Below are positions 1 through 64,000 of a stretch of 64,000 nucleotides of DNA, in pieces. The stretch covers positions 124,001 through 188,000 of the forward strand of contig BAIF02000026.1 of the NCBI GenBank assembly GCA_000509105.1, given 5' to 3'. Position 1 is the first letter of the stretch, and every line of letters starts with the position of its first letter. Made by a program: the position numbers and the translations under genes. Source of the stretch: Clostridiales bacterium VE202-21 (GTDB taxonomy: Bacteria; Bacillota; Clostridia; Lachnospirales; Lachnospiraceae). The notes beneath the pieces were generated by a model. That model was given only the letters and a program-made list of their open reading frames with translations, made no database searches and was not told the DNA's origin.

Positions 1-1292
1 CAGTGGAGCACGCCTTTAAGGTAGGCCGTTATCTGGGTTGGTATTTTGGCCGGGAGCACAAGGCCAGAATCGTAATCGGCAAGGATACAAGACGAAGCAG
101 TTATATGTTTGAATATGCACTGGCGTCGGGTTTAACTGCATCGGGAGCGGATGCATATCTGCTACACGTTACAACAACACCGAGCGTATCTTATGTTGTG
201 AGGACGGAAGACTTTGACTGCGGCCTGATGATTTCTGCCAGCCATAATCCATTCTACGACAATGGAATCAAGGTGATTAACGGTCAGGGCCATAAGATGG
301 AAGCCGAAGTTGAAGCAAAGATAGAAGCCTATATTGACGGTGAGATCGAAGAACTTCCTCTGGCAACAAAGGAAGACATCGGCTGTACAATTGACTATGC
401 GGCAGGAAGAAACCGCTATATCGGACATTTGATTTCACTTGCTACCCGGTCATTTAAAGACATGAAGATCGGACTGGACTGTGCAAACGGAAGCGCATTC
501 AGCATTGCAAAGAGCGTTTATGATGCACTGGGGGCTAAAACCTATGTCATCAACAATGAGCCGAACGGAACAAATATTAATACCAACTGCGGTTCCACAC
601 ATATAGAGATTCTGCAGCAGTATGTAAGGGAAAAGAAATTGGATGTCGGATTTGCATTTGACGGCGATGCGGACAGGTGTATCGCAGTAGATGGAAACGG
701 CAATGTAGTAGACGGCGACCTGATCCTTTATGTCTGCGGGAAGTATCTGATGGAGCAGGGCCGCCTGGAGGATAACACCATTGTTACAACGGTGATGTCC
801 AATCTGGGGCTCTACAAAGCCTGCGATAGAGTGGGCATGAACTATGAGCAGACGGCAGTCGGCGATAAATACGTGTATGAGAACATGCTTCAGAACGGTT
901 ACGTGCTGGGCGGGGAGCAGTCCGGCCATATCATATTCAGCAAGCACGCAAGGACCGGAGACGGTGTGCTGACTTCCCTGATGATCATGGAAGTCATTAT
1001 GGAAAAGAAGCAGAGCCTTGCCAAACTGTGCGAGGATGTAAAAATTTATCCCCAGCTGCTGAAGAATGTCCGCGTGACAGACAAAAAAACAGCGCGTGAA
1101 AATCCTGCGGTACAGAAAGCGGTAGAGGAAGTAACCGCGGCCCTGGGCAGCGAGGGACGTATTCTCGTCAGAGAAAGCGGAACAGAACCAGTCATCCGCG
1201 TTATGGTAGAAGCCGCAACAGACGAAATCTGCGAAAAACATGTAAATCAAGTCATTCAGGTTATGGAAACGGAAGGGCTTGTTATAGGGTAG
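1..1292 (+). CDS. glmM: Phosphoglucosamine mutase, 5' end cut by window edge
   Basis: Converts glucosamine-6-phosphate to glucosamine-1-phosphate for UDP-GlcNAc and cell wall synthesis in the cytoplasm. The frame is open from base 3 and about 20 N-terminal residues, including the usual start, lie upstream of the window. Counting from the GTG codon at base 3, the phosphoserine loop ISASHNP has its Ser at residue 80, the metal loop DGDADR is at 220-225, and the C-terminal phosphate-binding RESGTEP is at about 390. The sugar loop GEQSGH is also present. Family length is about 450 residues, so nothing else is missing. A terminator follows, so glmM closes its transcript. Paralogous phosphomannomutases share the fold, but these motifs and the length favour GlmM. 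Confidence 0.93.
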   Translation, partial: VEHAFKVGRYLGWYFGREHKARIVIGKDTRRSSYMFEYALASGLTASGADAYLLHVTTTPSVSYVVRTEDFDCGLMISASHNPFYDNGIKVINGQGHKMEAEVEAKIEAYIDGEIEELPLATKEDIGCTIDYAAGRNRYIGHLISLATRSFKDMKIGLDCANGSAFSIAKSVYDALGAKTYVINNEPNGTNINTNCGSTHIEILQQYVREKKLDVGFAFDGDADRCIAVDGNGNVVDGDLILYVCGKYLMEQGRLEDNTIVTTVMSNLGLYKACDRVGMNYEQTAVGDKYVYENMLQNGYVLGGEQSGHIIFSKHARTGDGVLTSLMIMEVIMEKKQSLAKLCEDVKIYPQLLKNVRVTDKKTARENPAVQKAVEEVTAALGSEGRILVRESGTEPVIRVMVEAATDEICEKHVNQVIQVMETEGLVIG

Positions 1293-1320
1293 ACGGCCGT
1301 GGCAGGCCGGCGTAACCGGA

Positions 1321-1362
1321 AAGGAAGGGAAACAGGAGAAGTCCTGTCTCCCTTCCTTTTTC
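1321..1362 (+). terminator. Rho-independent terminator after glmM
   Basis: A GGAAGGGA...CAGGA stem pairs with TCCTG...TCCCTTCC around a GAAG loop and runs into TTTTT. It separates glmM from the uvrA-like gene. Confidence 0.85.
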
Positions 1363-1509
1363 TGCAGCGGCCGATTGCAGCCTAATTCCAGTATCCCGTT
1401 ACAGACACTAAAAAATCCCCCTTCCTCTGTGTGATATTGTATACTGAGATTATGTAACCTGAAAATGGATGTGCGGTGTCCGGCAAAAATGAAGAAGAGG
1501 AGGTATCAC

Positions 1510-3990
1510 ATGAGTGATATCAAAATTACTGGTGCCAACGAAGGCAATTTGAAACATGTTTCACTGCGAATACCCAAAAATAAACTGGTTGTATTCACGG
1601 GACTTTCCGGCTCGGGCAAGTCCACTTTGCTGATCGATGTTCTGTTTCAAGAATGCCAGAGGCAGTATCTCGAGGCAATTACGCTGGAGGGAATCCACAA
1701 GCCGGATGTAGAGAGCGTTAAGGGCGCTTCCCCGGCCATTCTAATTTCCCAGACGGATGGGAACAGAAATCCCCGTTCTACGGTGGGAACCCAGTCGGAT
1801 ATATATACGGATCTGCGGATGATCTATGAGAAGCTGGGGGTGCGTACCTGCCCGCACTGCGGCGGGATTATTTCGGCGGCAGACTGCAGGGAAGAGACGG
1901 AGAAGATCAATGCGGATTTCTACGTCTATATGTATTGCAGTAAATGTGGGAGGAGAATGGATAAGATTACCCGCACCTATTTCTCTTTTAATACAAAGGA
2001 AGGAGCCTGCCCGGCCTGCGAGGGACTGGGAAAAGTGCACACCGTGAAAAAAGAACAGGCGGTTGATGAAAGCCTGTCGCTGGAAAACGGTGCGGTTCGT
2101 TTTTGGGAAAAGCAGTATGGAAAATATCAGACCGGAGTCTTATATGCCGCTTTTGGGCATTACGGCATTTTAGGGGGCAAAGACATCCCCGTAGAGCGTT
2201 TCAGTGAGATACAAAAAGAGATTTTATACAACGGCATAGACAGCAGCCGGGTTAAAACGGAATTCCCAAGGATCAGTCCTTCTAAAACAGCGGCTGCAGG
2301 CAGGTTCGAAGGAGTGCTGCCGATATTATGGAGGCGGCTGGCAGATAAGAATGGGGAAGCCGGACAACTGGAGGCGTATTTTGATGTTGTCGACTGTCCG
2401 GACTGTAAAGGCGAGCGTCTGTGCGAACTGAGCAGAAATGTGACTGTAAATGGCACCCGCCTGCCGGAATTGTCGTTTTATTCCCTGGAACAATTAGAGG
2501 ACTGGATCCGGCAGATGGAAGTTTCCTTGGCAGAACGGCATGCAGCGCTTGTAAACGCCTATATCCGGGATATAAAGACTAAATTGAACCGCTTTATCAA
2601 AGTGGGGCTGGGTTATCTGTCTCTGGACCGGCAGATCGTTACTCTGTCAGGAGGGGAACTGCAGCGGCTGCGTCTGGCGGCCGCACTGGACTCGGAATTA
2701 TCCGGTGTGATTTATATACTGGACGAACCCACTGCGGGGCTCCATCCCAAAGATACGGCGGGCCTCCTGGAAATACTAAAAAAGATGCGGGATCTGGAGA
2801 ATACGGTGCTCGTGATTGAGCACGATACCGATATCATGGCTGCAGCCGATTATATCATAGATATCGGTCCGGGATCCGGCAGACATGGGGGAGAAATCAT
2901 CGCATCCGGTACCCTGGAAGAGATCATGAGGCAGAAATCATCCGTGACAGGAACCTATCTTTTGGCCCCCCATCCTGGGAAACAGGATTACCGGAGTGCG
3001 CAGGGAAAGATCCGGATTCAGAACGCCGTAAAATATAATCTGGATCATCTTTCCGCAGATATTCCAGTCGGCTGTTTTACTGCCATTACAGGCCCCTCAG
3101 GTTCCGGAAAGTCAACCCTTATTTTCGAAGTTCTTGCAAAAGGCAGGGCAAAAACAGCGCAAAACCAATTGCACACAGGGAAATCAGACCATCTATGCCC
3201 GGCAGACAGTTCCGCGGTAAAACCGGGGAATCAAGTAAAAGGGCTGGAACAGTTTGACAATATCATAGAGGTTGGGCAGGCGCCGATCTCGAAAATGAAA
3301 CGTTCAAATGCGGCAACCTATTCCGGAGTATATACAGAAATCAGGGCGGTCTTCGCCAAAACTGAGTCTGCAAAAAAGGCGGGGCTGACTTCCCGGCATT
3401 TTTCATTCAATACCCCAGGCGGCAGATGCGAGAACTGTCAGGGCCTGGGCTATGTGGACAACAATATGCTGTTCTTTGCGGATACAAAAGCCGTATGCCC
3501 CGTGTGCAGCGGAAATCAGTTCCAGCAGCAGGTGCTGTCCGTCAAATACAAAGGTCTTTCCATCAAAGCGACCCTGGATCTTTCCATAGAAGAAGCCGCC
3601 GGCCATTTTGAGGGCATCCCCAAAATCTCAAAAATCCTGGGGGTTCTCCAGGAAGCAGGCCTGGGCTATCTTCAACTGGGCCAAAGCCTGACAACATTAT
3701 CGGGAGGAGAGTGCCAGCGCCTCAAGCTTGCAAAAGAATTAATCGGGAACAGTTCAGGCAGAAAAAACCTGTATCTCATGGATGAGCCCACAACCGGCCT
3801 GCATCCAATCGACATCGAACACTTCCTGAAACTCCTGAACCGCATAACAGATGCCGGAAATACCGTAGTGGTCGTAGAGCATAACCAGCAGCTTATCCAA
3901 AACAGCGACTGGATAATCGATCTGGGTCCTGGGGGCGGCACAAAAGGGGGGCAGATTATGTTTATGGGGATACCAGACGGATATTTCTAG
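1510..3990 (+). CDS. UvrA-like ABC-class DNA-binding ATPase (UvrA2 type, lacks UvrB-binding domain)
   Basis: A paralog of the excinuclease DNA-damage sensor, 826 residues against about 940 in housekeeping UvrA. First Walker A GLSGSGKST is at 31-39 and the first zinc module (CPHC...CSKC) already begins near residue 114, so about 140 residues usually found between them are absent; in true UvrA that stretch holds the UvrB-binding domain. First LSGGE signature is near 378 with DEPTAGLHP, second Walker A near 528, second zinc module CENC...CPVC near 640, second LSGGE near 730 and DEPTTGLHP near 758. The start at 1510 is chosen because GAGGAGG lies just upstream; an in-frame ATG at 1465 has no such site. 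Inferred: works without UvrB, in DNA damage tolerance or drug resistance, as proposed for UvrA2/DrrC-type proteins. Confidence 0.88.
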   Translation: MSDIKITGANEGNLKHVSLRIPKNKLVVFTGLSGSGKSTLLIDVLFQECQRQYLEAITLEGIHKPDVESVKGASPAILISQTDGNRNPRSTVGTQSDIYTDLRMIYEKLGVRTCPHCGGIISAADCREETEKINADFYVYMYCSKCGRRMDKITRTYFSFNTKEGACPACEGLGKVHTVKKEQAVDESLSLENGAVRFWEKQYGKYQTGVLYAAFGHYGILGGKDIPVERFSEIQKEILYNGIDSSRVKTEFPRISPSKTAAAGRFEGVLPILWRRLADKNGEAGQLEAYFDVVDCPDCKGERLCELSRNVTVNGTRLPELSFYSLEQLEDWIRQMEVSLAERHAALVNAYIRDIKTKLNRFIKVGLGYLSLDRQIVTLSGGELQRLRLAAALDSELSGVIYILDEPTAGLHPKDTAGLLEILKKMRDLENTVLVIEHDTDIMAAADYIIDIGPGSGRHGGEIIASGTLEEIMRQKSSVTGTYLLAPHPGKQDYRSAQGKIRIQNAVKYNLDHLSADIPVGCFTAITGPSGSGKSTLIFEVLAKGRAKTAQNQLHTGKSDHLCPADSSAVKPGNQVKGLEQFDNIIEVGQAPISKMKRSNAATYSGVYTEIRAVFAKTESAKKAGLTSRHFSFNTPGGRCENCQGLGYVDNNMLFFADTKAVCPVCSGNQFQQQVLSVKYKGLSIKATLDLSIEEAAGHFEGIPKISKILGVLQEAGLGYLQLGQSLTTLSGGECQRLKLAKELIGNSSGRKNLYLMDEPTTGLHPIDIEHFLKLLNRITDAGNTVVVVEHNQQLIQNSDWIIDLGPGGGTKGGQIMFMGIPDGYF

Positions 3991-4181
3991 ACGGAGGGAT
4001 GCTCCGTGTCCGGATGGACGGGAGGGCTGCGGATGGGAATGGTTAAGCGTATGGTAAAGGCCTGAGTGAGGATAAGCAACTCGAGGATACCTCTTTAGTC
4101 GATTTGTTCCTGTGTAGGAATTCAATCCGCTGCAACCGTTTTATTCCCCGTCCGAGATTATGATCCGCGAACCTACCGGCT

Positions 4182-4493
4182 GGATGCACGTAGCCTGTGG
4201 GGAGCGGGAGGGAAAGGCTGCGGAAAAACACGGCGGGTGATTTCGGAAGCGTAGAATGCGCGATTAGAGCCCGTTACATCAAAGCGGGAGTCTCACATGG
4301 GCAGAATCTGCTTCCGAAGCAGATTCTGAAACAGCCTGAGCTGTGTAATCCATCAGGATTACGCAGTGAATGCTGTTGGACCATGTGAGGCTCCCGCTTT
4401 GATGTTACGGGCTCTTCGCAAATGGAAAGATTCGAAATCACCCGCCGTGTTTTTCCGCAGCCTTTCCCTCCCGCTCTCCACAGGCGACCTCCC
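4182..4493 (+). repeat. Long structured inverted-repeat element, copy E1
   Basis: Fills the gap between two convergent genes. The left box GGATGC...AGC (4182-4194) and right box GCGACC (4484-4489) enclose arms of about 105 bp. The outer 50 bp pair with one G.T mismatch; an unpaired bubble of about 20 bases follows, then a further 32 bp helix. The centre holds a perfect hairpin with a CCGA loop, then a second helix with facing CTGAG and TGAAT strands closed by an ATCA loop. The same core appears in E2 and E3 with different stem sequences. The right edge stops a few bases from the stop codon of the minus-strand gene. I see nothing in the remaining 3991-4181. Confidence 0.85.
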
Positions 4494-4494
4494 T

Positions 4495-7077
4495 CTACAC
4501 ACAAACCACCCGCTGCCCCACAATATCGGAGTATATCTCCACCCCTTCTGATTGAAGTTCTGCTACATGGATGACGTCGGAATAGATTTCTTCCTCGGTG
4601 GTTTCTTTTAGCAGGTTCTCCAAGATGTTTGGGTGTGCGAGTATTTTTTCTTCGTTAAAGTGCACCTGGCTGTCCCCCTGGAACAGGGCGATGTAGAAGA
4701 TGTTGGATTCTACGATATCCTGGAAAAAGTGGCTTCCGTAGGAGAGTTCGGGCATCAGGCCCAGATTCTCGTAGGATACTTCGCAGATGGCCTCCATGCT
4801 GCACAGGTCTGTGAAACGTACCGGGACACCCAGGGCGGGCGTGGTGGTTCCCCAGCGGCCGGGGCCGATCAGGACGGCGTGGCGGTTCCGAAGCAGACGG
4901 TTCAAGGTGCCGATCTGGTTGGCTATGGCATATTTCTGATGCTCGTTCAGTTCCAGATAGGGTTTAATTTTCACAAAAATGATATAGTGAACCGGAAGCC
5001 GGACATTTCCACCCATAAAGTTTCCTTTTGAGGAAAAATAGCTGCGGTCCCTGCCCGTATTTTCAGGGAATTCTACGGTTTTTCCCAGACCCTTTGTCTG
5101 CAGGGGGCGGCATTGCAGCAGATTGATCCGGTAATCTTCCTGTTTATTGAAGTTGCAGGTAAATTCAATATCAACGGGATAGTCGTAAGTATGCGATAAT
5201 ATGGCCAGAATATTTTCCAGCGCCCTGGGGAAATCCGTATGTCTCAGCAGACGGGTGAAACTGACAATATCCGGAACTTTGCGGCCCGGCTGTCCGATTT
5301 CACGGAAATGCCTGGCAAGCTCGTAGTCAGGTTCCATGAAGAGCCGGATATTGGTCTTTAGAGGGAGGCCTGCGGTGTCCTCGATGGGCACGGTCTGGAA
5401 TTCATTTTCCTCCAGATTAATCACATCCACGTAGTGCTGGGAAAATTTCCTTTCATCTCCATAGTTGAGCAGGGGAGGGCGCTCCGGCTTGTCCAGCGCG
5501 ACAATCCGCGGATAGTCCGAATTAACCCGGTCTACGGCGCGGGTGCCCATTCCGAATACAAGACGCAGCATCCCCTTGGACGGATCGGTGTTCTTATCCC
5601 AAACGAACAGGTTAGAAGAATTACCAACTCCGGCACAATGGGGGAAGAAGTATTTGCCGTGGTAATCGCCGGACACTCTCTGTACCAGCAGGGCCATCTG
5701 CTCGTCCTCGCCGGAGAGACCGCGGTTCTTGCGGTACTCCAGAGCCTCCTGGCTCATGACACTGGCATACACCTTGCGCACGGCCTCAAGAAAAGCATCA
5801 TAGCGGTCTTCCGGTGATCCCTGGTTGGGACAGAAGAAACTGTCGTATTTTCCGGCAAATGCATTTCCGAAGTTATCTTCCAGAAGAGAGCTGGAGCGGA
5901 CAATGATAGGAGACTGGCCGTAATATTCCAGCATGACCATGATCTGCTCCTTGATTGCAGGAGGAAAATGCCCGGTCAACAGCTTTTCCCGAAGTTCGGG
6001 AGCCGCACGGAAATATCCTTCCTCCGACTTTTGTTCCATCCGGAGGCGCCAGCAGCCATTTTGTACAATGTAAGTATAGAATACATCCGAGCCAATATAA
6101 TAGGAATCGTGCCGTTCCATATGTTCCCGGTAAAAATCCGGGATTTTCGTTTCCAGTATTTTGCGGGCTAAAAGCATTCCCACCGACTTGCCGCCGATAT
6201 ATCCGGTTCCGATCACCCGGCTGCCGATCTGGATCAGATCCGCCAGTGTGAAGTATTCCCTGCTCAGGGAGGCAATTCTGGGGCGCTGTCCGATGAGAAG
6301 ATTCAGCAGGTTCTCTTTTACATATGCCTGCTCTGCGGAAGCGGCGTTCAGATAGGGCTTGGCCTCCTCAAAGCTTACATCCCAGTAATCCAGTTTTTTT
6401 GTATGGACCTGGAGCCTGGAAAATAACTCAGCAGAGCTTGCACTGTCCGTGATGCACTCTGCGCCGGCCTCTGTTAGCAGGTGAGGCAGAAACATAACGG
6501 GGGAGTAGCGCTCCCAGACCTTCAGCGGGTGCAGATAATAGTTTCCGTCTACAAAATAGAGATTCAAAAGAAGCCTGACAGCTTCCCGGATCCGGGCAAT
6601 GGTATCCGGCGTATGGGCATTCCTGTCAAGTGCAAAACAGGAAACCGTCTCGAGCTCCGACAGATAAGGGCAGGCCACCTGAAAGAAATTCCCGATCATC
6701 AAATCGGAGCACCAGTGCTGCTGCATGTCAGTGAGACAGTCAAAGAGATAGAAGGCGTGCTTCCCCTCTGCTGTGATAATCCGGTATATATCGCTGGTGA
6801 AAGATTCAAAACCATGGCAGACATCAATGGTATACATTTGAAAATCAGCGCCTTCGTCTTTCAGTGCAGCATCATCCACCAGGGGCGCGTGACTGCCAAA
6901 GTGTATATAAAGGATGCGCCTGCGGTCCGCGGCAGCCTGTCTGACAAATTGACGGGCGGCAAATGCGTAGGACTCCAGAGTGTCCACCTGCCAGATGATA
7001 TGATCACCAGGCCGGAGGCCGCCGATTACCTCGTCTGCCCCCGACAGCCCGGTACTTATTTGTTCAATGCTTTCCAT
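4495..7077 (-). CDS. KaiC-like domain fused to PEP synthase/PPDK-type ATP-grasp domain
   Basis: A cytoplasmic protein of 860 residues. Residues 1-260 resemble a KaiC/RecA-like ATPase, opening with TGLSGADEVIGGLRPGDHI. Where the P-loop should be, the sequence reads WQVDTLESY, so that nucleotide site looks dead. From about residue 290 the protein matches the nucleotide-binding half of PEP synthase and pyruvate phosphate dikinase (GGKSVGMLLA, IIVRSSSLLEDNFGNAFAGKYDSFF, LLQCRPLQTKG). The swivelling His domain and PEP-binding barrel of those enzymes are absent, so it cannot complete the PEP cycle alone. Start 7077 follows GGAGG at 7 bases. The substrate is unknown; phosphotransfer to a partner is only a guess. 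Confidence 0.75.
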   Translation of the reverse strand: MESIEQISTGLSGADEVIGGLRPGDHIIWQVDTLESYAFAARQFVRQAAADRRRILYIHFGSHAPLVDDAALKDEGADFQMYTIDVCHGFESFTSDIYRIITAEGKHAFYLFDCLTDMQQHWCSDLMIGNFFQVACPYLSELETVSCFALDRNAHTPDTIARIREAVRLLLNLYFVDGNYYLHPLKVWERYSPVMFLPHLLTEAGAECITDSASSAELFSRLQVHTKKLDYWDVSFEEAKPYLNAASAEQAYVKENLLNLLIGQRPRIASLSREYFTLADLIQIGSRVIGTGYIGGKSVGMLLARKILETKIPDFYREHMERHDSYYIGSDVFYTYIVQNGCWRLRMEQKSEEGYFRAAPELREKLLTGHFPPAIKEQIMVMLEYYGQSPIIVRSSSLLEDNFGNAFAGKYDSFFCPNQGSPEDRYDAFLEAVRKVYASVMSQEALEYRKNRGLSGEDEQMALLVQRVSGDYHGKYFFPHCAGVGNSSNLFVWDKNTDPSKGMLRLVFGMGTRAVDRVNSDYPRIVALDKPERPPLLNYGDERKFSQHYVDVINLEENEFQTVPIEDTAGLPLKTNIRLFMEPDYELARHFREIGQPGRKVPDIVSFTRLLRHTDFPRALENILAILSHTYDYPVDIEFTCNFNKQEDYRINLLQCRPLQTKGLGKTVEFPENTGRDRSYFSSKGNFMGGNVRLPVHYIIFVKIKPYLELNEHQKYAIANQIGTLNRLLRNRHAVLIGPGRWGTTTPALGVPVRFTDLCSMEAICEVSYENLGLMPELSYGSHFFQDIVESNIFYIALFQGDSQVHFNEEKILAHPNILENLLKETTEEEIYSDVIHVAELQSEGVEIYSDIVGQRVVCV

Positions 7078-7236
7078 AGTATTCCTCCATTCCTGCATGG
7101 ACAGCCAATATTATTTCCAGTTTAACACAAATAGAAAAAAAATCAAATGTTGGGAATCCATACATATCCAGCAGACAATCCTGCCATATCGTGGGAGCTG
7201 CATGGCAGGAAAATCCGCAGGCAAAAGGGACAGCTA

Positions 7237-8001
7237 TTAACGGCTGACAATAATGGTTGGATAGCCGGCTCTTTTGAGACGCTGCTCCATGGCTGTTGCA
7301 TCGTCCAGAGTATCATAATTGCCGACCTGAACCCGGAAGAATCCGTCTGTATCTACAATAGATGCCGGGAAATCCTGTTCCAGTAGTTCATTCAGCAGCC
7401 GGTTTGCATAGGTTGGATTTCGGAAAGCGCCCACCTGTACCTTATATCCCGGTGGATCGATGACATGATCCATTTCCAGGGTGTCCAGGATTCCGGAAGC
7501 GATTGCCTGGGCGATTGCGTCGAAATTGTCATCAAAAAGCTGGTTATCTGTGTTGGAGTTGATAAACCCAACTTCTACCAGAACAGCGGGCATTTTTGTG
7601 CGGCGGAGCACCACCAGGTTGGGGCGCGCCTTTACGCCGAGATTCACAAATCCTACGGCCTCCAGCTGCTCATTGATATTTTCAGCCATCTGAAGTTTGA
7701 TTCCGGAGAGATCATATACCAGTGACTCCACTCCTGATACTACGTTGTCTGTGGGAAAAGAGTTCCGATGTATGGAAATGAAAAAATCCACCCCTGCATT
7801 GTTTGCCTCCATTGCTTTTTCATAAGGAGATTCGTATACATCCGTAGTTCTGGTGTATTGTACGTCGATATCATGGTTCTGAAGAATTTCACCAACGGCT
7901 AATGTAAGGCGCAGAGTATCGTCTTTTTCCTGGCGTCCATTATATACGGCGCCTGGGTCACGCCCTCCGTGTCCTGCATCTAACATGATTGAATAAGGCA
8001 T
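7237..8001 (-). CDS. N-acetylmuramoyl-L-alanine amidase (Amidase_3) with C-terminal SPOR domain
   Basis: A zinc amidase that cleaves the bond between MurNAc and the stem peptide. The Amidase_3 domain spans residues 1-178 with zinc ligands H11 (DAGHGG), E25 and H78 (SIHRNS) and the catalytic E143 in VEVGF. A linker leads to a SPOR domain at 184-254 (YKVQVGAFRN...FRVQVGNY), which usually binds denuded peptidoglycan at septa or spore walls. There is no signal peptide: the protein begins directly with PYSIMLDAGHGG. Export must therefore be unconventional, follow lysis, or the upstream start is missed; no better start is visible, and AAAGGAA sits upstream of this ATG. It resembles CwlD-type or endolysin-type amidases; the sporulation link is inference. 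Confidence 0.88.
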   Translation of the reverse strand: MPYSIMLDAGHGGRDPGAVYNGRQEKDDTLRLTLAVGEILQNHDIDVQYTRTTDVYESPYEKAMEANNAGVDFFISIHRNSFPTDNVVSGVESLVYDLSGIKLQMAENINEQLEAVGFVNLGVKARPNLVVLRRTKMPAVLVEVGFINSNTDNQLFDDNFDAIAQAIASGILDTLEMDHVIDPPGYKVQVGAFRNPTYANRLLNELLEQDFPASIVDTDGFFRVQVGNYDTLDDATAMEQRLKRAGYPTIIVSR

Positions 8002-8070
8002 AAGTAAAGATTCCTTTCACATTGTTCTATTTTATGATATGTAGAAAACGCAAGGATGTTCCTGTCCGCC

Positions 8071-8140
8071 AAAGAAAATCGGACCTCCGCATGGAGCCTG
8101 ACTGCTTACGCGCAGTTCTGACACCATTTGGAAGTCCGAT
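8071..8140 (-). terminator. Terminator after the CorC-type gene
   Basis: Read on the minus strand, ATCGGACTTCC pairs with GGTCCGAT across a loop containing a smaller ACTGC/GCAGT hairpin, followed by TTTTCTTT. It lies between the stop of the transporter gene and the start of the amidase gene. Confidence 0.65.
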
Positions 8141-8161
8141 AGGATGACTGGCATGGCAGAA

Positions 8162-9514
8162 TTAGGATCCGCCGTATTCTTTATGCCGTTCTCCATATTC
8201 TTTTTTTGGCGGGACATCATCCGGATCTTCGGAATCTCCGTCCTCTTTATCAGATACTTTCTTTTCAGGCAGATAGACATGTACACTTTCTACCCTATTC
8301 TTATCCAGTGTTTCAACGACCAGCATAATTCCGCTGTCTGTTGTAACCTCGTCACCCACTTCGGGCAGCCTGTCCAGATGCTCTATAATAAAACCGCCGA
8401 GGGAGTCATAATCCTCAGACTGCAGTTCCAGATCCAGACGGTCATTGACATCATCCAGGCTCATGGAGCCTTCGATAATATATTCATTATCGCCAAGCTG
8501 TTTTACGAATTCATCTTCTTTCTCGTCATATTCATCATGGATTTCCCCAACGATTTCCTCCAGAATATCCTCCAGAGTAACAAGGCCGGCTGTTTCACCG
8601 TATTCATCCAGCACAATAGCGATATTAAAAGAGGCATCCCGCATTTCCACGAGCAGCTCGGATATATTTTTATATTCGTAAGTAAAATATGCTTCGCGCA
8701 GTATGTTGCGCACAGAAAATTGCGCCGTACTGTCAAAAAGCAGAAGATCTTTCATATTAATGGTACCGATAACATTATCGGTTGTATCCTCATAAACAGG
8801 GAGACGTGTGAATTTGTCTTCTTTGAAAATATCAATCAGTTCTTTATAAGTACTGTTTACATCTGCAAATGTCACGTGGACACGCGGCACCATAACGTCC
8901 TTAGCACGGGCATCGCCCAGGTCAAACACATTGTAGATCATTTCTTTTTCTTCGGATTCAATGACTCCGTCTTCGTGGCTTACGTCTACGATGGTACGAA
9001 GTTCGTCCTCTGTCATGGCGCTGTTCTTGGCATTGGGATCAATGCGGAATATAAACAGAATTCCATGTGAGAACAGGTTAATGATGAAGATAAATGGGGT
9101 CATCACCACCATAAATGCCCGGATCACCGGGATATAGGCAAGAGACAGCTTCACTGCATTTAAGGTTGCTATGCTCTTTGGAGTAATCTCTCCGAATACG
9201 AGGATCGCAACTGTCAGGATTGCCGTTGCAATGCTGACCATGTAACCACCGAAGCTGTAGGCCAGTGTGGCGGCTAATGAGGAAGCGGAAATATTTACAA
9301 TGTTGTTGCCGATTAAGATTGCGCTCAGCATCTTACGGGAATGCTTTTCCGTAACGTCCAGAACCATCCTGGCCCGTTTATTTCCGTCGTCTGCCAGAGA
9401 ACGCATGCGGATCTTGCTCACCGTGGTAAGCGCCGTCTCCGCGGATGAAAAAAATGCAGACAGTATCAATAAAACGATTAATATAACAAATTGTATGGCA
9501 TCACTCGAGTCCAA
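8162..9514 (-). CDS. CNNM/CorC-HlyC family membrane transporter
   Basis: A membrane protein of 450 residues linked to Mg/Co homeostasis. The CNNM (DUF21) membrane domain covers about residues 1-175, with hydrophobic segments near 8-25, 63-85, 92-112 and 132-155. A CBS pair follows at about 205-320 (VMVPRVHV...LPVYED...VIGTINMKDLL), then a CorC_HlyC domain near 335-415. The last 40 residues are charged and probably disordered (DKEDGDSEDPDDVPP). The start is TTG at 9514, supported by AAAGGAG upstream. The transported ion cannot be told from sequence. Its promoter region lies between it and element E2. Confidence 0.88.
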   Translation of the reverse strand: MDSSDAIQFVILIVLLILSAFFSSAETALTTVSKIRMRSLADDGNKRARMVLDVTEKHSRKMLSAILIGNNIVNISASSLAATLAYSFGGYMVSIATAILTVAILVFGEITPKSIATLNAVKLSLAYIPVIRAFMVVMTPFIFIINLFSHGILFIFRIDPNAKNSAMTEDELRTIVDVSHEDGVIESEEKEMIYNVFDLGDARAKDVMVPRVHVTFADVNSTYKELIDIFKEDKFTRLPVYEDTTDNVIGTINMKDLLLFDSTAQFSVRNILREAYFTYEYKNISELLVEMRDASFNIAIVLDEYGETAGLVTLEDILEEIVGEIHDEYDEKEDEFVKQLGDNEYIIEGSMSLDDVNDRLDLELQSEDYDSLGGFIIEHLDRLPEVGDEVTTDSGIMLVVETLDKNRVESVHVYLPEKKVSDKEDGDSEDPDDVPPKKEYGERHKEYGGS

Positions 9515-9640
9515 TTATCTGTTCACTCCTTTATTATTTTATTGCGTAATTGCTCAAAGCATGTATACCCCCTAAATATACAACATCCGGGGCTTTTTTG
9601 CAAGTAGAGTTTGGGATGTAAGCTTTGGTATTGCGGAGAG

Positions 9641-9950
9641 GGGGCGCAAAATGAAGGGATAGCCGCCAGCCTCCTAAGGGCACACATACCGTTCAAAATT
9701 GCGAACACAGAACCTAAGAAATTCTAAGAAGCAGTCAGCCGCGAGAGTGGGGCACGGGATGGCACATCACGAGAAATCTCATGATTTCTCGCGCTGGGCC
9801 ATCCGCTTTTATGATTCGGAATCATAAAAGCTCCCCACTCTCGCGGCTGGCTGCTTCTTAGAATTTCTAAGGCCTGCTTTAGCAATTTTTGAACGGCATG
9901 TGTGCCCTTAGGAGACTGGCGGCTATCCCTTCATTTTGCTGGGCGCATCC
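9641..9950 (-). repeat. Long structured inverted-repeat element, copy E2
   Basis: On the minus strand the element starts GGATGCGCCCAGC (9950-9938) and ends GCGCCCCC (9647-9640). Arms of about 105 bases pair almost fully (AAAATGAAGGGATAGCCGCC at the outer edge). The centre carries a hairpin with a TCCGA loop, then a GGATGGC/GCCATCC helix closed by an ATGA-loop hairpin. The order and spacing match E1 and E3 while the sequences differ. It sits between the divergent starts of the CorC-type gene and murB. Apart from the repeat at 10051 and the murB promoter I see nothing else in 9515-10226. Confidence 0.85.
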
Positions 9951-10050
9951 AATCGGCAGATGAGCTTGCAAACCAGGGGGAGCTCCATGACGGGGGCAGT
10001 GTATTGAGTCGTTTGGGAGTACAGTATGGAATAGGGATATGGGAGGAGTT

Positions 10051-10104
10051 ATGTATACCTTGTTCCGCAGTTTACTGCGGATCCGCCCGCAGGGGATGTG
10101 TTGC
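10051..10104 (+). repeat. Dispersed hairpin repeat, family 2 copy 1
   Basis: Shares with 19105-19156 and, inverted, 40083-40125 a short hairpin of variable stem (here CCGCAG/CTGCGG) followed by a conserved GCCCGCAGGG-ATG block. An upstream ATAC-TTGTTCCGCA block is shared only with the 19.1 kb copy. Confidence 0.7.
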
Positions 10105-10163
10105 AGCCATCGTTTTGTTCTGTGCGCCATCCGTGCGCAAGTCTAAAGCTTGCGTACTAAACG

Positions 10164-10192
10164 TTGAATTTGGCGGGGGTTTGTTGTATGAT
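10164..10192 (+). promoter_or_regulatory. Sigma-A-type promoter for the murB operon
   Basis: TTGAAT at 10164-10169 and TATGAT at 10187-10192 are separated by 17 bases, 35 bases before the murB start. Confidence 0.6.
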
Positions 10193-10226
10193 TGAGGTGA
10201 AAGTTCAAAAGAATTGGAGATCATGT

Positions 10227-11132
10227 ATGAGTTTATACGAAAAATTATGTGACATACTGGGAGAGAAATGTGTTTTTGCAGATGAACCAATGAGCCGCCA
10301 TACCACATTCCGTATAGGAGGGCCGGCGGATTATTTTGCAGTTCCCTGTGATACCGAAGGCGTAAAAAAGGTCATCGGTTTGTGCAAAGAGGAAGAGGTG
10401 CCTTATTATATTCTGGGGAACGGCAGCAATCTTCTGGTGGGAGACAAAGGATATAGAGGCGTTGTGATTCAGATTTATAAAAATATGAGTGGGATACATG
10501 CTGAGGGGAACCGGATTTATGCGCAAGCTGGCGCGCTGTTGTCTAGGATAGCGGCGGAGGCACTTTTGCACAGCCTGAAGGGGTTTGAGTTTGCATCCGG
10601 GATACCGGGGACACTGGGCGGAGCTGTCATGATGAATGCAGGGGCCTATGGAGGTGAGATGAAGCAGGTTCTGGAGAGCGTGGCTGTTATGACTCCGGAA
10701 GGCGAGGTAAAGACTCTCAGGAAAGATGAGCTGGAATTGGGATATAGAACAAGTATCGTTGCCAAAAAGAATTATATTGTTCTGGAAGCAGTGATCAGGC
10801 TGGAACCGGGAGATGCCGGTGATATCCGTTCTTATATGGAGGAGCTGAAAGAAAAAAGAGTGTCAAAGCAGCCGTTGGAATACCCCAGCGCGGGGAGCAC
10901 GTTCAAACGGCCGGAGGGGTATTTTGCAGGCAGGCTGATAGAGGATGCAGGACTGCGGGGATTTCAGGTAGGAAATGCGCAGGTGTCACAGAAACACTGC
11001 GGATTCGTGATTAACCGGGGCGGCGCTACGGCAGCAGAAGTAATATCCCTGATGGAGCAGGTCGCTGATAAAGTAGAGGAGGTATCCGGCGTCAGGCTGG
11101 AGCCGGAAGTGAAACGGATAGGAGAATTCTGA
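10227..11132 (+). CDS. murB: UDP-N-acetylenolpyruvoylglucosamine reductase
   Basis: Reduces UDP-GlcNAc-enolpyruvate to UDP-MurNAc with NADPH and bound FAD, the second committed step of peptidoglycan synthesis. 301 residues, normal for Gram-positive MurB. FAD-binding motifs are TFRIGGPADYF near the N terminus, LGNGSNLLV, and GIPGTLGGAVMMNAGAYG; YRTSI and the catalytic-Ser motif GSTFKRP lie in the C-terminal half. Start 10227 is preceded by GGAGA at 7 bases. It leads an operon with rapZ one base downstream, then whiA and the crh-like gene. Confidence 0.95.
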   Translation: MSLYEKLCDILGEKCVFADEPMSRHTTFRIGGPADYFAVPCDTEGVKKVIGLCKEEEVPYYILGNGSNLLVGDKGYRGVVIQIYKNMSGIHAEGNRIYAQAGALLSRIAAEALLHSLKGFEFASGIPGTLGGAVMMNAGAYGGEMKQVLESVAVMTPEGEVKTLRKDELELGYRTSIVAKKNYIVLEAVIRLEPGDAGDIRSYMEELKEKRVSKQPLEYPSAGSTFKRPEGYFAGRLIEDAGLRGFQVGNAQVSQKHCGFVINRGGATAAEVISLMEQVADKVEEVSGVRLEPEVKRIGEF

Positions 11133-11133
11133 A

Positions 11134-12012
11134 ATGAGATTTGTAATTGTTACTGGTATGTCGGGCGCCGGCAAATCCACAGCGTTGAAGATGCTGGAAG
11201 ACATGGGGTATTTCTGTGTGGATAATCTGCCCATTCCTCTGATTCAGAAGTTTGCGGAGATGCTGGCGGCGCCGGATACCGAGATAGACAAGGCAGCCCT
11301 GGGGATTGATATCCGGGGCGGCCAGGCCTTTAAAGGACTGGAAGAGAAGCTAAAGCAGATTGATGAGCTCGGTCTGGGCTACGAGATTCTGTTTCTGGAT
11401 GCCGGGGATGATGTTCTGGTAAAGCGTTACAAGGAGACCAGGCGGCAGCATCCTTTGGGCGGAGCGGGGCACATTGATATTGGCATTGCAAAAGAAAGAG
11501 AAAAAATTGCGTTCTTAAAAATGCAGTCCACGTATATACTTGATACAAGCAAGATGCTTACACGAGAGCTGCGGCTGGAACTTGAAAAAATTTTTGTAGA
11601 AGGGAAGGATTTTAAGAATCTTTATATCACGGTGATGTCGTTTGGATTTAAATATGGGATCCCGCAGGATGCCGACCTGGTGTTTGACGTCCGTTTTCTT
11701 CCCAATCCATATTATATTATGGATTTAAGGCCGAAAACAGGCAATGACCAGGAAGTGCGCGAATATGTAATGGACAATGACAAAGCCAGGGAATTTCTGG
11801 GGAAATTAACTGAAATGATGGACTTTTTAATACCGAATTATATACTGGAGGGAAAAAATCAGCTGGTGATTGCCATAGGATGCACTGGCGGTAAGCATCG
11901 GTCCGTTACGCTTGCAAACGCCCTGTACCAGTTTCTGGAGCCGAAGGAAAGTTATGGAGTGCGTATCGAACACCGGGATATTGGGAAAGATGCTATAACG
12001 AAGGCGAAATAG
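11134..12012 (+). CDS. rapZ: RapZ/YvcJ family nucleotide-binding protein
   Basis: A P-loop ATPase/GTPase of 292 residues. Walker A GMSGAGKST is at residues 8-16 and the conserved C-terminal motif GCTGGKHRS is near 250. In Enterobacteria RapZ senses GlcN6P and guides sRNA decay; in Bacillus YvcJ affects competence, so the role here is open. It starts one base after the murB stop and is probably translationally coupled. In Bacillus yvcK lies between yvcJ and yvcL; no yvcK is present here. Confidence 0.93.
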   Translation: MRFVIVTGMSGAGKSTALKMLEDMGYFCVDNLPIPLIQKFAEMLAAPDTEIDKAALGIDIRGGQAFKGLEEKLKQIDELGLGYEILFLDAGDDVLVKRYKETRRQHPLGGAGHIDIGIAKEREKIAFLKMQSTYILDTSKMLTRELRLELEKIFVEGKDFKNLYITVMSFGFKYGIPQDADLVFDVRFLPNPYYIMDLRPKTGNDQEVREYVMDNDKAREFLGKLTEMMDFLIPNYILEGKNQLVIAIGCTGGKHRSVTLANALYQFLEPKESYGVRIEHRDIGKDAITKAK

Positions 12013-12021
12013 GAGAGAGCT

Positions 12022-12981
12022 ATGTCATTTTCTGGAAATGTGAAAGAAGAACTTTCGAAGCAATGGAACACCGCAAGGCACTGCCAGATTGCTGAACTGG
12101 CAGCCCTAATCAGTATGTGCGGCTCCATTGTAATCAATAGTTATGGGCATTACAGCGTAAAAATTCATTCGGAAAATTTGGCTGTTGCAAGAAAATGCTT
12201 TACATTGATCACAAAAACATTTAATATAGAAGCTGATATCTCTATCCGCAGGAACATCGCGAAGGAAAGTGTCTCTTATGCTGTGGTGGTAAAACGGCAT
12301 GAAGACGCGCTTCGTATCCTTCAGGCAGCAAAACTGATCGAAGAATTTCAGTCAGAATTCGAAGAGGTCCACATTGTGAATCCTCTCGTTGTACAGCAGA
12401 CATGCTGCAGACGCTCTTTTATCAGAGGTGCTTTTCTCGCCGCAGGCTCGATGAGTGATCCAAACAAGTCGTATCACTTTGAAATTGTCTGTGCCTCCGA
12501 GAAGATGGCACGCCAGATTCAGGAGCTGATATGCGGATTCTCCATGGACGCCAAGATTGTCCAGCGGAAGAAGTCCTATGTTGTGTATCTAAAGGAAGGC
12601 TCGCAGATAGTGGATATCCTGAATATTATGGAAGCGCATATTTCCCTCATGGAACTGGAAAATGTCCGGATTCTAAAAGAGATGCGCAATACCGTAAACC
12701 GCAAGGTAAATTGTGAAACTGCCAATATCAACAAAACAGTATCAGCCGCAGTCAAACAGGTGGAGGATATTACATATCTGAGAGATACAATAGGTTTTGA
12801 AAAAATGTCGGAGGGACTGGAGGAAGTAGCGCTTGCCCGCCTTTCACATCCCGATGCGACACTCAAAGAGTTAGGGGAACTCTTATCACCGCCCGTTGGA
12901 AAGTCTGGGGTCAATCACAGACTTAGAAAACTGAGCGAGATGGCAGAGAAGGTTAGGCAAAAACAAGGAGGATTATTATGA
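12022..12981 (+). CDS. whiA: WhiA-family DNA-binding protein
   Basis: 319 residues, with an N-terminal LAGLIDADG-like fold split in two parts (CGSIVINSYGHYSVKI... and RSFIRGAFLAAGSMSDPNKSYHFEI) and a C-terminal helix-turn-helix from about residue 225 (LRDTIGFEKMSEGLEEVALARL...LKELGELLSPPVGKSGVNHRLRKL). WhiA controls sporulation in Streptomyces and affects cell division and chromosome segregation in Bacillus. Its stop overlaps the ATG of the next gene by four bases (ATGA). Confidence 0.94.
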   Translation: MSFSGNVKEELSKQWNTARHCQIAELAALISMCGSIVINSYGHYSVKIHSENLAVARKCFTLITKTFNIEADISIRRNIAKESVSYAVVVKRHEDALRILQAAKLIEEFQSEFEEVHIVNPLVVQQTCCRRSFIRGAFLAAGSMSDPNKSYHFEIVCASEKMARQIQELICGFSMDAKIVQRKKSYVVYLKEGSQIVDILNIMEAHISLMELENVRILKEMRNTVNRKVNCETANINKTVSAAVKQVEDITYLRDTIGFEKMSEGLEEVALARLSHPDATLKELGELLSPPVGKSGVNHRLRKLSEMAEKVRQKQGGLL

Positions 12982-13235
12982 TTGAAACACCGGTTGTTGT
13001 GAAACAGGACAAGGGACTTGACGGAAGACCAATCGCATTGTTAGTACAGGAGGCAAGCCAGTACGCAAGTTCAATTTATATTCGGGTAGATGGGAAGAAG
13101 ATCAATGCAAAAAGCATTATGGGGATGATGAGCCTGAACCTTTCAGAGGGCGAGAAGCTTACGGTAGTAACAGAAGGCGAAGATGAGCAGAAGGCGGCAG
13201 AAGGAATTAAAACCTTTTTTACTAAGAAAAAATAG
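12978..13235 (+). CDS. crh: Crh-like HPr paralog with Asp in place of His15
   Basis: 85 residues with an HPr fold. Ser46 and its NAKSIMGMMSL context are intact, so HPr kinase phosphorylation and a corepressor role with CcpA are possible. The PTS phosphorylation motif normally GLHARP reads GLDGRP, so His15 is Asp and PTS phosphotransfer from enzyme I should be impossible. Bacillus Crh has Gln15 and lies in the same neighbourhood (yvcJ-yvcK-yvcL-crh), which supports the name. The gene overlaps the whiA stop by four bases. A true HPr must lie elsewhere in the genome. Confidence 0.85.
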   Translation: MIETPVVVKQDKGLDGRPIALLVQEASQYASSIYIRVDGKKINAKSIMGMMSLNLSEGEKLTVVTEGEDEQKAAEGIKTFFTKKK

Positions 13236-13272
13236 TCAGATGCATTTTAAAATAGAATAACGGCAGATAAAA

Positions 13273-13302
13273 GTTACTATTCACGGGGCCGTGAATAATA
13301 AC
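13273..13302 (+). repeat. GTTACTAT palindromic repeat, copy 1
   Basis: GTTACTAT precedes TTCACGG-gg-CCGTGAA and a closing ATAATAAC. A second copy near 41818 keeps GTTACTAT and the CACGGGGCCGTG centre but has TGC/GCA in place of TTC/GAA, a paired change. Confidence 0.6.
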
Positions 13303-13334
13303 GATAAAGAATTATGAAGAAAGAACTATATGGA

Positions 13335-13367
13335 AAGAGGTTGTACTTTTGTGCAGCCTCTTTTATA
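13335..13367 (+). terminator. Terminator of the murB-crh operon
   Basis: AAAGAGG-TTG-TAC pairs with GTGCAGCCTCTTT around a TTTT loop and continues into TTTTA. Confidence 0.75.
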
Positions 13368-13446
13368 ATGAATGGATATGGTGTAATAATTGTGGTCAGC
13401 GTCATGGCTGATCTGCTGTTTGCATAGGATGGAGGAGATCTGTATT

Positions 13447-14388
13447 ATGAAAAAAATGCTGTTTATTTACAATCCAAATGCCGGAACGGGGCTGTTAAAA
13501 CCGAAACTTTCCGACGTACTGGACATTTTTGTTAAGGGGGGATACGAGGTGACGGTATATCCGACGCAGCGCTATCACGATGCACTGTCTAAGACCATAA
13601 GCTATGAGGGCGATTACGATCTGGTTGTCTGCAGCGGTGGTGACGGCACGCTGGATGAGGTGGTGACGGGAATGTCCAAAAGGGATAGGCAGGTGCCGGT
13701 CGGCTATATCCCGGCAGGGACTACGAATGATTTTGCCAACAGCCTGCATATCTCAAAAGATATGCTGGAGGCGGCGGATATTGCAGCTAACGGGGTTCCG
13801 TTTCCATGCGATGTGGGGATTTTTAATGATGATATCTTTGTCTATATTGCCGCGTTTGGTTTATTTACAGATGTATCCTACGAGACAAAGCAGAGTATGA
13901 AGAATGTGCTGGGGCATCTGGCCTATGTGCTGGAGGGCACGAAGCGTATTTTTAATATCCCTTCTTACCATATTAAAGTGACATATAACGAGGAAGTCCT
14001 AGAGGATGAATTCGTATTCGGCATGGTGACTAACTCCAGGTCTGTGGGTGGATTTAAGGGCATTATCGGCAAAGATGTAGTGTTTGACGACGGTGAATTT
14101 GAGGTAACGCTGATTAAGACCCCAAAGAACCCCATAGAGCTAAACGAAATTATTGCTTCCCTAGTAATCAAGCAGATTGATTCGAAGCATATGTATTCCT
14201 TCCGCACAGGACATATTCGTTTTGAATCCGTGGAAGAGATTCCATGGACATTGGACGGAGAGTTTGGCGGGGAACATGATGATGTAGTGATTAGAAATAA
14301 GAAGCAGGGGCTTCGGATTATGGTGGCGGAGAGAAGTATTGAACATCTTTCCGTAAAGGGAAGAATTGAGGGCAGCAGGGAGTCATAG
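13447..14388 (+). CDS. Diacylglycerol/lipid kinase family protein
   Basis: A cytoplasmic lipid kinase of 313 residues. The N-terminal DAGK catalytic domain has YNPNAGTG, the nucleotide loop SGGDGTLDEVV and PAGTTNDFANSL. The C-terminal beta-sandwich has the family's MVTNSRSVGGFKGI and LDGE. It probably recycles diacylglycerol from lipoteichoic acid synthesis to phosphatidic acid, as DgkB does, but BmrU/YegS-type members have other substrates. Start at 13447 follows GGAGGAG; the longer frame from 13390 has no ribosome site. Confidence 0.88.
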   Translation: MKKMLFIYNPNAGTGLLKPKLSDVLDIFVKGGYEVTVYPTQRYHDALSKTISYEGDYDLVVCSGGDGTLDEVVTGMSKRDRQVPVGYIPAGTTNDFANSLHISKDMLEAADIAANGVPFPCDVGIFNDDIFVYIAAFGLFTDVSYETKQSMKNVLGHLAYVLEGTKRIFNIPSYHIKVTYNEEVLEDEFVFGMVTNSRSVGGFKGIIGKDVVFDDGEFEVTLIKTPKNPIELNEIIASLVIKQIDSKHMYSFRTGHIRFESVEEIPWTLDGEFGGEHDDVVIRNKKQGLRIMVAERSIEHLSVKGRIEGSRES

Positions 14389-14390
14389 AG

Positions 14391-14421
14391 AGCCTGGCGG
14401 GCTATATGCCTGCCAGGCTTG
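14391..14421 (+). terminator. Hairpin terminator after the lipid kinase gene
   Basis: AGCCTGGC-GGGC pairs with GCC-TGCCAGGCT across TATAT; the following T tract is interrupted (TGATGTTT). Confidence 0.6.
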
Positions 14422-14490
14422 ATGTTTCATATCCCACAATCCAATTTAAGCGGCGGAATTTGCAAATCGACAAAAGATTTAAAAAAGTGC

Positions 14491-14519
14491 TTGCATATTT
14501 GAAAATGGTGTAGTATAAT
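14491..14519 (+). promoter_or_regulatory. tRNA-Glu promoter
   Basis: TTGCAT (14491-14496) and a consensus TATAAT (14514-14519) with exact 17-base spacing, about 30 bases before the tRNA. Confidence 0.8.
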
Positions 14520-14550
14520 AAAACTCGCTTGTGAAAGCAATATAGGACAT

Positions 14551-14622
14551 GGCTCCATGGTCAAGCGGTTAAGACGCTAGCCTCTCACGCTGGAATCAGG
14601 GGTTCGATTCCCCTTGGAGTCA
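14551..14622 (+). tRNA. tRNA-Glu (anticodon CTC)
   Basis: A 72-base cloverleaf: acceptor GGCTCCA pairs with TGGAGTC, the anticodon loop reads CTCTCAC (anticodon CTC), and the T loop GGTTCGATTCC is standard. CCA is not encoded. It has its own promoter and terminator. Confidence 0.95.
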
Positions 14623-14629
14623 TTAGTGA

Positions 14630-14660
14630 AAATCCATAGAATATTCTATGGATTTTTTTG
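14630..14660 (+). terminator. Terminator of tRNA-Glu
   Basis: AAATCCATAGA pairs with TCTATGGATTT around ATAT and ends in a run of seven T. Confidence 0.9.
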
Positions 14661-14691
14661 TTATACACTCATAAATTAAGAAGATATTTTT

Positions 14692-14730
14692 AAACTAAAG
14701 GGGGAGAGCTGCGAACAGCTCTCCCCCTTA
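14692..14730 (-). terminator. Terminator of the tetR gene
   Basis: On the minus strand AAGGGGGAGAGCTG-TTCG-CAGCTCTCCCCCTT forms a 14-bp stem that begins in the stop codon, followed by TAGTTT. Confidence 0.85.
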
Positions 14731-15324
14731 GTTAGTCCCCTGTTTTTGGTAATAGCTGAGAATCATATCCAGTGCGTGGTTTGTCCGTTCAGACAAGGCG
14801 TATCCTCCCTCGTGGAGACACCAGTCATAGATCATTCCCCTGGTAATTCCCAGGATGTCTTCTGTGATTGCGGCCGGATCTCCCAGAAGGGTGCCGGCGG
14901 AAGTCTCTTCCAGCACGGCGTGATAGATCGTCTGATAAAAGAATCGGTCCTTGTTGAGGATATATTTTTCCTTGCTGGACAGCTGATGTTTAAAATACTG
15001 GAGCGCGGCCATGGCACCCATATCTTCCATCGAGCGGGCCTGCCCTGAGATAAGAAAATGGATGGCCTCCAGCGGAGAATCGGGGTGTCCGTTCTTCCAG
15101 GCTTCTTCGGACTGCTGGTCAAACAGACGGTACCCCTCGTCCAATATATTTTCCTTGCTTTTAAAATGATGATAAAAGGCGCCTACGGATACCTCTGCCT
15201 TATCACAGATATCCTGGACCGTTACGTTTTCATAAGACTTCTCTGCGAATAGAGATACTGCACAAGAGAAAATCTTATGTTTTGTTGCAATTGCCTGTTT
15301 CTGGCGATTAGTCTGTGGCTTCAT
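14728..15324 (-). CDS. TetR/AcrR-family transcriptional regulator
   Basis: 198 residues. An N-terminal helix-turn-helix spans about 12-58 (IFSCAVSLFAEKSYENVTVQDICDKAEVSVGAFYHHFKSKENIL); the rest is a variable helical ligand domain. Start 15324 has GGGGGA upstream. It is divergent from the old-yellow-enzyme gene 218 bases away, so the usual inference is that it represses that reductase and itself and responds to the enzyme's substrate. The ligand is unknown. Confidence 0.88.
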   Translation of the reverse strand: MKPQTNRQKQAIATKHKIFSCAVSLFAEKSYENVTVQDICDKAEVSVGAFYHHFKSKENILDEGYRLFDQQSEEAWKNGHPDSPLEAIHFLISGQARSMEDMGAMAALQYFKHQLSSKEKYILNKDRFFYQTIYHAVLEETSAGTLLGDPAAITEDILGITRGMIYDWCLHEGGYALSERTNHALDMILSYYQKQGTN

Positions 15325-15542
15325 AAATCCCCCTAATTCGGTATGATACATGCCGTGTCTATGTTGTGTAACCCTTTTGTTAGGATAACACGAGTATTCC
15401 CTTTTTGACAAGGCGGTAGTACGATTATAGTCAAAATTAACAAAATATCATTCGGCGAATTGTATTCTGTGTCAATAGATTTGTATTAAATAAAGTGTTA
15501 TAATTTTAACAGAACTTGTTGAAAAGCTGAAAGGAGTTGTCT
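15325..15542. promoter_or_regulatory. Divergent tetR / reductase control region
   Basis: AT-rich spacer. TTTTTGAC near 15400 and GTCAAAA near 15430 form an inverted pair with about 20 bases between them, a possible operator. A TATAAT lies near 15499 on the plus strand, with no convincing -35. Promoter assignment is uncertain. Confidence 0.4.
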
Positions 15543-17591
15543 ATGTCTACAAAGTACAAACATTTATTTTCGCCGATTAAAGTAGGAAACACAGAGGTGC
15601 CAAACCGTATTGCCATGATGCCGATGGGTGTATTTTCACCACGTCTGATGAATCAGAAGACCGGAGCGTATACAAAGGACGGCGCGGATTATTATATTGA
15701 ACGTGCCAAAGGCGGCACGGGACTGATCGTGACGGGTTTAGTTCCGATTATACCGATTCCGGTAAAAAACCCGGTTAATTTTCCGGATGAATATGTACCT
15801 GCGATGAAATATCTGGCGGACGGAGTCCATAAGTATGGTTCCAAGGTATTTGTCCAGCTGACGGCCATGACGGGGAGAGCAGGGCATATTGAGAGCGAGA
15901 CGGACTGGAAGATGCTTCCGGCGCCGGCGCCGATTCAGAATGTATGGGATCCAACCATAAAGAACAGGGGAATCTCCAAAGAGGAGATTCACAAATACGT
16001 AGAAAATTTTGCGCAGGCAGCGTATCTGGTGAAACAGGCAGGCTGCGATGGTGTTGAAATCCACGCTGTCCATGAAGGCTATCTGCTGGATCAATTTGCA
16101 ATCGGATTCTACAACAAGCGTACGGATGAGTATGGCGGATGCCTGGAAAACCGTTTAAGATTCCCAAAAGAGATCGTGGAGGCCATCAAAGAAAAGTGCG
16201 GAAAAGATTTTCCTGTATCCGTGCGCTACAGCGTGCGCAGCTATGTGAAGGACTACAACCGGGGAGCACTTCCGGGGGAAGAATTCGAAGAAATGGGCCG
16301 GGATCTGGAGGAAGGCGTTACAGTTGCAAAAATGCTGGAGGAATATGGTTACGATATGCTCAACTGCGACAACGGAAGCTATGATTCCTGGTTTTGGCCG
16401 CATCCGCCGGTGTATATGCCAAAAGCCTGTAACCTAAAGGATGTGGCGGCAGTTAAAAAAGCAGTCCATATACCAGTCGTATGCGCAGGACGTTTTGATG
16501 ATCCTGAACTTGCCGAAAAAGCAATATCTGAGGGTCGGATCGACATCATGGGTATGGGCCGTCCGCTTCTGGCAGACCCGGAGCTGGGCCGCAAGTTCTA
16601 TGAAGAGCGCCTGGATGACGTACGCCCATGTATATCCTGCCATCAGGGGTGCCTGGGAAGAATCTTCCAGGGCAAAGACATCAGCTGTGCTGTTAACCCG
16701 GCCTGCGGAAGAGAAAAGGGCTACGAATTAAAACCGGCAGAGACAAAGAAAAAAGTCATGGTAATCGGAGGCGGCCTGGGCGGCATGGAGGCAGCGCGAG
16801 TCTGCGCACTGCGCGGCCATGAAGTAGATCTGTTTGAAAAAACAGGAGAACTCGGCGGCGTCTTTGTAGCCGCAGCAACTCCCGATTTTAAAGACGATGA
16901 CAAAAATCTCCTGAAATGGTACAAAAAACAAATGAGCGACCTTCCAGTTAATGTACATATGAATACAGAAGCAACAGCAGAAATGACCGCAGGATACGAC
17001 GAGATATTCGTAGCAACAGGAGCCAATGAAAGGAAACTGGACACACCGGGATTCGATGCCGAAAACGTCACATATGCCATAGAAACCCTCAGAAGCTCAG
17101 ACATAAAAGGCGACAACGTTCTAATCGTAGGAGGCGGTCTGACAGGATGCGAGATAGCCTACATGTTAGGCAGGGAAGGCAAAAAAGTAACCATAGTAGA
17201 AATGGCCGACACCATCCTGAACGCCTTCGGCCTTGCCGCGGCAAACTACAACATGTTAATGGAACTGCTTGACTACTACAAAGTCAAAGTAATCAAAAAC
17301 GCAGTAGTCGAGAGCTACAAAGAAGGTATTGCAGTTGTATGTGAAACAGAAAAGAACTATCCGAACTCTGCAAATCGTGCAAAGCGCATGTTCGCCCTCG
17401 GCCCGCAGGGAATGAAAGTAAAACACGAAATCCCAGCCGACCACATAGTAGTATCCGTCGGTTATACCCCGGATCAGAACCTATATGAAAGAATCAAAAC
17501 AGACAATGTCCACCTAATAGGAGACGCCAAGCAGCCCACCAACGTAATGGACGCAATATGGGCAGCCTACGAGTCCGCAATGACAATATAA
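15543..17591 (+). CDS. Old-yellow-enzyme-type flavin/FeS enoate reductase (BaiCD/BaiH/FadH-like)
   Basis: 682 residues. The N-terminal FMN barrel spans about 1-360 (PNRIAMMPMG, GCDGVEIHAVHEGYLLDQF, NKRTDEYGG, MGMGRPLLADPEL). A [4Fe-4S] site follows at about 360-385 (CISCHQGC...CAVNPACG), then an FAD/NAD(P) Rossmann module from about 400 (VMVIGGGLGGMEAAR, VLIVGGGLTGCEIAYMLG). The layout matches 2,4-dienoyl-CoA reductase, 2-enoate reductase and the bile-acid enzymes BaiCD and BaiH; the substrate may be a steroid, cinnamate or other enoate. Start 15543 follows AAGGAG at 6 bases. From about 16740 the codons shift toward A- and C-ending forms. No bai genes surround it. Confidence 0.87.
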   Translation: MSTKYKHLFSPIKVGNTEVPNRIAMMPMGVFSPRLMNQKTGAYTKDGADYYIERAKGGTGLIVTGLVPIIPIPVKNPVNFPDEYVPAMKYLADGVHKYGSKVFVQLTAMTGRAGHIESETDWKMLPAPAPIQNVWDPTIKNRGISKEEIHKYVENFAQAAYLVKQAGCDGVEIHAVHEGYLLDQFAIGFYNKRTDEYGGCLENRLRFPKEIVEAIKEKCGKDFPVSVRYSVRSYVKDYNRGALPGEEFEEMGRDLEEGVTVAKMLEEYGYDMLNCDNGSYDSWFWPHPPVYMPKACNLKDVAAVKKAVHIPVVCAGRFDDPELAEKAISEGRIDIMGMGRPLLADPELGRKFYEERLDDVRPCISCHQGCLGRIFQGKDISCAVNPACGREKGYELKPAETKKKVMVIGGGLGGMEAARVCALRGHEVDLFEKTGELGGVFVAAATPDFKDDDKNLLKWYKKQMSDLPVNVHMNTEATAEMTAGYDEIFVATGANERKLDTPGFDAENVTYAIETLRSSDIKGDNVLIVGGGLTGCEIAYMLGREGKKVTIVEMADTILNAFGLAAANYNMLMELLDYYKVKVIKNAVVESYKEGIAVVCETEKNYPNSANRAKRMFALGPQGMKVKHEIPADHIVVSVGYTPDQNLYERIKTDNVHLIGDAKQPTNVMDAIWAAYESAMTI

Positions 17592-17699
17592 ACCTGTCAA
17601 TAAAGATATAAAACCGCATAAACACTACTGCACAGTCATTCTACATCCGCCACACCCGGCCTAAGATACCGTCGGAGACGGTCATAATTCCTTCTGACA

Positions 17700-17998
17700 G
17701 GATGAGCCAGCCAGGGGCCAAACGGGACGGGGACAGACGGAAGCATCTATGTGTCTGGTATGCATGAAGCGAGCTTAGCAGCAGTTAGAGGGAACGCATA
17801 AAATCTGCCGGAGAAAAGTTGCTACCGAAGCAACTTTTCCGTACACCTGAGCCGTCTACTCATCAGAGTAGGCGGTGAATGTGTACAGTGCCGGCAGATT
17901 TTGTGCGTACCCTCTTACTGCTGCTTAGCGCAGCGTCAGCATACCAGACACATAGATGCTTCCGTCTGTCCCCGTCCCGTTTGGCCCCTGGCGTCCCC
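17700..17998 (+). repeat. Long structured inverted-repeat element, copy E3
   Basis: Left box GGATGAGCCAGC and right box GCGTCCCCC enclose arms of about 100 bases (outer edge CAGGGGCCAAACGGGACGGGG against its complement). The core is a GAAAAGTTGCT/AGCAACTTTTC hairpin with an ACCGA-type loop, then a GTACAC/GTGTAC helix with facing CTGAG and TGAAT strands and an ATCA loop. It lies between the reductase stop and the fba promoter. The preceding 17592-17699 is A/C-rich with a small ACCGTC/GACGGT hairpin and no gene. Confidence 0.87.
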
Positions 17999-18026
17999 CT
18001 GCCAGCTATTAATTATGATTTTTAGA

Positions 18027-18055
18027 TTGTCTTTTCCCCATCAATAAGCTATAAT
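18027..18055 (+). promoter_or_regulatory. fba promoter
   Basis: TTGTCT (18027-18032) and TATAAT (18050-18055) with 17-base spacing, starting 30 bases beyond the end of element E3. Confidence 0.75.
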
Positions 18056-18125
18056 GTATAAAGATTTGATAACAAACATGCTTGTCGGTTTACCCCGGCA
18101 AGTCATAGTAGTGAAGGAGGATTAT

Positions 18126-18992
18126 ATGTTAGTATCAGCAAAAGAAATGCTTCAAAAGGCAAAGGCTGGCCATTACGCAGTCGGACAGTTTAACATCAAC
18201 AACCTGGAATGGACAAAAGCAATTTTGACAGCAGCCCAGGAGTGCAGCTCTCCGGTAATTTTAGGTGTATCAGAAGGCGCCGGAAAATATATGACAGGTT
18301 ATAAGACAGTGGTAGGTATGGTAAATGGGATGATGGAAGAACTCAACATCACTGTACCTGTTGCACTTCATCTGGATCACGGCAGCTACGAGGGATGCCT
18401 GAAGTGTGTGGAAGCAGGATTTTCTTCTATCATGTTTGACGGTTCCCACTATCCAATCGAGGAGAACGTTGCAAAGACAAAAGAGCTTGTGCAGATCGTA
18501 AAAGAACACGGTATGTCTCTGGAAGCAGAAGTCGGCTCCATCGGCGGCGAGGAAGACGGTGTCATCGGTAAGGGCGAGTGTGCTGATCCTCAGGAATGCA
18601 AGATGGTTGCAGACCTTGGAATTGATTTCCTGGCAGCAGGAATCGGCAATATCCATGGAAAATACCCGGATAACTGGGAAGGGCTGAGCTTTGAGACTCT
18701 GGATGCAATCCAGCAGCTGACAGGGGACATGCCTCTGGTACTTCACGGCGGTACAGGAATTCCGGAAGATATGATCAAAAAGGCAATTGATCTGGGCGTA
18801 GCAAAGATTAATGTAAATACAGAATGCCAGTTATCATTCGCAGCTGCTACACGTAAATATATTGAGGCTGGAAAAGACCTGGAAGGCAAAGGCTTTGACC
18901 CGCGTAAGCTGCTGAAACCAGGCACTGACGCAATTATCGAGACCGTTAAGGAAAAAATGGAATTGTTTGGATCAGTGGGAAAAGCTGAATAA
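18126..18992 (+). CDS. fba: Class II fructose-bisphosphate aldolase
   Basis: Zinc aldolase of glycolysis and gluconeogenesis, 288 residues. Zinc and active-site motifs include VALHLDHGS near residue 80, FSSIMFDGSHYPIEEN, EAEVGSIGGEEDG, GIGNIHGKYP, LHGGTGIPEDMI and KINVNTE. Start 18126 follows AAGGAGG; the longer frame from 18054 begins inside the promoter. Tagatose-bisphosphate aldolase (GatY/KbaY) is a close relative, but the gene stands alone with its own promoter, which fits the housekeeping enzyme. Confidence 0.9.
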   Translation: MLVSAKEMLQKAKAGHYAVGQFNINNLEWTKAILTAAQECSSPVILGVSEGAGKYMTGYKTVVGMVNGMMEELNITVPVALHLDHGSYEGCLKCVEAGFSSIMFDGSHYPIEENVAKTKELVQIVKEHGMSLEAEVGSIGGEEDGVIGKGECADPQECKMVADLGIDFLAAGIGNIHGKYPDNWEGLSFETLDAIQQLTGDMPLVLHGGTGIPEDMIKKAIDLGVAKINVNTECQLSFAAATRKYIEAGKDLEGKGFDPRKLLKPGTDAIIETVKEKMELFGSVGKAE

Positions 18993-19009
18993 AAATTTTA
19001 ATTTTTTAC

Positions 19010-19038
19010 TTGAATTTCCTGGACGATTGAGGTATACT
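19010..19038 (+). promoter_or_regulatory. Candidate promoter directly upstream of a terminator
   Basis: TTGAAT (19010-19015) and TATACT (19033-19038), 17 bases apart. The predicted start is about 12 bases before the terminator stem at 19058, so it would give a leader of only about 50 bases unless read through toward glnN. Confidence 0.5.
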
Positions 19039-19057
19039 GACAAACGTAGATACGAAC

Positions 19058-19096
19058 AAGGGCGTTCCAAGATAACTTGGAGTGCCCTTTTACTTT
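19058..19096 (+). terminator. Terminator between fba and glnN
   Basis: AAGGGC-GTTCCAAG pairs with CTTGGAGTGCCCTT around ATAA, followed by TTTTACTTT. It can end fba and could attenuate glnN. Confidence 0.85.
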
Positions 19097-19104
19097 ATGG
19101 GGAC

Positions 19105-19156
19105 ATTATACATTGTTCCGCACCAAGCTGCGGGTCTGCCCGCAGGGCATGAGTTA
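19105..19156 (+). repeat. Dispersed hairpin repeat, family 2 copy 2
   Basis: TATACATTGTTCCGCA, a CCGCA/TGCGG hairpin and GCCCGCAGGGCATGAGTT; close to the 10.05 kb copy. Confidence 0.7.
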
Positions 19157-19279
19157 CGGGGTGCCTTTTGGGAGTACATAAGACTTATGCAGAACCCATA
19201 GAATAAAGTAATTGAAAACGGGAATTCGCAAGGCTGCCCGGTTCTACAAATTTGAAAAGCGAAGAGAAAGGAAGGATTT

Positions 19280-21394
19280 ATGAGCGCAGAACTAGTCAAT
19301 GTTGCAGAGATTTTTGGGGAAAATGTTTTTAACGATACTGTGATGCAGGAACGTTTGCCGAAAAAAATCTATAAAAACCTGAAGAGAACGATAGAGGAAG
19401 GAAAGGAACTGGATCTTGAGACAGCCGATGTCATTGCACATGAAATGAAGGAATGGGCGATCGAGAAGGGGGCAACTCACTACACGCACTGGTTCCAGCC
19501 TCTGACAGGTGTGACAGCCGAGAAGCATGACTCCTTCATCTCAGCCCCTCTGCCGAGCGGCAAAGTGCTGATGAGCTTCTCTGGAAAAGAACTGATCAAA
19601 GGAGAACCGGATGCATCCTCCTTCCCGTCGGGTGGGCTGCGCGCCACATTTGAGGCGAGAGGATATACGGCCTGGGACTGTACTTCACCGGCATTTGTGA
19701 GACAGGATGCTGCAGGAGCCACACTTTGTATACCGACGGCATTCTGCTCCTATAAGGGAGAAGCGCTGGATCAGAAGACGCCTCTGCTCCGTTCCATGGA
19801 GGCCGTCAGCAAACAGTCTCTCAGGCTGCTTCGCCTTTTTGGAAATACGACTTCTAAAAAAGTGACCCCATCTGTTGGGCCGGAACAGGAGTATTTTCTG
19901 GTAGATGCGCAGAAATTTAAACAGAGGAAGGATCTGATTTATACAGGCCGTACGCTGTTTGGGGCAATGCCTCCGAAGGGACAGGAGCTGGATGACCACT
20001 ATTTCGGAACCATACGCCAGAGAGTTGCATCATTCATGAAGGATGTCAACGAAGAACTCTGGAAGGTAGGCGTATCGGCAAAGACACAGCACAATGAAGT
20101 AGCCCCGGCACAGCATGAGCTGGCTCCCATCTATGCGGAAGCGAATATTGCGGTAGACCACAATCACCTGGTAATGCAGACTCTAAAGAGGGTAGCATGC
20201 CAGCATGGTATGAAGTGCCTGCTCCATGAAAAGCCTTTTGCAGGTGTGAATGGTTCCGGCAAGCACGATAACTGGTCCCTGACCACGGACGATGGAATCA
20301 ACATGCTCGAGCCGGGAAAGACCCCGCATGAAAACACACAGTTTCTGATGGTGCTGACCTGTATTCTGAAGGCGGTTAACAGGCATGCAGATTTGCTGCG
20401 TGAATCGGCTGCAGACCCGGGAAATGACCACAGATTAGGTGCAAATGAGGCTCCGCCGGCTATCATTTCTGTGTTCCTCGGCGAACAGCTGGAGGATGTA
20501 CTGGAGCAGCTGGTCAGCACAGGCGAGGCAACACACAGTCTTAAGGGCGGAAAACTGGAGACCGGAGTGAAGACTCTGCCGGATCTTGCGAAGGACGCAA
20601 CGGACCGAAACAGAACCTCCCCGTTTGCATTTACCGGAAATAAATTTGAATTCCGCATGGTTGGTTCACGCGACTCTGTAGCTGCCCCGAATATTGTGTT
20701 AAACACAATCGTGGCGGAGGCATTTTCAGAGGCATGCGATGTGCTTGAGAAAGCTGACGACTTTGATATGGCCGTTCACGATCTGATCAAAGAATATGCG
20801 ATAGAAAACCAGAAGATCGTATTCAATGGGGATGGCTATTCAGACGCATGGGTAGCGGAGGCCGAAAGACGGGGCCTTCCGAACATCAAATCCATGGTCG
20901 AAGCAATTCCGGCAATGACGACTGAAAAGGCGGTAACCTTGTTTGAGAAGTTCAATGTCTTTACAAGGGCTGAACTGGAATCACGTGCGGAAATCCAGTA
21001 CGAAAGCTATGCCAAGGCCATCAACATTGAGGCCCGCACCATGATCGATATGGCGAGCAAGCAGATCATCCCTGCAATTATGAACTATACAAAGACACTT
21101 GCAGATACGATTCTTGCAGTAAAGGCTGCCGGGGCAGATACCAGTGTGCAGAGTGAACTGCTCAATGAAGTATCAGCGCTTCTTGTCGAAACGAAAACCA
21201 ATCTGAAAACACTGATTAAAGTGACAGAAGAAGCTGCAGAGAAGGAAGAGGGCGCTGTACAGGCGAACTTCTATCATTCCGATGTATTTCCGGCTATGGA
21301 AGATCTGCGGAAACCGGTAGATGCGCTGGAGATGATCGTGGATAAAGATGTATGGCCGATGCCATCCTATGGCGATTTGATATTCGAAGTGTAA
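19280..21394 (+). CDS. glnN: Type III glutamine synthetase
   Basis: Makes glutamine from glutamate, ammonia and ATP. 704 residues, the usual GSIII size and much larger than GSI. Typical GSIII motifs are [85 protein letters not shown] and [19 protein letters not shown]. Start follows GAAAGGAAGG. The upstream terminator with a possible promoter suggests leader control. Confidence 0.96.
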
Positions 21395-21419
21395 GAAATT
21401 CTATAGAAGGATGTAAGCA

Positions 21420-21470
21420 GGGGGCTGCTGCACTGGCTGATTCATATCAGCTGTGCGCAGCCTCCTTTTT
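21420..21470 (+). terminator. Terminator of glnN
   Basis: A GGGGGCTG...GCAC stem pairs with GTGCGCAGCCTCC and ends in TTTTT. It overlaps the 3' end of the convergent DUF4914 gene. Confidence 0.8.
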
Positions 21471-23387
21471 GTGATCTTTTTCTTGATCCGCCGTCTGACC
21501 TGTCGTCTTACGGCCGGAGCCTAACGGGATTATCTTGCAGTAATCCTCTGCGGAACCTCTGTTTTTAAAGCATTCCAGAATCTCTTTTCCTACCGGATGA
21601 AGTTCCTCAGTATCGTAAACAGAAAGTTCTTTTTCAAAGAAACCGTAAAGAATCCCCGCGCCTTTATCATAGCCTGCTTCTCCAAGGGTTTCCTGGTTTT
21701 CCGGACGAAGGAATTTGGAAGAAATCGACTGGCCGTCTACTTTCATCTGTTTCAGTGAATATCCAAGCAGGGAACAGCGGGCTGGGGTCAGACGGTCCAT
21801 TTTCATATTTACGCCACCGCGGCGGGCCAGGTATTCCCGGGAAATCCATTCGGCAGCAAACCCAACTTTGTAAATTCCGATGTGCTGGTTAGGGATCAAT
21901 ACATATCTTGTTTTCGGGCAGCTTAGGATCTGCTCTAAAAGATAATTCGCCTGTTTTATCCGCCGCCCGGTCGCAAACGGCCAGTAGGAGCCAACTCCCT
22001 CGGCGGCAAGCGGAGAACTTCCGTTAATACTTGGATTATTGTATCCGCGCGGCGCGACCAGACGCCACAGCCACGCTATTGCCGGCGGTATGACCTGCAT
22101 CAGTCCGAGAATGCCGTAATCCGGATGTTTTGCGGTGGATGGAGGAGTCCGTACACCAAAGCTCCGCACATTGACTTCCACCGGGCTGGCCACGATGTTC
22201 GGAATCAAGCGGCGCGGTATGATGACTCGTGGGTTCGGGCATGGACTTCCATCTGACTCGATGGTGTGGTCCCACGGAAGACAGGTCGAACGCGGAACCG
22301 CCTGAAGGTTAAAAAATACCAGCGGCTCTTTAGAGTGAACAGCAATTTTTTCATAAAGCGGGTCGCACCCGTATTCTGTAATACCGTCGACCCGGACAAA
22401 CCAGCCATCCTCGCCATCCGTAAGCGCTAATTTCCCACTGCCCGTCTGGATGCGGGGATTGCAGTTCGCCATGTCATCCGTAACCGGCTCGATTGTACAG
22501 GTATCGCTCATGGTGATATAGCGTTTATCTCCCGTAAGTGTATTGACGCCAAGAAGGACGCGGCCGTCTGACTCACGGTGCACATCCTGCAGCAGTTCGC
22601 TCTTACCGCCTCCGGATGCACCTTCATGCATCATAACCATTTCATTTTCATAAGGCGTAATAATGCGGGCTGCCGAAGCATGGGCCGTTACCCAGCCTTC
22701 CTGCTCACCGATGTCAAGAAGCACACTGTAAATCCCTTTTTTGGCAGAAGGCCCGGGATAAAGATTGTAGGAAAATACTTCATGCAATTCGCTGGTGCGG
22801 CAGTGTACACAGACCTGCCTGCCGTTAAAATGAGTATGCCGGAACGGCGGTGCCACATAGACAATTGCCCGCGGCCTGAACGGTTCTTCTATCGTTCTTG
22901 CATTCACAAACGCCTGAAGCTGAGAAACGGCAAATGCAAAAAATGCAGCGTTGCGCGGACAGACTAGCAGTGAATTGTAGCCATACTCAACCCCACCGGC
23001 TTTAAACGGTATGATGATTACCTCCTGACCTGAAAGCCACTGAAAAGTCTGCTCTTTAACGGAAGAAAATTCATAACCATAAGCATCTTGAAACCGGAGC
23101 TTATCAGTTGGCAGATCATCCCCAATCCGCATAGAATCCGCATCACGGCGGCGCATATAATCTTCGGCAAAATTGACGGCAGCGCCATTGCGGCAGCGGG
23201 CGACCGTGGCTTCCAGCACCATTCTGCCTTCTACATTATAGAGGACTTCAATTTCGTCGGTGTGCTCATTTCCAAAGATTAGTTCAAAAAGCATTTCTTT
23301 GCTTTCTGGAATGATCACACTTGGGCTGTTGGAGACAATGTTTTCAAGTTCTTTGGGAAGAATAAACTTTTGAATTAAGGAATGCAT
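21447..23387 (-). CDS. DUF4914 family protein with PEPCK-like P-loop
   Basis: 646 residues, cytoplasmic, recognised as DUF4914 from overall sequence. A phosphate loop EGASGGGKSELL lies near residue 257, resembling the kinase loop of ATP-dependent PEP carboxykinase. Other conserved-looking stretches are YVAPPFRHTHFNGRQVCVHCRTSE and NLQAVPRSTCLPWDH. Activity is unknown; nucleotide-dependent phosphoryl transfer is the inference. It is divergent from aspA and malic enzyme, which hints at C4-acid or oxaloacetate metabolism. The start has an AGGAGG site. The 3' end overlaps the glnN terminator. Confidence 0.75.
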   Translation of the reverse strand: MHSLIQKFILPKELENIVSNSPSVIIPESKEMLFELIFGNEHTDEIEVLYNVEGRMVLEATVARCRNGAAVNFAEDYMRRRDADSMRIGDDLPTDKLRFQDAYGYEFSSVKEQTFQWLSGQEVIIIPFKAGGVEYGYNSLLVCPRNAAFFAFAVSQLQAFVNARTIEEPFRPRAIVYVAPPFRHTHFNGRQVCVHCRTSELHEVFSYNLYPGPSAKKGIYSVLLDIGEQEGWVTAHASAARIITPYENEMVMMHEGASGGGKSELLQDVHRESDGRVLLGVNTLTGDKRYITMSDTCTIEPVTDDMANCNPRIQTGSGKLALTDGEDGWFVRVDGITEYGCDPLYEKIAVHSKEPLVFFNLQAVPRSTCLPWDHTIESDGSPCPNPRVIIPRRLIPNIVASPVEVNVRSFGVRTPPSTAKHPDYGILGLMQVIPPAIAWLWRLVAPRGYNNPSINGSSPLAAEGVGSYWPFATGRRIKQANYLLEQILSCPKTRYVLIPNQHIGIYKVGFAAEWISREYLARRGGVNMKMDRLTPARCSLLGYSLKQMKVDGQSISSKFLRPENQETLGEAGYDKGAGILYGFFEKELSVYDTEELHPVGKEILECFKNRGSAEDYCKIIPLGSGRKTTGQTADQEKDHKKEAAHS

Positions 23388-23486
23388 AATTTCTCCTCCT
23401 GACTTTCATTTAATATTTTTGCGTATTTGAAATTAGGGTATTTCAGAGTACTCTACCACCTCGCACATAATGCTGTCAATATAAAA

Positions 23487-23514
23487 TTGCAAGTTCTTAG
23501 CACAAAACTTGCAA
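23487..23514. promoter_or_regulatory. Inverted-repeat operator candidate between DUF4914 and aspA
   Basis: TTGCAAGTT and AACTTGCAA are perfect 9-base arms with 10 bases between them, in an AT-rich divergent promoter region (23388-23669). The centre-to-centre distance is about two helical turns, fitting a dimeric regulator. Confidence 0.5.
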
Positions 23515-23598
23515 AAATGAGATTTATAAATTATCGAGAAAACAGATGGATGCCCTGAATATAATCAAATAGTTATATCTGATATACAAATATATGTC

Positions 23599-23628
23599 TT
23601 GGATTATAGAAAATTCTGGATTTATAAT
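23599..23628 (+). promoter_or_regulatory. aspA promoter
   Basis: TTGGAT (23599-23604) and TATAAT (23623-23628), 18-base spacing. Confidence 0.6.
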
Positions 23629-23669
23629 ATGGCTAGAAATTGGAAGTTATGGTTAGGAGGTCTTGTGTT

Positions 23670-25124
23670 ATGGTTATGACAAAAAATGTAGATGGAATGG
23701 AGTGCCGGACTGAGAAGGACTCGATTGGAACGAAGGATATTCCGGAAGGGGTCTACTATGGGGTTCAGTCGCTGCGGGCTGCAGAAAACTTCAGGATAAC
23801 GGGGCTGTCAATGCACCCGGAGGTTATCAACAGTCTGGCGCAGATTAAGAAGGCAGCGGCGATCACCAATTGTGAGGCCGGACTGCTGGATAAGCATATT
23901 GCTGAGGCGGTTGTAAAAGCTTGTGATGAAATACTGGAGGGCAAGCTTCATAATGCTTTTATTGTAGACCCGATTCAGGGGGGCGCAGGAACCTCCATTA
24001 ATATGAATGCCAACGAGGTGATTGCCAACCGTGCAATTGAGATATTGGGCGGGCACAAGGGGGACTATTCCATTGTGCATCCGAATGATCATGTCAACTG
24101 CGGACAGTCAACCAACGATGTAATACCTACGGCAGGTAAGATGACTTCTCTGAAGCTGCTCAAGAATGCCAGGAAGGAATTGGAGCGTTTACATAAGGCT
24201 CTGAGCGGAAAAGCGGAGGAATTTGACTCCATCGTAAAAATGGGCAGGACGCAGATGCAGGATGCAGTTCCGATCAGGCTAGGTCAGGAGTTCAGGGCTT
24301 ATTCCGCGGCAATACAAAGAGATATTAACCGTATGGAAAAAGCGCAGGAGGAGATGCGGACTCTGAATTTAGGCGGGACGGCGATCGGAACCGGTATCAA
24401 TGCGGATGAGGCATACCTGCGGCGGATCGTTCCGAATCTGGCACAGATCAGCGGAATGGATTTTGTGCAGGCTTATGATCTGATCGATGCCACCCAGAAT
24501 CTGGATCCCTTTGTGGCCGTATCGGGTGCAGTTAAGGCCTGTGCCGTAACACTTTCCAAAATTGCAAATGACTTCCGGCTGATGTCTTCGGGGCCAAGAT
24601 GCGGCTTTGGGGAGATCAATCTGCCCGCAAAACAGAACGGCTCCTCCATAATGCCGGGGAAGGTGAATCCGGTCATCCCCGAAGTCGTGAACCAGGTTGC
24701 CTTTCTTATTATTGGAAATGATGTAACAATTACAATGGCTGCCGAAGCAGGGCAGCTGGAATTAAATGCTTTTGAACCGATCGTGTTTTACTGCCTGTTT
24801 CAGTCAATTGATACCTTGGCATATGCGGTGGAGACTTTTGTGGATAATTGTGTAAATGGGATTACTGCAAACAAGGAACGCTGCAGGGAATTAGTGGATA
24901 ACAGCGTGGGGATTGTGACGGCCCTCTGTCCTTATGTAGGATATGCGAAATCTGCTGCTCTGGCGAAAGAGGCTTTGAAAAGCAAAGTCCCTGTCAGAAA
25001 GCTGATTCTGGATGAGGGACTGCTCAATGAGGCCGAACTGGATGAAATACTGGATGTGAAGAGTATGACAGAACCTGGGATATCGGGGAAAGAGCTGCTG
25101 CTCAAAAAGCAAATAAAAGCTTAA
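23670..25124 (+). CDS. aspA: Aspartate ammonia-lyase
   Basis: Interconverts aspartate with fumarate and ammonia. 484 residues of the fumarase/aspartase superfamily, signature GSSIMPGKVNPVIPEVVNQ near residue 328; the VIPE continuation is aspartase-like where fumarase has TQCE. The substrate region GGAGTSINMNANEVIANRA and the C-terminal PGISGKELL also fit aspartase. Start 23670 follows AGGAGG at 9 bases. Malic enzyme follows after 72 bases, probably in the same transcript; no fumarase is in the window. Confidence 0.92.
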   Translation: MVMTKNVDGMECRTEKDSIGTKDIPEGVYYGVQSLRAAENFRITGLSMHPEVINSLAQIKKAAAITNCEAGLLDKHIAEAVVKACDEILEGKLHNAFIVDPIQGGAGTSINMNANEVIANRAIEILGGHKGDYSIVHPNDHVNCGQSTNDVIPTAGKMTSLKLLKNARKELERLHKALSGKAEEFDSIVKMGRTQMQDAVPIRLGQEFRAYSAAIQRDINRMEKAQEEMRTLNLGGTAIGTGINADEAYLRRIVPNLAQISGMDFVQAYDLIDATQNLDPFVAVSGAVKACAVTLSKIANDFRLMSSGPRCGFGEINLPAKQNGSSIMPGKVNPVIPEVVNQVAFLIIGNDVTITMAAEAGQLELNAFEPIVFYCLFQSIDTLAYAVETFVDNCVNGITANKERCRELVDNSVGIVTALCPYVGYAKSAALAKEALKSKVPVRKLILDEGLLNEAELDEILDVKSMTEPGISGKELLLKKQIKA

Positions 25125-25196
25125 GGATATAAAAAGTAGAATCGTACAACAGGATAGACAAGTAACAGGTTAAGGAAAAAGAAAGTGAGGTCAGTT

Positions 25197-26351
25197 ATGG
25201 ATTACGAAAAGAAAGCTCTGTATATGCATGAAAAATTCCATGGGAAAATCGAGGTTTGCAGTAAAGTTCCCCTGGAAACAAGAGAAGACCTAAGTACCGC
25301 CTATACGCCCGGCGTTGCCCGGCCCTGCATGGAAATACACAGGGATGAGAAAAAAGCATACAACTATACCGCAAAAGGCAATTTAGTAGCTGTTGTAACG
25401 GATGGAACGGCAGTATTGGGACTGGGTGACATCGGTCCGAAAGCAGCCATGCCGGTCATGGAAGGAAAAGCTATCCTATTCAAAGAGTTTGGAGGTGTAG
25501 ATGCATTTCCCATATGTCTGGACACGAAAGACACGGAAGAAATTATTGAGACCGTGAAACGCATTGCCCCAGTTTTCGGCGGTATTAACCTGGAGGATAT
25601 TTGTTCGCCCAAATGTTTCGAGATTGAGCAGAGACTTGAAAAGGAATTGGACATACCGGTTTTTCATGACGACCAGCACGGAACGGCAATTGTAACGACG
25701 GCTGCTCTGATGAATGCGCTTAAGGTAGTGGGCAAGAAAATAGACGGCATAAAAGTTGTACTTAACGGTCCGGGCAGCGCAGGTAGCGCAATTGCCAAAA
25801 TGCTGCTTCATGCAGGCGTAAAGCATATGACGATCTGTGACCTGGAAGGGATACTGGCGGAAGGCTGTTCCTTTGCCGTCGGGCATAAACTGGAGCTGGC
25901 AAGACTCACAAATCCGGAGAAAATTACCGGAGCCCTCCAGGATGCAGTCAGGGGGGCAGATGTCTTCATAGGAGTTTCCGCGGGTAACATTTTGACAAAA
26001 GAAATGGTACGCACGATGGCGCCGGAACCAATCGTATTCGCAATGGCAAACCCCACGCCGGAAATCACTTACGAAGATGCCAAAGAAGCAGGAGTAAAAA
26101 TAATCGGGACCGGACGTTCCGACTATCCGAACCAAATCAACAACGTCCTTGCCTTCCCCGGCCTCTTCAGGGGAGCACTGGACGCAGGAGCAAGAGACAT
26201 CACCTACGACATGAAGCTGGCCGCCGCCCGCGCAATAGCATCATTGGTAAACGAAAAAGAATTGAACCCAGACTATATCATCCCATCCCCATTCGACAAA
26301 CGGGTAGCCGCCAAAGTAGCTCAGGAAGTCGCAAAATGCGTTCACAGATAA
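25197..26351 (+). CDS. NAD(P)-dependent malic enzyme
   Basis: Oxidatively decarboxylates malate to pyruvate. 384 residues, the short bacterial form. Catalytic region STAYTPGVARPC near residue 38 and AVVTDGTAVLGLGDIGPKAAMPVMEGK; metal/active-site residues in INLEDI and PVFHDDQHGTA; Rossmann loop LNGPGSAGSAIAKML. Start 25197 (ATG) is preferred over the in-frame GTG at 25185, which lies within the probable ribosome site. With aspA it forms an aspartate-fumarate-(malate)-pyruvate route. The 3' third is rich in A- and C-ending codons. Confidence 0.9.
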   Translation: MDYEKKALYMHEKFHGKIEVCSKVPLETREDLSTAYTPGVARPCMEIHRDEKKAYNYTAKGNLVAVVTDGTAVLGLGDIGPKAAMPVMEGKAILFKEFGGVDAFPICLDTKDTEEIIETVKRIAPVFGGINLEDICSPKCFEIEQRLEKELDIPVFHDDQHGTAIVTTAALMNALKVVGKKIDGIKVVLNGPGSAGSAIAKMLLHAGVKHMTICDLEGILAEGCSFAVGHKLELARLTNPEKITGALQDAVRGADVFIGVSAGNILTKEMVRTMAPEPIVFAMANPTPEITYEDAKEAGVKIIGTGRSDYPNQINNVLAFPGLFRGALDAGARDITYDMKLAAARAIASLVNEKELNPDYIIPSPFDKRVAAKVAQEVAKCVHR

Positions 26352-26476
26352 GCTGTTTGTGATGAAGCAAAAATCCAGAAAAATTTACTTCCAAACCCAA
26401 AAGACAACAACTGTGTATCCAATCCCATCCACTTCACCCGCAAGAACCTCCCCCAAAAAAGCATATCCATCCCATT

Positions 26477-26591
26477 GGAAGCGCACAGCCTATGGGGAGC
26501 CGGACTTCTGCGGGGGGCAGGAAACTTCTGGACACCTTTTCGGAAGTTTCCTGCCCCCCGCAGAAGTCCGGCTCCCCACAGGCGTCCCCCC
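26477..26591 (+). repeat. Short, coreless inverted-repeat element, copy E4
   Basis: Left box GGAAGCGCACAGC and right box GCGTCCCCC match E1-E3. The arms (from CTATGGGGAGCCGG to about 26530) pair almost perfectly with their complement but close on a simple loop of about 13 bases; the three-way core is missing. The outermost arm bases resemble E1 (CTRTGGGGAGC). It sits between malic enzyme and the csoR promoter; upstream 26352-26476 is A/C-rich and geneless. Confidence 0.85.
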
Positions 26592-26615
26592 TCGAATATC
26601 TTTTTAAATATCCAC

Positions 26616-26644
26616 TTGCAATATACCTGGTGGGGGTATATAAT
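26616..26644 (+). promoter_or_regulatory. csoR-copA promoter with overlapping CsoR-type operator
   Basis: TTGCAA (26616-26621) and TATAAT (26639-26644) at 17 bases. The spacer holds ATACC-TGGTGGG-GGTAT, a G-tract inverted repeat of the kind CsoR binds, placed to block polymerase when copper is low. Confidence 0.8.
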
Positions 26645-26667
26645 GACCTTGGAAAGAGGTGATACAA

Positions 26668-26970
26668 ATGGAAGAAAACAAGGAATGCTGCCACAAGAAA
26701 AAGGAACGTTCCGAGAAGGAATACAAGGATCTCGTTAACCGCCTGAACAGAATTGAAGGGCAGATCCGTGGTATAAAAAGAATGGTGGAAAGCGATACTT
26801 ACTGTACAGACATTCTGATTCAGGTATCGGCAGTAAATGCCGCTCTGAACAGTTTTAATAAAGTACTTCTTGCGAATCATATCAGAACCTGCGTGGCGGA
26901 TGACATCAAGGCAGGAAAAGAAGAGACGATAGACGAGCTGGTGGTAACTTTACAGAAATTAATGAGATAG
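26668..26970 (+). CDS. csoR: Copper-sensing repressor CsoR
   Basis: 100 residues of the CsoR/RcnR family. The Cu(I) ligands C46, H71 and C75 occur with the family H-x3-C spacing, which favours copper over nickel or formaldehyde sensing. The N terminus has an extra CCH. Start 26668 is preceded by AGAGGTG. It heads the operon with copA 10 bases downstream and should repress its own promoter until copper binds. Confidence 0.9.
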   Translation: MEENKECCHKKKERSEKEYKDLVNRLNRIEGQIRGIKRMVESDTYCTDILIQVSAVNAALNSFNKVLLANHIRTCVADDIKAGKEETIDELVVTLQKLMR

Positions 26971-26980
26971 GAGGCAGAAG

Positions 26981-29425
26981 ATGGAACAATATTCAGTAAC
27001 AGGAATGAGCTGTGCTGCCTGTAGTGCCCGTGTGGAAAAGGCGGTCGCTAAAGTTCCCGGAGTTACGTCCTGTTCGGTCAGCCTGCTGACAAATTCCATG
27101 GGAGTAGAAGGTAGTGCTGCATCTTCGGATATTATTGCAGCAGTGGAAGAGGCAGGTTACGAAGCCGCCCCGAAAGTTTCCGGTGACAAATCAGGCGCTT
27201 CAGCTAAGGCCCCGGCAGAAAATGATCTTTTAAAAGACAGAGAAACTCCAATACTAAAGAAGAGGCTGATCGCTTCGCTTTGTTTTTTGGTTCCGCTGAT
27301 GTATGTATCGATGGGACATATGATGTGGAACTGGCCTGTTCCGGCAGTTCTGGCTGGGAATCATGTGGCAATGGGACTGATTCAGCTGTTGTTTACCACG
27401 GTAATTATGGTAGTGAACCAGAAGTTTTTCATCAGCGGCTTTAGAAGCCTGTGGCATCGGGCGCCTAATATGGATACTCTGGTGGCACTTGGCGCGGGGG
27501 CCTCATACATTTACAGCACCTATGCGCTGTTTGCAATGACAGATGCACAGATGCACGGTGATATGGCTGGGGTGATGAACTACATGCATGAGTTTTATTT
27601 CGAATCAGCGGCAATGATTCTGACCTTGATCACCGTAGGAAAAATGCTGGAAGCACGGTCTAAGGGCAGAACGACAGATGCGCTTAAGAGCCTGATGAAA
27701 CTGGCGCCGAAGACAGCGACGGTCCTGCGCGGAGAAATAGAGTCGGTAGTTTCCATCGAACAGGTAGTAAAAGGGGATATCTTTGTAGTAAGACCTGGGG
27801 AAAATATACCGGTGGATGGCATTATTATAGAAGGAAGCAGTGCAGTAAATGAGTCTGCCCTGACCGGAGAAAGCATTCCGATTGACAAAGCCCCAGGGGA
27901 TCCGGTATCGGCGGCAACGCTGAACCACTCTGGCTTTATCAAGTGTGAGGCGACAAGGGTCGGTGAAGATACCACACTTTCCCAGATTATTCAGATGGTC
28001 AGCGACGCTGCGGCAACAAAGGCGCCCATTGCCAAGGTTGCAGACCGGGTATCCGGTGTATTTGTGCCGGTGGTTATTGCTATTGCAGCATTGACAATTC
28101 TGGTATGGCTGTTTGCCGGGCAGACCATTGGTTTCGCTCTTGCAAGAGGAATCTCCGTACTGGTTATCAGCTGTCCGTGTGCCCTGGGTCTGGCGACCCC
28201 GGTAGCGATCATGGTCGGCAACGGTATGGGGGCAAAGCATGGGATTATGTTCAAGACAGCGGTTTGCCTTGAGGAGACCGGAAAGATGCAGATCGTGGCA
28301 CTTGATAAAACCGGGACAATAACAAGCGGTGAGCCCAGAGTAACAGATATGCTTCCAGCAGAAGGCGTCAAAGAAGAAGAGCTTCTGGCCATGGCCTATG
28401 GGCTGGAGAAAAAAAGCGAACACCCCCTGGCACGGGCTGTTCTTATGCTTGCAGAGGAGCGGGACATCCGAAATACCCAGGAGATCACAGACTTTCAGGC
28501 GCTCCCGGGCAATGGACTTTCCGGCAGAATGGGCGGTGATCTTCTGACAGGGGGCAGCTTCAAGTTTATCAGTGAGAATACCGAAGTTCCGGAAGCTATG
28601 AAAAAGAAGGCGGAACAGCTGGCCGAAGACGGGAAGACACCGTTATTTTTCAGCCGCAGCAATCAGCTTATTGGTATCATTGCAGTAGCAGATGTTATTA
28701 AGGAAGACAGTCCCCGGGCTGTCAAAGAATTACAGAACATGGGGATTCATGTGGTAATGCTGACCGGTGATAATGAGCGGACAGCGAAGGCCATCGGGCG
28801 CCAGGCAGGTGTGGATGAGGTAATCGCGGGCGTACTGCCGGACGGCAAGGAAAACGTGATCCGTTCTCTGAAGAAAAAGGGCAGAGTCGCCATGGTAGGA
28901 GACGGAATCAATGATGCACCCGCGCTAACCAGGGCGGATATCGGAATTGCCATCGGCGCTGGTACAGATATCGCAATCGATGCGGCAGATGTAGTCCTGA
29001 TGAAAAGCCGCCTGAGCGACGTGCCGGCTGCAATCCGGTTAAGCAGGGCCACCCTCCGGAATATCCATGAGAATCTATTCTGGGCATTTATCTACAATGT
29101 TATCGGTATTCCGCTGGCAGCCGGTGTCTGGTTCCCGCTGCTCGGGTGGAAGTTAAACCCCATGTTCGGTGCAGCCGCAATGAGCCTGTCAAGCTTCTGT
29201 GTAGTAACAAATGCACTCAGGCTTAATTTATTTAAAATGTATGATGCAGCGAAAGACAAAAAAATAAAAATCAAAAAGAAAGAGGAGGAAACAACGATGC
29301 AAAAAACTATGAAAATTGAGGGGATGATGTGCGGACACTGTGAGGCCAGAGTAAAGAAGAGCCTGGAGGCACTTTCACAGGTGGATGAAGCGGCAGTAAG
29401 CACGAGTCAGGAACCGCAGTCGTAA
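26981..29425 (+). CDS. copA: Copper-exporting P1B-type ATPase, running into a frameshifted CopZ module
   Basis: 814 residues. An N-terminal HMA domain has GMSCAACS (C11, C14); eight transmembrane helices are expected, with the CPC motif at about 398-400, phosphorylation site DKTGTIT at about 442, SEHPLA, and the hinge GDGINDAPAL. After the last helix the frame continues through a lysine-rich stretch (KKIKIKKKEEETT) that is encoded by a strong ribosome site (GAGGAGG). It then runs into a CopZ-like HMA domain (GMMCGHCEARV, CxxC at about 784) and stops early because of a one-base deletion near 29400. The pump proper looks intact. Confidence 0.92.
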   Translation: MEQYSVTGMSCAACSARVEKAVAKVPGVTSCSVSLLTNSMGVEGSAASSDIIAAVEEAGYEAAPKVSGDKSGASAKAPAENDLLKDRETPILKKRLIASLCFLVPLMYVSMGHMMWNWPVPAVLAGNHVAMGLIQLLFTTVIMVVNQKFFISGFRSLWHRAPNMDTLVALGAGASYIYSTYALFAMTDAQMHGDMAGVMNYMHEFYFESAAMILTLITVGKMLEARSKGRTTDALKSLMKLAPKTATVLRGEIESVVSIEQVVKGDIFVVRPGENIPVDGIIIEGSSAVNESALTGESIPIDKAPGDPVSAATLNHSGFIKCEATRVGEDTTLSQIIQMVSDAAATKAPIAKVADRVSGVFVPVVIAIAALTILVWLFAGQTIGFALARGISVLVISCPCALGLATPVAIMVGNGMGAKHGIMFKTAVCLEETGKMQIVALDKTGTITSGEPRVTDMLPAEGVKEEELLAMAYGLEKKSEHPLARAVLMLAEERDIRNTQEITDFQALPGNGLSGRMGGDLLTGGSFKFISENTEVPEAMKKKAEQLAEDGKTPLFFSRSNQLIGIIAVADVIKEDSPRAVKELQNMGIHVVMLTGDNERTAKAIGRQAGVDEVIAGVLPDGKENVIRSLKKKGRVAMVGDGINDAPALTRADIGIAIGAGTDIAIDAADVVLMKSRLSDVPAAIRLSRATLRNIHENLFWAFIYNVIGIPLAAGVWFPLLGWKLNPMFGAAAMSLSSFCVVTNALRLNLFKMYDAAKDKKIKIKKKEEETTMQKTMKIEGMMCGHCEARVKKSLEALSQVDEAAVSTSQEPQS

Positions 29426-29505
29426 CCTTAAATGCAGAGATCTCAGATGAAGAATTAAAAAAGACAGTAGAAGACCAGGACTATAAAGTACTGGAAATAA
29501 AGTAA
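29296..29505 (+). pseudogene. copZ: copZ-like copper chaperone, frameshifted
   Basis: ATG at 29296 has AGAGGAGG 7 bases upstream, so it looks like a former separate chaperone gene. The first 35 codons give MQKTMKIEGMMCGHCEARV. Near 29400 AGC-ACG-AGT would read AGC-CAC-GAG-TCA if one C were restored, after which the frame continues GTAVVTLNAEISDEEL...VLEIK to a stop at 29503-29505, the normal length of about 69 residues. As it stands the product is 42 residues. It may be real decay or a sequencing error. Confidence 0.8.
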
Positions 29506-29611
29506 ACAGACACTTAGAAACAGCTCGAAAATGATGATAAAACAGGGGGACAAAGCTGATATATAATCTCCGGTGTTTATGAAAAAAGGGCTTTTGGCGG
29601 CCCAATGTTAT

Positions 29612-29666
29612 CCAGCAGGTCTATACAGCATTAAAAATGCTGTATAGACCTGCTGGACTTTTTTTG
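29612..29666 (+). terminator. Strong terminator after the copper operon
   Basis: CCAGCAGGTCTATACAGCATT pairs perfectly over 21 bases around AAA and, one base past the stem, is followed by a run of seven T (ACTTTTTTT). Confidence 0.9.
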
Positions 29667-29757
29667 CACAATATTTGGATATTCAATTGCTGGCTGTCAA
29701 ATATTCTACTGGGACAGTACAGGATTCGTTTATCCCAATGAATATCTTTAACAAGGG

Positions 29758-30429
29758 TTATTCCAGAATTTCTTTTACTTTCTCAACAGTTAAGTCACAG
29801 TATTCGGCGATCTCATCGAGAGATTTTCCCTGAATGTGCAGTTTGAAAACCTGGCGGGCACGTTGCTCTCCGGCTTGTTGTCCAATTTGAACTCCTCTTT
29901 TTTCAGCACTGCTGATCTGAGTATTATAATCCTTGAGAGCTTTTTCCCTCGCCTCATATTCGAGCCGCTTTTGTTCATCCGCACTCAAATTTACCAGTGT
30001 ATGATAAGCTTCATCCAGATATTCGTTTGTTTTAGCCATTCTCTCAAACTCCTTTCTGTCTTTCCCATTGAAGAACTTCATCCATGCAATAATATCCTCT
30101 TCGGTATGCATATCTGCTGGCAGTTTCTTGAGTTCCAGTATCTGAAGCTCCATTTTATCAGTGTAAAGGCTGCCCGTCCGGTCATCCCGGAAATGAAAAC
30201 TGCGGTAACATCTGCTGTCACCAGGAAAATGGATGAAATCTAGAATACCCAGCTTATCATCCGGGGCGTCCCTGGGAAGCAGGGTTGGAAGAATACAGGT
30301 ATCTTCGATCTCACTGGGTGAAACTTTTAATAGAGCCGCTATAAAGCCCCTTCTGACTTTAGAATTCTGCATTAGATTATTAAAACAGAAGTCTACAGTC
30401 GGTAACATGATAAAGTTGTCATTTGCCAT
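29758..30429 (-). CDS. PD-(D/E)XK nuclease family transposase-like protein (Rpn/YhgA type), internally deleted
   Basis: 223 residues from the ATG at 30429 (AAAGGAG upstream). The N terminus (MLPTVDFCFNNLMQNSKVRRGFIAALL) and C terminus (YNTQISSAEKRGVQIGQQAGEQRARQVFKL...) match the family, normally about 280-320 residues. In the middle DKLGILD runs straight into FIHFPGDSRCYRSFHF, so the stretch that should hold the nuclease core (ILDV...EIQ...) is missing in frame, apparently by fusion at a repeated ILD. It is therefore probably catalytically dead. Relatives are recombination-promoting nucleases, often multicopy. It is isolated, with no partner gene. Confidence 0.75.
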   Translation of the reverse strand: MANDNFIMLPTVDFCFNNLMQNSKVRRGFIAALLKVSPSEIEDTCILPTLLPRDAPDDKLGILDFIHFPGDSRCYRSFHFRDDRTGSLYTDKMELQILELKKLPADMHTEEDIIAWMKFFNGKDRKEFERMAKTNEYLDEAYHTLVNLSADEQKRLEYEAREKALKDYNTQISSAEKRGVQIGQQAGEQRARQVFKLHIQGKSLDEIAEYCDLTVEKVKEILE

Positions 30430-30585
30430 AAATCTCCTTTCATGTGCAGAAAAAGCTGCAATTGTACACAAAAGGAAATCCCCTGCTTTTTATTTATCAT
30501 ACCACGGATTTAGAAGGTATAAAAGACTAGAATCTCTTACATAGTTCAATCAAAGTTTTTCTGCTGTTAAATAAGTTTTTGTTTT

Positions 30586-30659
30586 GGTATACTTCGGCGA
30601 AACGCCGTTTGGAAGATGAAAAGCGATTGCTTTTCGATATCTCTGATTTCTAGTATATC
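30586..30659 (+). repeat. Small three-way-junction inverted-repeat element
   Basis: GGTATACT and AGTATATC close a structure holding a CGGCG-AAA-CGCCG hairpin and an AGAT-GAAAAGC-GATT-GCTTTTC-G-ATATCT hairpin. It lies in the gap 30430-30824 between the PD-(D/E)XK gene and the serpin promoter; no gene is visible there. Confidence 0.5.
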
Positions 30660-30731
30660 ACCTTAATTATCCTTTTGGCAATCAGACTTATAAACCATAA
30701 TAAAGGGTGTTGAAAAAATCTCCCCATGTGT

Positions 30732-30760
30732 TTTACAATTGTCTTTGTAAATGATACAAT
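30732..30760 (+). promoter_or_regulatory. Serpin promoter
   Basis: TTTACA (30732-30737) and TACAAT (30755-30760), spacing 17. Confidence 0.6.
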
Positions 30761-30824
30761 ATGCGTAAATCAGCCCCCGTCAATTGACAATCATGTTCAA
30801 CACAATAAGGAAAGGAGATCCTTT

Positions 30825-32081
30825 ATGAAAAAGCGCATGTTTTTATTGTGTATTGCACTAGTGCTTACAGGCGCATTTATTTTATCCGGCTGTGGCAAAA
30901 AGGGACAGGCATCAGACTTAATGAAAGGTATAAAGGCCAACGATGTCAGCAAAGAAGCCACACTTCGTGACGAGGATACTGTTGCCGCCGCAGATTTTGC
31001 GGTGCGCCTGTTTCAGGCCAGCCGGGAAGAAAACTCCGAGGTGCTGATATCGCCTGTTTCTGTGCTCTATGCTCTTGCTATGACCGCTAATGGGGCAGGA
31101 GGGGAGACCCTCACACAGATGGAGGATGTGCTGGGGCTGAGCGTAGAAGAACTGACCCCATACCTCTATGCTTACAAAGAGGCACTGGCTTCCGGTAATA
31201 AGTACAAGCTGGATCTTGCCAATTCGATCTGGTTTAAAGAGGATGATAGCCTGACCGTGAATCCGGACTTTCTGCAGATAAACGCGGACTGGTATGACGC
31301 GGAACTGTATAAAGCCCCTTTTGATCATTCTACGCTCAAGGATATCAACCATTGGGTCAGCGACAAAACGGACGGTATGATAGAAGATATACTGGATGAG
31401 ATCCCGGATGAAGCGATCATGTATCTGATTAATGCGATTGTTTTTGATGCCGAATGGGAGAACATATATAAGGAAAATGAAGTCATGACGGATGTTTTTA
31501 CAACGGAAAACGGAAGCGGGCAAATAGCAGAGCTGATGCATTCGGAAGAGAACGAATATCTGGAAGATGAGAACACAACCGGTCTGATCAAGTATTATAA
31601 GGACAGGAAATATGCGTTTGCAGGCCTGCTTCCGAAGGAGGGGATAAGCGTGAGCGAATACATTTCCTCCTTAACCGGTGAAAAGTTGATGAGCCTTTTG
31701 AACAACTCGCAGAGCGTGCCGGTGGATGCGGCGATCCCCAAATTCGAAAATGAGTACGATATAGAGATGAGTATGACTCTGAAGGGCATGGGGATGACGG
31801 ATGCATTTGATCCCGGACTGGCAGATTTCAGCGGGTTGGGAATATCGACGGATGGGAATATTTATATAAACCGTGTACTGCACAAGACTTATATTGCGGT
31901 GGATGAACAAGGGACGAAGGCGGGAGCAGCCACAGCTGTGGAGCTGACGACGGAAGCTGCGATGATCGACTCCGCAGAGCGCAAAACCGTATACCTGAAC
32001 CGGCCGTTTATTTATATGCTGATTGATAGTGAGGCGAAACTTCCTGTCTTCATGGGGACAGTGATGGATATAAAAGAATAA
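30825..32081 (+). CDS. Serpin-family protease inhibitor, lipoprotein
   Basis: 418 residues. A type II signal with lipobox LSGC (Cys near residue 26) anchors it outside the membrane. The rest is a complete serpin: VLISPVSVLYALAMTANGAGGETLTQ, NSIWFK, LINAIVFDAEWENIY, and the hinge EQGTKAGAATAVEL followed by the reactive loop and YLNRPFIYMLID. The loop between the hinge and NRPF is about six residues longer than in antitrypsin, so P1 cannot be fixed. The small-residue hinge predicts an inhibitory serpin, probably against host or microbial serine proteases. Start 30825 follows GGAGATCC. Confidence 0.93.
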   Translation: MKKRMFLLCIALVLTGAFILSGCGKKGQASDLMKGIKANDVSKEATLRDEDTVAAADFAVRLFQASREENSEVLISPVSVLYALAMTANGAGGETLTQMEDVLGLSVEELTPYLYAYKEALASGNKYKLDLANSIWFKEDDSLTVNPDFLQINADWYDAELYKAPFDHSTLKDINHWVSDKTDGMIEDILDEIPDEAIMYLINAIVFDAEWENIYKENEVMTDVFTTENGSGQIAELMHSEENEYLEDENTTGLIKYYKDRKYAFAGLLPKEGISVSEYISSLTGEKLMSLLNNSQSVPVDAAIPKFENEYDIEMSMTLKGMGMTDAFDPGLADFSGLGISTDGNIYINRVLHKTYIAVDEQGTKAGAATAVELTTEAAMIDSAERKTVYLNRPFIYMLIDSEAKLPVFMGTVMDIKE

Positions 32082-32099
32082 GGCACACTGGAGTGTGCC
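32082..32099 (+). other. Perfect small hairpin between serpin and ATPase genes
   Basis: GGCACAC-TGGA-GTGTGCC without a following T run; may be an mRNA stabiliser or weak pause. Confidence 0.5.
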
Positions 32100-32134
32100 G
32101 TCTGAACAAGAAAGTAGAAAAGGAGTGCATTAAG

Positions 32135-33838
32135 ATGCAGACATCAACAGAACTAAAAAATTTACTCAACAGGATTGACCACAAGAGTTATCCTGCCTAC
32201 AAAGATACGAAGGGTGTTTATCAGTTCCCCGGGTATCAGCTTTCCATCGATCATGTACAGGGAGATCCATTTGCCTCCCCTTCGAAATTAAGTATTCATA
32301 TAAAAGGAGCAGCGGCTGGGTTCCCGAAAGAGTTGTTTGAGACGGAGCACCGCCGGATTGCACTGCAGGATTATCTGACACGCCAGTTTGGACGCGGTGT
32401 TGAAAAGTATGCATTCAAAGCCAAAGGTTCAGGGAAGAGCGGCCTGATCTCTGTCAGCAGATGCGGACAGGAGATACTGGAACGTACGGCATGCAGTATT
32501 GACGTTCGAAGCGGAGATCTGGTACTGAGGCTTGAAGCCGGTTTTCCTGCGAACGGGAGAACCATCAATGCCAGGGAATTAATGAAGATATTGTTTGACT
32601 TTTTGCCGGAGTGTGTGGAAAACTCCCTGTATTATAAGAAAAGCGATAAAAAAAGAATAGAACAGACCGCATTTCTCGCGGACGACCAGCAGTACATCCG
32701 GGAGCAGCTGCCTGCTCTGGGACTGGCTGCCTTTGTGGCGGACGGAGCTATTCTGCCCAGAGAATCCGGAATTTCTTCCCGGCCAATGAAAGGGGCGGTT
32801 GCCTTTGCTTCCCCGGAGGAACTGAAAGTGACACTGGAACTTCCTCACAGAGGAAAAATAACGGGAATGGGAATCCGCAGAGGAATCACACTGATCGTGG
32901 GCGGGGGATACCACGGAAAGTCTACTCTCCTGAAAGCACTGGAACTGGGGGTTTATAACCATATTGCGGGGGATGGCAGGGAGTATGTTATTACAGACGC
33001 CACCGCGATGAAGATCCGTGCAGAGGACGGACGCAGTATTAAGAAAACAGATATTTCCATGTTTATAAATGACCTTCCCAATAAGAAGGAAACACGGGGA
33101 TTCTATACAGAGGATGCCAGTGGAAGTACATCCCAGGCAGCGAATGTGATAGAGAGCATGGAGGCAGGGGCAAAACTGCTGCTGATCGATGAAGACACAA
33201 GCGCAACCAATTTTATGATACGGGATGAGCTGATGCAGCGCGTGATCCACAGAGATATGGAACCCATCACGCCATTTATCGAACGGATCAGGGAATTGTA
33301 TGATGAGTATGGAATATCAACCGCCATCGTGGCAGGAAGTTCCGGGGCATATTTCCATATCGCGGACTGTATTATCCAGATGGACAGATATGTGCCGAAA
33401 GATATCACCGCTCTTGCAAAAAGAGAGGCTGAAAGTTTTCCAATGCTCAGCGGGCCGGACGAAAAAGCAGCAGCACCGGTATTCACACGCTGCCCGGGAG
33501 GGAATCCGGTATTTCGCGGGAATGACAGGGTAAAGATGAAGACGATGGGCCGGGAGGCAGTGCAGATCAACCGGGAAACCATTGACCTGCGCTATGTGGA
33601 GCAACTCGTTGACAGTGAGCAGGTGTCTGCATTGGGGTATTGTGTAAAATATGCGGAAAAACATCTTTTGGACGGAAGAAAGACTCTGCAGAAAGTTGTG
33701 GAGGAGTTGGAGAATAAGATAAAAAAAGACGGACTGGGTAGTTTGTGTGAAAGCGGCTCCAGTGTGGCATGCCTTGCAGCGCCGAGAAAACAGGAGATAT
33801 ACGCATGCCTGGACCGGTACCGGGGCCTGAAGCTGTAG
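32135..33838 (+). CDS. Predicted ATPase of the ABC class (ABC_ATPase family)
   Basis: 567 residues. P-loop GGGYHGKSTLL near residue 257, then ITDATAMKIRAEDGRSI, SMFINDLPNKKET and the Walker B-like LLLIDEDTSATNFMIRD, which define this family. No membrane segment; it is not a transporter ATPase. Function is unknown; tight placement ahead of sbcD (13 bases) suggests a nucleic-acid role but that is inference. Start 32135 follows AAGGAG. Confidence 0.85.
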   Translation: MQTSTELKNLLNRIDHKSYPAYKDTKGVYQFPGYQLSIDHVQGDPFASPSKLSIHIKGAAAGFPKELFETEHRRIALQDYLTRQFGRGVEKYAFKAKGSGKSGLISVSRCGQEILERTACSIDVRSGDLVLRLEAGFPANGRTINARELMKILFDFLPECVENSLYYKKSDKKRIEQTAFLADDQQYIREQLPALGLAAFVADGAILPRESGISSRPMKGAVAFASPEELKVTLELPHRGKITGMGIRRGITLIVGGGYHGKSTLLKALELGVYNHIAGDGREYVITDATAMKIRAEDGRSIKKTDISMFINDLPNKKETRGFYTEDASGSTSQAANVIESMEAGAKLLLIDEDTSATNFMIRDELMQRVIHRDMEPITPFIERIRELYDEYGISTAIVAGSSGAYFHIADCIIQMDRYVPKDITALAKREAESFPMLSGPDEKAAAPVFTRCPGGNPVFRGNDRVKMKTMGREAVQINRETIDLRYVEQLVDSEQVSALGYCVKYAEKHLLDGRKTLQKVVEELENKIKKDGLGSLCESGSSVACLAAPRKQEIYACLDRYRGLKL

Positions 33839-33851
33839 AAAGGGGACTCAT

Positions 33852-35006
33852 ATGCGTTTTTTTCATTTATCTGATCTGCATATTGGCAAACAACTGCACC
33901 ACTACAGCCTTCTGGAGGACCAGAGACATATATTAAACGAGGTGGTCAGCCAGGTGAAGGGGCTTAAACCTGACGCAGTCGTAATAGCCGGAGATATCTA
34001 TGACAAGTCTGTCCCGTCGGCAGAGGCAGTCTCTCTGTTTGACGATTTTCTGACGGAACTGGCTGACGTGGACGAAAAACCGGCGGTTATTCTGATCAGC
34101 GGGAACCATGATTCGGCCCAGCGGCTCGATTACGCCAGCCGGATTCTGGGCAGGCAGAATATATATATTGCAGGAGAAGCGCCCAGGGAAAAGGATGAAT
34201 ATTTAAAGAAAGTAACGCTCTCTGACGAATACGGGGAAGTGGATTTTTATCTGCTTCCGTTCTTAAAGCCGGGATATGTCCGCGGTGTTTTTGAAGAAGA
34301 GATTCCGGAAACCTACAGTGAAGCGGTTGCACGCATTCTGGAGCGCGAAGGTTTGGATCAGGAGAAGCGCAATGTTCTGTTGTCTCATCAATTCTATACG
34401 GGATACGGGAAAACGCCTCAGACCTGTGATTCGGAGCTTTTTTCCGTGGGCGGGATTGACAATGTTGACATCGCGCCCCTTTTGCAGTTCGATTATGCAG
34501 CTCTCGGGCACCTGCACCGGGCACAGCAGGCAGGAGAGCCCTTTATCCGCTACTGCGGAACCCTTCTGAAGTATTCCGTCAGCGAAGCGGGAGATACGAA
34601 GTCGCTTCATGTAGTGGAACTTGGCAAAAAAGGGGAAAAGGCGCTAGTAGAGCTTCTGCCGCTCCATCCGCTCAGAGATGTGCGTACGGTCCGCGGAGAG
34701 ATGAAGCAGATCATGGAGCAGGCGGAGACAGAAAGCTGCGAAGACTATATCAGCATCACCCTGACGGATGAGATCGATCCGTACAGGCCAAAGGAGCAGC
34801 TGGAGAAAGTGTATCCCCATATCCTGGAGATCCGGGTGGATAATGCACGGACAAGAAAGCGGCTGGAGGAGTTTGATGAAGAGGTGGAACTGACCGATCC
34901 GCTTCTTGTATTTGGAGAATTTTATGAGGAAATCCAGGGAAGGGAACTGTCCCGGGAAGAGAGAGAATTTTTAGAAAAGGTATTTGATAAGGTGAAGGGG
35001 GAATAA
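33852..35006 (+). CDS. sbcD: Exonuclease SbcCD subunit D (Mre11 family)
   Basis: 384 residues. Mn-dependent phosphoesterase motifs SDLHIGK, AGDIYDKSVPS, SGNHDSAQRLD and LGHLHRAQ are all present. With SbcC it opens DNA hairpins and trims protein-blocked ends. The stop is one base before sbcC, so the subunits are translationally coupled. Confidence 0.95.
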   Translation: MRFFHLSDLHIGKQLHHYSLLEDQRHILNEVVSQVKGLKPDAVVIAGDIYDKSVPSAEAVSLFDDFLTELADVDEKPAVILISGNHDSAQRLDYASRILGRQNIYIAGEAPREKDEYLKKVTLSDEYGEVDFYLLPFLKPGYVRGVFEEEIPETYSEAVARILEREGLDQEKRNVLLSHQFYTGYGKTPQTCDSELFSVGGIDNVDIAPLLQFDYAALGHLHRAQQAGEPFIRYCGTLLKYSVSEAGDTKSLHVVELGKKGEKALVELLPLHPLRDVRTVRGEMKQIMEQAETESCEDYISITLTDEIDPYRPKEQLEKVYPHILEIRVDNARTRKRLEEFDEEVELTDPLLVFGEFYEEIQGRELSREEREFLEKVFDKVKGE

Positions 35007-35007
35007 G

Positions 35008-37662
35008 ATGAGGCCGGTAAAGTTGACAATGTCTGCATTTGGATCTTATGCTGATGCAGAGGAAATAGATTTTACAAAAATCCAGCATGGCCTTTTTCTT
35101 ATCACCGGCGATACCGGTGCGGGAAAGACTACGATTTTTGACGCCATCACTTACGCGCTGTACGATAAGACAAGCGGGGGAAAGCGGGACGGCAATATGA
35201 TGCGCAGCCAGTACGCATCAGAAGAGACGGATACTTTCGTTGAATATACATTTTCATACAGAGGCAAAGAATATACTGTCAGAAGAAACCCTGAATATTT
35301 ACGGATCGGTAAGCGCAGGATGGCAGACGGTTCCCCCCGGCTCGTAAAAGAGACGTCAAAGGTAAGTCTGCTTATGCCCGACGGCAGAGAGGCGCAGGGG
35401 AAGAAAAAGGACATTGATAATAAAATAGAAGAAATCATCGGGCTGGATGTGAACCAGTTTACCCAGATTGCAATGATTGCCCAGGGGGATTTTCTGAGGC
35501 TGCTCCACGCAGAATCAAAAGAGCGCAAAAAGATCTTCTCCAGAATCTTTCAGACCAGGCTGTACTGGCAGGTCCAGGAAGAATTAAAGGAGGAGGCCAA
35601 GCAGCTCTATATCCGTATGGAGGATAATACAAAGGACTGCCTGCGGGAGATGGAGCGTGTGGAGCCTTATGCCGGCTGCGATGAGGCTGCAAAGTGGGAG
35701 CGGCTTTTGGCGCTGAAACTTCCTCCGGCAGAGGAAGTTATGGACGTCTTAAAGGGAATCTGCAGGTATGGAAAGTCCATGGAAACGGAAGCCGAGAAAG
35801 AACACACACAGCTGCAGAAGAAAGCGGAGGATCTGAATGCAGCCATCCGCAGCCAGGAGGAGGTCAACATTCTGCTTCAGTCAAAAGAGCAGGCGCAAAA
35901 GAGGCTGAAGGAGCTGGAGGAAAAAAAGAGCAAAATGGAAGAACTCCGCCGCCAGATCAAAGACGGTGAGAGGGCCGAGAAAGTGCTTGTAAAAGAGGAA
36001 CAATATAAACGGACCAGCGTGGAAGCAAAGCGCCTGAAAGAAGTGGCCGGGCAGACAAAAGATTGGATGGAGGAGCAGACCGCAGTCTTAGAGGTGCGTG
36101 AAAAGGAATTGCAGCAGCTGGAGAAAGAATTGCAGGAAAAAGAACCTGTTCTTCAAAAGCAAATTCTCCGACTGAAAGATATACTGCCCAGATATGCGGG
36201 CATCCGAAAACTGGAAGAACAGTATAACAAACAGTTTAAGAAAATGGAACAAGTGCTTGAGGAATGCAGGACGGCCTCTGCGGATTATGAGAGAAAGTAC
36301 CAGCAGTTTTTTGAGGAACAGGCCGGGATTCTGGCAAAAGAACTCAAAGAAGGGCAGCCGTGTCCGGTATGCGGCTCCACGGAGCATCCGCATAAGGCGG
36401 AACTATTAAAAAGCGCTCCGGGGCAGGAAGAAGTGCAGCAGGCCAAGGAAAAGCGGGATCAGAAAGAGCAGGAGCGTTCCGCCTGCCAGGAACAGTTTCA
36501 GGCATCCAAAAGCCGTCTGGACTCGGAACGAAAACTTTTGGAGCAAGCGGCGGAAGATATCATAGCTGGAGGCTCCCTCCAGGAGGAGGAGGCAAAAGAA
36601 CATCTGAAACATCTGGAAGCTGATTTAAAAGAAATGAAGAAAAATTTCCAGAAAAAGGGAAAAGAGTTCAGGGAATTGATGGAAGAAATGAAGCGCAGAA
36701 GCGGACTTCTGGAGAGTCAGGAAAAACAGCTCCAGGAATTGAATACGAAGCAGAAAGAAGAGGAAGAATATTTTCAGGAAGAATTAAAAGCGCAGAAATT
36801 TGCGTCCCTCGAAGAATACAGCAGGGCATTGGAATGGACAGAAGGACGCAGAGCGAAAGCAGAAGCACTCAGTGAGTATGAAAAAGAGTGTCTGGAAGTA
36901 AAAACCAGATATGAGATGCTCTGCCAACAGAGTGAGGGCAAGCAGCACGCTGATCTGGAGGAAGAAAAAGAGAAGCTGGAAGAAGTACTCATTTCCCAGA
37001 AAGCGCAGAAAGACAGATGGCTTCATCTGCACAGCCAGAACCAGAAAAACAAAGAGGCCAGGTCAAAGCTGAAACAGTATTTTGAAACAAAGGCCGGCCT
37101 GACAAAGCAGTACGAGATGGTAAACAATCTGAGCCGTACGGCTAACGGAACACTGAACGGCAGCATCAAGCTGGATTTTGAGACCTATGTGCAGAGAAAA
37201 TATTTCAAGCAGATCATCCATGCCGCCAACCGAAGACTCAGTAAGATGACCTCCAACGAGTTTATCCTGCAGTGCCGGGAGATAAAAGACCTGAGCAGCC
37301 AGGGGCAGGCCGGTCTGGACCTGGATGTTTACCACCTTGTCAACGATGCCGTGCGGGATGTAAAGACGCTGTCCGGCGGCGAGTCCTTTATGGCATCTTT
37401 GTCCATGGCGCTTGGCCTTTCGGATATCATACAGAACACGGCAGGGGCTATCAGCCTGGAGACCATGTTTGTGGACGAAGGCTTTGGGTCACTGGATGAC
37501 GCAGCAAGAGAGCGGGCGATCCAGATCCTGCAGGAGCTGGCGGGGGAAAAAGGAACCGTGGGAATCATCTCCCACGTAAATGAATTAAAAGAACAGATCG
37601 AATGGAAACTTGCAGTTACAAAGACAGAGCAGGGAAGCAGTACCAGGTGGGTATTAGAATAA
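35008..37662 (+). CDS. sbcC: Exonuclease SbcCD subunit C (Rad50 family)
   Basis: 884 residues. Walker A GDTGAGKTTIFDAITYALY is near residue 33; long coiled coils flank a zinc hook CPVCGSTEHPH near 452; the C-terminal signature LSGGESFMASLSMALGLSDII and Walker B FVDEGFGSLDDAARERA complete the head. It tethers DNA and powers the SbcD nuclease. SbcCD attacks long palindromes, which bears on the survival of elements E1-E4 in this genome. Confidence 0.95.
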   Translation: MRPVKLTMSAFGSYADAEEIDFTKIQHGLFLITGDTGAGKTTIFDAITYALYDKTSGGKRDGNMMRSQYASEETDTFVEYTFSYRGKEYTVRRNPEYLRIGKRRMADGSPRLVKETSKVSLLMPDGREAQGKKKDIDNKIEEIIGLDVNQFTQIAMIAQGDFLRLLHAESKERKKIFSRIFQTRLYWQVQEELKEEAKQLYIRMEDNTKDCLREMERVEPYAGCDEAAKWERLLALKLPPAEEVMDVLKGICRYGKSMETEAEKEHTQLQKKAEDLNAAIRSQEEVNILLQSKEQAQKRLKELEEKKSKMEELRRQIKDGERAEKVLVKEEQYKRTSVEAKRLKEVAGQTKDWMEEQTAVLEVREKELQQLEKELQEKEPVLQKQILRLKDILPRYAGIRKLEEQYNKQFKKMEQVLEECRTASADYERKYQQFFEEQAGILAKELKEGQPCPVCGSTEHPHKAELLKSAPGQEEVQQAKEKRDQKEQERSACQEQFQASKSRLDSERKLLEQAAEDIIAGGSLQEEEAKEHLKHLEADLKEMKKNFQKKGKEFRELMEEMKRRSGLLESQEKQLQELNTKQKEEEEYFQEELKAQKFASLEEYSRALEWTEGRRAKAEALSEYEKECLEVKTRYEMLCQQSEGKQHADLEEEKEKLEEVLISQKAQKDRWLHLHSQNQKNKEARSKLKQYFETKAGLTKQYEMVNNLSRTANGTLNGSIKLDFETYVQRKYFKQIIHAANRRLSKMTSNEFILQCREIKDLSSQGQAGLDLDVYHLVNDAVRDVKTLSGGESFMASLSMALGLSDIIQNTAGAISLETMFVDEGFGSLDDAARERAIQILQELAGEKGTVGIISHVNELKEQIEWKLAVTKTEQGSSTRWVLE

Positions 37663-37683
37663 ACAGAAATGGAAGTGGGACAG

Positions 37684-38772
37684 ATGAAGAAATACCTGAA
37701 AACAGCATCAGCCCTGCTGCTGGCCGTGATTCTGAGCCTGCAGCAGGCACTGCCCGTAAGGGCATGGGAGGAAATTGTAACCTGTACGGTTCTGGGAGAC
37801 AGCATCGCAAAGGGGTATTCTTCTGACAAAGCCAATAAAATAGACTGCTACGGCCGTATCGTGACCGAACGCATAGCCGAAGAGAATGAGATCTATTTCG
37901 ACTATCAGAACTATGCGAAAAACGGCCTGGACACCCAGAGCCTCAACGAAAAAGTCCTGTCCAGGGACACGGTAAAAAGAAACCTGAACAAATCGGATCT
38001 TATATTTCTCACAATGGGTTCTAATGACCTCATGAACGAATTCAAGAAAGAGGCGCAGGAAATTCTGAATTCCAACACCAAATTCCGAAGCGCCCCTCAG
38101 GCTATGAACGAACTCCAGGAAGCAGTCAAAAAAAATCCTCTTTTGGTCCTCAAGATCATAGATGCCTTAAGCAGCTGGGATTACGAAAGTTTTGAGTCCG
38201 AGTGGGCCGCAGCTATGCAGACCATAACTCAACAGAAAAAAGACACGGCCCAGATTATCGTAACCAACATTTACAACCCGATCTACAACATGCAGCTCCC
38301 CGGAACCATGAACAAAGTTGTAGAAGACATCATCCAGAACATGAACAGCATCATCGAAAAAAGGGCCGAAGAATTCAACTACCAGGTCGTAGACCTCTTC
38401 AACTCTAACATCGTAGCCTTTGTCCAGGGCGACGGCCTACACCCCAGCCAAGAGGGCCAGCAGCTCATAGCCGAAATGGTCTACGACAAGATCCAGCCCG
38501 TTGACGCAAATACCCAGTCCGTAGACGGCCAAGCGGTAAAAGGGGAAAATATCCAAGAAGGAAACACTAAAGAAGAAACAGAAACTCAAGTGTCTCCTGG
38601 TAAAACCAAACAGCCCTCCATACAGGAATCAGATACCCTTGAAAACGAGGCCGGGAAGGCCGCAAAAAAATCCAAATCTGTCTTCTATCCATACCTGTTT
38701 TCAGGGATCATAATCATCATTTTAGCGGTCGTCTTGACAATATACATTCGAAAAAAGAATAAAACAAAGTAG
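37684..38772 (+). CDS. Membrane-anchored SGNH/GDSL hydrolase
   Basis: 362 residues. Signal peptide of about 27 residues (LLLAVILSLQQALPVRA). SGNH blocks: LGDSIAKGY with nucleophile Ser40, block III GSNDL, and block V GDGLHPS near residue 249. A polar, low-complexity linker follows, then one transmembrane helix near 335-355 and a basic tail (RKKNKTK), so the enzyme faces outward on the cell surface. Substrate unknown: esterase, lipase or peptidoglycan/polysaccharide deacetylase. Start 37684 is preferred over 37669 because GTGGGA precedes it. Codons are strongly A/C-ending in the second half. Confidence 0.85.
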   Translation: MKKYLKTASALLLAVILSLQQALPVRAWEEIVTCTVLGDSIAKGYSSDKANKIDCYGRIVTERIAEENEIYFDYQNYAKNGLDTQSLNEKVLSRDTVKRNLNKSDLIFLTMGSNDLMNEFKKEAQEILNSNTKFRSAPQAMNELQEAVKKNPLLVLKIIDALSSWDYESFESEWAAAMQTITQQKKDTAQIIVTNIYNPIYNMQLPGTMNKVVEDIIQNMNSIIEKRAEEFNYQVVDLFNSNIVAFVQGDGLHPSQEGQQLIAEMVYDKIQPVDANTQSVDGQAVKGENIQEGNTKEETETQVSPGKTKQPSIQESDTLENEAGKAAKKSKSVFYPYLFSGIIIIILAVVLTIYIRKKNKTK

Positions 38773-38773
38773 T

Positions 38774-38803
38774 GGGGATAGTGCTTCGGCAGTATCCCCT
38801 TAA
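38774..38803 (+). terminator. Terminator after the SGNH hydrolase gene
   Basis: GGGGATA-G-TGC pairs with GCA-G-TATCCCC around TTCG; only a short T run follows. Confidence 0.65.
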
Positions 38804-38934
38804 ACTTCAGCGAAACCTATATTTATGAAACATATAATCCATATAGACTATTGATCGTAACAGTTCAGGGCAGAGTTGTTTAAAGTATGGGTATATGGTA
38901 TATTTTATTAGTAAATAGTGGTAGGAGCGAACTT

Positions 38935-39957
38935 ATGGTTACGATAAAAGAGATAGCAGAGATGCTGGGTGTGAGTACTGCAACCGTGTCAAATGTTATA
39001 CACGGAAAGACAAAAAAAGTTTCCAAAAAAAATATCGAACGAATTGAAAAAGTGCTGAAGGAAACAAAGTATGTAAATAGAATGGATAAAAATGCGCTTA
39101 TAAATGAAAAGCCTCTTATTATCGGTGTGGTAATCCATACATGTAAATCCTATGAGAATACATTTTTGTCGGATCCTTTTTACGGGCAGCTTGTTGGCGT
39201 ACTGGAGAAGGAGATACGAAAAGCCGGCTATTATATGATGCTGTATGCTTCGGAAAGTACAGAAGAGATCTATCAGATGGTAATGACCTGGAATATTGCC
39301 GGTCTTGTAGCAGTTACTTTCACGCACACAGAGTATAATAAGTTGGCTGCGTTGATTAAGAGACCTATCGTTGCTGTAGATTTATATAACATATTAGATC
39401 ATAATTATTATAATGTTGGAACGCAGGACAAACAGGGTGGATTCCTAATGACGAAATATTTATTGGATCTTGGGTACTCAGATATTTTAGTGATAGGTAA
39501 CCGTAATGTGGGCGTTGATTATACCAGGTGGCAGGGGTATGAAGAGGCATTAAAAAAGGCAGAAGGTTCACGTTTTAAAGCATATCCGTTGATTGCAGCC
39601 AGTGACGTTTACGAAAAGAGACGGAAACAGTTTGAGGAGCTGGCTGGATTTGCTGCTTGGAACAAAAGAACAGCTCTGTTCTTCCTTGCAGATATTTTAG
39701 CTGTTGAAGGTATTAATTTTTTTGCAGAGAAAGGGATTATTGTTCCCGATGATGTTGGTATCGCAGGGTACGATGACAGTCAGTATTCAAGCATTACCCA
39801 CCCCAAATTAACAACGATAAATCAGGATATAACGATAAAAGCTAAAAAAACATGCGAGATGCTGCTGGATCTACTTAATGGAAGGGAGATAGAAAAACAT
39901 AATCTTCTGCTGCCGGTTCGATTGGTTATCAGGAATTCGACAAAGAATAAGGGATAA
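38935..39957 (+). CDS. LacI-family transcriptional regulator
   Basis: 340 residues. LacI helix-turn-helix at 2-45 (TIKEIAEMLGVSTATVSNVIHG), then a periplasmic-binding-like ligand domain (GVVIHTC...FLSDPFYGQLVGVLEKEI; GIAGYDDSQYSSITHPKLTTINQD). Start 38935 follows AGGAGC. It precedes the GH13 glucosidase gene and most likely controls it in response to an alpha-glucoside; the gene has its own terminator. Confidence 0.9.
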   Translation: MVTIKEIAEMLGVSTATVSNVIHGKTKKVSKKNIERIEKVLKETKYVNRMDKNALINEKPLIIGVVIHTCKSYENTFLSDPFYGQLVGVLEKEIRKAGYYMMLYASESTEEIYQMVMTWNIAGLVAVTFTHTEYNKLAALIKRPIVAVDLYNILDHNYYNVGTQDKQGGFLMTKYLLDLGYSDILVIGNRNVGVDYTRWQGYEEALKKAEGSRFKAYPLIAASDVYEKRRKQFEELAGFAAWNKRTALFFLADILAVEGINFFAEKGIIVPDDVGIAGYDDSQYSSITHPKLTTINQDITIKAKKTCEMLLDLLNGREIEKHNLLLPVRLVIRNSTKNKG

Positions 39958-39996
39958 TTTATGTGCATAGTACATATATTATCCCTTTCTTTTTTG
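39949..39996 (+). terminator. Terminator of the lacI-type gene
   Basis: AAGGGATAAT...ATGT pairs with ACAT...ATTATCCCTT; the stem overlaps the stop codon and ends in CTTTTTT. Confidence 0.85.
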
Positions 39997-40025
39997 TGTA
40001 CTAAGCAGGTTATGTTCGTAACTTG

Positions 40026-40054
40026 TTGACAGCCGATAAAAACACGTTTAAACT
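40026..40054 (+). promoter_or_regulatory. Promoter of the glucosidase gene
   Basis: Consensus TTGACA (40026-40031) and TAAACT (40049-40054) with 17-base spacing. The -10 overlaps the 8-base palindrome GTTTAAAC, a possible LacI-type operator core. Confidence 0.65.
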
Positions 40055-40082
40055 CTTGAAATATCCTTAGTTATGCAACTTA

Positions 40083-40125
40083 TTCATGCCCTGCGGGCAT
40101 TCTTCAGCTAACGCTGAAAAATGAA
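40083..40125 (-). repeat. Dispersed hairpin repeat, family 2 copy 3 (inverted)
   Basis: On the minus strand: TTCAGCG-TTA-GCTGAA hairpin, then GCCCGCAGGGCATGAAT. The conserved block matches the 10.05 and 19.1 kb copies while the hairpin stem is different but still paired. It lies in the leader of the glucosidase mRNA. Confidence 0.65.
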
Positions 40126-40149
40126 TGAAATCGAAATGTGAGGTGTTTT

Positions 40150-41817
40150 ATGAGAGAAGAATGGTGGAAAGAGGCGGTAGTATATCAGATTTACCCGAGG
40201 AGCTTTTATGACAGCAACAATGACGGAGTTGGTGATATCAATGGTATTATACAGAAGCTGGATTATCTGAAAGAACTGGGAATAGATGTAATCTGGCTTT
40301 CACCGGTTTATCAATCTCCCAATGCGGATAACGGTTATGACATTAGCGACTATCATACCATTATGAAAGAGTTTGGGACGATGGAAGATTTTGATCACTT
40401 ATTAAATGAAGCGCATAAGCGGAACCTGAGGATCGTGATGGACTTAGTTGTAAATCATACCTCGGATGAACACGAATGGTTTACCAAAAGCAGAACTTTG
40501 CCTGATAGCAAGTATCGCGATTATTATATCTGGAAGAGGGGGAGGAACGGAGGAACTCCCAATAACTGGGGCAGCTGGTTTTATCACTCAGCGTGGGAAT
40601 ATGAGGCTGATACGGATATGTATTATCTGCATATATTTTCCAAAAAACAGCCGGATTTAAATTGGGACAATCCATTATTGCGGGAAGAGATTTACTCGAT
40701 GATGACATGGTGGCTGGATAAGGGGGTAGATGGATTCCGGATGGATGTCATCAGCCTGATTTCTAAAAATCCGTCTTTTCCGGATGGAGAAGTAACCGGG
40801 GCATACGGAGATTTTGGTGACTTGACACCATATTGCGAGAATGGCCCGCGTGTTCATGAATATCTGCAGGAAATGAATGATAAAGTGCTGTCAAAATACG
40901 ACATTATGACAGTTGGTGAAACACCGAATGCATCTGTAGATGATGCAGCAAAATTCGCGAATTGTGATGGCACTGAGCTAAATATGGTGTTTCAATTTGA
41001 GCATGTATCAATTGATTACGGACAGTTTGGAAAGTATACGGAGAACAGATATCGTCTTAAAGATTTGATAGCGGTTTTGAGTAAGTGGCAGGACGGTTTG
41101 TGTGATAAGGGCTGGAACAGTTTATACTGGGAGAATCATGACCAGCCCCGCTCCGTTACTAGATTCGGTGATGTTTCAACGCCGTTGTATTGGGAAAAAT
41201 CGGGGAAGATGCTGGCAACCTGCCTGTATATGTTACAGGGGACACCCTATATATACCAGGGGCAGGAAATTGGGATGACAAACCCTAGATTTGAATCATT
41301 TGCAGACTATAAAGATATTGAGGCTAAAAATGCACACCGTGATCTGGTTGAAGAACAAAAAATTATGACAGAGGATCAATTTCTTAGATGTGTTTTTAAT
41401 CTTGGCCGTGATAATGCAAGAACACCGATGCAATGGAATAACAGCAGCTATGCGGGATTTTCAAAGGTGCCGCCATGGATGAAGGTTAATCCTGATTATC
41501 AGGATATCAATGTGGAGAAACAGCAAAATGACCCCGATTCAATCCTGAGTTATTATAAAACATTAATCAAACTGCGCAAGAATTATAAGGTCATTGTCTA
41601 TGGTAAATATGAATTACTGAATCCAACATCCGAGTATATATGGGCGTATAAAAGAAAACTTGACAATACAGTCATGACTGTGATGGCAAACTTTTCTGAT
41701 CATACCGTCGGATGTGAATATTTCAAACAGGAGTCAGGAATCTTATTATCAAATTATAGGCAGCATCAGATTTTGAAGCTACAGCCATATGAGGTTATTG
41801 TTCAATTAGAACAGTGA
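40150..41817 (+). CDS. GH13 oligo-1,6-glucosidase/alpha-glucosidase
   Basis: 555 residues, cytoplasmic (no signal). GH13 regions: I DLVVNHTSDEH, II GFRMDVIS (nucleophile Asp near 199), III VGETPNAS (acid/base Glu near 256), IV ENHDQPR (Asp near 329). WWKEAVVYQIYPRSFYDSNNDG and RTPMQW are typical of subfamily 31, which includes oligo-1,6-glucosidase, sucrose isomerase and trehalose-6-phosphate hydrolase. Isomaltose-type substrates are the best guess; no PTS or ABC importer adjoins it. Start 40150 follows GAGGTG. Confidence 0.9.
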   Translation: MREEWWKEAVVYQIYPRSFYDSNNDGVGDINGIIQKLDYLKELGIDVIWLSPVYQSPNADNGYDISDYHTIMKEFGTMEDFDHLLNEAHKRNLRIVMDLVVNHTSDEHEWFTKSRTLPDSKYRDYYIWKRGRNGGTPNNWGSWFYHSAWEYEADTDMYYLHIFSKKQPDLNWDNPLLREEIYSMMTWWLDKGVDGFRMDVISLISKNPSFPDGEVTGAYGDFGDLTPYCENGPRVHEYLQEMNDKVLSKYDIMTVGETPNASVDDAAKFANCDGTELNMVFQFEHVSIDYGQFGKYTENRYRLKDLIAVLSKWQDGLCDKGWNSLYWENHDQPRSVTRFGDVSTPLYWEKSGKMLATCLYMLQGTPYIYQGQEIGMTNPRFESFADYKDIEAKNAHRDLVEEQKIMTEDQFLRCVFNLGRDNARTPMQWNNSSYAGFSKVPPWMKVNPDYQDINVEKQQNDPDSILSYYKTLIKLRKNYKVIVYGKYELLNPTSEYIWAYKRKLDNTVMTVMANFSDHTVGCEYFKQESGILLSNYRQHQILKLQPYEVIVQLEQ

Positions 41818-41935
41818 TAGTTACTATGCACGGGGCCGTGCACCACGCTACACGGCATCCAAGCCTATAAAGTGATGGGGGCGAGCATCTGGCCCCTCGC
41901 CACCGGAGACTTTAAATGAGCCAGATGCCGTTACT
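41818..41935 (+). repeat. Structured repeat beginning with GTTACTAT palindrome, copy 2
   Basis: GTTACTAT and GCACGG-gg-CCGTGC are followed by a larger fold: CGGCATC pairs with GATGCCG, AAAGT with ACTTT, and a GGGCGAG/CTCGCC-type inner hairpin. It closes next to a second TTACTAT. Downstream 41936-42242 holds a small TTAGCTC/GAGCT hairpin and no gene I can support. Confidence 0.55.
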
Positions 41936-42242
41936 ATATAGAAATTACAAATAGTTAGCTCTTTTGAGCTGATAGGAATGGCAATTGTTTTGCCTATTTT
42001 ACGAAGGCACCTCAAAAATTCCACATTTCAAACACAAATCCGTCACAACCTTCTGTTAATTTTATCCTTATGTGGAGCACACAGCTGTTTCATATGGGCC
42101 GTCTTATCCAGAGTATGTTTGATGATTTGTCGGACACTCCTGACCGGTAGCATCCGCGGTAAGCAGATCAGCCATCTGGGGACATAAATTATCAGCCGCA
42201 CTCCGGAGCCGGCGTAAATTAACGGACCAGGGAGGTAAGGAA

Positions 42243-43235
42243 TTGATTGAGGTAAAAAACTTAGTAAAAAAATACGGAAACCATCTGGCCATAGACCACC
42301 TGAATTTCAAGATTGAAAAAGGGAAGATCTATGGCTTTTTGGGCCCCAACGGAGCAGGGAAATCGACGACCATGAATATCATGACCGGGTACCTTGGAGC
42401 AACGGAAGGCGAGGTGCTGATTAACGGACACGACATTCTAAAGGAACCGGAAGAAGCTAAGAAACACATAGGGTATCTTCCGGAGCTTCCCCCGCTTTAC
42501 ATGGAAATGACAGTACAGGAGTATTTGGATTTTGCTGCGGAATTGAAAGGAATATCCAAAGACAAACGGGAATCCTCAGTGGAAGAGGTGCTTAAGCTTG
42601 CAAAACTGATGGATGTCAGAAGTCGGCTGATCCGCAACCTGTCAAAAGGATACCGGCAGAGAGTAGGCCTGGCTCAGGCTATGCTGGGATTTCCCGACAT
42701 TATCATACTGGATGAGCCTACCGTGGGGCTGGATCCGAAACAGATCATTGAGATCAGGGAGCTGATACGGAAACTGGCGAAGGATCATACCGTCATCCTG
42801 AGTTCGCATATACTGGCCGAGGTCAGAGAGGTGTGCGACTACATTATGATCATTTCTAAGGGCAGGCTTGTTGCCAGCGATACGCCGGATAATCTGGAGC
42901 ATTTGATGGATGAATCGGAGTCTGTCGAAATCCTGGCGAAAACAGAACCTTCGAATCTGCGTGACATATTGAATCCGATCAAGGATATCTCCGGCATTAA
43001 AACAGAAAAGAGAGCGGACGGGACAACATATGCGGTATTGGAAGTAAAAGACAACAAAGATATCCGGGAACAGGTTTTCTTTGCATTTGCCGGGGCAGGC
43101 TGTCCTCTTCTTATGCTGAATACGAACCGTGCAAGTCTGGAGGAGATCTTCCTGGAACTGACACAGGGGGAAACAGGCCCGAAACTGCTGTCTGCAAAGA
43201 GAGAGGAGGACAAGACAGATGCTGGCGATTTATAA
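42243..43235 (+). CDS. ABC transporter ATP-binding protein (GldA/CcmA-like)
   Basis: 330 residues. Walker A GPNGAGKSTTMNI, signature NLSKGYRQRVGLAQAML, Walker B IIILDEPTVGLDP and H-loop SSHILAEV. The C-terminal 110 residues form the extra domain common in ABC-2 exporters. Start is TTG at 42243 after a strong GGGAGG. It overlaps the permease gene by 17 bases and opens a four-gene cluster resembling gldA-gldF-gldG plus DUF4340; substrate unknown, export or envelope remodelling likely. Confidence 0.9.
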   Translation: MIEVKNLVKKYGNHLAIDHLNFKIEKGKIYGFLGPNGAGKSTTMNIMTGYLGATEGEVLINGHDILKEPEEAKKHIGYLPELPPLYMEMTVQEYLDFAAELKGISKDKRESSVEEVLKLAKLMDVRSRLIRNLSKGYRQRVGLAQAMLGFPDIIILDEPTVGLDPKQIIEIRELIRKLAKDHTVILSSHILAEVREVCDYIMIISKGRLVASDTPDNLEHLMDESESVEILAKTEPSNLRDILNPIKDISGIKTEKRADGTTYAVLEVKDNKDIREQVFFAFAGAGCPLLMLNTNRASLEEIFLELTQGETGPKLLSAKREEDKTDAGDL

Positions 43236-44085
43236 GAGAGAACTGAAGTCCTATTTTCAGTCCATGATTGGATGTGTCTTTATAGCGTTCCTTGTAGCAT
43301 TTGCGGGAATTTATTTTATGGCTTATAACCTAAATGCGGGATACCCCTACTTCTCCTATACGCTGTCCGGCGTACTGATTGTTTTTCTTGTAGGGATACC
43401 GCTGATTACAATGAAAAGCTTTTCGGAGGAGCGGAGAAACAAGACAGACCAGCTGCTTTTGACAGCGCCGGTAAGCCTGCGCCAGGTTGTGATGGGAAAA
43501 TACCTTGCGATGGTTTCCGTACTGGCAGTGCCGAACCTGATCTTTTGTTTATTCCCTCTGATTATTAAAATGCAGGGAACTGCATATCTGAAGGTGGATT
43601 ATATATCCATCGGGGTATTTTTCCTTCTCGGATGTGTATATATTGCGATCGGGATGTTTTTGTCCTCACTGACAGAGAGCCAGATCATTGCCTTTATCAC
43701 CACGTTCGGGGTTCTGCTTGTTCTGTATCTGTGGGATGGCATCCTGTCTTTCCTTCCAAGCTCCGCTCTCAGTGGCGCTGTGGGGATTATCATACTCCTG
43801 ACCATTGTAGCTGCCTATATTCAGCAGATGACGGGCAACTGGTTTATCAGCGGAGGGATTGAACTCATTGGGATTGCGGCCTGTGTGGTTACGTATATTG
43901 TAAAATCCAGCCTGTTCGAGAACATTCTGACGAAGTTCCTTGGAAATCTTGCGCTTGCAAATGTTTTTACGGATATTACGTCGAACAGCATAGTAGATGT
44001 CAGCGGCATAGTTCTGTATTTGTCTGTAATTGTAGTGTTTATTTTCCTGACAGTACAGGCAATTCAGAAAAGACGCTGGAGTTAG
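43219..44085 (+). CDS. ABC-2 type permease (GldF-like)
   Basis: 288 residues with six predicted membrane helices (about 18-38, 50-70, 97-120, 137-155, 165-215 in part, 262-280) and the family motif SFSEERRNKTDQLLLTAPVS. Partner of the upstream ATPase, with which it overlaps. Confidence 0.87.
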   Translation: MLAIYKRELKSYFQSMIGCVFIAFLVAFAGIYFMAYNLNAGYPYFSYTLSGVLIVFLVGIPLITMKSFSEERRNKTDQLLLTAPVSLRQVVMGKYLAMVSVLAVPNLIFCLFPLIIKMQGTAYLKVDYISIGVFFLLGCVYIAIGMFLSSLTESQIIAFITTFGVLLVLYLWDGILSFLPSSALSGAVGIIILLTIVAAYIQQMTGNWFISGGIELIGIAACVVTYIVKSSLFENILTKFLGNLALANVFTDITSNSIVDVSGIVLYLSVIVVFIFLTVQAIQKRRWS

Positions 44086-44097
44086 GAGGGCCGGAAA

Positions 44098-45585
44098 TTG
44101 CAGAAAATAAAAAGTTTATTTCATACAGCGGGAACAAAAAACGGAACCTACAGCGTGGGGATTACCGTGATCGTGGTCGCAATCGTAATAGTAGCCAATA
44201 TGATATTCGGACAGATACCCGAGAAATATAGGAATATCGACGTCAGCAGCACAAAGATCTATGAGATTACGGATACCAGCCGGGAGCTTTTGAAGGATCT
44301 GAACCATAAAATAACGTTTACGGTATTGGCGGAGAAAGACAAGGCGGACGACCGGATTAAAACATTTTTAAGCAAATATGCAGCTTTGTCCAAATATATT
44401 TCTGTGGAGTGGATTGACCCGGTACTCCACCCGTCTGCTCTAACGGAGTATGAGACCAGCGCGAATACGATCGTGGTAGAATGTGCGGATACGGGTAAGA
44501 GTACAACCGTTTCATTTGACGATATTGTGGTCATGGATACCTCCTCCTATTATTATACGGGCAGTGTATCAGAATCCGAATTCGACGGAGAAGGCCAGCT
44601 GACCAGTGCGGTGAATTATGTGACCAGTGATGTAAATAAAAAAATATACAGAACAACGGGGCACGGTGAGGCTACATTATCAAACTCAATTACAGAGTTA
44701 ATGGACAAAAATAATTACAAGATAGAAGAACTGAATCTGGTGATGCAGGCATCCATACCCGAAGACTGCGATCTTCTGCTTATGTACGCGCCGGCCACGG
44801 ATTTGACAGACGATGAAAAAGCAGCAATGCAGCAATTTCTTTCGGCAGGCGGGAAAGTGATGATTCTTCTGGGAGATACCAGCACTACAGCGCTTCCGAA
44901 TATTGCCTCCATCATGAAGGAATATGGAATGGAAGAAGCCGATGGGTATATTGCCGATCCCCAGAGATGCTACCAGGGCAATTACTATTATATATTCCCG
45001 ACGCTTTCACTGTCAGGAGATCTGGCGAAAGGCATGTCTTCGCAGATGGTGCTTGTCACCAATACCCGGGGCCTGAACCTGGTAGATGCCGCGAGAGATA
45101 CCATTAGCTCCAGCTCCTTTATGACAACGACGGACAGCGCCTATGCGGTGACGGAAGACAGCCAGACGCAGGGCACGTATACTTTGGGGGCGGTTGCCAC
45201 AGAGCAGATCAGTGCCGAAACCAAGGATGAGAATAAAGACGAAGGTACTGAAGCAGCAGAGGACGATACGCAAAGCAAAGACACATCAGACACTGCAGAG
45301 GAGAACACGAAAGAAAGCCGCCTGACCGTAATCACCGCGGGAAGCCTGATCGATTCCCAGATCACAGATACTTTCACGCAGCTTGAGAATACGACATTAT
45401 TTATGAATGCCGTAAGCAGTAACTTTGACGGCGTACAGAATATCTCAATTGAACCAAAGAGCCTTGCCACGGAATATAATACCGTGCAGCATGCAGGACT
45501 ATTCAGCCTGCTCGTAATATTCGGTATCCCGCTGCTGATTCTGGTCGGTGGATTTGCAGTATGGTTTAAGAGAAGAAAAGCATAG
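44098..45585 (+). CDS. GldG-type ABC transporter auxiliary protein
   Basis: 495 residues from TTG at 44098 with GGAGG upstream. One N-terminal membrane helix (GITVIVVAIVIVANMIFGQIP), a large extracytoplasmic domain containing KITFTVLAEKD, TTGHGEATLSNSI and LLMYAPATDLTDDEKAAMQQFLSAGGKVMILLGD, a Glu/Asp/Thr-rich segment near 365-405, and a C-terminal helix with a basic tail (FGIPLLILVGGFAVWFKRRKA). Family: GldG/ABC_transp_aux. Such proteins accompany ABC-2 exporters also outside gliding bacteria. Confidence 0.85.
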   Translation: MQKIKSLFHTAGTKNGTYSVGITVIVVAIVIVANMIFGQIPEKYRNIDVSSTKIYEITDTSRELLKDLNHKITFTVLAEKDKADDRIKTFLSKYAALSKYISVEWIDPVLHPSALTEYETSANTIVVECADTGKSTTVSFDDIVVMDTSSYYYTGSVSESEFDGEGQLTSAVNYVTSDVNKKIYRTTGHGEATLSNSITELMDKNNYKIEELNLVMQASIPEDCDLLLMYAPATDLTDDEKAAMQQFLSAGGKVMILLGDTSTTALPNIASIMKEYGMEEADGYIADPQRCYQGNYYYIFPTLSLSGDLAKGMSSQMVLVTNTRGLNLVDAARDTISSSSFMTTTDSAYAVTEDSQTQGTYTLGAVATEQISAETKDENKDEGTEAAEDDTQSKDTSDTAEENTKESRLTVITAGSLIDSQITDTFTQLENTTLFMNAVSSNFDGVQNISIEPKSLATEYNTVQHAGLFSLLVIFGIPLLILVGGFAVWFKRRKA

Positions 45586-45593
45586 GAGGGCGG

Positions 45594-46508
45594 ATGAAGA
45601 TGGAGAAAAAAAAGAAGAAATCCTTCCTTTTGCTGCTCTGCCTTCTGCTGGTTCTTCTGATTGCCTACCTGGGGATTCAAAGGTGGAATAAGAAGCAGGA
45701 AGAAAAGAAGGAAGCTAAAACAGAAGCGGAAACGGTGTATGTTACCGATATAGAGGAAATTACAAGTATTCAGTATGATGCAGGCAGCGGAGAGTTTCAT
45801 TTTGTAAAGGAGGACGGTACATGGTACTATGCCGATGACCGGGATTTCCCGCTGGCACAGAGCTACCCGGAACAAATGGCCTCTGATTTTGCCAGACTGA
45901 AGGCAGAGCGGGAGCTGAAAGACGGGGATTCACTGGAGGACTATGGGTTAAAAGATCCGGTATACACGGTTGTGCTGACGGGAAAAGACGGAAAAGAGAC
46001 CGCCGTTTATTACGGAAATGCTGTGGGAGATAACTATTATGCCACTGTGGGGGATTCCAAAAAGGTGTACACGGTGAGCGGCACTTCCATATCTGACCTG
46101 CAGTATTCACTGGAGGATATGGCGCAGCTGGATACCTATCCCAATATTGGAAGCGGCAATCTGAAGAAAGTTGTCATAACAAGAGATGGCAGCGAGACCA
46201 CCTTTGATTCGGAAAATAATGACGATACAGAAGCCATTGCAACGGCTGCCGGCGGACTGGGAGCTGTAACCCTGAGCAAGGCCGCGGATTATTCCGTGGA
46301 GGATAAAGACCTGGCCGGATTTGGCCTGGATGAAGCGGCAGCAATCACTGTGAAGGCCGTCTATACGCAGGACGATGAGGAGCAGACGCTTACGCTCTAT
46401 ATTGGAAAAGAAGACGGTGAGGGAAACCACTATGTCATGCTGAATGATTCCAGGATTGTATATCTGATCTCAGATGAGGTTTGCAAAAATATCCTAAATG
46501 AAAAGTAA
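45594..46508 (+). CDS. DUF4340 domain protein, membrane-anchored
   Basis: 304 residues. A lysine-rich start then one membrane helix (FLLLLCLLLVLLIAYLGI), followed by the beta-rich DUF4340 region in repeated units (GLKDPVYTVVLTGKDGKETAVYYGN; GFGLDEAAAITVKAVY). DUF4340 proteins regularly follow gldG-like genes. AGGAGGG precedes; ATG 45600 is an alternative start with better spacing. Confidence 0.82.
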   Translation: MKMEKKKKKSFLLLLCLLLVLLIAYLGIQRWNKKQEEKKEAKTEAETVYVTDIEEITSIQYDAGSGEFHFVKEDGTWYYADDRDFPLAQSYPEQMASDFARLKAERELKDGDSLEDYGLKDPVYTVVLTGKDGKETAVYYGNAVGDNYYATVGDSKKVYTVSGTSISDLQYSLEDMAQLDTYPNIGSGNLKKVVITRDGSETTFDSENNDDTEAIATAAGGLGAVTLSKAADYSVEDKDLAGFGLDEAAAITVKAVYTQDDEEQTLTLYIGKEDGEGNHYVMLNDSRIVYLISDEVCKNILNEK

Positions 46509-46574
46509 TGGGCATGGACAAAGCGGGCCTGCTCACTTTGCACGCAAATTTTATATTTATTTTATAAGACATTT

Positions 46575-46745
46575 CTTGACAATTCAGAGAAAACAGAGGA
46601 GAATATTTTACATGTAGATCATTACCCTGCAGATGACTGCAGGGCATCAATTCAGCAGCACAGCGGGAAGCGGGGAGGACCCGTGGAGGACGCCGGAATC
46701 AGGCAGTCCTGATTTCTGCTTGCTGCCGCAGGAATAAAAGTAAGG
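46575..46745 (+). promoter_or_regulatory. Structured leader upstream of the zinc-ribbon protein
   Basis: TTGACA near 46577 lacks a clear -10 at the right spacing. Downstream, CCCTGCAG-ATGA-CTGCAGGG and GAATCAGG-CAGT-CCTGATTTC hairpins sit within a longer CAGCAGCACAGCGG/CTTGCTGCCG pairing. It resembles a leader RNA but matches no riboswitch class I recognise. Confidence 0.4.
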
Positions 46746-46755
46746 ATGGTAAAAC

Positions 46756-47163
46756 ATGAAAGAAAAACTGATACGTTTCATGCAGGGAAGATACGGAGTC
46801 GATACATTATCGAAGTTCCTGCTTATAGTGGGTCTGGCGGTGGTGTTAATCTCTTCCGTAATCGGAGGAGACAGAGTCCGTCTTATCTTATATGCATTGG
46901 GCTGGGTCTTGATTATCTACTGCTATTTCCGGATGTTTTCAAAGAATGTGACAAAACGGTATGCAGAGAACCAGACCTTTCTGGCAAAGACGAGTAAGAT
47001 ACGCGGCTTTTTCCGGAATCAGAAAGCCATATGGAAGCAGAGAAAAACGCACCATATTTATAAATGCCCCGGCTGCGGGCAGAAGATCAGGGTGCCAAAG
47101 GGAAAGGGAAAGATCGAGGTGCGCTGTCCGAAGTGCAGTAAGACCTTTATTAAAAACAGCTGA
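46756..47163 (+). CDS. Small membrane protein with C-terminal zinc ribbon
   Basis: 135 residues: two membrane helices (about 20-37 and 44-61), a basic linker, then CPGCGQKIRVPKGKGKIEVRCPKCSKTF (four Cys, zinc-ribbon of the MJ0042/DnaJ-like type). Function unknown. Ribosome site AAGGATGG. It precedes the J-domain protein and may act with it in membrane protein quality control; that is inference. Confidence 0.7.
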   Translation: MKEKLIRFMQGRYGVDTLSKFLLIVGLAVVLISSVIGGDRVRLILYALGWVLIIYCYFRMFSKNVTKRYAENQTFLAKTSKIRGFFRNQKAIWKQRKTHHIYKCPGCGQKIRVPKGKGKIEVRCPKCSKTFIKNS

Positions 47164-47197
47164 TTGATGATGCAGGATAAGGAGAAAAAGCGGTGCT

Positions 47198-47236
47198 GGA
47201 GGCAGACAGGCATGCTGCCGTCAGGCCTCTTTTTCT
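47198..47236 (+). terminator. Terminator after the zinc-ribbon gene
   Basis: GGAGGCAGAC pairs with GTCAGGCCTC across a GC-rich loop, followed by TTTTTC. Confidence 0.7.
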
Positions 47237-47345
47237 GGTATGAGAACTCTTAGAAAAAAGAGAGTTTAAACGCAATAGTTCAAACCCGTCTGAACTGTTA
47301 CGATTAAACGGTTAGGGACAGAGATGTTGAGGAGAATGGAAGACT

Positions 47346-48068
47346 ATGAATGATCCGTATAAAGTGTTGGGTGTGTCAAGGGATGCAGCCGACGAAGAGA
47401 TAAAAAAAGCATACCGGACGCTGAGCAGAAAGTACCATCCCGATGCGAATATCAACAACCCCATGCGCGATGAGGCGGAAACCAGGTTTAAAGAAGTGCA
47501 GCAGGCCTATCAGCAGATTATGGATGAACGCGAACACGGATATACCGGAGGTACAGGCGGTTATGGAAATACCGGAAGTTATGGGGGATATGGCGGTTTC
47601 GGCGGCTTTGGCGGTTTTGGAGGCTATGGCCCCTACGGCGGGCAGGAACAGCGTACGGCGGGAAACAGCGAGACAGATATTCATCTGAAGGCGGCGGCCA
47701 ATTACCTGCAGGCCGGCCGATATGAAGAGGCGCTCCATGTCCTGAACGGAATCCATGACAGGGGAGCTCTGTGGTATTTTTACAGCGCATCGGCTAATTC
47801 GGGGATGGGCAGCAATGTCACTGCACTGGAACATGCGAAGGAAGCCGTAAGGCTGGAGCCGGAGAATATGCAGTACCAGATGCTGCTGCAGCGTCTGCAG
47901 GGCGGCGGTTCCTGGTATCAGCAGAGGCAGAGCGTGTATGGATATCCGGGGGCGGGCGGCAGCGACTTGTGTATGAAACTCTGTATTGCAAATCTGCTCT
48001 GTAATCTGTGCTGCGGTGGAAGCGGGCTGTGCTGCGGCGGAGGCGGATATGGAGGCAGATATATATAG
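47346..48068 (+). CDS. J-domain protein with glycine-rich and Cys-rich tail
   Basis: 240 residues. N-terminal J domain (1-63) with the HPD motif in [10 protein letters not shown], so it can stimulate an Hsp70. A Gly/Tyr/Phe-rich segment at about 67-100 follows, then two TPR-like helices ([38 protein letters not shown]). The tail contains many Cys and Gly ([22 protein letters not shown]). It lacks DnaJ zinc modules. Client unknown. Confidence 0.85.
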
Positions 48069-48141
48069 GGAGCGCCTCTTTAGATAATGATTTTTGTTGT
48101 CTGTCAATTCTTTATCATACTCGAAATATTTCGATTGCATC

Positions 48142-48171
48142 TTGACAGAGACAGACTGGTTGTGATATGAT
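48142..48171 (+). promoter_or_regulatory. Hydrogenase operon promoter
   Basis: TTGACA (48142-48147) and TATGAT (48166-48171), spacing 18. The transcript would have a leader of about 260 bases. Confidence 0.65.
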
Positions 48172-48210
48172 CGGTACCATAACAAAAACTTTCAGACAAT
48201 TTGCTTGAAT

Positions 48211-48228
48211 TTGTACAATTAATAACAA
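48211..48228. promoter_or_regulatory. Rex-like operator candidate
   Basis: TTGTACAATTAATAACAA agrees with the Rex consensus TTGTTAA-N4-TTAACAA at 11 of 14 fixed positions. It is about 40 bases downstream of the -10, where a repressor could act as a roadblock. Rex senses NADH/NAD and often controls clostridial hydrogenases. Confidence 0.45.
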
Positions 48229-48357
48229 GCTTATCGTTCCTGATTTTTAGGGGAAAATGCCAGAAACAGGGAGGACTCATATCATATGGACCAGTATATT
48301 CGTAAAAAAACAGGAAAACAGGATTCAGGATGTAAAAAACATACAGGTAATCAATCA

Positions 48358-48393
48358 GCGGGAGCTGCCAATCAGGCAGTTCCCGCTTTTACT
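48358..48393 (+). terminator. Leader terminator ahead of the hydrogenase operon
   Basis: GCGGGAGCTGCC-AATCA-GGCAGTTCCCGC forms a 12-bp stem followed by TTTTACTTT, between the promoter and hydC; it is either an attenuator or the end of a short leader RNA. The rest of 48069-48438 holds no gene. Confidence 0.75.
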
Positions 48394-48438
48394 TTGTATG
48401 TTTTTTCACAATAAAAAAGTAAAAGGAGGCACTAATTG

Positions 48439-48951
48439 ATGGGTGAATACACACAAGGATGCTGTGGCTGTGCCCACAGTGAGACAGCTCTGCTGGAGCG
48501 GATCGCGGAATTGACGGCGGAGTACAAAGGGAAGGAAGGGAGCCTGATCCAGGTTCTCCACATGGCACAGGGAATCTATGGCTATCTTCCGCTGGAGGTG
48601 CAGGAAGTCATAGCGGACGGCCTGGATATACCTTTGGCCGAGGTATCAGGGGTCGTTACATTTTACTCATTCTTCGCCACCCAGCCAAGAGGTAAGCATA
48701 CCATACGTGTCTGTCTCGGCACGGCCTGCTACGTAAGGGGCGGTAAAAAGATTGTGGAAAGGCTGAGGGAAATACTGGGGGTAGAGATTGGGGAGACCAC
48801 AAAGGACAGGATATTCACGTTTGAAGTGGCCCGCTGTATCGGTTCCTGCGGGCTGGCGCCGGCCATGTCTATAGACGATCAGGTCTATAAACAAGTGAAC
48901 CCCGACAAACTGGAACAGATACTGCAACGCTACTATGAGGAGGAGGAGTAA
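48439..48951 (+). CDS. hydC: Hydrogenase NuoE-like [2Fe-2S] subunit
   Basis: 170 residues, thioredoxin-like ferredoxin of the NuoE/HoxE family. The cluster Cys are in CLGTACYV and CIGSCGLAP. An N-terminal helical bundle (LIQVLHMAQGIYGYLPLEVQEVIA) is typical. It carries electrons between the FMN subunit and the hydrogenase. Start ATG 48439 follows AAAGGAGG; a TTG three bases earlier is possible. Operon with the next two genes. Confidence 0.9.
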   Translation: MGEYTQGCCGCAHSETALLERIAELTAEYKGKEGSLIQVLHMAQGIYGYLPLEVQEVIADGLDIPLAEVSGVVTFYSFFATQPRGKHTIRVCLGTACYVRGGKKIVERLREILGVEIGETTKDRIFTFEVARCIGSCGLAPAMSIDDQVYKQVNPDKLEQILQRYYEEEE

Positions 48952-48955
48952 GACT

Positions 48956-51900
48956 ATGGCTTTAATAAATGAGACATCCAGGGAAAACCTGGTGGTAAGG
49001 GACCAGATGGATCTCCGTGTGATCAAAGGAGATTACCTGGCACAGCGGAGAAAGTACAGACGCCAGGTTCTGGTGTGCGGAGGCGCAGGCTGTATCTCTT
49101 CCCACTGCCAGGAAGTAAAAGACGCGCTTCATGAGTCGCTGGCCAATTATCAGCTGGAGGATGAGATAGAGGTCCTTGTTACCGGCTGTATGGGAACCTG
49201 TTCTCTGGGACCGGTGATCCTGGTTGAGCCTGACGGAGTATTCTATATCGAGATGGATCCGGAAAAGGTGGACCATATTGTGTTCAGGCATCTGATGAAT
49301 GATGAGGTCTGCGAGGAGTATACATATTTTGACGACGACATGGGGATTCATGTGCCGTTGATGAAGGATATCGGCTTCTTTGAGGGCCAGGTCCGCATTG
49401 CCCTGAGAAACTGCGGAAGGATGGAGTTCTCTTCTCTGGCGGCCTATATCTCCAGGGATGGGTATGGGGCGCTTGCGAAGGTATTGAGCGGCATGAGCCG
49501 GGAAGAGGTTGTCGCGGTCATGAAAAATTCCGGCCTGCGGGGGCGTGGAGGTGCGGGTTTCCCAACCGGCGTGAAATGGGAGGCAGGAATGAAGGCTCAG
49601 TCGCCGGACGGACGAAAGTTCATGGTCTGCAACGCGGATGAGGGGGATCCCGGGGCATTTATGGACCGGAGCCTTCTGGAAGGAGATCCACACAGCGTCA
49701 TTGAAGGTATGATGCTGGGGGGATATGCGATCGGGGCAGCCAAAGGATATATTTATGTGCGTGCAGAATATCCCATTGCGGTAAAGAGGCTGGGCGATGC
49801 CATCGACCAGGCAAGGGCGGCCGGCATTTTGGGAAAAAATATCATGGGAAGCGGCTTTGACTTTGACGTAGAGATCCGCATTGGAGCAGGTGCATTTGTA
49901 TGCGGCGAGGAGACTTCCTTATTGGCCTCTATAGAGGGCAGGCGGGGAGAGCCGAGCCAGAAACCGCCGTTCCCGTTTGAGAAGGGCCTGTTTGAAAGCC
50001 CGACGATCATCAATAACGTGGAGACGCTGGCTAATGTGGCGCCAATTATTCAGAACGGCTCCAGCTGGTATCGGAAAATCGGTACGGATCTGAGCGCCGG
50101 GACGAAGGTGTTTGCCCTGGCAGGAGACATCGTTAACGCCGGGATTATTGAAGTTCCTATGGGCACGATTCTGGGGGACATCATCTATAAGATTGGCGGC
50201 GGAATAATCGGCGGCAAGCGGTTTAAGGCCATCCAGTCAGGCGGGCCATCCGGCGGCTGCCTCACCAGGGCGCATCTGAATACCCCGGTAGATTATGAGT
50301 CCCTGGCAGAGCTTGGGGCAATCATGGGATCCGGCGGCCTGGTCGTCATGAACGAAGATACATGTATGGTAGATACGGCCCGGTATTTCATGGATTTTAT
50401 CTGTGATGAATCCTGCGGTAAATGTCTCCCCTGCCGTAACGGCACCCGCCGCATGCTGGAGCTTCTGGAAGGAATAACGGAAGGGAATGGCCGGCCGGAA
50501 GACCTGGAGCTTTTGGAGGAACTGGCGGAGACAATCAAACAGACTGCTATGTGCGGCCTTGGGCAGACAGCTCCCAATCCGGTACTTTCCACTCTAAAAT
50601 ATTTCCGCGGGGAATACGAATCCCACATTTATGATAAACACTGTGCGGCAGGCGTCTGTGCGGAACTTCAGACCTCACCGTGCCGAAATGCGTGTCCGGC
50701 AAATGTTTATATTCCGGGTTACCTTTCTCTGCTGGCCGCAGGCCGGACCGACGATGCCTATCGTCTGATCCGGCAGGATAATCCGTTCCCGGCTGTGTGC
50801 GGGCGCGTCTGCACCCATCCGTGTGAGGATCACTGCCGAAGGGCGCAGGTGGATGAGCCTGTTGCTATCTGTTCTGTAAAAAGATTTATCGGGGATTACG
50901 CACTCCGGGATGATTATAATATCCCAATGGTAGAGCCGCTGCCGTCTACCGGAAAGAGAATATCCGTCATCGGAGCCGGCCCATCTGGCCTGACTTGTGC
51001 CTATTACCTGGCAAATCTGGGGCATGAGGTACATATATACGAAGCAGAATCCGTGGCCGGCGGCGTTTTATATTGGGGAATCCCCGAATACCGGCTGCCT
51101 AAAAAAGTTCTCGAGAAAGAGATCCACGCCATCGAAAAGAGCGGCGTCCATATCCATTTGAACACCAGCATTGGTACGGATTTGAGTTTTGATGATATGC
51201 GCAGCCAATCCGATGCCATTTACATTGCGGCAGGGACCCAGGCTTCCCGTCTGCTGGATATCCCGGGCGAGGAACTGGAAGGCGTGGAAAGCGGCGTCGG
51301 ATTTCTGAAACGTGTTGGGTTGAAGAAAGACCTGTCCGTACCGAAACATCTTGTTGTTATCGGCGGAGGCAGTACGGCGATTGATGTTGCGAGGACCGCT
51401 GTCCGCCTCGGCTCAGAGCAGGTTACCGTAGTCTACCGCAGAACGGAGCAGGAGATGCCTGCAGGCAGGGAAGAGGTAGAAGAGGCACGGGAAGAGGGGA
51501 TCGAAATTATTTCATTGGCATCCCCGCTGGAATTCGTGGGTGCGGATGGCAAAGTGACGGGAGTTCATCTGATCCGCCGCCGCATAGCGGAATTTGGCAG
51601 CGATGGGCGCAGGCTGACCAAACAGCTGCAGGGTTCGAACTTTACCATTGATTGTGACGGTGTTGTTACCGCCATCAATCAGGATGTAGACCACAAGGTT
51701 TACAGGACGACCAATGTGGGGATGGATAAGACCGGAAAACTGGAGATCAATAAATACACCAGACAGACTGCAGAGAAAGGCATATTTGCGGGAGGCGATG
51801 TCAGCCCATGGGGCAAGAACGTTGTAATCCAAGCGATTGCCGACGGCAAGCAGGCTGCCGTGAAGATCGACCAGTATCTGGGCGGAACAGGGGAATTGAA

Positions 51901-52084
51901 CAAGGGGCAGCAGTTCGACATTCCGGAAATCGAACTGGAAGTGAACGAACCCCATGACCGTTACCCGACCAGATGTTTGAAACCGGAAGAACGAACCGGC
52001 AATTTCCGGGAAGTAAACTGTGGATATCACAAGCTGGACGCTATGGCAGAGTCCCTGCGCTGTCTGCATTGCGACAGGCGGTAG
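48956..52084 (+). CDS. hydB: NuoF/HydB-type flavoprotein fused to a GltD-type NAD(P)H oxidoreductase module
   Basis: 1042 residues. A thioredoxin-like [2Fe-2S] domain (VLVCGGAGCISSHC...GCMGTCSLGP, about 38-115) leads to the NuoF domain (GLRGRGGAGFPTGVKWE, NADEGDPGAFMDR, 4Fe-4S site SCGKCLPC). HydB usually ends in a ferredoxin domain; here, from about residue 570, the chain continues as a GltD/NfnB-like module. That module has a Cys-rich start (CRNACPANVYIPGY, CGRVCTHPCEDHC), FAD site VIGAGPSGLTCAYYLA and a second nucleotide site VVIGGGSTAIDVARTA. The enzyme could couple H2, ferredoxin, NADH and perhaps NADPH. The 52085-52124 spacer holds the hydA ribosome site. Confidence 0.88.
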   Translation: MALINETSRENLVVRDQMDLRVIKGDYLAQRRKYRRQVLVCGGAGCISSHCQEVKDALHESLANYQLEDEIEVLVTGCMGTCSLGPVILVEPDGVFYIEMDPEKVDHIVFRHLMNDEVCEEYTYFDDDMGIHVPLMKDIGFFEGQVRIALRNCGRMEFSSLAAYISRDGYGALAKVLSGMSREEVVAVMKNSGLRGRGGAGFPTGVKWEAGMKAQSPDGRKFMVCNADEGDPGAFMDRSLLEGDPHSVIEGMMLGGYAIGAAKGYIYVRAEYPIAVKRLGDAIDQARAAGILGKNIMGSGFDFDVEIRIGAGAFVCGEETSLLASIEGRRGEPSQKPPFPFEKGLFESPTIINNVETLANVAPIIQNGSSWYRKIGTDLSAGTKVFALAGDIVNAGIIEVPMGTILGDIIYKIGGGIIGGKRFKAIQSGGPSGGCLTRAHLNTPVDYESLAELGAIMGSGGLVVMNEDTCMVDTARYFMDFICDESCGKCLPCRNGTRRMLELLEGITEGNGRPEDLELLEELAETIKQTAMCGLGQTAPNPVLSTLKYFRGEYESHIYDKHCAAGVCAELQTSPCRNACPANVYIPGYLSLLAAGRTDDAYRLIRQDNPFPAVCGRVCTHPCEDHCRRAQVDEPVAICSVKRFIGDYALRDDYNIPMVEPLPSTGKRISVIGAGPSGLTCAYYLANLGHEVHIYEAESVAGGVLYWGIPEYRLPKKVLEKEIHAIEKSGVHIHLNTSIGTDLSFDDMRSQSDAIYIAAGTQASRLLDIPGEELEGVESGVGFLKRVGLKKDLSVPKHLVVIGGGSTAIDVARTAVRLGSEQVTVVYRRTEQEMPAGREEVEEAREEGIEIISLASPLEFVGADGKVTGVHLIRRRIAEFGSDGRRLTKQLQGSNFTIDCDGVVTAINQDVDHKVYRTTNVGMDKTGKLEINKYTRQTAEKGIFAGGDVSPWGKNVVIQAIADGKQAAVKIDQYLGGTGELNKGQQFDIPEIELEVNEPHDRYPTRCLKPEERTGNFREVNCGYHKLDAMAESLRCLHCDRR

Positions 52085-52124
52085 CAGCGGGAACCCATAA
52101 CAAGACAGAGACCAGGAGGTTAAT

Positions 52125-53906
52125 ATGATACATTTAACAATAAATGGAAAGCCGGTGGAGGTATTGGAAGGCTCCACCATCATGGAAGCGGCAGAGGCTT
52201 CCGGCATCCGCGTGCCCAGCCTGTGCCATATGAAAGATGTCCACCAGTACGGTTCCTGCCGGATCTGCGTGGTGGAAGTGGAAGGGATGAAGAACCTGCA
52301 GGCGTCCTGCATGGTAAAGGCCAGGGAGGGAATGAAGGTGAGAACCCATTCTCCGAAGGTTCTGGAGGCCAGGAAGGTTCTGTATGAGCTGCTTTTATCC
52401 AATCATTCACAGGACTGCCTGAATTGCAGCCGGAACCAGAGCTGTGAGCTGCAGGCCCTCGGATATGAGCTGGATGTGACCGAAAGCCGTTTTGAAGGCG
52501 CAGTGTCCGAAGGGCATGTGGATATATCTCCCTCCATCACCCGTGATACCAGTAAATGCATTCTGTGCCGCCGCTGCGTGACTGCCTGCGCGGGAATACA
52601 AAAGGTAGGGGCAATCCAGGCGCAGAACAGGGGATTTGAGACCACGGTCAGCCCGGCGATGGGGCTGCCGCTTAATTCCACATCCTGTGCAATGTGCGGG
52701 CAGTGCACTATCGTCTGTCCTACCGGCGCCCTCAAAGAGACGGATGGCCTGACACCGGTATGGAAGGCTCTGGCCGATCCAAAGAAGCGGGTGGTGGTTC
52801 AGGTGGCTCCCGCCGTGCGTGCGGCTTTGGGGGAAGAATTCGGCCTGCCGTGCGGAACTCCAGTAACTGGTAAAATTGCCGCAGCCCTTCATGATATAGG
52901 ATTTGACGACGTCTTCGATACCTTATTCTCGGCGGATCTGACGATCCTGGAGGAAGGCACTGAGCTGCTGGGGCGCCTGAATGCCGCACTGACTGGCAAA
53001 GAAGCGGTGCTTCCCATGATCACAAGCTGCTCTCCGGGATGGATCAAGCATGTGGAGCATCAGTTCCCGGAGGCACTCGGACATCTCTCTACCTGTAAAA
53101 GCCCGCATACCATGATGGGAGCATTAGTGAAGTCTTACTATGCAGAGAAGACGGGCACGCAGCCGGAGGATATGTTCGTTGTTTCGGTTATGCCCTGTAC
53201 GGCGAAGAAATACGAGATACAGCGCCCGGAGATGGAAGTGGAAGGAAACCGCGACGTAGACGCGGTGCTGACTACACGGGAACTGGCGAGAATGATTAAG
53301 AAAGCAGGCATCGATTTCGTAAGACTGCCCGATGCAGAATTTGATGCTCCAATGGGGCTGGGAACCGGTGCGGCTGATATCTTCGGTGTGACCGGAGGCG
53401 TAATGGAAGCTGCCCTGCGTACGGTTTATGAAGTAGTAACAGGGGAAGAACTGCCTTTTGAAAAATTGCATGTAACGCCAATTGTAGGTCTGGAGCAGGT
53501 GAAGACGGCGGAGATTACCATAGGGAAAACGCTGCCGGAGTACGCACATCTGCAGGGTGTGGCGGTGAAGATTGCCGTGACCAGCGGCCTGGCAGGAGCA
53601 TCAAGGCTGATGCAGGAGGTTGCGGATGGTACTTCTCCTTATCATTTTATTGAAGTAATGGGGTGTCCCGGCGGCTGTATCAACGGCGGCGGCCAGCCCC
53701 GGTGCAGTGAGGAAGGATACCGTGAAAAGAGGTCGCAGGCTCTGTACAGTGAGGATGAACGCAAGGTGCTGCGCAAGTCCCATGAGAATCCGGATCTGAT
53801 GAAACTGTATGCAGATTTTCTGGGAGAACCGAATGGACATAAAGCACATGATCTTCTTCATACATATTATGTTCCGAGGGGAAAATATAACCAGCTGGCA
53901 GAATGA
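52125..53906 (+). CDS. hydA: [FeFe] hydrogenase catalytic subunit
   Basis: 593 residues. N-terminal [2Fe-2S] (C34, C45, C48, C63), a His/Cys cluster (HSQDCLNCSRNQSC), and two [4Fe-4S] (CILCRRCVTAC, CAMCGQCTIVCPTG) precede the H-cluster domain. L1 is TSCSPGW near 300, L2 MPCTAKKYE near 355 and L3 MGCPGGCINGGGQP near 513, all with their Cys. A short C-terminal small-subunit-like tail is fused. With HydB and HydC it forms a trimeric, probably electron-bifurcating or confurcating enzyme for H2 release during fermentation. Confidence 0.95.
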   Translation: MIHLTINGKPVEVLEGSTIMEAAEASGIRVPSLCHMKDVHQYGSCRICVVEVEGMKNLQASCMVKAREGMKVRTHSPKVLEARKVLYELLLSNHSQDCLNCSRNQSCELQALGYELDVTESRFEGAVSEGHVDISPSITRDTSKCILCRRCVTACAGIQKVGAIQAQNRGFETTVSPAMGLPLNSTSCAMCGQCTIVCPTGALKETDGLTPVWKALADPKKRVVVQVAPAVRAALGEEFGLPCGTPVTGKIAAALHDIGFDDVFDTLFSADLTILEEGTELLGRLNAALTGKEAVLPMITSCSPGWIKHVEHQFPEALGHLSTCKSPHTMMGALVKSYYAEKTGTQPEDMFVVSVMPCTAKKYEIQRPEMEVEGNRDVDAVLTTRELARMIKKAGIDFVRLPDAEFDAPMGLGTGAADIFGVTGGVMEAALRTVYEVVTGEELPFEKLHVTPIVGLEQVKTAEITIGKTLPEYAHLQGVAVKIAVTSGLAGASRLMQEVADGTSPYHFIEVMGCPGGCINGGGQPRCSEEGYREKRSQALYSEDERKVLRKSHENPDLMKLYADFLGEPNGHKAHDLLHTYYVPRGKYNQLAE

Positions 53907-53965
53907 GCCGGTTTCAGCAAGTTAAGTGAGGACACACCCTACGCTATAGGGTGAGAGGGAAATCA

Positions 53966-54026
53966 ATAAAAACAGCGGTGTATCGATCCACCCCGTAAAG
54001 GGATATGGAAGGATACACCGCTGCTG
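53966..54026 (-). terminator. Terminator after the first HMA gene
   Basis: On the minus strand CAGCGGTGTATC pairs with GATACACCGCTG and ends in TTTTTATT. It may also slow readthrough from hydA. Confidence 0.8.
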
Positions 54027-54033
54027 CATGTCG

Positions 54034-54258
54034 TTATTCTCTGTTCGGGCAATTCTTACAGTAAAATGGATCGGCGAGAATCTTTTGGATCTGACGCTCA
54101 ATCTCTTCTTCTTTGTCATCGTCCATATCAACGGTAATCTTCTTCAATTTGAATGAAGCTACGGCTTTATTCACACCCGTTAAGGTGCTGATATGTGTTT
54201 CCGTCACTTGAGAGCAGTGTGTACAGGTTACGTTGTCTAAGGTATATACTTTTCTCAT
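54034..54258 (-). CDS. Small heavy-metal-associated (HMA) protein, paralog 1
   Basis: 74 residues. Ferredoxin-like HMA fold with CTHC near residue 12 and a second Cys pair CKNCPNRE at the C terminus; the acidic stretch VDMDDDKEEEIERQ lies between. Start 54258 follows AGGAGGG; a longer frame runs into the leader and is not favoured. Half the protein is identical to the paralog at 54718. A metal chaperone or metallothionein-like role is likely; the metal is unknown. Confidence 0.82.
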   Translation of the reverse strand: MRKVYTLDNVTCTHCSQVTETHISTLTGVNKAVASFKLKKITVDMDDDKEEEIERQIQKILADPFYCKNCPNRE

Positions 54259-54427
54259 TTCTTTCCCTCCTCTTAGAGATTGGGTGATTTTCGGTTCATA
54301 CGAAAGAATTGCCTGATTCCATGAACAACAATGAAGCAGCTGCAGATATCTTATGCCGGCGTACACTTTGGGGTCTTTTTTCTCCGTCCTATTTCCACCC
54401 TTTTGGCTACAATATACTTATAACCTC

Positions 54428-54456
54428 ATTATATGGAAAAGAAAAAATGCTGTCAA
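54428..54456 (-). promoter_or_regulatory. Promoter of HMA paralog 1
   Basis: Minus strand TTGACA (54456-54451) and TATAAT (54433-54428), spacing 17. A leader of about 165 bases follows. The sequence upstream of -35 (ACTAAAGGCCCA) is shared with the other paralog. Confidence 0.8.
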
Positions 54457-54489
54457 TGGGCCTTTAGTAGTAGACTTCTTTAAATAACC

Positions 54490-54551
54490 TTAAAACAGCG
54501 TTGTGCCGCTTAATCCCATAAAATGGGATAGAGCGATACAGCGCTGTTTCA
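54490..54551 (-). terminator. Hairpin terminator after HMA paralog 2
   Basis: AACAGCG-CTGT-AT-CGCT-CT-ATCCCA pairs with TGGGAT-TA-AGCG-GC-ACA-ACGCTGTT on the minus strand, followed by TTAAGG. Between it and the paralog's stop (54552-54717) a GAATGGC/GCCATTC hairpin is the only feature seen. Confidence 0.65.
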
Positions 54552-54717
54552 AGAAGATTCCGGAACACCCGGAATCAAGTTTTAGAACAACAACGATTCA
54601 AGTGGAGATACTTGATAAACCATGAACAAACTGTGCAACGAATGGCGGACATTGAACGGTAAGCTGTCCGCAGCCATTCTCTATATGACTGTGCGAAATT
54701 CCTTTGGCCTGCCCGAA

Positions 54718-54939
54718 TTATCTGTTAGGACAAGTCTTACAGTAAACAGGGTTCTCTATTAAGTTGAGAACCTGGCTTTCAACCTCTGCTTCTTTGTCAT
54801 CATCCATATTAACAGTTACTTTTTTTAATTTAAAAGAAATCATTGCTGATGTCACGCCAGGAATGGCACTCATTTTAGTTTCCATCACTTGTGCGCAGTG
54901 TGAACATGTTACATCTCCTAAGGCATAAATTTTTTTCAT
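54718..54939 (-). CDS. Small heavy-metal-associated (HMA) protein, paralog 2
   Basis: 73 residues, same plan as paralog 1: CSHC near residue 12, FKLKKVTVNMDDDKEAEVE in the middle and CKTCPNR at the end. Start 54939 follows AGGAGGGAAAAG. Each copy has its own promoter and terminator rather than forming an operon, so the duplicated unit included promoter, leader and gene. Confidence 0.82.
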   Translation of the reverse strand: MKKIYALGDVTCSHCAQVMETKMSAIPGVTSAMISFKLKKVTVNMDDDKEAEVESQVLNLIENPVYCKTCPNR

Positions 54940-55103
54940 CTTTTCCCTCCTCTTAGTATGGGATGAAATAGGGGCATTTGAAAGAGGCGCCTCTGTTATG
55001 AACAGCAATGAGACAGCCGCAGCTAAGCTATGCCGATGTATGCTCTGGGCCTTTTTCATGTCCTGTTTTCACCTGTTTTTGGCTACAATAAATCTATAAT
55101 TTA

Positions 55104-55132
55104 ATTATATTTAAAACAAAAGATATCGTCAA
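55104..55132 (-). promoter_or_regulatory. Promoter of HMA paralog 2
   Basis: Minus strand TTGACG (55132-55127) and TATAAT (55109-55104), spacing 17, with the same ACTAAAGGCCCA upstream as paralog 1. Confidence 0.8.
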
Positions 55133-55199
55133 TGGGCCTTTAGTAGTAGTGTCATGGAATAGGATGAGGTAACCAAAAGCAAGTCTAGAATAATTCAAT

Positions 55200-55238
55200 A
55201 AAAAAAGAGAAGCCTTAATATATTAAGACTTCTCACTT
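55200..55238 (-). terminator. Terminator of tRNA-Leu
   Basis: GAGAAGTCTTAAT pairs with ATTAAGGCTTCTC on the minus strand and ends in TTTTTTT. Confidence 0.85.
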
Positions 55239-55247
55239 CTCAATCAA

Positions 55248-55331
55248 TGCGGAAGAAGAGACTTGAACTCTCACAGGATAAACTCCCACTAGAACCTGAA
55301 TCTAGCGCGTCTGCCATTCCGCCACTTCCGC
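55248..55331 (-). tRNA. tRNA-Leu (anticodon CAG)
   Basis: 84-base class II cloverleaf on the minus strand: acceptor GCGGAAG pairs with CTTCCGC, anticodon stem CTAGA/TCTAG encloses TTCAGGT (anticodon CAG), with a long variable arm (TGGGAGTTTATCCTG) and T loop AGTTCAAGTCT. CCA is not encoded. Upstream 55332-55601 shows no gene or clear signal. Confidence 0.93.
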
Positions 55332-55601
55332 TCGACAAGTGATATTCTATCATAAGATACCGGACTTTGTAAACCCCTATTTTAAAATTCTTTACCTTTT
55401 GGCATTTTAGATGAATTTTCTGAATTTGGGGGGATGGTTGTAATCTTTGTTCAATACACGGAGATTCATTGGCCTGCTCCGATACTTGAGGAGGTGTCGT
55501 GAAAAGGCAAAGCCTCCTAACAGCGCCCCAAACAGAACTGCCGCTCCCGTTTGAAATTTCTCTCGGAGGGCGGCTCTCCCTACATCCCATAAATTTTCCT
55601 C

Positions 55602-55644
55602 TTGACAAATAAGTTATTTGTTATTATACTTTGATAATCAAAGT
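55602..55644 (+). promoter_or_regulatory. fab operon promoter with FabT-like operator
   Basis: TTGACA (55602-55607) and TATACT (55625-55630) at 17 bases. ACTTTGATAATCAAAGT (55628-55644), a perfect palindrome overlapping the -10 and start site, matches the FabT consensus ANTTTGA-N3-TCAAANT. A half site (TTTGAGAT) follows near 55660. Confidence 0.8.
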
Positions 55645-55706
55645 ATTTTAAGATAAAAGTATTTGAGATAAAAATAAAACAACGAATTCAAACATGGAGA
55701 TAGAAT

Positions 55707-56669
55707 ATGATAGGAAAGATATGTGGAACAGGTTCTTATGTGCCGGAGCATTTTCTGGATAACAATGATTTAGCCAGGCTGGTAGATACCAGTGATGAAT
55801 GGATACGGGAGAGAACCGGTGTCGTGAGGCGGCATATTATTGAGGATGACACGACTGTTTCCATGGCTGTGAAGGCGTCCCGGGCAGCGCTGGAAAACAG
55901 CGGCGTGGCTCCAAAGGAACTGGATCTGATCCTGGTATCGACGTTCACTTCAGAGGTTCTGCTTCCCTGTACGGCGTGCGAGGTGCAGCGGGAACTGGGT
56001 GCTGTCAATGCGACTGGATTTGATTTAAATGCGGCATGTACGGGATTTCTTTTTGCGTATAATACAGCCCAGGCCTATATTGCTTCCGGAATGTACCGGA
56101 CGATCCTGGTGATTGGGGCGGAAAGTTTATCGAATACGGTGAACTGGAAAGACAGAGGCACCTGCATTTTGTTTGGGGATGGGGCTGGGGCGGCCGTGCT
56201 CAGAGCGGAAGAAGACACTCTTTATCAGCCGGTTACCCATTCTGACGGGGGGAGAGGAAATGCGCTTACGTGTATGAGCAGGCACCGCAAGGATTGGTTA
56301 CCTGATGAACAGGACACCGACTCTTATATGAAAATGGACGGCCAGGCCGTGTTTAAATTCGCGGTTAAGAAGGTGCCGGAGGCAGTTCTGGAGGTTTTGT
56401 CCAAGGCGGGGCGCACTGCGGATGAGGTAGATTATTTTGTTCTTCACCAGGCAAACCAGAGGATCGTAGAGGCTGTGGCGAAAAGATTGCAACAGGATAT
56501 CAGTAAATTTCCCATGAATATGCAGGAATATGGAAATACATCTTCAGCCAGCATTCCCATTTTATTAGATGAGTTGAACCGGAAGGGAACGCTCAAAAAG
56601 GGGGATAGGCTGGTACTGTCTGGGTTCGGGGCAGGGCTTTCCTGGGGAGCTGCTTTTCTGGAATGGTAG
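55707..56669 (+). CDS. fabH: 3-oxoacyl-ACP synthase III
   Basis: 320 residues. Starts fatty acid synthesis by condensing acetyl-CoA (or branched acyl-CoA) with malonyl-ACP. Catalytic Cys in NAACTGF near residue 112, His in LHQANQRI and Asn in YGNTSSASIP. First gene of the operon; start 55707 follows GGAGA. Confidence 0.95.
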   Translation: MIGKICGTGSYVPEHFLDNNDLARLVDTSDEWIRERTGVVRRHIIEDDTTVSMAVKASRAALENSGVAPKELDLILVSTFTSEVLLPCTACEVQRELGAVNATGFDLNAACTGFLFAYNTAQAYIASGMYRTILVIGAESLSNTVNWKDRGTCILFGDGAGAAVLRAEEDTLYQPVTHSDGGRGNALTCMSRHRKDWLPDEQDTDSYMKMDGQAVFKFAVKKVPEAVLEVLSKAGRTADEVDYFVLHQANQRIVEAVAKRLQQDISKFPMNMQEYGNTSSASIPILLDELNRKGTLKKGDRLVLSGFGAGLSWGAAFLEW

Positions 56670-56853
56670 AGGCAGTGTATCAGGTATTTCTCTGTAAAGC
56701 AGGAATCGGAAACAGGGAATTGAAACAGGTAATCTCCGGCTGGCTATAAGGCTGAATATCAATGAGTCAGTTCATTATTTTACGATGTACCAGACCGGAT
56801 TACATAAATAAATAATAAATATAAAGAAAAGAGCATGAAAGGAATTTAAAACT

Positions 56854-57078
56854 ATGTTAGAAAAAGTAAAAGAAATCGTATCAGATTCATTGGGAGCAGA
56901 TATCAACACAATTACAGAAGCTACTTCATTCAAGGATGACCTTGGAGCAGACTCTCTGGATCTGTTTGAAGTTGTGATGGCATTTGAGGAAGAATTTGAT
57001 GTGGAGATTCCGTCTGAGGATCTGGAGCAGATCGCTACGGTCGGGGACGTTGTAAAATATTTAGAAGCGCACAAATAA
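56854..57078 (+). CDS. acpP: Acyl carrier protein
   Basis: 74 residues, strongly acidic. Phosphopantetheine attachment Ser in GADSLD near residue 36. It carries acyl chains between all enzymes of this operon. The 184-base spacer after fabH contains no gene. Confidence 0.95.
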
Positions 57079-57105
57079 TAAGTACTCGAAAGAAAGGTTG
57101 TTAGT

Positions 57106-58044
57106 ATGAAGACGAAAGTAACCGAAATATTAGGAATTGAATATCCGATTATCCAGGGTGGAATGGCATGGGTTGCTGAACATCATCTTGCAGCCGCCGT
57201 ATCAGAAGCTGGCGGGCTTGGGCTGATTGGAGCGGCGAGTGCGCCGGCAGACTGGGTACGGGAACAAGTCAGGGAAGCTAAAAAGCTGACCACTAAACCA
57301 TTTGGCGTTAATATTATGCTGATGAGTCCTTACGCGGACGAAGTGGCAGAAGTGATTGTGGAGGAGGGCGTTAAAGTCGTTACAACAGGTGCTGGTTCTC
57401 CTGAAAAGTATATGAAGATGTGGAAAGAGGCGGGGGTTAAGGTGATTCCGGTCGTTGCCTCTGTTGCACTTGCTAAACGAATGGAACGCTGCGGGGCGGA
57501 TGCTCTGGTAGCGGAAGGTACGGAAGCCGGCGGGCACATTGGTGAGAATACCACCATGGTTTTAGTTCCGCAGGTTGTGGATGCGGTGAGTATCCCGGTG
57601 ATTGCCGCAGGCGGTATTGCGGACGGCAGGGGAATTGCGGCGGCGTTTATGCTGGGTGCCCAGGCCGTGCAGATGGGGACTCATTTTGTGGTTACGAAAG
57701 AATCTGTTGTTCATGAAAATTATAAAAAATGCATTATTAAGGCAAGGGATATCGATTCCCGGGTTACAGGCCGTTCAACCGGGCATCCGGTGCGGGCCCT
57801 GCGAAACCAGATGACGAAGACCTACCTACAGAAAGAACAGGAGGGCGCCTCTTTTGAGGAGCTGGAGCTGCTGACATTGGGCGGACTGCGCAAAGCGGTT
57901 GTAGAAGGCGATGTGGTAAACGGCAGTGTAATGTCCGGCCAGATTGCGGGCATGGTGAAGGAAGAATTGTCCTGTACGGAGCTGATTCAAAAGCTGGTGA
58001 GAGAGACAGACGACCTGATTGGAGGAAAAGGGTTTTATGAGTAA
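57106..58044 (+). CDS. fabK: Enoyl-ACP reductase II
   Basis: 312 residues, FMN-dependent TIM barrel of the nitronate monooxygenase-like family (IQGGMAWVAEHHLAAAVSEAGGLGLIGA; EGTEAGGHIG; IAAGGIADGRGIAAAFMLGAQAVQMGTHF). It performs the last reduction of each elongation cycle in place of FabI. Operon position between acpP and fabD confirms FabK. Confidence 0.94.
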   Translation: MKTKVTEILGIEYPIIQGGMAWVAEHHLAAAVSEAGGLGLIGAASAPADWVREQVREAKKLTTKPFGVNIMLMSPYADEVAEVIVEEGVKVVTTGAGSPEKYMKMWKEAGVKVIPVVASVALAKRMERCGADALVAEGTEAGGHIGENTTMVLVPQVVDAVSIPVIAAGGIADGRGIAAAFMLGAQAVQMGTHFVVTKESVVHENYKKCIIKARDIDSRVTGRSTGHPVRALRNQMTKTYLQKEQEGASFEELELLTLGGLRKAVVEGDVVNGSVMSGQIAGMVKEELSCTELIQKLVRETDDLIGGKGFYE

Positions 58045-58957
58045 GACGGCATTTATATTTCCCGGCCAGGGCGCACAGAAGGCAGGTATGGGAAAAGATT
58101 TTTATGAACAAAGTGAAACGGCGAGGATGCTGATCGATCGGGCATCGGAATTGCTGGATATAGATATGAAAGCGCTGTGCTTTGAGGAAAATGACCTGCT
58201 GGATCAGACCGAATATACCCAGGCGGCGCTGGTTACGGTCTGCCTGGCTATGGAAAAAGTACTGGAAGAGCGGGGGATTAAGCCCGATGTGACGGCGGGA
58301 CTAAGCCTGGGTGAATACTGTGCAGTCACAGCAGCCGGCGGAATGTCGGCAGAGGATGCGATTGCCGCGGTCCGCAAGCGGGGAATCCTGATGCAGAACG
58401 CGGTTGAGGATGGAAAAGGTGCTATGGCGGCTGTTCTCGGGTTATCTGCAAAAGATATCGAAGCAGTACTAGAAGGCATGGCGGGCGTCAGCGTTGCAAA
58501 TTACAACTGTCCGGGGCAGATTGTGATAACCGGGCGGAAGAAAAGCGTGGATCAGGCGGCGGAGGTTTTGAAAGAAGCCGGGGCGAAGCGCGTGTTACCG
58601 CTGAATGTGAGCGGACCCTTCCATTCTCCTATGCTTGAGGAAGCAGGGAAGAAGCTGGCAGAGGTGCTGGAGCATGTTGAACTGCATCCGCTGCAGATCC
58701 CTTATGTGACAAATGTAACGGCAGCGTATGTCCGTGACATTGGCCAGACAAAGGCTCTTTTGGCGCAGCAGGTTGCATCGTCCGTTCTCTGGCAGCAGAG
58801 TGTGGAGGCGATGATTGCAGACGGTGTTGACCGGTTTGTGGAAATCGGGCCGGGCCGGACGCTGGCTGGGTTTATGAGAAAGATCAGTAAAGAAGTAAAG
58901 GTATATAATGTAGGAACGTGGGAAGATGTAGATAAGGTGGTTCAGGAATTATGTTAG
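58037..58957 (+). CDS. fabD: Malonyl-CoA:ACP transacylase
   Basis: 306 residues. [12 protein letters not shown] at the N terminus, nucleophile Ser in GLSLGEYCA near residue 91, His in GPFHSPML. It overlaps the fabK stop by 8 bases and fabG by 7, so the three are translationally coupled. Confidence 0.95.
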
Positions 58958-59691
58958 TGGGAAAAGTAGCGGTTGTCACTGGTGCATCCAGAGGAATCGG
59001 AAGGGCTGTAGCCCTGAAACTGGCCTCTCAGGGCGCGGTGGTTGTGATTAATTATAATGGCTCTGCGGGGCGCGCAGCGGAAGTAAAAGATGAGATAGAG
59101 AAGGCTGGCGGGAAAGCAGAGACGATGCAGTGCGACGTATCCGATTTTGGTGCCTGTGAGAAGTTTATAAAAGAAGTCATTGCACAGTTTGGCCAGATTG
59201 ATATTCTGGTTAACAATGCAGGGATTACACGTGACGGATTGCTGATGAGAATGTCAGAGGAAGATTTTGATGCAGTGCTGGATACAAATCTGAAAGGTAC
59301 GTTCCACTGCATTCGTTTCGCCTCCAGGCAGATGATGAAGCAGAGAAACGGCCGGATTATCAACCTGTCCTCTGTTTCAGGTGTAATGGGAAATGCAGGG
59401 CAGGCGAATTACTCCGCCTCAAAGGCAGGCGTGATCGGGCTTACGAAAGCCGCTGCCAGGGAACTGGCATCCAGGGGGGTGACAGTGAATGCGGTTGCGC
59501 CGGGATTTATTAATACGGAAATGACGGCAGAACTTTCTGAAAAAGTGAAGGAAGGGGCTGTGGCGCAGATCCCCCTGGGGAGTTTCGGGGAGCCGGAGGA
59601 TATTGCGGAAGCGGTTGCATTTCTGGCTTCTGGAAATGCCGGTTATATCACGGGGCAGGTCCTGTGTGTGGACGGCGGAATGGCGATGTAG
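58951..59691 (+). CDS. fabG: 3-oxoacyl-ACP reductase
   Basis: 246-residue short-chain dehydrogenase. NADP loop [17 protein letters not shown], catalytic Ser in NLSSVSG and YSASKAG. Coupled to fabD. Confidence 0.95.
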
Positions 59692-59703
59692 AAGGAGATC
59701 AGT

Positions 59704-60942
59704 ATGAAAAGAAGAGTAGTAGTAACCGGGCTGGGGGCAGTAACTCCGATCGGGAATACGGCAGAGGAATTCTGGAGCGGCATCCGCAGAGGGAAGGTGG
59801 GCATTGGGCCCATAACAAGGTTTGACGCTTCTGAGTATAAAGTACAGATTGCGGCGGAGGTAAAAGATTTCGTGGCAAAAGAGCGCATGGATTTTAAAGC
59901 GGCTAAGCGTATGGAAGCATTTTCCCAGTATGCAGTTGCGGCGGCAAAAGAGGCGTTCGCGGATGCGGGAATCGACATGGCGGCAGAAGATGCGTACCGG
60001 GCGGGCGTGATCGTGGGATCCGGTATCGGAAGCCTTCAGGCTGTGGAGCAGAATTATACGAAAATTGTTGAAAAGGGACCGAGCAGGGTGAACCCGCTGA
60101 TGGTTCCGCTTATGATATCCAATATGGCGGCGGGAAATGTGTCGATACAGCTAGGTTTGAAAGGGAAGTGTACGAATGTAGTGACGGCCTGTGCTTCAGG
60201 AACAAACTGTATCGGAGACGCTTTTCGTGCAATTCAGTATGACGACGCGGACATTATGGTGGCAGGCGGAACGGAAAGCTGCATCTGTCCTACCGGAGTA
60301 GCCGGATTCACCGGACTGACCGCGTTATCCACTTCTGCAGACCCAAAAAGGGCATCGATCCCGTTTGACAAAGAGCGGGACGGATTCGTTCTGGGAGAGG
60401 GTGCGGGAATCGTAGTACTCGAAGAGCTGGAGCATGCAAAAGCCAGAGGCGCGGAGATCTATGCGGAATTGGTGGGATATGGTTCAACGGGAGATGCATA
60501 CCATATTACATCGCCGCAGGAAGACGGAGAAGGCGCAGGCATGGCGATGAAACTGGCGATGAAAGAGGCGGGCGTGGAGCCGGAGCAGATCGACTATATC
60601 AATGCCCACGGAACCAGCACCCACCACAACGATTTATTCGAGACCCGGGCCATCAAATACGCGCTGGGAGATGCGGCAAAAGACGTTGTCATCAACTCTA
60701 CGAAATCTATGATAGGCCATCTCCTCGGTGCGGCCGGCGGTGTGGAATTCGTCGTGTGCGTAAAAAGCATCAAGGATGGATTTATCCATCAGACGGTGGG
60801 AACCACAGAGACAGATGAGGAATGCGACCTGAATTATGCAGTAGGAGCACCCATAGAAAAAGAAGTGAATTACGTACTGACCAATTCCCTTGGTTTTGGA
60901 GGACATAACGCAACTTTATTAGTCAAGAAGTATGAAGCTTAG
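59704..60942 (+). CDS. fabF: 3-oxoacyl-ACP synthase II
   Basis: 412-residue condensing enzyme. Catalytic Cys in TACASGTNC, His in NAHGTSTHHND and SMIGHLLGAAGG. A normal FabF; GAAGGAGATC precedes the start. Confidence 0.95.
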   Translation: MKRRVVVTGLGAVTPIGNTAEEFWSGIRRGKVGIGPITRFDASEYKVQIAAEVKDFVAKERMDFKAAKRMEAFSQYAVAAAKEAFADAGIDMAAEDAYRAGVIVGSGIGSLQAVEQNYTKIVEKGPSRVNPLMVPLMISNMAAGNVSIQLGLKGKCTNVVTACASGTNCIGDAFRAIQYDDADIMVAGGTESCICPTGVAGFTGLTALSTSADPKRASIPFDKERDGFVLGEGAGIVVLEELEHAKARGAEIYAELVGYGSTGDAYHITSPQEDGEGAGMAMKLAMKEAGVEPEQIDYINAHGTSTHHNDLFETRAIKYALGDAAKDVVINSTKSMIGHLLGAAGGVEFVVCVKSIKDGFIHQTVGTTETDEECDLNYAVGAPIEKEVNYVLTNSLGFGGHNATLLVKKYEA

Positions 60943-60945
60943 AGT

Positions 60946-61100
60946 GTGTCTGAAAATTCCTTACTGTAAGATGTTGTTTCAGTTTGCGGGGGATTTACTG
61001 CCAAATTCAGGAGGCGTAGTGGTGGGCTGCGTTGACTGGATTTGGCAGTAAATAGACCGTAAAGCGGGGCGGCATCTTGCGACAATGAATTTTCATACAC
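60946..61100 (+). repeat. MITE-like long hairpin between fabF and accB
   Basis: Ends GTGTCTGAAAATTC and GAATTTTCATACAC are 13/14 inverted repeats. Inside, GTAAGATG pairs with CATCTTGC, TTTGCGG with CCGTAAA, and ATTTACTGCCAAATTCAG with an 18-base complement around a 25-base loop. Several pairs are G.T, which still pair in RNA. It is transcribed within the operon, so it could act as an RNA structure or processing site. Confidence 0.7.
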
Positions 61101-61131
61101 GCTCAAGTGCGCCGCACAAAAAGGAGGCAGC

Positions 61132-61632
61132 ATGAAAATAGAAGAGATATTACAGTTAGTGGATACAGTTTCAAAATCCACGCTGACAGAGTTTAAATAT
61201 GAGGAAGGCGCAGTGAAGCTTTCCCTCAAAAAAACATTAAAAACTGTTCCCGCTGAAGTCGCAGCAGAGCCGGTACTGACAGCCCGGACACCGGCAGCCC
61301 TGTATCAGCAAGCTTCGACCCCGGCGGTTCCGGCTCCGGCGGCCATCACAGTCCCAAATCCGGCCAAAGAGGAAACAGGATCTGTACCCATTCCAGAGGA
61401 AAAAATAGTAAAATCACCTTTAGTCGGCACATTCTATGCAGCACCGTCAGAAGATGCGGCTCCCTTTGTAAATATAGGGGACAGCGTAGAAGCGGGCCAG
61501 GTACTGGCAATCGTAGAGGCCATGAAATTAATGAATGACATTGAGAGCGATTATACAGGGATCGTGGCGGAAGTGCTGGTAGAAAATGGAGATACAGTAG
61601 AATATGGCCAGCCATTGTTTGTTATAAAATAG
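61132..61632 (+). CDS. accB: Biotin carboxyl carrier protein of acetyl-CoA carboxylase
   Basis: 166 residues. An N-terminal domain, a Pro/Ala-rich hinge (about 60-85), and a biotinyl domain with biotin Lys in EAMKLMND near residue 130. It moves carboxylate between AccC and AccDA. Confidence 0.94.
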   Translation: MKIEEILQLVDTVSKSTLTEFKYEEGAVKLSLKKTLKTVPAEVAAEPVLTARTPAALYQQASTPAVPAPAAITVPNPAKEETGSVPIPEEKIVKSPLVGTFYAAPSEDAAPFVNIGDSVEAGQVLAIVEAMKLMNDIESDYTGIVAEVLVENGDTVEYGQPLFVIK

Positions 61633-61643
61633 TCAATCAAGGT

Positions 61644-61685
61644 CAAGGGGGTCAGACCCCTCTGCAGAGGGGTCTGACCCCCTTG
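61644..61685. repeat. Perfect 42-bp palindrome between accB and fabZ
   Basis: CAAGGGGGTCAGACCCCTCTG is followed immediately by its exact complement with no spacer. The inner AGGGGTCAGACCCCT block recurs at 63533. There is no T run, so it is not an obvious terminator; it may protect or cleave the polycistronic mRNA. Confidence 0.8.
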
Positions 61686-61705
61686 TCGAGAAAGAAGGTT
61701 AAGTA

Positions 61706-62137
61706 ATGAATAGATTAGATATTAAGCAGATCCAGGAGATTATTCCACACAGACATCCATTTCTTCTTTTAGATTATATTGAAGACTATGAGCCTGGCAA
61801 ATATGCGGTTGGGTATAAATGCGTGACATACCGTGAGGATTTTTTCGAGGGACACTTCCCGGAACACCCCGTTATGCCCGGCGTGCTGACGTTGGAGGCA
61901 CTGGCTCAGGCTGGCGCGGTCGCTATACTGAGCGTAGAGGAAAACAAGGGCAAAATCGCTTTCTTCGGAGGCATCCAGAAATGCAAATTCAAAGGCATGG
62001 TATATCCGGGTGATAAGCTGAAGCTGGAGACTACGATTATCAAGCAAAAGGGCCCCGTGGGAGTAGGCCAGGCGGTTGCTTCTGTGGATGGCAAAGTTGT
62101 AGTAACGGCAGAATTGACATTTATGGTTGGAAATTAA
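61706..62137 (+). CDS. fabZ: 3-hydroxyacyl-ACP dehydratase
   Basis: 143-residue hotdog enzyme. Catalytic His in [10 protein letters not shown] and Glu in [22 protein letters not shown]. It dehydrates hydroxyacyl-ACP; no separate FabA or FabM is in the window. Confidence 0.95.
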
Positions 62138-62152
62138 GGAGATGTGCAGGTT

Positions 62153-63487
62153 ATGATTGAAAAGGTATTGATTGCAAACCGGGGAGAAATCGCAGTGCGC
62201 ATTATCCGTGCCTGCCGAGAAATGGGAATCGAGACAGTGGCAGTCTATTCTGAGGCCGACCGGGAAGCCCTTCATACACAGCTGGCGGATGAGTCGGTCT
62301 GCATTGGTCCGGCTCCTTCTGCGCAGAGCTATCTGAGTATGGAGAGCATCATAAGCGCGACTCTTGTATCCGGTGCGGACGCAATCCATCCGGGGTTTGG
62401 TTTCCTGTCTGAGAACAGTAAATTTGCGGAACTGTGCGAGCAGTGCAATATAACATTTATCGGCCCAGAGTCTAAAGTAATTAGAAAAATGGGAAATAAA
62501 CAGGAAGCCAGAAATACGATGACAGCAGCCGGTGTACCGGTGATCCCGGGAAGCACCGAACCGATTTACGATGTAAAGACAGGTGCTGCCGCGGCTGATA
62601 AGATTGGTTATCCCGTCATAGTCAAGGCGGCCCTTGGGGGCGGCGGAAAAGGCATGCGGGTGGCGGAAAAACCGGAAGATTTTGAGAACAGTTTCAACAC
62701 CGCACAGAAAGAAGCCCAGATGGCCTTTGGGGACGGCACCATGTATATCGAGCATTTTGTCCAGCATCCACGGCACATTGAGTTCCAGATACTTGCGGAT
62801 AAACACGGAAACGTCATCCACCTTGGTGAACGCGACTGTTCCGTACAAAGGAACCACCAAAAAATGATAGAAGAATCCCCATCCATTGCGCTTACAGAAG
62901 AAATGCGGAGGAACATGGGGGATGCTGCGGTCAAAGCCGCCAAAGCTGCGGGCTACACCAATGCAGGTACAATCGAATTCCTACTGGAAAAAAGCGGGAA
63001 CTTCTATTTTATGGAGATGAACACAAGGATTCAGGTAGAACACCCGGTTACAGAGTGGGTAACTGGAATTGATTTAATAAAAGAGCAGATCCGCATCGCA
63101 GACGGCAAAACACTCGGCTATGCCCAGGAGGATGTCAGGATAACCGGGCACGCCATAGAATGCCGTATTAACGCAGAAAACCCGAAGAAGAACTTCCGTC
63201 CGTCACCGGGCACTATCACAGACATGTACCTTCCGGGAGGGAAAGGCGTGCGTATAGACGCTGCCATATACAGTGGATATACGGTGACCCCATATTACGA
63301 TTCTATGCTGGCAAAACTGATCGTACACGCCGGGAGCCGAAAAGAAGCAATCCGCAAAATGCGCAGCGCGCTGGGAGAGATCATCATCGAGGGGATAGAC
63401 ACAAACGTAGACTATCAATATGAAATATTACATCATCCCGATTTCGAGTCCGGGGATATAGATATTGAATTTATTGAAAAAATGTAG
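62153..63487 (+). CDS. accC: Biotin carboxylase subunit of acetyl-CoA carboxylase
   Basis: 444 residues. ANRGEIAVRIIRACREMGI, ATP-grasp loop KAALGGGGKGMR, ERDCSVQRNHQKMIEE, MEMNTRIQVEHPVTE. ATG 62153 is chosen; an in-frame GTG at 62144 lies within the ribosome site region. Confidence 0.95.
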   Translation: MIEKVLIANRGEIAVRIIRACREMGIETVAVYSEADREALHTQLADESVCIGPAPSAQSYLSMESIISATLVSGADAIHPGFGFLSENSKFAELCEQCNITFIGPESKVIRKMGNKQEARNTMTAAGVPVIPGSTEPIYDVKTGAAAADKIGYPVIVKAALGGGGKGMRVAEKPEDFENSFNTAQKEAQMAFGDGTMYIEHFVQHPRHIEFQILADKHGNVIHLGERDCSVQRNHQKMIEESPSIALTEEMRRNMGDAAVKAAKAAGYTNAGTIEFLLEKSGNFYFMEMNTRIQVEHPVTEWVTGIDLIKEQIRIADGKTLGYAQEDVRITGHAIECRINAENPKKNFRPSPGTITDMYLPGGKGVRIDAAIYSGYTVTPYYDSMLAKLIVHAGSRKEAIRKMRSALGEIIIEGIDTNVDYQYEILHHPDFESGDIDIEFIEKM

Positions 63488-63532
63488 GGTAGGATATAGA
63501 AATTTTTAGAATTGTCTGAAAACGGTACGCAA

Positions 63533-63547
63533 AGGGGTCAGACCCCT
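63533..63547. repeat. Short GGGGTCAGACCCC palindrome
   Basis: AGGGGTCAGACCCCT, the core of the 61644 palindrome, between accC and accD. No T run. Confidence 0.6.
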
Positions 63548-63575
63548 ATGAAGCGACCCCATGAAGGAGCTGTTT

Positions 63576-64000
63576 ATGAAGTTACAGAATATGTTTAAGA
63601 AGACGAGCAGAAAGAGTTATATCTCTCTGAATGAGTCTAAGCCCGAAGTCCCGGAGGGGCTTCTCAGAAAATGTAATAAGTGCGGCGCGGCTATTATTGC
63701 AGAGGATGTTAAGCAGGGCTTTTATATCTGTCCGAAATGCCGCGGCTACTTCCGCGTCCACGCCTACAGAAGGATAGAGATGCTGGCGGATGAAGGTTCC
63801 TTTGAAGAGTGGGACAGGGAAATTAAGACGAAAAATCCTCTCAATTTTAAGGGGTACAAAGAGAAGGTAGAAGCACTGCAGGAGAAAACAAAGCTGGAAG
63901 AAGCAATTGTTACGGGCAAAATAAGAATAGATGGCATGCCGGCAGTTGTGGGTGTATGTGACGGCCGGTTCCTCATGGCGAGCATGGGCGAGGCGGTCGG
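63576..64000 (+). CDS. accD: Acetyl-CoA carboxylase carboxyltransferase beta subunit, 3' end cut by window edge
   Basis: Open frame of 141 residues running off the window. MKLQNMFKKTSRKSYISL, then the zinc ribbon CNKCG...CPKCRGYFRVHAYRRIEML and the start of the carboxyltransferase domain (GSFEEWD, GMPAVVGVCDGRFLMASMGEAVG). AAGGAG lies 6 bases before the ATG. accA would be expected next. Confidence 0.93.
   Translation, partial: MKLQNMFKKTSRKSYISLNESKPEVPEGLLRKCNKCGAAIIAEDVKQGFYICPKCRGYFRVHAYRRIEMLADEGSFEEWDREIKTKNPLNFKGYKEKVEALQEKTKLEEAIVTGKIRIDGMPAVVGVCDGRFLMASMGEAV

Follow-up and report, generated by a model that had tools for sequence, protein, structure and literature searches.

The window analysed here, a 64,000-nucleotide stretch of a Lachnospiraceae genome, carries four long palindromic elements with similar ends and nearly perfectly paired arms, and the question they raise is what they are and in which form, RNA or DNA, their fold is kept.

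The four elements of the window and their family

The first-pass annotation had listed these elements (E1 to E4), and their positions, end boxes and near-perfect arms were all verified. E1, on the + strand, opens with a left box, GGATGCACGTA (4182..4192, read from the sequence), which by analogy with copy C23:3559 would be the 3' end of a leader and the closing arm of a hairpin, H1; in copies of that type, which have an inverted stretch upstream, the left box closes a separate hairpin with upstream DNA. There follow a long hairpin half-unit, H2, with a three-way junction (4193..4485; assigned by its fold, its arms and a match to model R1), and a right terminal box, GACCTCCCT (4486..4494; read from the sequence and from a box profile of 45 G000 copies, chosen by a stem-foot pattern that itself fixes two positions). 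The stop codon of the convergent gene 4495-7098 (complement of CTA, 4495-4497) adjoins this right box. Leader comparison and the upstream fold place a C-rich + strand leader of ~100 nt at approximately 4092..4181, and upstream of it, at approximately 3991-4091, the fold of the stretch points to what are probably the remains of an inverted partner half. The basal helix GGATGC/GCGTCC, proposed earlier, proved weak in the folds.

E2 lies on the - strand, where its H2, with a divergent apex, spans 9646..9939 (fold, arms and R1 match), its left box, GGATGCGCCCA, 9940..9950, and its right terminal box, GCCCCC, 9640..9645, both boxes being read from the sequence; a probable leader, recognised by comparison with those of other copies, covers approximately 9951..10045 on the same strand. 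E3 (+) consists of the left box GGATGAGCCA (17700..17709), an H2 with a three-way junction (17710..17992; fold, arms and R1 match) and the right terminal box GTCCCCC (17993..17999), the boxes again as read. E4 (+) has a left box, GGAAGCGCACA (26477..26487), and a right terminal box, GTCCCCCC (26584..26591), both taken from the sequence, and between them a collapsed half-unit of which the outer arms alone remain (26488..26583; arms and alignment to full copies).

The R1 model matched E1 at 4284-4398 (E = 1.5e-24) and E3 at 17795-17908 (E = 1.1e-22), both of which are R1 training sequences, and E2, which stands outside the training set because MAFFT had misaligned it, at 9735-9849 (E = 3.9e-15). 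E1, E2 and E3 had been taken to resemble each other in their ends alone, but they also have in common the three-way junction, a hairpin A of 11-12 bp and a hairpin B, the latter with an internal loop CTGA/GAAT and a loop ATCA in E1 and E3 and in a variant form in E2. These three look like half-units of larger elements. E4 belongs to the family in reduced form: its predicted fold contains no junction, R1 does not match it, and full copies (C140:53045, for example) have outer arms to which parts of both its ends align, which makes E4 an internal-deletion derivative.

Further copies had been expected in this genome and in the bacterial family, and covariance-model searches returned many. A model of the apex gave 74 matches in the source genome (150 of 1232 candidates scored), and a family-wide survey by covariance model found elements in 33 of 397 genomes and 28 of 334 genera, per-genome counts of 9 in this survey being lower bounds (at least 9); the highest count was 95 matches, in G203. 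The pattern CTGAGCN{12,36}GTGAATG occurred 24 times in the source genome and its reversed control 0 times; the stem was absent at at least 3 of the 20 pattern loci examined (L012, L025 and L027), and a few of the 24 are therefore chance occurrences. Hits to a similar 14-base pattern in genome and virus collections were discarded as chance, since model R2, trained on 64 chosen loci with 74 matches between them, matched at E <= 0.001 none of the 110 loci (0.93 Mb) selected for that pattern, namely 30 of at least 117 from the genome collection and 80 of at least 120 viral ones. As had been supposed, no Rfam family covers the elements: at gathering score, Rfam 15 recognised two tRNAs in the window and no element. 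Below that score there were miRNA-like matches to the long hairpins. In the portion of the literature available outside subscription papers and preprints, we found no description of such a family. The earlier picture of shared ends with unrelated arms is correct in that arms differ between subfamilies, but some copies are 87-94% identical over the hairpin.

The conserved fold and the form in which it is kept

Typically, a copy consists of a long outer stem, interrupted by an asymmetric loop and by one or two T.T mismatches whose positions are constant, and of a three-way junction with two hairpins. In an alignment fitted to the model, 96.4% of cells were paired (55.6% when shuffled), and the covariation score was 1.015, compared with 0.216 in shuffled and at most 0.156 in slid alignments; base pairs thus covary far above both controls, as anticipated, and the observation is real and beyond chance. 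Both-sided changes were seen at all 46 pairs, which is weak evidence alone, given a shuffled mean of 42.4. Fold and wobble were counted in 104 of 114 extracted matches, leaving out those whose stem spanned less than 230 bp or whose match to the model was short. Of these 104 copies, 88 had a T.T mismatch at 23-28 bp from the junction and 60 had one at 32-38 bp, as compared to 0/104 and 2/104 in two outer control windows, and both the T.T mismatches and the asymmetric loop persist across several genera.

Near-perfect arms in changing sequence might also arise without selection, by template-switch repair between the arms, and this quasi-palindrome correction is a known mutational process. It should, however, erase the T.T mismatches and the asymmetric loop that several genera have kept. 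We compared 8 chosen G000 copies and 10 G035 copies for upkeep and decay: among the closest 16 of 28 G000 pairs, double changes that keep a pair numbered 2 to 14, rising with divergence, and pair-breaking ones 2-10, whereas differences between the G035 copies were mostly single changes, which build up there uncorrected. Pairing persists as the family diverges and single inserts decay, and we regard correction between the arms as quite an unlikely reason for the kept pairing.

Structural RNA had been offered as one explanation, and part of the evidence speaks for it: the architecture is RNA-like and covariation is very strong. The elements would then be structured non-coding RNAs or 3'-UTR elements (terminators, stabilisers or trans-acting RNAs) selected for their RNA fold. 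Gene context agrees with this, the right neighbour gene pointing at the element in 68 cases versus 25 with a call, of 105 (p 9e-6; ORF calls were crude, and the 105 of 114 matches exclude spans under 230 bp), and its stop codon being, in 35 of the 38 G000 cases of this kind, at a distance of 0-50 bp from H2. Wobble pairs speak both ways. Helix 4 contains 63 G-T among 784 cells, an RNA-like trait and commoner there than elsewhere, whereas the 2550 cells of helices 1-3 comprise 2436 Watson-Crick pairs, 42 G-T and 28 A-C; G-T wobble being scarce in three of the four helices, the constraint looks like one on DNA. A first wobble count, on resident G000 copies, had given 27 G-T versus 22 A-C on the outside, 15 versus 15 near the junction and 39 versus 18 in the middle region, where the G-T excess again leans towards RNA, with G026 and G015 leaning to A-C, in part owing to one fixed position. 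Mismatches now present are probably mostly neutral decay, which weakens the wobble test, and so the 104-copy count is preferred; a tRNA control (9 tRNAs, 63 pairs) was too small. The loss of pairing in single inserts, the patchy distribution, the presence of up to 95 matches in a genome and the missing Rfam family also count against RNA, and make it an unlikely reading. That the selected form is folded DNA, rather than RNA, is on balance probable, and the single-strand DNA substrate that the first-pass annotation had included among its options is thereby the reading that gained support.

Complete units, borders and mobility

Complete units, clearest in the relative G203, measure 0.9-1.1 kb and are made of two halves, placed head to head, with inverted ends (TAAATTTGGGTTTAGC in G203, TAAATTCAGGTTTATCGCGC in G035). 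Each half is ~400 nt long, and the terminal sequence varies between genera. Neighbouring copies in (-,+) orientation were found in G109, G203, G254, G172, G255 and G000; in G109, assembled as one contig, all 7 neighbouring pairs among the 25 of 28 matches listed had this orientation, at distances of 394-479 bp. In G000, many copies stand as single halves, and the C-rich tail varies. A search upstream of each copy for the leader in inverted form gave a clear result in a few. Alignment of half to half in 19 composites gave mixed border limits. Across 11 G203 units the longest open frame was 154 aa, and other copies contributed four frames, 113-228 aa long, none of which matched a Pfam family.

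A recently copied mobile element had been thought a poor fit, but related copies do share borders at unrelated sites and have inverted ends, and in these respects the elements resemble MITEs and REPINs. Ten G035 copies share ~455 bp between unrelated flanks, and when G000 copies were aligned locally with each other (252 alignments), one of the two main clusters of end points fell 0-9 bp beyond H2, with 50 alignments. Judged from these comparisons, the elements are very probably mobile DNA. For G203, 11 of 20 fetched loci had two clear borders; reading these filled sites by eye, we found TA at 10 of the 11 left borders and at 10 of the 11 right ones. In G035 the picture is mixed, and in G000 TA was seen in the C34 unit only. 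As TA is mostly a trait of one genome, and as the inverted arms of L401 and L404 run on past it, the exact ends are provisional.

MITEs have inverted ends, a possible TA target, no recognisable gene and dispersed copies, all of which apply to the present elements as well. The TA borders and inverted repeats of G203 would accordingly suit ordinary MITEs that belong to a DDE transposon of the IS630/Tc1-mariner type, which targets TA, and whose hairpins are incidental. In contrast to MITEs, though, the internal fold is conserved across genera by paired changes and no parent transposon was found; for a plain MITE, the conserved junction, the T.T mismatches and the paired changes would be superfluous. 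DDE_3 (PF13358) was detected in 2 of 33 element genomes and in 7 of 29 without elements, so IS630 was rejected as mobiliser, and MITEs of this type are a very improbable explanation. A retroelement, its folded RNA being copied by a reverse transcriptase acting in trans, would fit a folded unit with the variable C-rich tail of G000. The inverted ends argue otherwise, as do G026 and G033, which have elements and 0 RVT_1 matches (such matches do occur in the remaining four of the six element genomes first identified), so that the idea is largely refuted there unless the assemblies lack the gene; we consider it extremely unlikely.

That the letters change and one fold is kept suggests that the elements spread by virtue of the folded DNA itself. 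We favour, with reasonable though not high confidence, half-units of a non-autonomous, REPIN-like family of mobile DNA in which folded DNA is the substrate of transposition. The complete unit contains no recognisable gene and reads, in order, inverted terminal repeat, H2', leader', loop, leader, H2 and terminal repeat. To move it, a transposase supplied in trans would need the halves folded, as single-stranded or cruciform DNA, with the terminal box, the T.T mismatches, the loop and the three-way junction as its putative contact points, and only well-folded elements would then spread.

Candidate mobilisers and related systems

The enzyme in question might be a Y1/HUH transposase of the RAYT/TIRYT type. 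Its presence in 6 of the first 6 element genomes, initially taken as proof, was reduced by the 397-genome survey to an enrichment: any RAYT (E<=1e-20) occurred in 19 of 33 element genomes versus 56 of 364 others, and one clade of REP-associated tyrosine transposases in 13 of 33 versus 15 of 364 (p = 1e-8, phylogeny ignored). At 30 RAYT-type loci (2.4-3.7 kb; 13 from element genomes) R2 gave 0 H2 matches, and at 16 RAYT loci (3.4-6.3 kb) R1 gave 0 matches. Many RAYT-type genes carry small REPs of their own, and the RAYT of G172 is a broken fragment. A RAYT-type mobiliser is thus a possibility that we consider doubtful. In G203, no autonomous copy was found among the ~100 ends listed, of 132; a 1.9 kb copy there, tried as one, contains an IS1182-family gene with its own ends, which we take for a passenger. 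At six stretches of G035, extra ends lay mostly at further short or broken copies, and among the ORFs listed for them no transposase was seen.

REPINs and BIMEs, as far as the available text describes them, are mobilised by RAYTs and, like the present elements, are intergenic and non-autonomous, with two inverted half-units, a single-stranded DNA fold, a high copy number and singlets beside doublets (Bertels and Rainey 2011, PMC3116915). REPs are short in that account, whereas the present halves are ~400 nt with a three-way junction, and no RAYT gene was found beside the present elements, 14 of 33 element genomes, among them the one-contig G070, having no RAYT at E <= 1e-20. The conserved foot tetranucleotide of REPs (~20-40 nt) is also absent from these much longer halves, whose ends differ between genera.

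CGTC-tagged REPs and the TIR repeats of TIRYTs likewise form head-to-head dimers, in the sections of Di Nocera (2013, PMC3733652) covered here, which report no dedicated transposase for the CGTC REPs. In G000, too, CGTC adjoins the hairpin foot (GGC then GTCC), tag and CCA-tail polarity aside, and the present end GGGGGGAC is similar to the GGGGWSAS motif found in the TIRs of tyrosine transposases (PMC3733652). Unlike our elements, CGTC REPs have stems of 8-9 bp and occur mostly in alpha-Proteobacteria, and those sections describe no 300-nt hairpin or junction (PMC3733652). E. coli TnpA-REP needs its single-stranded substrate to be folded into a hairpin that carries a bulge and, at the foot, a conserved motif (Corneloup 2021, PMC8266576, in the part available), and may by analogy serve as a model for the role of the T.T mismatches and the terminal box; its substrates, unlike the present elements, are short REPs.

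More tentatively, the family could represent a new class of bacterial mobile element, in which the signal for mobility would be a large DNA fold conserved in three dimensions, namely a hairpin of 300 nt that has a three-way junction and T.T mismatches at intervals. Such a fold would undergo compensatory evolution much as a ribozyme does, but as DNA, and the enzyme would read its shape and not its sequence.

Covariation this strong is mostly known from structured RNAs; the present family, so far known from 28 genera, seems to show it in DNA that must fold in order to move. If this is true, the family offers many independent, naturally evolved solutions to a single DNA fold, from which both the fold and its protein contacts would become readable, and REPIN-like biology would reach units ~10x larger. 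The elements may also account for some of the assembly breaks in the genomes that bear them.

Palindromic elements and their spread

Three of the four palindromic elements in the window, E1 (4182-4494, +), E2 (9640-9950, -) and E3 (17700-17999, +), were each predicted to fold into one very long stem leading to a three-way junction with two hairpins, and the fourth, E4 (26477-26591, +), into a plain hairpin. Inverted-repeat detection returned the arms seen in the folds, in agreement with the paired arms described in the first-pass annotation, which knew of no named family for them; likewise, no Rfam family reached its gathering score over the elements, and a lax search of window 1-30000 gave only microRNA-like matches there, all below thresholds. 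E1 separates a UvrA-like gene from a convergent PPDK_N-domain gene (1465-7098), a class II aldolase gene comes after E3 (17700-18992), and E4 has a gene for malic enzyme on one side and one for a metal-sensing repressor on the other (25185-26970).

A two-part motif of hairpin B, one of the two junction hairpins, occurred 24 times in the genome versus none for its reversed control, and at 3 or more of 20 fetched motif loci the stem was not formed. We then aligned 17 sequences, projected the E1 structure onto them and built a covariance model, R1, which yielded the further copies that the annotation had called for: at least 74 matches (E ≤ 0.001, three weak) in the 5.3 Mb genome. Within the window it matched E1, E3 and E2, the last being an independent test since it was absent from the training set, and gave no match to E4, which lacks the middle and has parts of both ends that align with the outer arms of complete copies. 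Two other inverted repeats, at 29611-29657 (22 bp, perfect, 3-nt loop) and 60942-61104 (69 nt at 72%), also lacked R1 matches. Five contigs of this genome (C93, C141, C25, C36 and C49) have an R1 match no more than about 100 bp from an end, and such palindromes may break assembly.

Among relatives, R1 was positive in 5 of 60 genomes, all of the same family (5/36), with none among 24 genomes from other families. Of 397 family genomes from 334 genera, 33 genomes in 28 genera were positive for a second model, R2, built from 64 loci; eight positive genomes held at least 13, 28, 34, 95, 5, 61, 21 and 2 matches, which are lower bounds because 150 candidates were scored per genome.

Anatomy and conserved pairing

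Read inwards, a half-unit has first a terminal box, mostly GTCCCC(C) in this genome (in 45 copies selected on their stem foot). The outer stem that follows is roughly 35-140 bp long and gives way to an asymmetric internal loop (right strand here often GCAAAYGG). Next come T.T mismatches spaced about one helical turn, a further stem of ~24 bp and the three-way junction, with hairpin A and hairpin B; the internal loop of hairpin B is CTGA/GAAT in the best-kept copies. Of 104 copies, 88 had the first T.T mismatch 23-28 bp from the junction and 60 had the second at 32-38 bp, whereas two control windows placed farther out contained such a mismatch in 0 and 2 copies. Neither is universal: the first is absent from the three G036 copies, and the second from the G033 and G015 copies, being present in 6 of 19 in G026.

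Covariation was assessed with 74 matches, 73 of them distinct, drawn from six genera, in an alignment fitted to the model and thus leaning towards it. In this alignment covariation exceeded chance (score 1.015 versus 0.216 with shuffled and at most 0.156 with slid partners), and 96.4% of cells formed standard pairs versus 55.6% when shuffled. All 46 pairs varied on both sides (42.4 shuffled), a count that alone says little; 1356 cells changed on both sides versus 380 shuffled, and 35 of the 46 pairs showed three or more Watson-Crick types, each in at least four sequences.

An RNA helix under selection normally retains far more G-U than A-C. Helices 1-3 held 2436 Watson-Crick, 42 G-T, 28 A-C and 44 other cells, the exception being helix 4, with G-T in 63 of 784 cells, partly from one G-T pair adjoining the internal loop; a tRNA control (63 pairs, 5 G-T, 0 A-C) was too small to lean on. 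Because G-T is scarce in helices 1-3, unlike the norm for RNA, we favour pairing that acts in DNA, short of demonstration.

Complete units and mobility

At several loci two halves stood head to head, their leaders (the stretch upstream of the long hairpin) pairing with each other, and searching flanks revealed additional partner halves. The one-contig genome G109 carried seven neighbouring pairs, all (-,+) and 394-479 bp apart, among 25 of 28 matches listed. The 11 units read in G203, of 894-1086 bp, have inverted ends like TTAAATTTGGGTTTAGCTGA and are bordered by TA in 10 of 11 on the left and 10 of 11 on the right; their longest open frame was 154 aa, and none of four frames, 113-228 aa long, from other copies matched a Pfam family. 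Since inverted arms extend past TA in two copies and G035 borders are mixed, these ends are provisional and TA is a possible duplication. In some G026 leaders (L243-L255) a sequence of roughly 90 bp is repeated in tandem, with a CCCGTGCC..GGCACG hairpin.

By crude ORF calls on 105 copies, the right neighbour gene pointed at the element in 68 cases v 25 and the left one in 49 v 43, the stop codon of the convergent gene lying 0-50 bp from the hairpin in 35 of 38 such cases in this genome. Ends of the form TA-A.. or TA-G.. would create stop codons, and we infer that this may explain the adjacency.

One G203 copy (L445:1391-3349, contig C5) holds a gene for a transposase of the IS1182 family, to which IS1272 belongs, with its own ends (NF033551, E=4.4e-99), apparently inserted at the leader-hairpin apex. 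This position fits the inverted-repeat-replacing habit that PMC5678879 reports for IS1272.

Ten copies in the one-contig relative G035 had ~455 bp in common (73-98% identity among pairs listed) and common inverted ends in unrelated surroundings, and related copies in the present genome matched along a leader of ~100 nt, through the hairpin and for a few more bases before diverging. Such borders do not support the earlier view that the elements are unlike a recently copied IS or MITE. Among the 16 closest of 28 pairs from eight copies of this genome, pair-keeping double changes rose with divergence from 2 to 14 and pair-breaking ones stayed at 2-10, while G035 copies differed mostly by single changes; we therefore read pairing as maintained in a spreading lineage and lost in copies at rest.

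Candidate mobilisers

Reverse transcriptase gave no matches in two element genomes (G026, G033), and IS630-type DDE_3 occurred in 2 of 33 element genomes versus 7 of 29 others. A long Y1/HUH protein resembling REP-associated tyrosine transposases (RAYTs) was present in all six first element genomes; three such proteins, tested against NCBIfam, matched its RAYT family, two just under and one, with an additional weak IS200 match, just over the cut-off. Seven RAYTs from these six genomes, together with one from G032, formed one clade (98/96 support); an eighth of the RAYTs, from G036, fell outside. With the line for membership placed between 276 and 233 bits, where the scores leave a gap, clade RAYTs were strongly enriched, in 13 of 33 element genomes versus 15 of 364 others (397 genomes; uncorrected for phylogeny or genome size). 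At E ≤ 1e-20, 14 of the 33 element genomes had no RAYT, and the long hairpin had no match in any of 30 RAYT-type loci, of which 28 belong to the clade and 13 come from element genomes.

Many clade genes from several genera (L337-L360) are flanked by their own small REPs, roughly AATTnrGGGACGTAGnA. By eye, the head of these REPs looks similar to the ends of elements in G203 (AATTTGGG), in G035 and next to the RAYT of G036 (AATTCAGG in both), and in the present genome (GGGGGGAC). Di Nocera et al. (PMC3733652) describe tyrosine transposase TIRs with a common GGGGWSAS and CGTC REPs forming head-to-head dimers without a dedicated transposase. The RAYT model is our best lead, not a result, and the tested features do not warrant assigning the elements to the RAYT/REPIN or IS630-MITE families.

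To summarize, this is a real, widespread family of mobile DNA without a recognisable gene, similar in build to REPINs and differing from them in its giant halves, with a fold conserved through compensatory changes; there is an open chance that it represents something newer than a REPIN-like variant.
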